Shown: positions 1 to 20,881 of the stretch, piece by piece
Position numbering within the stretch: position 1 is the stretch's first letter
How the letters are laid out: each line of letters opens with the position of its first letter
DNA from: Chrysochromulina tobinii
Lineage: Eukaryota > Haptophyta > Prymnesiales > Chrysochromulinaceae
Assembly (NCBI GenBank): GCA_001275005.1
Contig: JWZX01003161.1
Location: forward strand, 1-20,881
DNA length: 20,881 nt
Reading direction: 5' to 3'
Translations under genes and position numbers: made by a program
Notes under the pieces: model-generated
Seen by the model: only the letters and a program-made list of their open reading frames with translations
The model's database searches: none
What the model was told of the DNA's origin: nothing

Positions 1-174
1 GGACGGGGATGAAGGGGGAAGATGGGGAGGGGTAAAGGGGGGAGGGGGGCGGCAGGGTGGCAGTGGGACGGGGATGAAGTGGGGGAAATCGACCCTCGGA
101 TGACCCCTGCGTACTTCTGATTGCCCCTTCGAACGCCTCTGAACCTCTTTGATGGATCCTGCCTAATTTGGCAG
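1..174 (+). other. 3' part of an intron, with a G-rich low-complexity stretch
   Basis: The window opens in non-coding sequence that ends in a pyrimidine-containing tract and GGCAG just before the first recognisable ASCC3 exon. Positions 1-100 are purine-rich, with many runs of three to six G on the plus strand and a repeated GACGGGGATGAAG. The last 60 bases carry CTGATTGC and CTAATTTGGCAG, the same vocabulary as the downstream introns. No exon carrying the first Walker A motif is visible, so that exon must lie upstream. Confidence 0.7.
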
Positions 175-3100
175 GTGGGCCTGTGCTTCGAGGAGGGGAG
201 CCTCGTACGCGAGAAGCTCAAGATGATCTACATCGCGCCCATGAAGGCGCTCGCCCAGGAGCTCGTGGGCAAATTCTCCAAGTCCCTCGGTCAGCTCGGG
301 CTGCAGGTGCGCGAGTACACGGGCGACATGCAGCTGACGAAGCGCGAGATCGCGAGCACGCACCTGATCGTGACCACGCCCGAGAAGTGGGATGTGGTTA
401 CACGCAAGGGGTCGGATGCGCTCGTGTCCGCGGTCGGGCTGCTCATCATTGACGAAGTCCATCTGCTCAACGACGACCGAGGGCCCGTCATCGAGGTGCC
501 GAGATGGCGCGCCTCCTCTGATTGCATGTGATTGCATGTGATTGCATGTGATTGCATGTGATTGCATCCCTCATCAGGCACTCGTGGCGCGCACGCTCCG
601 TCTTGTCGAGTCGTCGCAGCAGATGATCCGGATTGTGGGCCTCTCGGCCACCCTGCCCAACTATGCGGACGTCGCTCTCTTCCTCAAGGTGATGGCTCTT
701 GATGGCCTCTTGATGGCTCTTGATGGCTCTTAAGAGCCCCGACTGGCCCTGATTGACCCGGATCGACCTTTTGGCCCCGAAATCCCACAACTGCCGGGCG
801 TGTCTCTCCTCCTCAAAGGTCAACCCGGCGACTGGTCTCTTCCACTTTGGGCCGCAGTACCGCCCTGTGCCACTGACGCAGACCTTCATTGGAGTGACGA
901 AGACGAATGTCAAGGAGCGGAACGACATGATGATCCAGATTGCGTACGAAAGGGCACTCATCGCGATCCGACGTGGCAAGCAAGTGATGGTCTTCGTGCA
1001 TGCCAGGTCCGACACGGTGCGCACGGCGCGCGCTCTACTGGAGCTCGCGAGGAAGGAAGGCACCGCCGAGGAGCTCCTTCCAAAGTATGACGAGATCCCG
1101 ACGTTCCAGCTCAAGGTTAAGGAGGTGGGCTGAGTGCTCCCTGATCGCCTCTCTGAGTTCCTTCCTGAGTGCCTCCCTGAGAGCCTCCCTCATTGCCTCC
1201 CTGGCCGCCTCCCTAATTGCCTCCCTGACTGCCTCCTTGACTGCCTCCCTGAATGCACCTGATCGCCTCTCTGATCGCCTCTCTGAGTGCCTCTTTGATG
1301 GGCAGGTGGGCAAGTCCAAGTCTCCCGAAGTACGCGAACTCTTCGGGGGCGGCTTCGGCGTTCACCACGCGGGCATGCTGCGCGCCGATCGGGGGCTGAG
1401 TGAGCGCTTGTTCTCCGAAGGCCTCCTCAACGTGCTCGTGTGCACCGCAACGCTCGCCTGGGGAGTCAACCTGCCCGCGCACACGGTGATCATCAAGGGG
1501 ACGCAGCTGTACGATCCCGAAAAGGGCTCCTTCAAAGACCTCGGCGTGCTCGACGTGATGCAGATCTTTGGACGGGCGGGACGACCCCAATTCGATACGA
1601 ATGGCGGCGAGGGCATCATCATCACGCAGCATGCCAAGCTCGCCCACTATCTGCAGATGCTCACCTCGTCGATCCCGATCGAATCGCAGTTCGTCTCGCG
1701 CCTGTGCGATCACATGAACGCCGAGATTGCGCTCGGCACAGTCACCTCGGTACGCGAAGCCGTCACGTGGCTCTCGTCTACGTACCTGCACCTTTGCATG
1801 CAAGTGCTCACCACAGCGCCGTGTCTTCACAGGTACGCGAAGCCGTTACGTGGCTCTCGTATACGTACCTGCACGTGCGCATGATGCGCAATCCTCTCGC
1901 GTACGGCATCCCTTATGAGACCGGCATGACCGACCCACGCCTCGTCCGTTGGCGCACCGAGCTGATCCAATCGATGGCGCGCCGGCTCGACAGGTGAGTG
2001 CCCCTGATTGCACCTGATTGCACCTGATTGCACCTGATTGCAACTGGTGACCTCTGATCCAATCAATGGCTCACCGGCTCGACAGCGGCCGCATGATCCG
2101 GTTCCATGAGGCCTCCGGATCCCTCGACCCGACCGAACTTGGCCGTACCTCGTCGCACTTCTACCTGTCCGTGGACACCGTCGAGACGTTCAACGAGATG
2201 CTCTCTCCAACGAGCAACGAGGCCGAGATCCTGCACACGCTCTGCAGCGCCGCCGAGTTTAGTCAGATCAAGGTGAGGAGCGGATGGCGCCTGATTGGCG
2301 GCCTGCGGTTCGTCTGAGTGCCTCCCTGATGACTGTCTAATTACCTGTCTAATTACCTGTCTAATCATATGCGCGTGTGCCTGCCTAATTAGGTGCGCGA
2401 GGAGGAGATGGAGGAGCTCGAGGCGCTGCTCGACCAGGCGCCGCTCAACGTCAAGGGCGGCCTCGCTTCCAAAGAAGGCAAGACCTGTGTCCTGATGCAG
2501 GCGTACATAGGCGGACTACCGGTCAAGGCGTTCGCGCTCGTCTCGGACTGCACCTTCATTGCGCAGTCGGCCGCGCGCATCGCGCGAGGTCTGTTCGAGA
2601 TCACCCTCGCGCGCGGATGGCTCTCGTACGCCGAAAAGGTGCTGGTTGCCTCTGATTGGTGCTCATTGCCTCGGTTTGCCTGAGACTGCCTCCGATGGTG
2701 CCTGAGACTGCTTCTGGTCTCGCTCTCTTGTTTGATTGAAGTTTGATTGCGTGATGATGGCGCGCGGATGGCATGCTGATTGTCTGTTCGTGAGCGCAGG
2801 TGCTGCGTATCTCGAAGATGCTTGAGCAGCGCGCGTGGGCGTTTCGTCACCCGCTGCGCCAGCTCGGCAATCTCCCGTTTGAGATCTACGACAAGCTCGA
2901 GGCGAAGCGCGCGAGTGTCGATACGCTCCGCGATCTCGACGTGAAGGAGATTGGCGCGCTCATCAGCAATATGAAGCAGGGCCCCGCCATCAAGGCGGAG
3001 GCTCGTCAATTGCCTCTACTACTCGTGGACGTGAGTGCGCAGCCAATCACGCGCACCGTGCTGCGCGTCAGCCTGACGCTCACCGCGGCCTTTGACTGGG

Positions 3101-6100
3101 TCGACCGCCACCACGGCGGCATGGAGCCATTTTGGGTCTGGGTACGCGATTGCCACTGATTGCAACTGATTGCAACTGATTGCCATTGATTGCCACTGAG
3201 TGCCACTGAGTGCCACTGATTGCCACTGATTGCCACTGATTGCCACTGATTGCCATGGAATGCCACTGATTGCCACTGATTGCCACTGATTGCCATGGAT
3301 TGCGTCGGACGACCCCGTGTGGCCGCTGGAGTGCCGTTGAGTACCGCTGAGTGCTGCTGAGTGCTGCTGAGCGTCGCTGAGTGCTGCTGAGTGCTGCTGG
3401 TCTCTGGTCGCAGGTCGAGGACACCGAGAATGAGCACATTTATCACAAGGAGCTGTTCACACTGACCAAGATGAAGAAGGACGAGCCGCACACCCTCGCG
3501 TTCACCATCCCCCTCTTTGAGCCCCTCCCCCCCTGCTACTTCGTGCGCGCCATCTCCAACCGATGGCTCGGCGTCGAGACGATTGTGCCGTTGCCGCTGA
3601 GTGAGCTGCACTTGCCGACGGCGCAGCCCGCGCACACGGAGCTGCTCGACCTTCGGCCTCTCCCCAAGACCGTCCTCTGCGACCCAAACTGGGAGGCCCT
3701 CTTCAAGTTCTCGCACTTCAATCCGATTCAGACGCAGGTCTTTCACACCGTCTTTCACACCGACCAGAACATCCTCGTCGGCTCGCCCACGGGCTCCGGC
3801 AAGACCGTCACCGCTGAGCTCGCGGTACTCCGTCTCCTCCGAGCGCACCCCGGCATGAAGGCCGTGTACATCGCGCCGCTCAAGGCGCTCGTGCGCGAGA
3901 GACTCGATGATTGGACGACGAAATTCGTCAAACGGCTCGGCCTCTCGCTCCAGGAGCTCACCGGAGATTCGGCGCCGGACGCGCGCGCACTCGCCACGGC
4001 CGACATTTTGGCCACCACGCCGGAGAAGTGGGACGGCGTCTCCCGCCACTGGCAGCAGCGCGGCTACGTCCGGCAGGTAAGCCTGCGCCTCGGTTGGACG
4101 AGATCTCGTGTTGACGAGATCTCGACATGTCGAGATCTCGTGTTGATGAGATCACGATCTGCTCGAGTCGGTTGAGGCCTCTGAGGAGCTCTGATTGCAT
4201 CTCGCGTTCGGCAGGTGGGGCTGGTCATCATTGACGAGATCCATCTGCTCGGCGAAGACCGTGGGCCGATTCTCGAGGTGGGGCCAGATTGGTCACTGAT
4301 TGCGATCGAATGCGAGTGCGATTGAATGCGAGTGCGATTGAGTGCGATTGAGTGCGATTGAGTGCGTCCATCATCAGGTGATTGTGAGTCGGATGCGCTA
4401 CATTGCGACCAAGACAAACGCTTCCATCCGCATCGTCGGCCTCTCAACCGCGATGGCCAATGCACACGACCTCGCTGACTGGCTCGGCATCCCGCCCGAT
4501 GGCCTCTTCAACTTCAAGCCGTCGGTAACGAACCGCTCCTCCCTAATTTGGGTGCGCGTCGCCTCCCTAATTTGGCGCGTGCTCCCTCCCTTATTAGGTA
4601 CGCCCGGTGCCGCTCGAGGTGCACATCGCGGGCTTCCCTGGCAAGCACTACTGCCCCCGCATGGCCACAATGAACAAGCCGACGTACCGCGCGATCCTCA
4701 ATCACTCGCCTACGAAGCCGGTGCTCGTCTTCGTCTCGTCTCGTCGCCAGGTCTGATTGCACTACGACTGCATCCCTGATGACTTCGGATGGCCTTCTCA
4801 CTCCGCTATTGCTCGCCTCATGCCGCTGCTGTGAACGTTCACAGACGCGCCTCACGGCGCTCGACTTGATTGCGTACTGCTCTGCGGATGAGAGGGACAC
4901 TCAATTCGTCAATCTCCACCCGAGCGAGCTCGAGCCGTTACTCGCGACCATCAAGGACGGTGCCCTCAAGCACACGCTTGCGTTTGGGGTGGGCATCCAT
5001 CATGCTGGGCTTTGCGAGAGCGACCGGACGACCGTTGAGCGCCTGTTCGTCTCGCAAGCCATCATGGTGCTCGTGTGCACCTCGACCCTCGCGTGGGGAG
5101 TCAACTTTCCCGCGCATTTGGTCGTCGTCAAAGGGACCGAGTTCTACGACGCGAAGACGAAGCGGTACGTCGATTTCCCGGTGGCCGAGGTGCTTTGCAT
5201 GCAAGTGCTCACCACAGCGCCGTGCCCCCCGCGCAGGTACGTCGACTTTCCGGTGACCGAGGTGCTTTGCATGCAAGTGCTCACCACAGCGCCGTGCCCC
5301 CCGCGCAGGTACGTCGAGTTCCCGGTGACCGAGGTGCTTTGCATGCAAGTGCTCACCACAGCGCCGTGCCCCCCGCGCAGGTACGTCGACTTTCCGGTGA
5401 CCGATGTGCTTCAGATGATGGGTCGTGCGGGACGGCCGCAATTCGATGACCAAGGCATCGCAGTGATCCTTGTGCACGAGCCCAAGAAGACGTTTTACCG
5501 CAAGTTCCTGTAAAATGAGAACTCTTGCCGAGGGAGACGTGATTGCGATGGATGACGTCTGATGGCGTGTGATGAGCTCGCTGATTGCCTCCCTCATTAG
5601 GTACGAGCCCTTCCCTATCGAGTCGTGCCTGCAAGAGCAGCTGCACGATCACATCAACGCCGAGGTGGTGAACGGCACGATCACGTCGAAGCAGGTGCGT
5701 GATGACCACTGATGACCACTGATGAACGTCCATGACGTGGCAGCGTGGCCAAAGGTGGTGACACGTGCCCTTCTGATTGATAGCCACTGATGACCACTGA
5801 TGACCACTGATGACCACTGATGACTCCTGACGAGGCAGGACGGTGTGGACTTCCTCTCGTGGACGTACTTTTTCCGACGGCTCGCGCGTAACCCCGCGTA
5901 CTACCACCTCGAGGTCCCGATGGTCCCGGCGTCGGCTTCCTCCTCCCTCGGCCTTGACGAAGCAGGTTCGTTAATGGGCTCGTTTATCGGCTCGCTGATG
6001 ACCTCACTCATTCGACCTCGGCTGATTGCCTCACTCATTCGACCTCGGCTGAAGACCTCACTCATTCGACCCCGGCTGATTGCCTCACTCATTCGACCTC

Positions 6101-7507
6101 GGCTGATGACCTCACTCATTCGACCTCGGCTGATGACCTCACTCATTCGACTCCGGCTGATTGCCTCACTCATTCGACCTCGGCTGTGTGCAGTGAACAC
6201 GTTCCTATCCGATCTCATCGAGGGCACGCTGTACGATCTCCAGAGCGCGGGATGCCTCGAGATTGACGAGATCGACGGGAGCTCCGTGCGCCCTCTCACG
6301 CTCGGGCGGGTCGCATCGTACTACTACCTCAAGTACACGACGGTCGCGCTCTTCTGCGCAGAGCTGCATGACGTCGGCGAAGCCGTTACGGAGCTGCCCA
6401 CCCTCCTTCGAGTGCTCTGTGACGCTTCCGAGTTTGATGAGCTTCCGGTACTCGTCACCACCGATGAGCAATTCTGAGCACTGATGACTACTGATTGCGT
6501 CCGCATCCGAGCACTGATTGCGCCCCTCATCAGGTACGTCACAACGAGGAGCACGTGCATGCACAGATGAGCACCGAGCACTGATTGCGCCCCTCATCAG
6601 GTACGTCACAACGAGGAGCACGTGCATGCACAGATGAGCACCGAGCTGCCGTGGCGTGTCGACCAGTCGGCCCTCGACTCGCCGCACGTCAAGGCTCAGC
6701 TGCTGCTTCAAGCGCACTTCGCACGCACGCCTCTTCCAATGTCGGACTACGTCACCGACACCAAGTCGGTACTCGACCAGGCGATGCGGGTGCTCCAGGC
6801 CATGGTCGACATTGCGGCGGATGGAGGCTGGCTGGACACGACGCTGTCAGTGATGCACCTCGTTCAGATGGTGACCCAGGCACGATTCCTCGACGACTCT
6901 CCCTTCACCGATCTGCCCCACGTCGATGAAAAGGTAGAGGCGCAGCGGCCCTGCGTGCAGAGGGCGTCACTGATTGCGTCTCTAAGTGCATGTTTGATGA
7001 TCTGATTGCGTTCCTCATCAGGTGGAGGCGGCGCTGCGCGCCAAGGGCATCACCGACCTCGCCACCCTCGCGCGCCTGCCCATAGAGAAGCTCCGACAGC
7101 TGCTTGGCGGCGTGCTGCGCGAAAGGCCGATCGGCGAGCTCGCCGAGGTGCTACGCGCCTTGCCTACGCTCACGCTGCGCGCGGAGGCGCCCCATACGGC
7201 GCTCGCCCCGGGCGAGGAGAGCGTGGTGAAGGTGCACATGGAGGCGACGCAACGGGGGCACCGGCGGCATGCGTTCGCGCCGCGCTTCCCGAAGCCAAAG
7301 CTCGCGGGCTGGTGGCTTGTGATGGGCGAAGCGGACGAGCTCTTCGCCCTCAAGCGCATCCACCTCGACCGTGGGGCGCTCACGAGCGAGCTGCACTTCG
7401 CCGCCCCGGACGAGCCCGGCGAGTACCTGTACAGCGTCCGCCTCGTGAGCGACTCGTACATCGGACTCGATGGCGAGGTGCAGGTGACGGTTGTCGTCTC
7501 GGGCTGA
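175..7507 (+). CDS. ASCC3: ASCC3/Slh1-type Ski2-like RNA/DNA helicase, 5' partial, 19 exons
   Basis: Two-cassette Ski2-like helicase of the ASCC3 (HELIC1/Slh1) family, which acts in splitting collided ribosomes and in alkylation-damage repair. I assign exons 175-495, 578-688, 819-1124, 1306-1749, 1833-1993, 2086-2272, 2393-2638, 2800-3141, 3414-4076, 4215-4277, 4378-4524, 4598-4750, 4845-5164, 5381-5509, 5601-5694, 5839-5965, 6194-6447, 6601-6933 and 7022-7507. They join in frame into about 1,628 residues ending at TGA. Cassette 1 shows [37 protein letters not shown] and GRAGRPQFD, followed by a first Sec63 region (about 1833-3600). Cassette 2 shows Walker [32 protein letters not shown], the ASCC3-style LST motif, [13 protein letters not shown] and GRAGRPQFD, then the second Sec63 region to the end. 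The intact second cassette and motifs such as [18 protein letters not shown] favour ASCC3 over Brr2. The N-terminus and first Walker A are outside the window. Splice sites were chosen by protein continuity. Confidence 0.95.
496..577 (+). repeat. ASCC3 intron 1 with TGATTGCATG array
   Basis: GT-AG intron between RGPVIE and ALVART. Positions 519-568 hold five head-to-tail copies of a 10-nt unit, TGATTGCATG. The intron ends ATCCCTCATCAG, a tail shared with several other introns in the window. Confidence 0.85.
689..818 (+). repeat. ASCC3 intron 2 whose 3' end resembles the upstream exon
   Basis: The intron begins with about four copies of a 10-nt TGATGGCTCT unit (691-732). Its last roughly 30 bases (786-818) are a diverged copy of the end of the preceding exon (about 659-688). 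Both run from AACT through CTCTC and TCCTC to AAG before GT. The acceptor AG therefore seems to come from copied exon sequence. Confidence 0.75.
1125..1305 (+). repeat. ASCC3 intron 3, 12-nt repeats bounded by AGGTGGGC
   Basis: This 181-nt intron is almost wholly a degenerate 12-nt array (GCCTCCCTGATT-like, about 1137-1296). The 8-mer AGGTGGGC spans both the donor and the acceptor junction, so the intron is bounded by a direct repeat. Confidence 0.8.
1750..1832 (+). repeat. ASCC3 intron 4: exon copy plus shared splice cassette
   Basis: The first 42 nt of this 83-nt intron (1750-1791) match the first 42 nt of the next exon (1833-1874) at 40 positions. The remaining 41 nt contain the core GCAAGTGCTCACCAC (1800-1814) and end TTCACAG. 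The same core occurs in intron 13 and in an intron of the minus-strand gene at 19316-19385. Confidence 0.9.
1994..2085 (+). repeat. ASCC3 intron 5: upstream-exon copy forms the acceptor
   Basis: The donor is GACAG|GTGAGT. Four 10-nt CCTGATTGCA units fill 2001-2040. The last 32 nt of the intron (2054-2085) match the last 32 nt of the preceding exon (1962-1993) at 29 positions. Both copies end CTCGACAG, so the acceptor AG is copied exon sequence. Confidence 0.9.
2273..2392 (+). repeat. ASCC3 intron 6 with CTAAT repeats
   Basis: About three copies of a 12-nt unit (ATTACCTGTCTA, about 2332-2368) precede CTGCCTAATTAG. Each unit carries CTAAT, which fits the branch-point pattern YTNAY. The first bases (GTGAGGAGCGGATGG) loosely resemble the start of the next exon. 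That resemblance is weak. Confidence 0.75.
2639..2799 (+). repeat. ASCC3 intron 7 bounded by AGGTGCTG
   Basis: The 8-mer AGGTGCTG crosses both splice junctions. A 13-nt exon string, GCGCGCGGATGGC, present shortly before the donor, recurs inside the intron near 2759-2772. This suggests an eroded copy of the exon end. Confidence 0.75.
3142..3413 (+). repeat. ASCC3 intron 8: two perfectly phased 10-nt arrays
   Basis: This 272-nt intron is the longest complete one in the gene. Positions 3151-3300 are 15 units of exactly 10 nt, mostly TGCCACTGAT. Positions 3331-3400 are seven units of exactly 10 nt, mostly GTGCTGCTGA. There is no length variation between units within either array. Confidence 0.9.
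4077..4214 (+). repeat. ASCC3 intron 9: 16-nt repeats, 28-nt palindrome, copy of the next exon
   Basis: Positions 4098-4161 are four 16-nt units of GACGAGATCTCGTGTT type. Within them 4114-4141 is a perfect 28-nt palindrome centred on ACATGT. The last unit and its flank (4143-4165) resemble the DEIH-coding part of the next exon (4231-4251), sharing TTGA-GAGATC and ATCTGCTCG. CGGCAGGT spans both splice junctions. Confidence 0.8.
4278..4377 (+). repeat. ASCC3 intron 10 with AGTGCGATTG array
   Basis: About four to five copies of a 10-nt AGTGCGATTG unit occupy about 4312-4365, followed by TCCATCATCAG. The flanking exon 4215-4277 is only 63 nt long and encodes the second DEIH motif. Confidence 0.8.
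4525..4844 (+). other. ASCC3 introns 11 (4525-4597) and 12 (4751-4844) around exon 4598-4750
   Basis: Intron 11 (73 nt) has a doubled CTCCCTAATTTGG and ends CTTATTAG. Intron 12 (94 nt) starts GTCTGATTGC and ends GTTCACAG, with no clear array. Both are placed by unbroken protein similarity: [12 protein letters not shown] and [12 protein letters not shown]. Confidence 0.85.
5165..5380 (+). repeat. ASCC3 intron 13: three 72-bp units, each an exon copy plus splice cassette
   Basis: The 216-nt intron is exactly three 72-bp units (5165-5236, 5237-5308, 5309-5380). Each begins with about 31 nt nearly identical to the start of the next exon (5381 onward, coding [10 protein letters not shown]). Each then carries the cassette with GCAAGTGCTCACCAC and ends CGCGCAG before GTACGTCG. 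Every unit border has the form CAG|GTACG and could act as acceptor or donor. The intron has no stop codon and its length is divisible by three. Retention would put 72 residues into helicase motif VI, so I treat it as intronic. Confidence 0.9.
5510..5600 (+). other. ASCC3 intron 14 with shared 3' tail
   Basis: A 91-nt intron, CCT|GTAAAA to CATTAG|GTACG. It ends CTGATTGCCTCCCTCATTAG, which nearly matches the tails of introns 1 and 17 and of intron 1 in the cyclic-nucleotide-binding gene. Confidence 0.85.
5695..5838 (+). repeat. ASCC3 intron 15 with TGACCACTGA arrays
   Basis: Two blocks of a 10-nt TGACCACTGA unit lie at about 5701-5722 and 5781-5830, with unique sequence between them. The acceptor is GACGAGGCAG. 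Splicing joins TSKQ to [14 protein letters not shown]. Confidence 0.85.
5966..6193 (+). repeat. ASCC3 intron 16: seven 27-bp tandem repeats
   Basis: Positions 5994-6182 are seven copies of a 27-bp unit that begins GCTGATTGCCTCACTCATTC, with few substitutions. The intron is phase 1 and ends GTGTGCAG. The block is free of stop codons in the frame of the preceding exon. Confidence 0.9.
6448..6600 (+). repeat. ASCC3 intron 17: 67-bp tandem duplication of exon start and acceptor
   Basis: Positions 6534-6578 are an exact copy of the first 45 nt of the next exon (6601-6645). They are followed by a second copy of the acceptor tail CTGATTGCGCCCCTCATCAG. This creates two equivalent CAG|GTACGTCAC acceptors, at 6533 and 6600. 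Only the second keeps the frame, since the 67-nt offset is not a multiple of three. Confidence 0.9.
6934..7021 (+). repeat. ASCC3 intron 18: diverged copy of the next exon at its 5' end
   Basis: The first 40 or so bases (6934-6976) align with the start of the next exon (7022-7062). Both begin GT-GAGGCG, and AGGGC-TCAC follows at corresponding places, with gaps between. The tail is TCTGATTGCGTTCCTCATCAG-like. It looks like an older example of the pattern in introns 4, 13 and 17. Confidence 0.65.
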
Positions 7508-8223
7508 GACGCTAGTGTGTTTCCGCTGCGCGCGCGCTGGCTTTGATTACTGGCTTGATGGTTGGTGCTCGTTGGTGGCACGTGAAAGGCCTGGTGCCGT
7601 GGTTGTGGTAACTTTAATACTCTTCCAGACCGGCGCATCGCGATGTTGCCCGAACCGCAATGCGTCCCGCAAACTCACAGTCTCAGTCACGGACATATGT
7701 GTACGCACAGTCTCGGAACAGACGACGTGTTGAGAGAGCTCCGCGTTCTGCCCCCCCCCCCAGGGGGGGCTCTACACTGTAGCACACGCTCGCGCTCGCC
7801 ACTCCCGTCCCCCCCTCCACGCCCTTCGACGCGCCCTCATGGTCAGGCGCGCTTTCCCCCTGCCCCATGGCCGCCCTGCACGCTCGCGCTCTGCTCCACT
7901 CCCAGCTCGCTCCCTCCGCGCACTCTCATGCACCTCCCCCCTGAGTGCACCCCAGCCTCACACAGCGACCTAACAGTGACCCTCAACATCAGCCCTGCTC
8001 ACGCCATTTCATCACAGGTGGTGTTCATGTAGGGACCTGGCGGCCTCTTCCTCCTGTGAGAGCGCTACAGCCGCCGCGCAGCGGCGCGTCTCAGCGTGCT
8101 GCAACCCAAGGACGGTCCTCATGCACTCGATGGCCCTCCGTGCACGTCGCGGCGCAGCCATCGAGTGCTTTGAGGAGTAAGGTCTTGGCCTCGCCCAGTC
8201 GGCCGAGGTACATATCATCCCCC
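7508..8223. other. Tail-to-tail spacer between ASCC3 and the PARP-family gene
   Basis: I see no gene here. It should hold the 3' UTRs of both convergent genes. I found no clear AATAAA on either strand. The stretch about 7790-7960 is C-rich with CTCCC runs. A C11-A-G7 block at 7750-7770 is listed separately. Confidence 0.6.
7750..7770. repeat. C11/G7 inverted repeat
   Basis: Positions 7750-7770 read G, eleven C, A, seven G, C. The arms could form a seven to eight base-pair GC hairpin about 240 nt after the ASCC3 stop codon. It may be a transcript-end structure or simply a homopolymer-prone site. Confidence 0.6.
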
Positions 8224-11200
8224 TCAGGGCTTGTACGTGATCAGGTAGGCCGGGTAGCACTGGGAGACGTTGTAGACGATGACGGCCTTGTTGTCGGGGG
8301 CGACCACGCCGCGCACACTGTCGTAGCCATCCGGCTCTTTGGTGAGGTTTGCGTTTGGCTGCGATTCAATGATTGTCCCTGCGGCGACGCGAACGAGGAG
8401 CATCTTGTGTACGGTAGGGCTCTCCTTGTACGCGTAGCCGCGCGCAGAGTAGGCCGCATCTTCGGCCAGGTACGTGCCGCGCCCGAACATGCCACTGGCA
8501 CTATAGCGGAAGTCGAGCCCGACCTCACCGCTGATGATTGCTTTGGGGTCGGACAGGCGCGTCCCGTGCTTCATCCACAGCTCGTTGGGGTTCCCGTTGT
8601 TGCGGTCCTTGGCGGCGATGATCTTCTTCCATTTGTCGTAAGAGGCGTAGGCCATTGGGTTCTGGACCCGCTCGACGCTGAGAACCGCGTTGGGGAAGGC
8701 GGGAGGCGAGCCGTCCGGGCGGAACATGAATCGGCGGCAGACCTCCTGGTACTCGCGGCTCCCACTTGCGACGGGTTTGAGTTCCATACCAATCTTACTG
8801 GCATCGAACGGGTCGCCTTCCCACTCATCCGGGAACTTGACGCGACCGTTCTCGGCCTCGCGCTCGCGAGCGGCTGCGACGGACTGCGCGACCCACATGA
8901 GGAGCTCGCGCTCTCCTCGGCTCACCCCTCCTTCACCCAGAGCGGACACGCGCACCGTCTGGAGCGCGGGGTTGTCCTCGACGGCGTCGGCACCCGCCCT
9001 TTGGAGCGCCGCGCGCAGCGCGGCCATCTTTTCGGAGAAGGTGCCGTCGCAGGCAGCTAAGGAGATAGGCTCCTCGCTCCGCTTGATGGCGCCGGTGAGG
9101 GCCGCGGCAAGGCGGGATTTGGCCGCGGCGAGGTTGGATTCAAGTCCAGCAGATTTGAGGCCTGTGAGGAGCACGCCGTGGGCGGGCCATCCGCCGGGAC
9201 GGACCCCGCTCGCAGCGCCTCCGCCCGCACCGACCGGGCCTGACGCGGGAGCAGGCGCGAGCACTGGCGTGGACGGCGGGGCAGATGGATCGGGTACGAA
9301 AGTGGGCAGGCGAGCGCTGGCCACCGGGCCCGCAGGATTGGGGAGAGCCTGCTGGGCGTGAGCCTGCTGGGCAAGACGTGCCTCCACCTTGCGGGATTCC
9401 GCGTCCGCCTCCAGCCGCTCCTTGTACATTGGGACGAGGCTCTCCTGCCCAGGGGGTGAGGGGAGTGCGGCGCACGGCTCTTCCATACTTGCTGACGACA
9501 TTCTCCTGGCGCATCGAGTAAGTCTTGCCGTCGCCATCGCACTGCTTCCGCGCCACCTCGTACACGCCACCTGCCATTCCGGCGGGCTTGTTCGGGGTGT
9601 TCGCGACCGTGCCGTTCAAGTCGCCCATGATGCGCACAGGCTCGGCGTGGCTCGACGCGTCGCCGCCCGTCCTTACGTACCAGTCCTCGAGGCGTACATT
9701 CTGGTCGTAATCGTACTTCATCCAGGAGGAAGACTCGTGGCGGTACCACTCCCACAGGCTCACAGGCTTCCGGATGGGCGCGCGTTGCTCTGTGTGAATG
9801 GGGCCGGCGGAGCTTGGCTGCGGCTGCACAGGCGCTCCAGTCGCGGCTCCGCTGCAGGACGCAAAGGGCGCCGGGCGCATTCTCGGCACATCGTTTACCC
9901 GGGCTGCTGCCGCGCGGAGAATGTGGTCTACGTCGCCTCTAGGCACTCCACGGGTGACGAGCGCCAAGCGCATCTCGACAGCATCGTCACTGCCCATCGT
10001 GCCGAGGGCGGCGATGCTATCGAAACCTTCGGCGTGCATCACCGCCGTGTGCGCGGCGAGGCCGAGCTCGGCGAGGAAGACGGCCATCTCGGTACGAGGA
10101 GATGTTGACGCGTATTGAGAGTTCGACATGGAGCGATTGAACAAGTGGGGAGAAGGTGCCAGTGGGCCGTTGTGAACACGGGCGCGGAGGCTCCGGGCAA
10201 AAGTGGCGGCAGTCGCTGTGTCAATGTCGCAGAAGACGACGCGGCGGAGGGAAGGAGCGACGGACTGTGCCACGGCCCAGTCGACGGTCGCCTCGACGAT
10301 GTAACGCGTCGCAACATCCGCGCTCCACCCGTAGTTCATGCACCCGAGCGCGGGGACGGCGAGGATCTTGGTGCCCTTCTCGGCGGCAAGGCGCAGGGCC
10401 TCGCGCATGGTTGCCTTGAGATTCGCTACGTCGGTTGCCGACGGGCCCGCGCTAGGGCAGATGGGGGCCAGGGCGTGCACCACGGCCGTGATACCCGCCG
10501 TCGTCCCGAGGTTCCCTGACCCCGTGATGAGCGCCGAGCCTGGCGCGAGCTGCCTGCCCGGCAGCTTGGCCACGCTCGCGTTGCACTCGGCCGTGAAGGC
10601 GGGACCGCCCGCATCGCCGATGGCCTTTGCGATGCCGCCGGCGGGGTGTAGGTAAGGGTTGGCCGCGTTAACAACGGCGTCTGCGCCGACCTCGCGGAAG
10701 TCCGCGAGGCACACGCGGAGGGAGAGGCCCCACGCCGGCGCGTCAAACTTGGCGAGGGTGGACGCGAGGAGCTGGCTGGCGGGCGCGGCCGTCATGGACA
10801 GGGGCGTCCTGGCCGCATCGGACAGCTGGGGCTGCTCATTGGAGCGCAGAGCCGCGGAGCGCAGTGTCTCGGCCCACACCTGTCCACTCCTGCTCGGTTG
10901 GCGCGAGGGCTTCGACATAGAGGGCGCTGCGACGTCCATCTCGTCTATCGGCGCGCCAATCTTGGTCAGAATTGTCGCTCCTTCACCCTGCAGGTAGGCC
11001 TCCTGTGCCTGCGTGAGCTCGACGGCATGCTCCACGAGCGTGGCCGCTGAGCCTGCCGCCACCTCCCGCCACTTGGCCTCGGCGGCTTCCACCATGGCAC
11101 GCGTGCCGCTGAGGCGGAGGCCGGTCTCAGCCTTCGTGATCGTCACGCTCGGGTTGGCATCCAGCACCGGCTGCCACGCTGGCGGGCGCAGCTGAGCGCA

Positions 11201-14200
11201 CAGTGCCCACAGGCGACGGTCCGCAAGAACGACGAGGCGGGTCTCCGCGGCGCCTCCGCGAACCTTTTCCACGAGATAGTCGCGGGCGGCCGAAGCCTCA
11301 CTGCGGGGACCCGTGAGCCTGATCGCGTTCCCGGAGACGTCGGTATCATAGAGGGTGAATGTCTTGCGCAGGTCGGTGAAGAGCTTCCCGTTGACAACCA
11401 CTTGGACAGTCAAGCTGTCGAGGTCATCCATCTCCGCCGCAGCCTTTTTTCGAGCCTCTTCCGCTTCCGCTTTAGCCTCGGGCAAAAAGTAAACCCGCAC
11501 CTCCGCCCTGCCGGAGCTGTGGAAGGTCCGCTCGAAGGTCCACAGCGGAATGGTGCAGTGGGACGCAGCCATGGCTGAGCCGACGTCGTCGTCGGCGCCG
11601 TCGGCGCCGTCGGCGTCTGGAGGGCTGTCGAGGAGCGAGGCACGGACGCTCTGGAGGAGAGGGCAGAGGGCTCGGTGGGGCACGCGGGCGGGAACGTCAA
11701 TTTTGAGCCATTCGATGGAGAGGAGGAGTTTGTTTAGCTTGACGCGAGCCTTCTCGACCGACTCGGGCAGTCCGGTAAAGCGGACCTCGACCTCCTCGGG
11801 CTTCGGCGCGTCGCAGCGGTGGCAGCGCGACAGGTTCTTCGAGCCGAAGTTGGTGTTACTGCACTTTGTGCAGATCCAATCTTGCCCTCCGCGACCTCCG
11901 CGCGCCCCGTGTCCCCCAGGGCCGTTCATGGCACTGCCTCCGCGGCCGGCGGAAGAGGTGCCACCGCTGCCGTCGGCGGATGCGCTGCCGTTCGCGCCGT
12001 CGTTGCGTGTGAACGAGGATGAGCGGTGCATTCCGCGTGCCGTTGGGGTGCGAGCCCTTGGTGGGGCGGCGACCAAACGAAGCCGAGCGCACCTTCTGCG
12101 GCTGGAAGACCTTGGGCGCAGAGAGATCCACCTCGAGCTTGTCGTCAACGGCCTCGAGTCTCTCGCGGATGCTTTGCCAGGCCGAGCGCACGAGCGCCTC
12201 GATGCTGGGGGAGACGGTGATGGTTGCAAAGATTCTCTCGCGGGACAGGAGCATCTGCTTCACCTTCTTTGCGTCGGCGGCGTCCTTCTTGAAGAAGCAG
12301 ACGACGACGACCCCCGTGGGGGCGTAGCCCTCGATCTCGGGAGGGTCGCCGCCGTAGGGGAAGAAGCGGATGCGCGGGTCCTTCTTGAGGGCGCAGAGCC
12401 GCTCCAGCTTATCCTCGAGGGTGTCGGCGGTGAACTTGGAGCTTGCAAAGCTGTTGTCGAGTGGGGCCGACCCCAGAAACACGCCTGTGTCGATCTCCTC
12501 GCACCTGATCTTCCCCTTGTAATAGATGGGCGCGTCGCAGGTGTCGGCGAGGGCTCTCACGTCCTCCTCCGTGCAAGGGGACGAGTAAATGAACCCGATA
12601 ATGTTCTTCTTGGGGACGGGCTGGGTGGCTCCGGCGCCGGGTCCGACGGTCGAGACGGCACCCATGTCCGGCTCGATTAGGTGCTTTACCTTTTCAACGA
12701 TGCGCTCCCCGCCTTTCGGAAAGAAGATGCGGGTGTTGTTGACGCGAGCAAAGGCCAGGAGCTGGGCGTCGCGGGCGAGGCGCGTCTCGGAGACGCCGCG
12801 GACGGTTACGGCCTCTGCACACGCCGACTGCGAAAATATGCGCATCTTCTCGGCGGCCACATTGACCTGGGCGGCGGAGGGCTCGGACGACGGGGCCGGC
12901 GCAGATAGGGCGCCGTCCGCGTCGGATGACACGACCTCGGCGGCCTTGAGGACGAGCTCTTCGAGCGCGACGTGGATCGTGAAGCGCGGGTGGATGCCGA
13001 CGAGCTCGGTCTGGAGTTCCTGCAGACGCCCCTCGCTTGCAAAGAACTTGCACAGGGCCTTGGAATGCCCGGAGGGCTTGTGCTTGAAGAGCCCGGACGG
13101 CGGAGGCGGAGGCGGAGGAGGCGGAGGCGGGGTCACGGACCTAGAACCTGGCCCTGGCGCGGTCTCCTCAAAGACCTTCACGGGCGCGGAAATGCTCGGG
13201 GCCACACCGCGCGCAATGTCCACGATGTGGCGCCAGGCGATGACGGCGCGGCCGCGGCCGACGCATCTGAGGAAGGCCGAGTTCGGATTCGAATCCTCGT
13301 TTGCGATGATGACGATATTGTTGAAGCCTCCCTGGGACTGCATACGGCTGACGTGGTAGGAGAAGTCCCTGTCGCTCGTGATGATGATGATGAGGGTGGC
13401 CGCCTTGAACTCCTCGCTGTCGGCCTTGTGCTCGTCGACGAAGTTCGTCATGGATTTCTGGATGTCTTGGTCGACAGCCCCGTGCTTATTGCCGGGGTCG
13501 ACGTGGGTGACGCTCGTTGTGAGCAGGGCGCTCATGCACGCGCTCGTCGGGTGGAAGGGGTTGGTGGGCGAGTCGGACTTGTCTCGAGTGGGGCGGTGGA
13601 GGACGAACTGGTACTTGAATGTTGGGAACTGATGACGGAGGCGTTTTGAGCTGGTGCGCTCCAGAAAGGGGTGGTTTCTAGTATCGGGGAAGCAGCCGAG
13701 CGCGACGCGCAGCGTCTCGTCCACCGCGAGCTCGCCCTTGATGTCGGGGTGGTTCATGTCGATGGGGTGGAAGTGCGCGACCACGCGTCCCATGGCGTCC
13801 TTGGTCATGGCGAGCGAGCCGTCGGCGTTGCGAACAGGGTACTGGGACGGGAACGGCGCGTTCTCCGCGTCGTGCCACACGCAAACGCGCGTGAAGGGCA
13901 ACGCGGTCGGCGGTGGCGGTGGCGGTGGCGGTGGCGGTGGCGGTGGCGGTTGCGGTTGCGGTTGCGGTGGCGGTGGCGGTGGCGGTGGCGGGGGCGTCGG
14001 ACGGTCGAAGTCGGACGAGAGGACGAAGTTGACATTCACCCCCCTTATGCGGTGAGGTAAGGCGAGGATGCTGTGGGCGGACTCAGCGGAGAGGATGAAT
14101 ACGTCCGGGGCCGACGGACTGACCACGACGGCAACGTCCTTGGAGGTCAGGTACGTCACGACGGCGCCCAGGACCCTGTCGCGAGACGCGGCGTCGGTGC

Positions 14201-14738
14201 CGTCGGGGAGGACGATGCGCACTGCCGAGGGGCCGTCTTGCGGCGCCGTCTCCGCGAGGGTGAAGGTGAAGCCAGCCCCCCCTTTGGCCTGAAATCTGTG
14301 GCGGCGCACGAGCTGGAGGGCCTTGTCGGCATCGGGGGCGAGGAAGAGCATGGGCCCGTCCGAGTCCCGTTTCGTGGGATGAGGTTCGAGGGCGAAACCC
14401 TCCTCGACGTCGACGATTTCGGAGACAACGTCGGGGGCAAGGGCCCCACCCTCGACGACGCAAGCGACACACTTGCCCGCGCGTGAGACGCCCATGACGA
14501 CGCCCCTGACTCGGAGACCATCGCGGAGAAGATCATTTAAAATGGAGTCCGAGGCGGCGACGGAGAAGACCGCCGCTGCTGGGCGGTCGGGGAGCGTCAC
14601 TTCATGCTTGAAGACGAGCCCCAGCGACACGAGTGCTGACTGCTCGATGTCCGACTGATGAGGAGGGCTCGCGCACGATGCCGGGGCCGACACGACGACC
14701 AGCGTCGGGCTGCTAGCATCTAACTTGGATGCCGCCAT
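8224..14738 (-). CDS. NYN-RanBP2 ZnF-KH-macro-SAM-WWE-PARP giant protein, in three frames
   Basis: PARP14-like ADP-ribosyltransferase with an added N-terminal NYN nuclease-like domain, about 2,170 residues if two frame breaks are bridged. The start at 14738 has strong context (ACCACCATGG). An earlier in-frame ATG at 14855 would add a basic, Ala/Ser-rich leader. Frame 1 (to about 12060): polyproline at about residues 248-277 and 537-547, and an NYN domain at about 285-480 with WHDAENAP and ITSDRDFSYHV. Frame 2 (to about 9470): RanBP2-type finger (DWICTKC, CHRCDAPKP) near 11815-11885, KH-like repeats, macrodomain at 10190-10723 (DAVVNAANPYLHPAGG), SAM-like segment at about 9905-10096, and WWE at about 9467-9760. 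Frame 3: PARP catalytic domain at 8227-8808 with WMKHGT, GRGTYLAEDAAYS and YPAYLITY, then TGA. The catalytic His and Tyr are present, and Ala replaces the usual third-position Glu, so mono-ADP-ribosylation or loss of activity is likely. No repeat-type introns are seen. Confidence 0.85.
9445..9475 (-). other. Frame break 2 in the PARP-family gene
   Basis: The WWE domain ends in one frame (MRQENVV, YGRAVRR) and the linker to the PARP domain continues one base on (ESLVPMYKERLEA). Two readings fit. One is an extra C in the CCCC or CCCCC runs here. The other is a 31-nt GT-AG intron at exactly 9475-9445, which would cut off the WWE VRR end. That length is far below the 70-272 nt of the other introns. 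Confidence 0.6.
12031..12090 (-). other. Frame break 1 in the PARP-family gene
   Basis: Upstream protein ends in the basic segment SASFGRRPTKGSHPNG, and downstream protein resumes one base on as MHRSSSFTRNDG, just before the Gly-rich linker and zinc finger. A 22-nt GT-AG segment (12078-12057) would restore the frame, as would one extra base. The region is low complexity, so similarity cannot decide. Both breaks shift the frame in the same direction. Confidence 0.6.
13098..13131 (-). repeat. Coding polyproline repeat (second tract)
   Basis: GGCGGA-type triplet repeats on the plus strand encode about eleven prolines after the NYN domain on the minus strand. It probably acts as a flexible or SH3/WW-binding linker. 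Confidence 0.8.
13908..13994 (-). repeat. Coding (GGCGGT)n repeat encoding polyproline with Gln-Pro
   Basis: About 14 GGCGGT hexamers, interrupted by GGTTGC variants, encode roughly 30 residues of proline with Pro-Gln in the centre, just before the NYN domain. The tract is likely to vary in length and is prone to sequencing error. Confidence 0.85.
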
Positions 14739-15580
14739 GGTGGTTGTAATTTCGGGAACGGGCGCGGATATGTCGGGTTGAAGGCGAGCTTGACTTGCGC
14801 TGGCGGTGGCTTGCGCCTTTGATGACGTGAAGAGCGCCGTGCGCCAGTGGTGCATGATGCCTTTGGTGCTCGCTCGCTTCTGTGAGGGGGGAAGGCGAAC
14901 GTTTGGTGATCGGGGGAAGAGAGACGCGATACGGATGGCAAGGCGTCGCACCCGCCGTGCACGCGCGTGGGATGGGTGCTCATGTGGGAGCGGAAGTTGG
15001 AGGCGCGGTGCCTTGGGTTGCTGGGCATGGAGAGGGTCGCGCGCTCTGGCGACCCATTGCGCGCTCTGGCGGGGACGTGCGGGGGGAGCGCGCGCGGCCC
15101 GAAATCCGGTTGGAAGCTGCCAAGGCAGGGGTGAAGGGAAGGCGTGTGCGGGTGCGCGGGGCTGATTCGCTCGGAAGAGCTGGTGTTGGGCGCGGCGAGT
15201 TGGGAGCAGATGAGGGCATGAGGTCGCACTCTGTTTGTCGAGCGCGTGCTCCTTTTGCGAGCTAACAAGTGTTACGCAAGACCCATTTTTAGGTCCATCT
15301 TGAGAAAGTACGATTCGTTTGTTGTCAAGTCAAGTTGTGTGAACCACGTCCCCTCCGTTGCGGAGCACGGTGACTTCTAAAACACCTTTTCGGTGTCGAG
15401 CTGTCGAGGAAGCGCAGCCGCCCATGTCTCAAGTCTTTCAACTTTGTTCTTTTAAAGGATGGATCAGCCGCGGATACAACGCCCAGTTGAAAAGGAGGGC
15501 CAACGAGTGGGCAAACACAGTCCTTTTTAAGCAAGTTCCCCTGCGGAGAGAAACAGCTTTGTTGCGCCTATCGTGCGAGA
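14739..15580. promoter_or_regulatory. Divergent intergenic region, probable shared promoter
   Basis: This 842-bp stretch separates the starts of two divergent genes. Part of it (14739-14855) could be coding if the PARP-family gene uses the earlier ATG. GCGCGCTCTGGCG occurs twice in direct orientation, at 15039-15051 and 15059-15071, with 20-bp spacing. An AT-richer segment at about 15260-15330 and TTCTTTTAAAGG near 15450 might be core promoter elements for the plus-strand gene. No consensus TATA box is certain. Confidence 0.35.
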
Positions 15581-17620
15581 ATGATGCCCTCCAAGGCGCA
15601 GTCCAGTGCGTCGAGCATCATGTTGAGCTCTGGGCCGATACAGCTTCCCATCAGCTATCTGCCGCAGCAGACGTTCAGAATCCCATCTCCGTTGGGCAGC
15701 TCCGCCGAAGCTACGGCGATGTTGGCGCGCCAGCAGCTCAAGAAGCCGCCAGGTTTTCTGCAGGAGCTGCAGCTGTCACCGCGCCGGCCGCACCCGCGTG
15801 CGGGGCTGCCGATGCTTGAGTCGGTCGAGGGCGTGCAGAGTCCGAGGACGTGGCTGCCGACCTCGCCTCGTGGCCGCGTGCACGTCAGATCGCTCGTGCT
15901 CGACGAGCCGGCGGGGCCGCCAGCCGAGCCGGCCTTGCCTGCGGCGCATGCATTGGCCTCCTCGCCCCAACCCATCAAGGCGTCGGTCTTCGCCTCCGCG
16001 ACGCCCATCGAGCTCTCCAAGGCGCACGCGCGCGCGCTCTCGTCCTCATCATCGGGCGACGACGAGTCGACCGAGGCGACCGACAAGAGGCATCGGCTGC
16101 GGCTGCTCGACGACATGCGCTGGATCCTATTCAACAAGACGGACGTGTACCAGCCGCGCGAGATGCCCTCAGCGCTCTCGCCCGAGCAACTCGCGGACGT
16201 CGTCGACACCCTCTCGCGCGTGCACCTCTTCCGACGGTTGAGCGACCAGCAGCTGTCGGAGCTGCGCCGGCTGGGCAAGCATCGGCTCTACCCTCGGTAC
16301 TAGAGCCTCTGAGATGGTAGCCTCTGATAGCCTCTGAGTGCCTCCGAGTGCCTCCGATTGCCTCCCTCATCAGGTACTCTCGGATCTTGCGCGAAGGCAC
16401 GCGCTCCACGTCACTCTTCGTGCTGCTGAGCGGGCACATCGCCGTGTACAACGCCAAGAGCGGCGAGACGCCCACGAGCTTGGGGCGCGGCGCCCTCTGT
16501 GACGAAGCCTGCCTCGTGGCCGAGGTCGCGCGAGAAACGTCCGTGAGCGCGATCACCCCGTGCCACGTGCTCGTCCTCGAGCGGAGCGCGCTCGTGTGGA
16601 ATGCGCCGACGGAGCTCGATCCACGGCGCGTGCTGCGTGCGCCTCCGATGGCCGCGCTCACGACGACGCCCGAGTTCCACGAGCTGCGCATCTCCGTGAT
16701 TGCGGGCATGCTCGAGGCGCTTGCATTCTTCCGCAGCTTGACGCATGGCCGTCACGCGGCGGTGGCGGCGCTCCTCGAGGTGGCGACGTACGTGGTGGGC
16801 GAGGTCGTCTTTGAGCAGGCACGCGTCCCTTGATTGGCCTTGATTGGCCTTGATTGGCCTTGGTTGGCCTTGATTGGCCTTGATTGGCCTTGATTGACCT
16901 TGATTGACCTTGATTGGCCTTGATGGCCCTTGATTGAACCTGATTGACCCTGATTGGCCTTGATTGGCCTTGATTGACATTGATGGAGAGGTCGTCTTTG
17001 AGCAGGGTGACGCGACCGAGATGGCTATGTACCTCGTGACCGAAGGGCAGGTCGAGCTGAGCCAGGGAGCGTTAGGGCGCGACATGAATGGTAATGCACG
17101 CCCCGCCATCGTGCTCGCCCGCGTCGATCCCGCCTCCGAGCGCCCTTGGTTTGGCGAGCTGCAGCTCTTTGTGAGGCTACCCCGGCACAGCACGGCGACG
17201 GTGCTCCAGCCCGCACGCCTGCTCAGGCTCAGCCCCAACCACTTTGAGGAATTCCTCGAGCTCCTGCCGGACTTTCGCACCTTTCTGAACCGCTCGACGC
17301 GCTCGTCAGCCGCGCACGCGATCTCGAACCGGGAGATGACTCTCGAGCAGAGCCGCGCTGACGAAGCGCGGAATCGGATGCAGTCGACCGTGTCGGTCGT
17401 CTGGCAGTCCGGCGCGCGCCTCGGCACCAACGCCGTCCTGGGCGCCAGTGGGGCCGCCGAACGCTCGGCGTTTGCGGAGCGGTGGGAGCGCATCGTGACA
17501 GCGATGCTCGCGCGGGCGGGCGACTCGGACTACACGAAGGCGATGGCGACCGTCTCGTTCAAGACGACGGACTACATACCGCACGGCCAGCGCTCGTCGA
17601 GGGACGTGGCGAGCGCATGA
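15581..17620 (+). CDS. Tandem cyclic-nucleotide-binding-domain protein, 3 exons
   Basis: Exons 15581-16296, 16374-16803 and 16991-17620 join in frame into 591 residues ending at TGA. About 200 N-terminal residues are Ser/Pro/Ala-rich and unrecognised. Two cNMP-binding domains follow. Domain A starts near residue 222 (HLFRRLSDQQLSELRRLG) and continues through LFVLLSGHIAVYNA. Its phosphate-cassette region reads GALCDEACL...ARETSVSAI, with CDE where FGE is usual. Domain B starts at LAFFRSLTHGRHAAV and runs through VVFEQGDATEMAMYLVTEG. It has WFGELQLF followed by RHSTATV, with the conserved Arg displaced. No kinase domain or membrane segment is seen, and no clear PKA-type RRxS inhibitor site. It may be a PKA-regulatory-like or scaffold protein of unknown role. 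The start is the first in-frame ATG pair. An upstream exon is possible. Confidence 0.82.
16297..16373 (+). other. Intron 1 of the cyclic-nucleotide-binding gene
   Basis: A 77-nt intron, CTCG|GTACTAG to CATCAG|GTACTCT. GGTACT spans both junctions. It consists of CCTCTGA and CCTCCGATTG units and ends GATTGCCTCCCTCATCAG, like several ASCC3 introns. Confidence 0.88.
16804..16990 (+). repeat. Intron 2 of the cyclic-nucleotide-binding gene: exon copy and fifteen 10-nt units
   Basis: GAGGTCGTCTTTGAGCAGG occurs at both ends (16801-16819 and 16988-17006). The intron can be read as GT-AG within the duplicate (16804-16990) or as a GC-AG intron at the other end of it, giving the same protein. Between the copies, 16831-16980 is 15 units of exactly 10 nt, mostly TGATTGGCCT. 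Confidence 0.9.
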
Positions 17621-18648
17621 CGCGCCGTTTCGGCGCCACTGCGGCCGCTCCCCGCGCATCTCGGCGCATCTCGGCGCATCTCGTCGCATCTCGGCGCACG
17701 AAACGCTGACGAAACGTGATCGGAAAAGGTGCCCTGGTGGGCAGTACTACGAATGGGAGTCAAGTGGTTTTGAGCACAAGAAAGAAGAAAACCCCCCGCC
17801 CCAAATTGATCATAGGGCTCGTCGTCCGCACCCGCGCGGTACCTCGTCACCCGGGAGACCTCTGACGGTGATGGAACGTCAACCGAACGTGGCGAAATCG
17901 ACGTGTGCGGTGTACGGTACTACGGTACACGCGGTAGACCCCGCTCTCGCGGACACGAGTCACCGACGACACTGCACACTCACCGCCACAGTCGGTGCAC
18001 AGGTGGAGGACAGCTCTGGGTGGGATCTGGCGTATTAGCCCGATAGGTATCCATGAGCTCCGCCGACCTCAGGCAACTGGGGTAGCGAGTCCCAGGTCTG
18101 CCAAGAAGGCGTGCACTTGTGGTCAAGAAGCAAAGCTTTTACTCTCGACTCACACGCGCTCCAGACATCGGGCTTTCCCCACAGGAAGGAAAGCCCATTT
18201 TCGCGCGCATGCGACCGGGACACCGTCACCGGTCCCAAAACAGAATGTCTCTACTCGCACTGGGGGCATATGTAGATCAATGATGTAGATATGGCATGGA
18301 GCAGCGAATATGGAGCGCGTACTCATCTATGCCGTATGTAGACCATGTGTTTGAACGGCTCTCACGACTCCGCGGGTCCCGCTTAACGGGTACCCGACGC
18401 GCGAGCGGGCGAAGATGCGAGATGATCTGGGAGATGCGCGGATGTACAACGGTAGGTGTGCGTGCAGAGCGTGCCCTGTGGCGAACCGTGGTCACGTCAT
18501 AGTGATAGTCGTTATGGCGCATGTGGCATGAATTTTTTCGTCGGCACCCCAAAACCCGCCCGGCACCGACCGCCACCACAGAGCTCAGAGTTTACCGGAG
18601 TACAACGCAACCGAATTGTCAATAGAATTGTGGAGCGAAGCGGAGCGA
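17621..18648. other. Tail-to-tail spacer, no gene recognised
   Basis: No convincing coding region or RNA gene is seen. A 10-nt repeat, CATCTCGGCG, occupies about 17657-17700. The perfect short palindromes GCGGGTCCCGC and CGGGTACCCG lie near 18373-18396. ATGTAGA appears three times at about 18270-18345, in a local AT-richer patch. A 97-codon open frame at 17995-18288 matches nothing I know. Confidence 0.5.
17657..17700 (+). repeat. CATCTCGGCG tandem repeat after the cyclic-nucleotide-binding gene
   Basis: About four and a half copies of a 10-nt CATCTCGGCG unit begin some 35 bases after the stop codon, probably in the 3' UTR. The 10-nt period matches the intron arrays, but the unit sequence is unrelated. 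Confidence 0.75.
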
Positions 18649-20746
18649 TCATCGCGGCGGGCTCTCCCGGAGCGAGCGCAGGAAGGTGGACAGCACGCCG
18701 TCGAGCTTGGCCCGGAGCTCCACGTGCACACGCGAGAAGGCCGAGCCCCGCTGGCCACGCGTCTCGTACGCCTCGGCCACGGCCGGGTCGCACAGGGTCG
18801 CCAGGTAGGCCCAGTCATTCTCGTCTGTCGCGCGCATCGTCACTCCGGGCGCATTGGCTACCAACAGTAGGATGCCCTGCCGTGCCGAGGCGGCGTCGGC
18901 GCAGTAAGCCGAGCTTCGAACGCAATCGTCGGGCGCCCTCTCGATCATCAGGTCCTCCGTCCACATGGCCTTATAGAGGTCGGCGACCACGAGCTCAAGC
19001 GAGATTGCATGCTCGCGCATCTCGGCCTCATAAAAGGCGCGAAGGCGCTCCGAACAGCTCGTCGGGTGACCCTGGTCCTTACGCCTCGCGGCGAGCTCGA
19101 GCTGCTTGCGTGCGTCCTCGGGCGTCTTCGCCTCGGGCAGCCGACCACCTGAGTGGTGGCATGGCTGATAGCTCATGTAGAGCCGAAGGATGCGTGCACG
19201 ATCGCCACTAGCGTCCGACCCCCCCCGAAGCAGCGCAAGCAGCTGGGGATCCGCGAGCATGAACTCCTCGGCATGCACGTTCCACTCGGAGCGCCCGCGG
19301 AAGCAGTTGGCGTACCTGTGGGGAAAGGGCGCCGTGGTGAGCACTTGCCTGCCGTATGGAGTTACCGCGGAAGCAGTTGGCGTACCTGGCGACGTACAGG
19401 TCAGCGCCGTTCTGGGCACCGAGCACGCGCGCCACGATGGTCACCTGTGCTTTGGTGCACTTGTCGCGCGTATCGACCTTGCCCCATCGAGGAGCCCCCC
19501 CCGGCCCGTCGCGCCGGCCTCGCTCACCCCTCCTGTCGCCCTTGGCATACCGTGCGACGTCGCTGGCCTCGGCGGCCGGCATCTGGAGCGCATCTCCGGG
19601 GATCTCGAGCGCATCTCCCGCCGCGTTGAGCGGCTGGCCGAGGCACAAGGACACGTCCGCTTCCCATTGGTTCGCGTGATAAAAGGCACGGCAGAATTGG
19701 GACAAGTCGCCCAATAAGCTGCGGTATCCATGGGGGAGGCTGGTGCACGTGACAGCATGGGGCGGGGCGTACGTGGTAAACCCTTGAAACGAGGCGTGGG
19801 ATGGGCGCTGGCACTGGCAGCGCGTCCCAGGACCACTGCCGAGCCCGCCAAGCCTGTCGCCGCCGCCCTGCCTGTCGCCACCGCCCTGCCTGTCGCCATC
19901 GCCCTGCCTGTCGCCGCCGCCCTGCCTGTCGCCGCCGCCCTGCCTGTCGCCACCGCCCTGCCTGTCGCCAACGTACAGCTCTCGTGCCTTTCGGTCGTTG
20001 AAGGCCTCCTGCGGCGTGTCGCGCCGGCGCATGGCTCCGTACGAATCGAGCCCAAACTTAGCAGCCAGCTCTGGCGGCACTTGGAGCGTCTCCACCGGGA
20101 CAGGAGGCTCGACGTAGCCGTTTGGGTGTGAAATCTTGAGATGGCGGCCCGAGAGCTCCATCCCGTTGAACGTGGCGACGGTGGCGGAGATCTTCTCGTC
20201 GCGGAACTCGACGAAGGCGAAGGCGGAGGTGGAGTTGCCGCCGGTGCGGATCTGCGCGTTGAGCACGGGCGGCCCAGGCGCCGGGTCGTACCCCTCGCAC
20301 GCCTCTATCATCATCGAGAACAGCTGCCGCAGCATGGGCTCCGTGACGAGACCCGTCGGCAGGTTGCCCACGTAGAGCTCGCGCTGCTTCTTGGCGTTGA
20401 CCGTCGCCACAATGGGGGGCATGTTCGGCATGTTCGGGTTCGCCATCATCCCAGGCATCATCCCCGGTGGCATGCCGCTCATGCCCGGCGGCAGACCCGT
20501 CGGCTTGACGCCCAGCGGCATGCCCGAGCCTCCCGAGCCCATGTCGTCCCACGCGCTCCACCGCGGGCGCCGCTCCCGATCGCGGTCATCGTAGCGGTCG
20601 CCGCGGTCTCGGTCGCCGCCGCGGTCGCGGTCGCCGCCGCGGTCGCGGTCGCGGTCTCGGCCGCGGTCCCGGTCGTCGAATCTATCATCACGCCGCCGCT
20701 GATCATACCGATCGTCGTCCCGGTCTCGGCGAAAGTGGTGGGACAT
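18649..20746 (-). CDS. Arg/Asp-rich U2AF-like RRM protein with C-terminal AID/APOBEC-like deaminase domain
   Basis: Exons 20746-19386 and 19315-18649 join in frame into about 675 residues. The ATG (MSHHFRRDRDDD) is the first in frame. Residues 1-70 are Arg/Asp repeats, followed by a Met/Pro/Gly linker. The RRM has RELYVGNLPTG as RNP2-like and SAFAFVEFRD as RNP1-like, closest to RRM1 of the U2AF large subunit. A second RELYVG follows about 100 residues later but gives way at once to GDRQGG repeats. The C-terminal part shows deaminase elements: TIVARVLG and DLYVARYANC strands, HAEE, LYMSYQPC, and a later CSERLRAFYEAEM helix followed by LELVVADLY. These fit the H-A-E and P-C...C zinc site of AID/APOBEC-like enzymes, with 34 residues between the cysteines. 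One frame stays open from RRM to deaminase, so a fusion is likely. A separate deaminase gene starting at ATG 19582 is the alternative. Confidence 0.72.
19316..19385 (-). repeat. Intron in the RRM-deaminase gene: exon copy plus shared splice cassette
   Basis: A 70-nt intron read 19385 to 19316. Its first 21 nt (19385-19365) are identical to the first 21 nt of the next exon (19315-19295, coding YANCFRG). The rest carries GCAAGTGCTCACCAC (complement of 19334-19348), a pyrimidine run and CCACAG. The arrangement is the same as ASCC3 introns 4 and 13, on the opposite strand 14-18 kb away. Confidence 0.9.
19853..19972 (-). repeat. Coding 18-bp repeat encoding DRQGGG
   Basis: Between six and seven copies of an 18-bp unit (plus strand CCTGTCGCCACCGCCCTG and variants) encode repeated DRQGGG on the minus strand. 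They start immediately after RELYVG, where a second RRM would be expected. The frame stays open throughout. The block could be coding linker or part of an unrecognised intron. Confidence 0.8.
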
Positions 20747-20881
20747 GCGAGCACCACGCCGTGAAAACAGTCGTGAAAACTGTCGGAGAGTCGTGTAAAC
20801 CTGGTCGCGCGTTGAAACATAGAATTGCGATTCATCAAAGCTACACAAGCAGCCTGGTGAGCGCGAAACCCGGTCCCTGCT
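20747..20881. other. Upstream region of the RRM-deaminase gene
   Basis: The frame remains open for about 100 bases upstream of the chosen ATG, with no earlier ATG. This is probably 5' UTR and promoter, cut by the window edge. I see no distinct element. Confidence 0.5.

Follow-up and report, generated by a model that had tools for sequence, protein, structure and literature searches.

The origin of spliceosomal introns is a long-standing question, and the locus studied here raises it in a concrete form: how did introns that carry copies of their neighboring exons arise? The window, meaning the whole 20,881-bp stretch of Chrysochromulina tobinii DNA that was analysed, holds 21 predicted introns, 18 in ASCC3 (A), two in a cyclic-nucleotide-binding gene (C) and one in an RRM gene. 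Once its 18 introns are spliced out, the ASCC3 model yields a single open frame of 1628 amino acids, and 17 of its 18 junctions are gapless against the Prymnesium parvum orthologue, with gaps at A16 only. A preliminary description had reported exon copies in nine of the 21 introns, in two classes, and had proposed tandem duplication of AGGT-containing exon segments as their source. Every intron was compared with the exons of all other introns (420 swaps in each class). The next exon's start was found at the intron front in A4 (score 40), A13 (23), the RRM intron (22), A18 (17) and A17 (14.5), against a swapped-pair maximum of 11.0, and the end of the previous exon at the intron back in A5 (26), C2 (19), A2 (14.5) and the RRM intron (10), against a maximum of 9.0. 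Eight of the nine reported cases thus exceed every swapped pair, which rules out a chance origin, and A9 alone is borderline (p=0.017 at the front, 0.050 at the back). A14 (p=0.007) and A6 (p=0.017), absent from the earlier list, also score. Among the 16 introns left after setting aside the five strong front cases, resemblance to the next exon still exceeds that of permuted exons (pooled p=0.0001); the corresponding value for the back class without A2, A5 and C2 is p=0.053. The two classes stand as described, each copy giving one splice site. Between the exon copies lies a repeated element. In the type I layout, exon A is followed by GT-B', the element (a branch-point-like CTCAC, pyrimidines and CAG) and GT-B, so that branch point, pyrimidine tract and CAG lie in the element and the 5' splice site comes from the copy of the next exon. 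Type II is the mirror form, with GT in the element and AG from the copied end of the previous exon A. The features concerned are as follows.

689..818, plus strand: ASCC3 intron 2, closing with a copy of the previous exon's end (score 14.5, control maximum 9.0)
1750..1791, plus strand: ASCC3 intron 4, part 1, upstream duplicate, copied from the next exon's start and giving the 5' splice site
1792..1832, plus strand: intron 4, part 2, type I element of 41 bp with core GCAAGTGCTCACCACAGCGCC and 3' splice site TTCACAG
1833..1874, plus strand: downstream duplicate, the retained exon copy 3' of intron 4
1962..1993, plus strand: exon end just before intron 5, the source of the copy found at that intron's back
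1994..2085, plus strand: ASCC3 intron 5, closing with a ~32-bp copy of the previous exon's end that gives the acceptor
5165..5380, plus strand: ASCC3 intron 13, a tandem array of three 72-bp units, each an exon copy plus a type I element (elements at 5190-5236, 5262-5308 and 5334-5380)
5510..5600, plus strand: ASCC3 intron 14, front like the next exon (p=0.007), with T-family 3' end GATTGCCTCCCTCATTAG
6448..6600, plus strand: ASCC3 intron 17, next exon copied at the front; T-family 3' cassette and exon start in tandem, copies starting at 6507 and 6574 (period 67 bp, exact across 73 bp)
6934..7021, plus strand: ASCC3 intron 18, front a diverged copy of the next exon, end a T-family 3' cassette
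16819..17005, plus strand: cyclic-nucleotide-binding gene intron 2 (GC-AG), closing with a copy of the previous exon's end
19316..19385, minus strand: RRM gene intron, a 21-bp copy of the next exon (19365-19385) plus a 49-bp type I element (19316-19364)

Introns 4 and 13 and the RRM intron have a 21-bp core in common, GCAAGTGCTCACCACRGCGCC; an element end, CCCCACAG, was named alongside it. The genome contains 2006 copies of this core (947+1059, at most two mismatches), as compared to 0+1 for a control pattern, and 2200 copies (1074+1126, at most one mismatch) of a second 3'-end cassette, the T family, for which the control gave 0. The type II form, written GTACGTTGATTGCC...GCGC, has 113+124 genomic copies at up to three mismatches and 0 in the control. 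Many near-identical copies sit in introns at unrelated gene positions, the copy-number pattern of introners. The core had no exact match in a prokaryote genome collection and one match in viral contigs (L178). A single viral-contig match to the T cassette (L179) was judged by eye to be chance similarity in unrelated DNA, and no relatives of P0123 were found in viral contigs. An Rfam search of the window returned no match, and predicted RNA structure of the element was no better than that of shuffles (z +1.17 and -0.52).

Copies of the core across the genome show the same architecture as those in the window. The sample consisted of 119 core copies, mainly the first 100 exact matches listed (contigs C8-C647), the rest lying within two mismatches in fetched DNA and the window; exclusion of 34 with another core in the flank left 85 isolated copies. 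A flanking direct repeat (score at least 12) was present in 70 of the 85, as compared to 2.2% of swapped controls. Fifteen copies lacked such a repeat and 24 lacked a splice-consistent one. Although the repeats were aligned blind to splice sites, 48 of the 70 begin 0-4 nt before an AG/GT or AG/GC junction, compared with 11% of the positions in those stretches. Anchoring on splice sites gave 61 of 85 copies with a duplicate of 13-53 bp (median 27), none of them showing the fixed short duplication (3-9 bp) of MITE-type introners. Type I dominates (55 of the 61; exon-start copy 8-51, median 27), and the end of the previous exon was also matched, over 8 or more nt, in only four of these 55. Duplications accompany 27 of 34 copies in the type II set, where some repeats may be inflated by element tails that resemble the exon end and a few duplications could be near 8 bp, and 23 of 44 in the T family (4.8% of controls). 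Judged by these repeats, the exon copies behave as putative target-site duplications. The introns were probably made by introner elements, here short fragments of an intron of ~79 nt whose insertion into exons creates target-site duplications that are long and vary in length.

Related alleles with and without insertions bear on the direction of change, and were compared at two sites within ASCC3 exon 9 among others.

3414-4076, plus strand: ASCC3 exon 9
3543..3575, plus strand: exon 9, empty site 1; filled in P0001 by a type I element with an 11-aa (~33-bp) duplication
3825..3854, plus strand: exon 9, empty site 2; type I element in P0004, limits approximate since taken from protein

At the DNA level, the filled C608 and the empty L178 differ at one further site by exactly 75 bp, made up of a 25-bp duplicate and a 50-bp element. 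Metagenome proteins, which are representatives of 90% clusters with the representative sequence alone read, add further pairs: P0001 has a 38-residue stretch where the window and P0002 have a single 12-residue stretch in exon 9, and P0004 is filled, at the protein level, at the second exon 9 site. Intron-less alleles of the kind that the preliminary description had sought are thus represented by C608/L178 and by P0001 and P0004 against P0002 and the window, as expected of new introns made by insertion. Intron 13 has three units in the window, one in P0241 and none in P0242, and P0252 (94% identical over the aligned stretch) is gapless across the sites of introns 9-13; P0242 and P0252 may be transcript-derived, in which case they would show splicing and not intron absence. 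Homology breaks at window intron sites in P0101 (10), P0337 (5), P0245 and P0251 (6), P0249 (2) and P0259 (9), which means that some of the introns may be older ones, common to the window and these relatives. The direction read from the duplication points to gain, not loss, at the empty and filled sites, and on this reading closely related environmental alleles show apparently recent gain of introns. Because such alleles may have or lack an insertion, or have it in different numbers of units, the earlier impression of an unusually active process is borne out.

Reading frame and orthologues are the grounds on which we infer splicing of the predicted introns. With the predicted intron removed, the two flanks agree in coding frame in 42 of 61 copies, and without removal in 20; a test for open frames did not discriminate (spliced flanks 43 of 61, unspliced 33, antisense of spliced flanks 41). 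Type I donors carry G at -1 in 78% of cases and RCG at +3 to +5 in 44%, as compared to 22% and 11% of exonic GTs, and the flanks are sense-like in 45 copies and antisense-like in 16. Total intron length in recent type I copies (n=23) is strangely constant (sd 7.9, as compared to 15.6 for shuffled parts), a constancy of which selection on the distance between 5' splice site and branch point may or may not be the cause. The left filler of recent type I copies ranges from 0 to 36 nt and is largely unshared, and its length falls as duplication length rises (Spearman -0.82, n=23). This correlation suggested collinear replacement, in which exon overwrites the end of a new intron in register and keeps length constant, an idea dropped because the presumed donor-daughter pair in C88 is out of register (GT to core 31 and 42 nt). 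Genome-wide searches with three filler strings, allowing three mismatches, found no other place for one and a single further match for each of the other two, both at three mismatches; with matches this rare, a common donor of the filler is without support. Local hopping was also rejected, as tails of same-contig copies are no more alike than those of cross-contig copies (60 and 3510 pairs, p=0.27). In three same-contig pairs, 0.3-2.4 kb apart, the two copies agree over 9-13 nt beside the core, in filler or exon copy, and their tails are similar or identical.

How the fragments move is a separate matter from what they are. A tentative possibility is spread through RNA, in which excised intron RNA would be reverse-transcribed into nicked exons in a TPRT-like manner; this would explain why copies end in CAG on the right, vary on the left and lie in sense orientation. 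Splice-consistent type I copies end on the right at the 3' splice site (where the alignment was anchored; unanchored support comes from 48 of 70), left filler varies, sense-like copies outnumber antisense-like ones by 45 to 16, and the three same-contig pairs look as if one member carried the exon-copy end of the other. The genome also yields 26 reverse transcriptase matches, and of the 12 loci fetched, eight were scanned against Pfam, with a reverse transcriptase domain in seven and reverse-transcriptase-type RNase H in two. However, the exact 11-base core string is absent from all 12 fetched loci, so no reverse transcriptase is linked to the element; the ends and the sense bias follow just as well from selection for frame-neutral splicing; and the LINE-like pattern of a fixed 3' end with variable 5' truncation and a variable duplication fits type I but not type II, in which the 3' end is missing. 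A fuller version is doubtful: two or more unrelated intron families would supply pieces of RNA that had already been spliced, and staggered nicking with reverse transcription would return these pieces to exons at AG/GT positions resembling splice sites. Each event would leave a duplication of ~15-50 bp from which the missing splice site is borrowed, with the same core serving as a 3' or 5' half-intron and total intron length kept near 79 nt. If true, rewriting of spliced intron RNA would be a so far undescribed intron-making route.

Repair of staggered double-strand breaks, as modelled for Daphnia, would capture any DNA, cores being common since they are abundant and spliceable. A transposase with a fixed duplication accounts less well than break repair for three observations: duplication length varies, the filler at left junctions is unmatched, and two unrelated cassettes are built alike. 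It is nonetheless rather unlikely as the whole account, in that a fixed core in ~2000 copies implies a dedicated source, the repeats given for Daphnia in the available part of PMC4202315 span 4-12 bp as compared to 13-53 here, and the insert is the same core from case to case, though with left filler largely unshared. An ordinary MITE-like DNA transposon, as in other algae, would account for high copy number, insertion-site duplications and new introns, yet it is unlikely given that no terminal inverted repeats were seen by eye in the type I or type II consensus and that duplications of 13-53 bp contrast with the 3-9 bp that the available text of PMC9860276 gives for earlier introners. Finally, simple tandem duplication of AGGT exon segments, which would build an intron from exon sequence alone and has in its favor the 67-bp tandem repeat of intron 17, the multiplied units of intron 13 and the second core in the flank of 34 of 119 copies, is very improbable as the main route because a foreign, non-exon element with thousands of copies (2006 and 2200 for the two cassettes) sits between the duplicates, C608 and L178 differ by element and duplicate jointly, and usually one exon end is copied (both in four of 55 type I-dominant copies). 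The earlier proposal is better kept for a secondary step, as seen in the intron 17 repeat and in the three units of intron 13 against one in a related allele.

Introners are already known; what is new here is the long, variable duplications and the two-sided use of the core. As described in the portions of Gozashti et al. 2022 (PMC9860276) available to us, introners are short non-autonomous repeats that make introns on insertion, are commoner in aquatic organisms, and may carry one splice site and obtain the other from the target-site duplication, features all consistent with the present elements. Those characterised there have duplications of 3-9 bp, whereas here the range is 13-53 bp within one family, one core occurs with either splice site missing, and the exon copy makes up as much as half of the intron. 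Introner family 5 of Chrysochromulina sp. (Fig. 2C of PMC9860276), with an example intron of about 70 positions, brings its own 5' splice site and recruits the 3' one, like type II, but has a 4-bp duplication and, in that part of the source, no mention of a mirror form. Recent introns of Daphnia pulex are, in the excerpts of PMC4202315, likewise polymorphic in populations and repeat an exon end at the far end of the intron, which was read as staggered break repair, but the repeats are 4-12 bp and most insert sources are given as unknown. Intron gain in potato RdRp (PMC4974935, in part) shares exon-derived sequence in a new intron and differs in being a single case of tandem duplication, with no mobile element named in that text. 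Amoebophrya introners (PMC7789003, excerpted) are also repeated introns of a protist with direct repeats at their borders, but those repeats are 3-5 nt and come with inverted repeats and non-canonical splice sites. A survey of intron borders, as far as the consulted sections of PMC11782384 go, found direct repeats in many kinds of intron and read them as insertion footprints; these range from 4 to 30 bp (mean 11.4) across 213 introns of mixed kinds with no element family, and chance was controlled by base frequency only.

Under the introner reading, insertion would begin at a staggered break or at paired nicks ~15-50 bp apart, and both sides would be filled in and joined to an intron fragment, as DNA or reverse-transcribed RNA. 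With so long a duplication, an intact GT...AG insertion would put both duplicates into the mRNA; survivors would therefore mainly be fragments that lack one end and borrow a splice site from the duplicate, which would restore the message. Exchange between long duplicates could then produce tandem arrays or precise loss. The duplications suggest how an element with one splice site can still make a frame-neutral intron, date each event, record which copy stays coding, and are well suited to the exchange through which an intron could be lost precisely. In a 53-Mb genome with thousands of short half-introns, some of whose insertions are absent in close relatives, the birth of introns, the recruitment of their splice sites, their tandem multiplication and their decay can be read directly.

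Of the 21 introns of the window (contig C2002 of a 53.15-Mb genome in 2253 contigs), ASCC3 has 18, the cyclic-nucleotide-binding gene two and the RRM gene one. Those of ASCC3 were located by inspecting the sequence and by homology, and the joined exons give a single open frame of 1628 aa, which is 72% identical to a Prymnesium parvum protein over its full length and at most 58% identical to the remaining named proteins among the 120 matches listed. This makes a prymnesiophyte haptophyte the probable source. Seventeen of the 18 ASCC3 junctions align to the P. parvum orthologue without a gap, with gaps near intron 16, and 14 of the 18 introns are in phase 0. On the minus strand at 8224-15329, a large gene with sequence that looks macro/PARP-like by eye spans three open frames (1157, 1039 and 463 aa) that overlap and differ in phase, which suggests unmarked introns or frameshifts. 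Satellite-like units (TGATTGCC, TGATGACC and TTGATTGGCC) fill ASCC3 introns 1, 3, 5, 7, 8, 15 and 16 and intron 2 of the cyclic-nucleotide-binding gene, as well as many introns genome-wide, and contain branch-point-like CTGAT motifs.

The preliminary description held that nine of the 21 introns contain a copy of an adjacent exon. The front of each intron was compared with the next exon and its back with the previous exon, and, as a control, each was also set against the exons belonging to the remaining 20 introns (420 swapped pairs per class). Eight of the nine scored above every swapped pair: ASCC3 introns 4, 13, 17 and 18 and the RRM intron at the front, and ASCC3 introns 2 and 5 and cyclic-nucleotide-binding intron 2 at the back, with the RRM intron exceeding all pairs at the back as well. 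These eight are thereby confirmed. The ninth, ASCC3 intron 9, lies at the margin (front p = 0.017, back p = 0.050), and introns 14 (p = 0.007) and 6 (p = 0.017) score too. When the five strong front cases are set aside, a resemblance between intron front and following exon persists in the other introns (p = 0.0001); the back test with strong cases removed gives p = 0.053.

The core string GCAAGTGCTCACCACRGCGCC is common to ASCC3 introns 4 and 13 and to the intron of the RRM gene; it occurs in 947+1059 genome copies at up to two mismatches, compared with 0+1 for the backwards-read control pattern. These three introns contain type I elements, which carry a predicted 3' splice site and would take the 5' site from a copy of the next exon. 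The sample came mainly from the 100 genome places listed, all exact matches on contigs C8-C647 (30 as regions L009-L038, 70 in 57 small regions), together with the window, and contained 119 distinct core copies with enough flank at up to two mismatches; 34 with a second core in the flank were excluded as arrays, leaving 85 isolated copies. A direct repeat flanks 70 of the 85 at a score of at least 12 (swapped controls, 2.2%). With the repeat alignment blind to splice sites, the repeat begins 0-4 nt before an AG/GT or AG/GC junction in 48 of these 70, whereas 11% of the positions in those stretches would qualify. Sixty-one of the 85 are kept when the repeat must sit at splice positions, with repeat lengths of 13-53 (median 27) and a median intron length of 79, and a copy of the exon start (8-51 nt, median 27) dominates in 55 of them. 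The usual order is exon A / GT-B' / (CCTT)GCATGCAAGTGCTCACCACGGCGCC + pyrimidines + CCCCACAG / GT-B. At L063:201-317 (C416:3059, 3107, 3155), tandem 48-bp core-only units, each a 21-bp exon piece plus a 27-bp core, follow one another without the pyrimidine-CAG end and by eye are apparently readable as protein repeats, possibly an exonised form.

Coding frames of the flanks, judged from third-position GC and stops, are concordant in 42 of the 61 copies once the predicted intron is taken out; with it left in, the figure is 20 of 61, as chance would give. In keeping with the GC-rich DNA, a plain open-frame count did not discriminate among the 61 copies (43 spliced, 33 unspliced, 41 antisense). 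Compared with other exonic GTs, the donors of type I copies are richer in splice context, with G at -1 (78% vs 22%), AG (45% vs 5%) and RCG (44% vs 11%), a comparison in which the choice of donor could slightly favour AG. The flanks are sense-like in 45 and antisense-like in 16, or 37 vs 6 in the strong-periodicity subset.

The mirror form, type II, was sought with a 32-base pattern that represents the element's left half and has 113+124 genome copies at up to three mismatches (control, 0). Forty small regions among the matches listed gave 41 copies, 34 of them isolated, usually in the order exon A..AG / GTACGTTGATTGCCACTGATGACCTGCCTTGCATGCAAGTGCTCACCACAGCGC + tail + copy of A..AG / C; two members of this left-half sample, L173 and L176, are type I copies whose left half is longer. 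Twenty-seven of the 34 have a repeat above the control threshold, with lengths of 10-40 (median 17) that are less certain, since locus-shared tails at times resemble the exon end and several could be about 8 bp. Two copies, L161 and L165, share the tail GGCTTCCACAG; they lie on different contigs, and the inserted element finishes with this same 11-nt exon end. Insertion may be guided by microhomology. GC-AG introns occur in the cyclic-nucleotide-binding gene (window 16819) and in type II copies L140, L149, L163, L172 and L175.

Introns 14, 17 and 18, among others, have a 3' end close to GATTGCNTCCCTCATCAG/GT. This second cassette, the T family, has 1074+1126 copies at up to one mismatch (control, 0). 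The DNA examined contains 81 distinct copies; 37 were excluded as arrays, and 23 of the remaining 44 have an upstream copy of the next exon at a score of at least 12 (swaps, 4.8%), a tally from whose top rows L117, L121 and L124 should be discounted because they include satellite repeat. Two sequence-unrelated cassettes thus have one common architecture.

Comparison with relatives, proposed in the preliminary description as a way to find intron-less alleles, yielded signs of intron gain in other strains, among them an empty and filled DNA pair. The algal end of an IMG/VR contig, L178, matches contig C608 of the window's genome except, at the site in question, for a 75-bp insertion in C608, made up of a 25-bp duplicate GTGCGAGCTCGTGGCGAGCGTTACC, whose second copy has one mismatch, plus a 50-bp type I element with CCCCACAG at its end; another type I intron farther along is present in both. 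L178:1-4554 is algal, by its match to C608, only from about 4180 to its end, and the remainder looks bacterial or phage-like by eye; it is probably a chimeric contig whose algal part is unbroken across the empty site.

Protein comparisons extend to ASCC3. P0001 carries an 11-aa stretch twice, around a 16-aa stretch that is the element translated in the frame giving the 14-aa reading of intron 4's element; this site is empty in the window (3543-3575) and in P0002, and P0004 has a second insertion at window 3825, whose protein reading is QHASAHHGAPPFPT followed by a frame-shifted copy of the exon. The comparison rests on representatives of 90%-identity clusters (30, 50 and 22 members). Intron 13 has three units in the window, one in P0241 and none in P0242, which also lacks intron 14 yet reads into intron 15 and so must represent an empty allele or else a transcript that was partly spliced. 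P0252, 94% identical over the aligned stretch, has no gap across the sites of introns 9-13, and P0244 and P0245 run across those of introns 1-5. P0263, P0267 and P0283, for which the automatic gapless call is misleading, were judged by eye to be filled alleles reading through the exon copy. A simple reading as gain is countered by homology that ends at window-intron sites in P0101 (10), P0337 (5), P0245 (6), P0251 (6), P0249 (2) and P0259 (9), and some introns may therefore be shared.

At the level of sequence, the element, the duplication, the sharing of splice sites and presence/absence are all demonstrated. Insertion would occur at a staggered break or at a pair of nicks spaced about 15-50 bp. 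If a full-length GT..AG copy were flanked by long duplicates, the duplicate would be added to the mRNA, and survivors would therefore mainly be fragments without one splice site that borrow it from the duplicate: left-truncated fragments would borrow GT (type I) and right-truncated ones AG (type II). Exchange between duplicates would give arrays and precise loss. Among recent type I copies (23 of the 55, at 97% identity or more, minus one long intron if present), duplication length and the length of extra filler on the left strongly complement each other (Spearman -0.82, n = 23), their sum is nearly constant, and total intron length is 80.3 (sd 7.9, or 15.6 with parts shuffled). The simplest reason for this tight length would be selection on how far the branch point lies from the 5' splice site, but combinations of a long duplication with a long filler are absent as well. 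Three same-contig pairs share core-adjacent sequence and similar or identical tails, as though the end of the exon copy in the donor had travelled along into the daughter, and the moving piece would therefore be an intron piece. It may move as DNA or as RNA: the CAG end and the bias towards sense orientation fit RNA, yet either could also result from selection.

Introners and the recruitment of splice sites from duplication are already known, and the extracts of PMC9860276 describe 3-9 bp repeats in previously characterised introners. Extracts of other reports give 3-5 nt in Amoebophrya (PMC7789003), 4-12 bp in Daphnia (PMC4202315) and 4-30 bp (mean 11.4) in a survey of 213 mixed introns (PMC11782384). 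No further description of such long repeats was found in the titles and abstract openings of papers listed from a literature collection with few subscription journals. The Chrysochromulina family described in PMC9860276, as far as its extracts go, has its own 5' splice site and recruits the 3' site, with a 4-bp duplication, whereas the splice-anchored core repeats here are 13-53 long (median 27).
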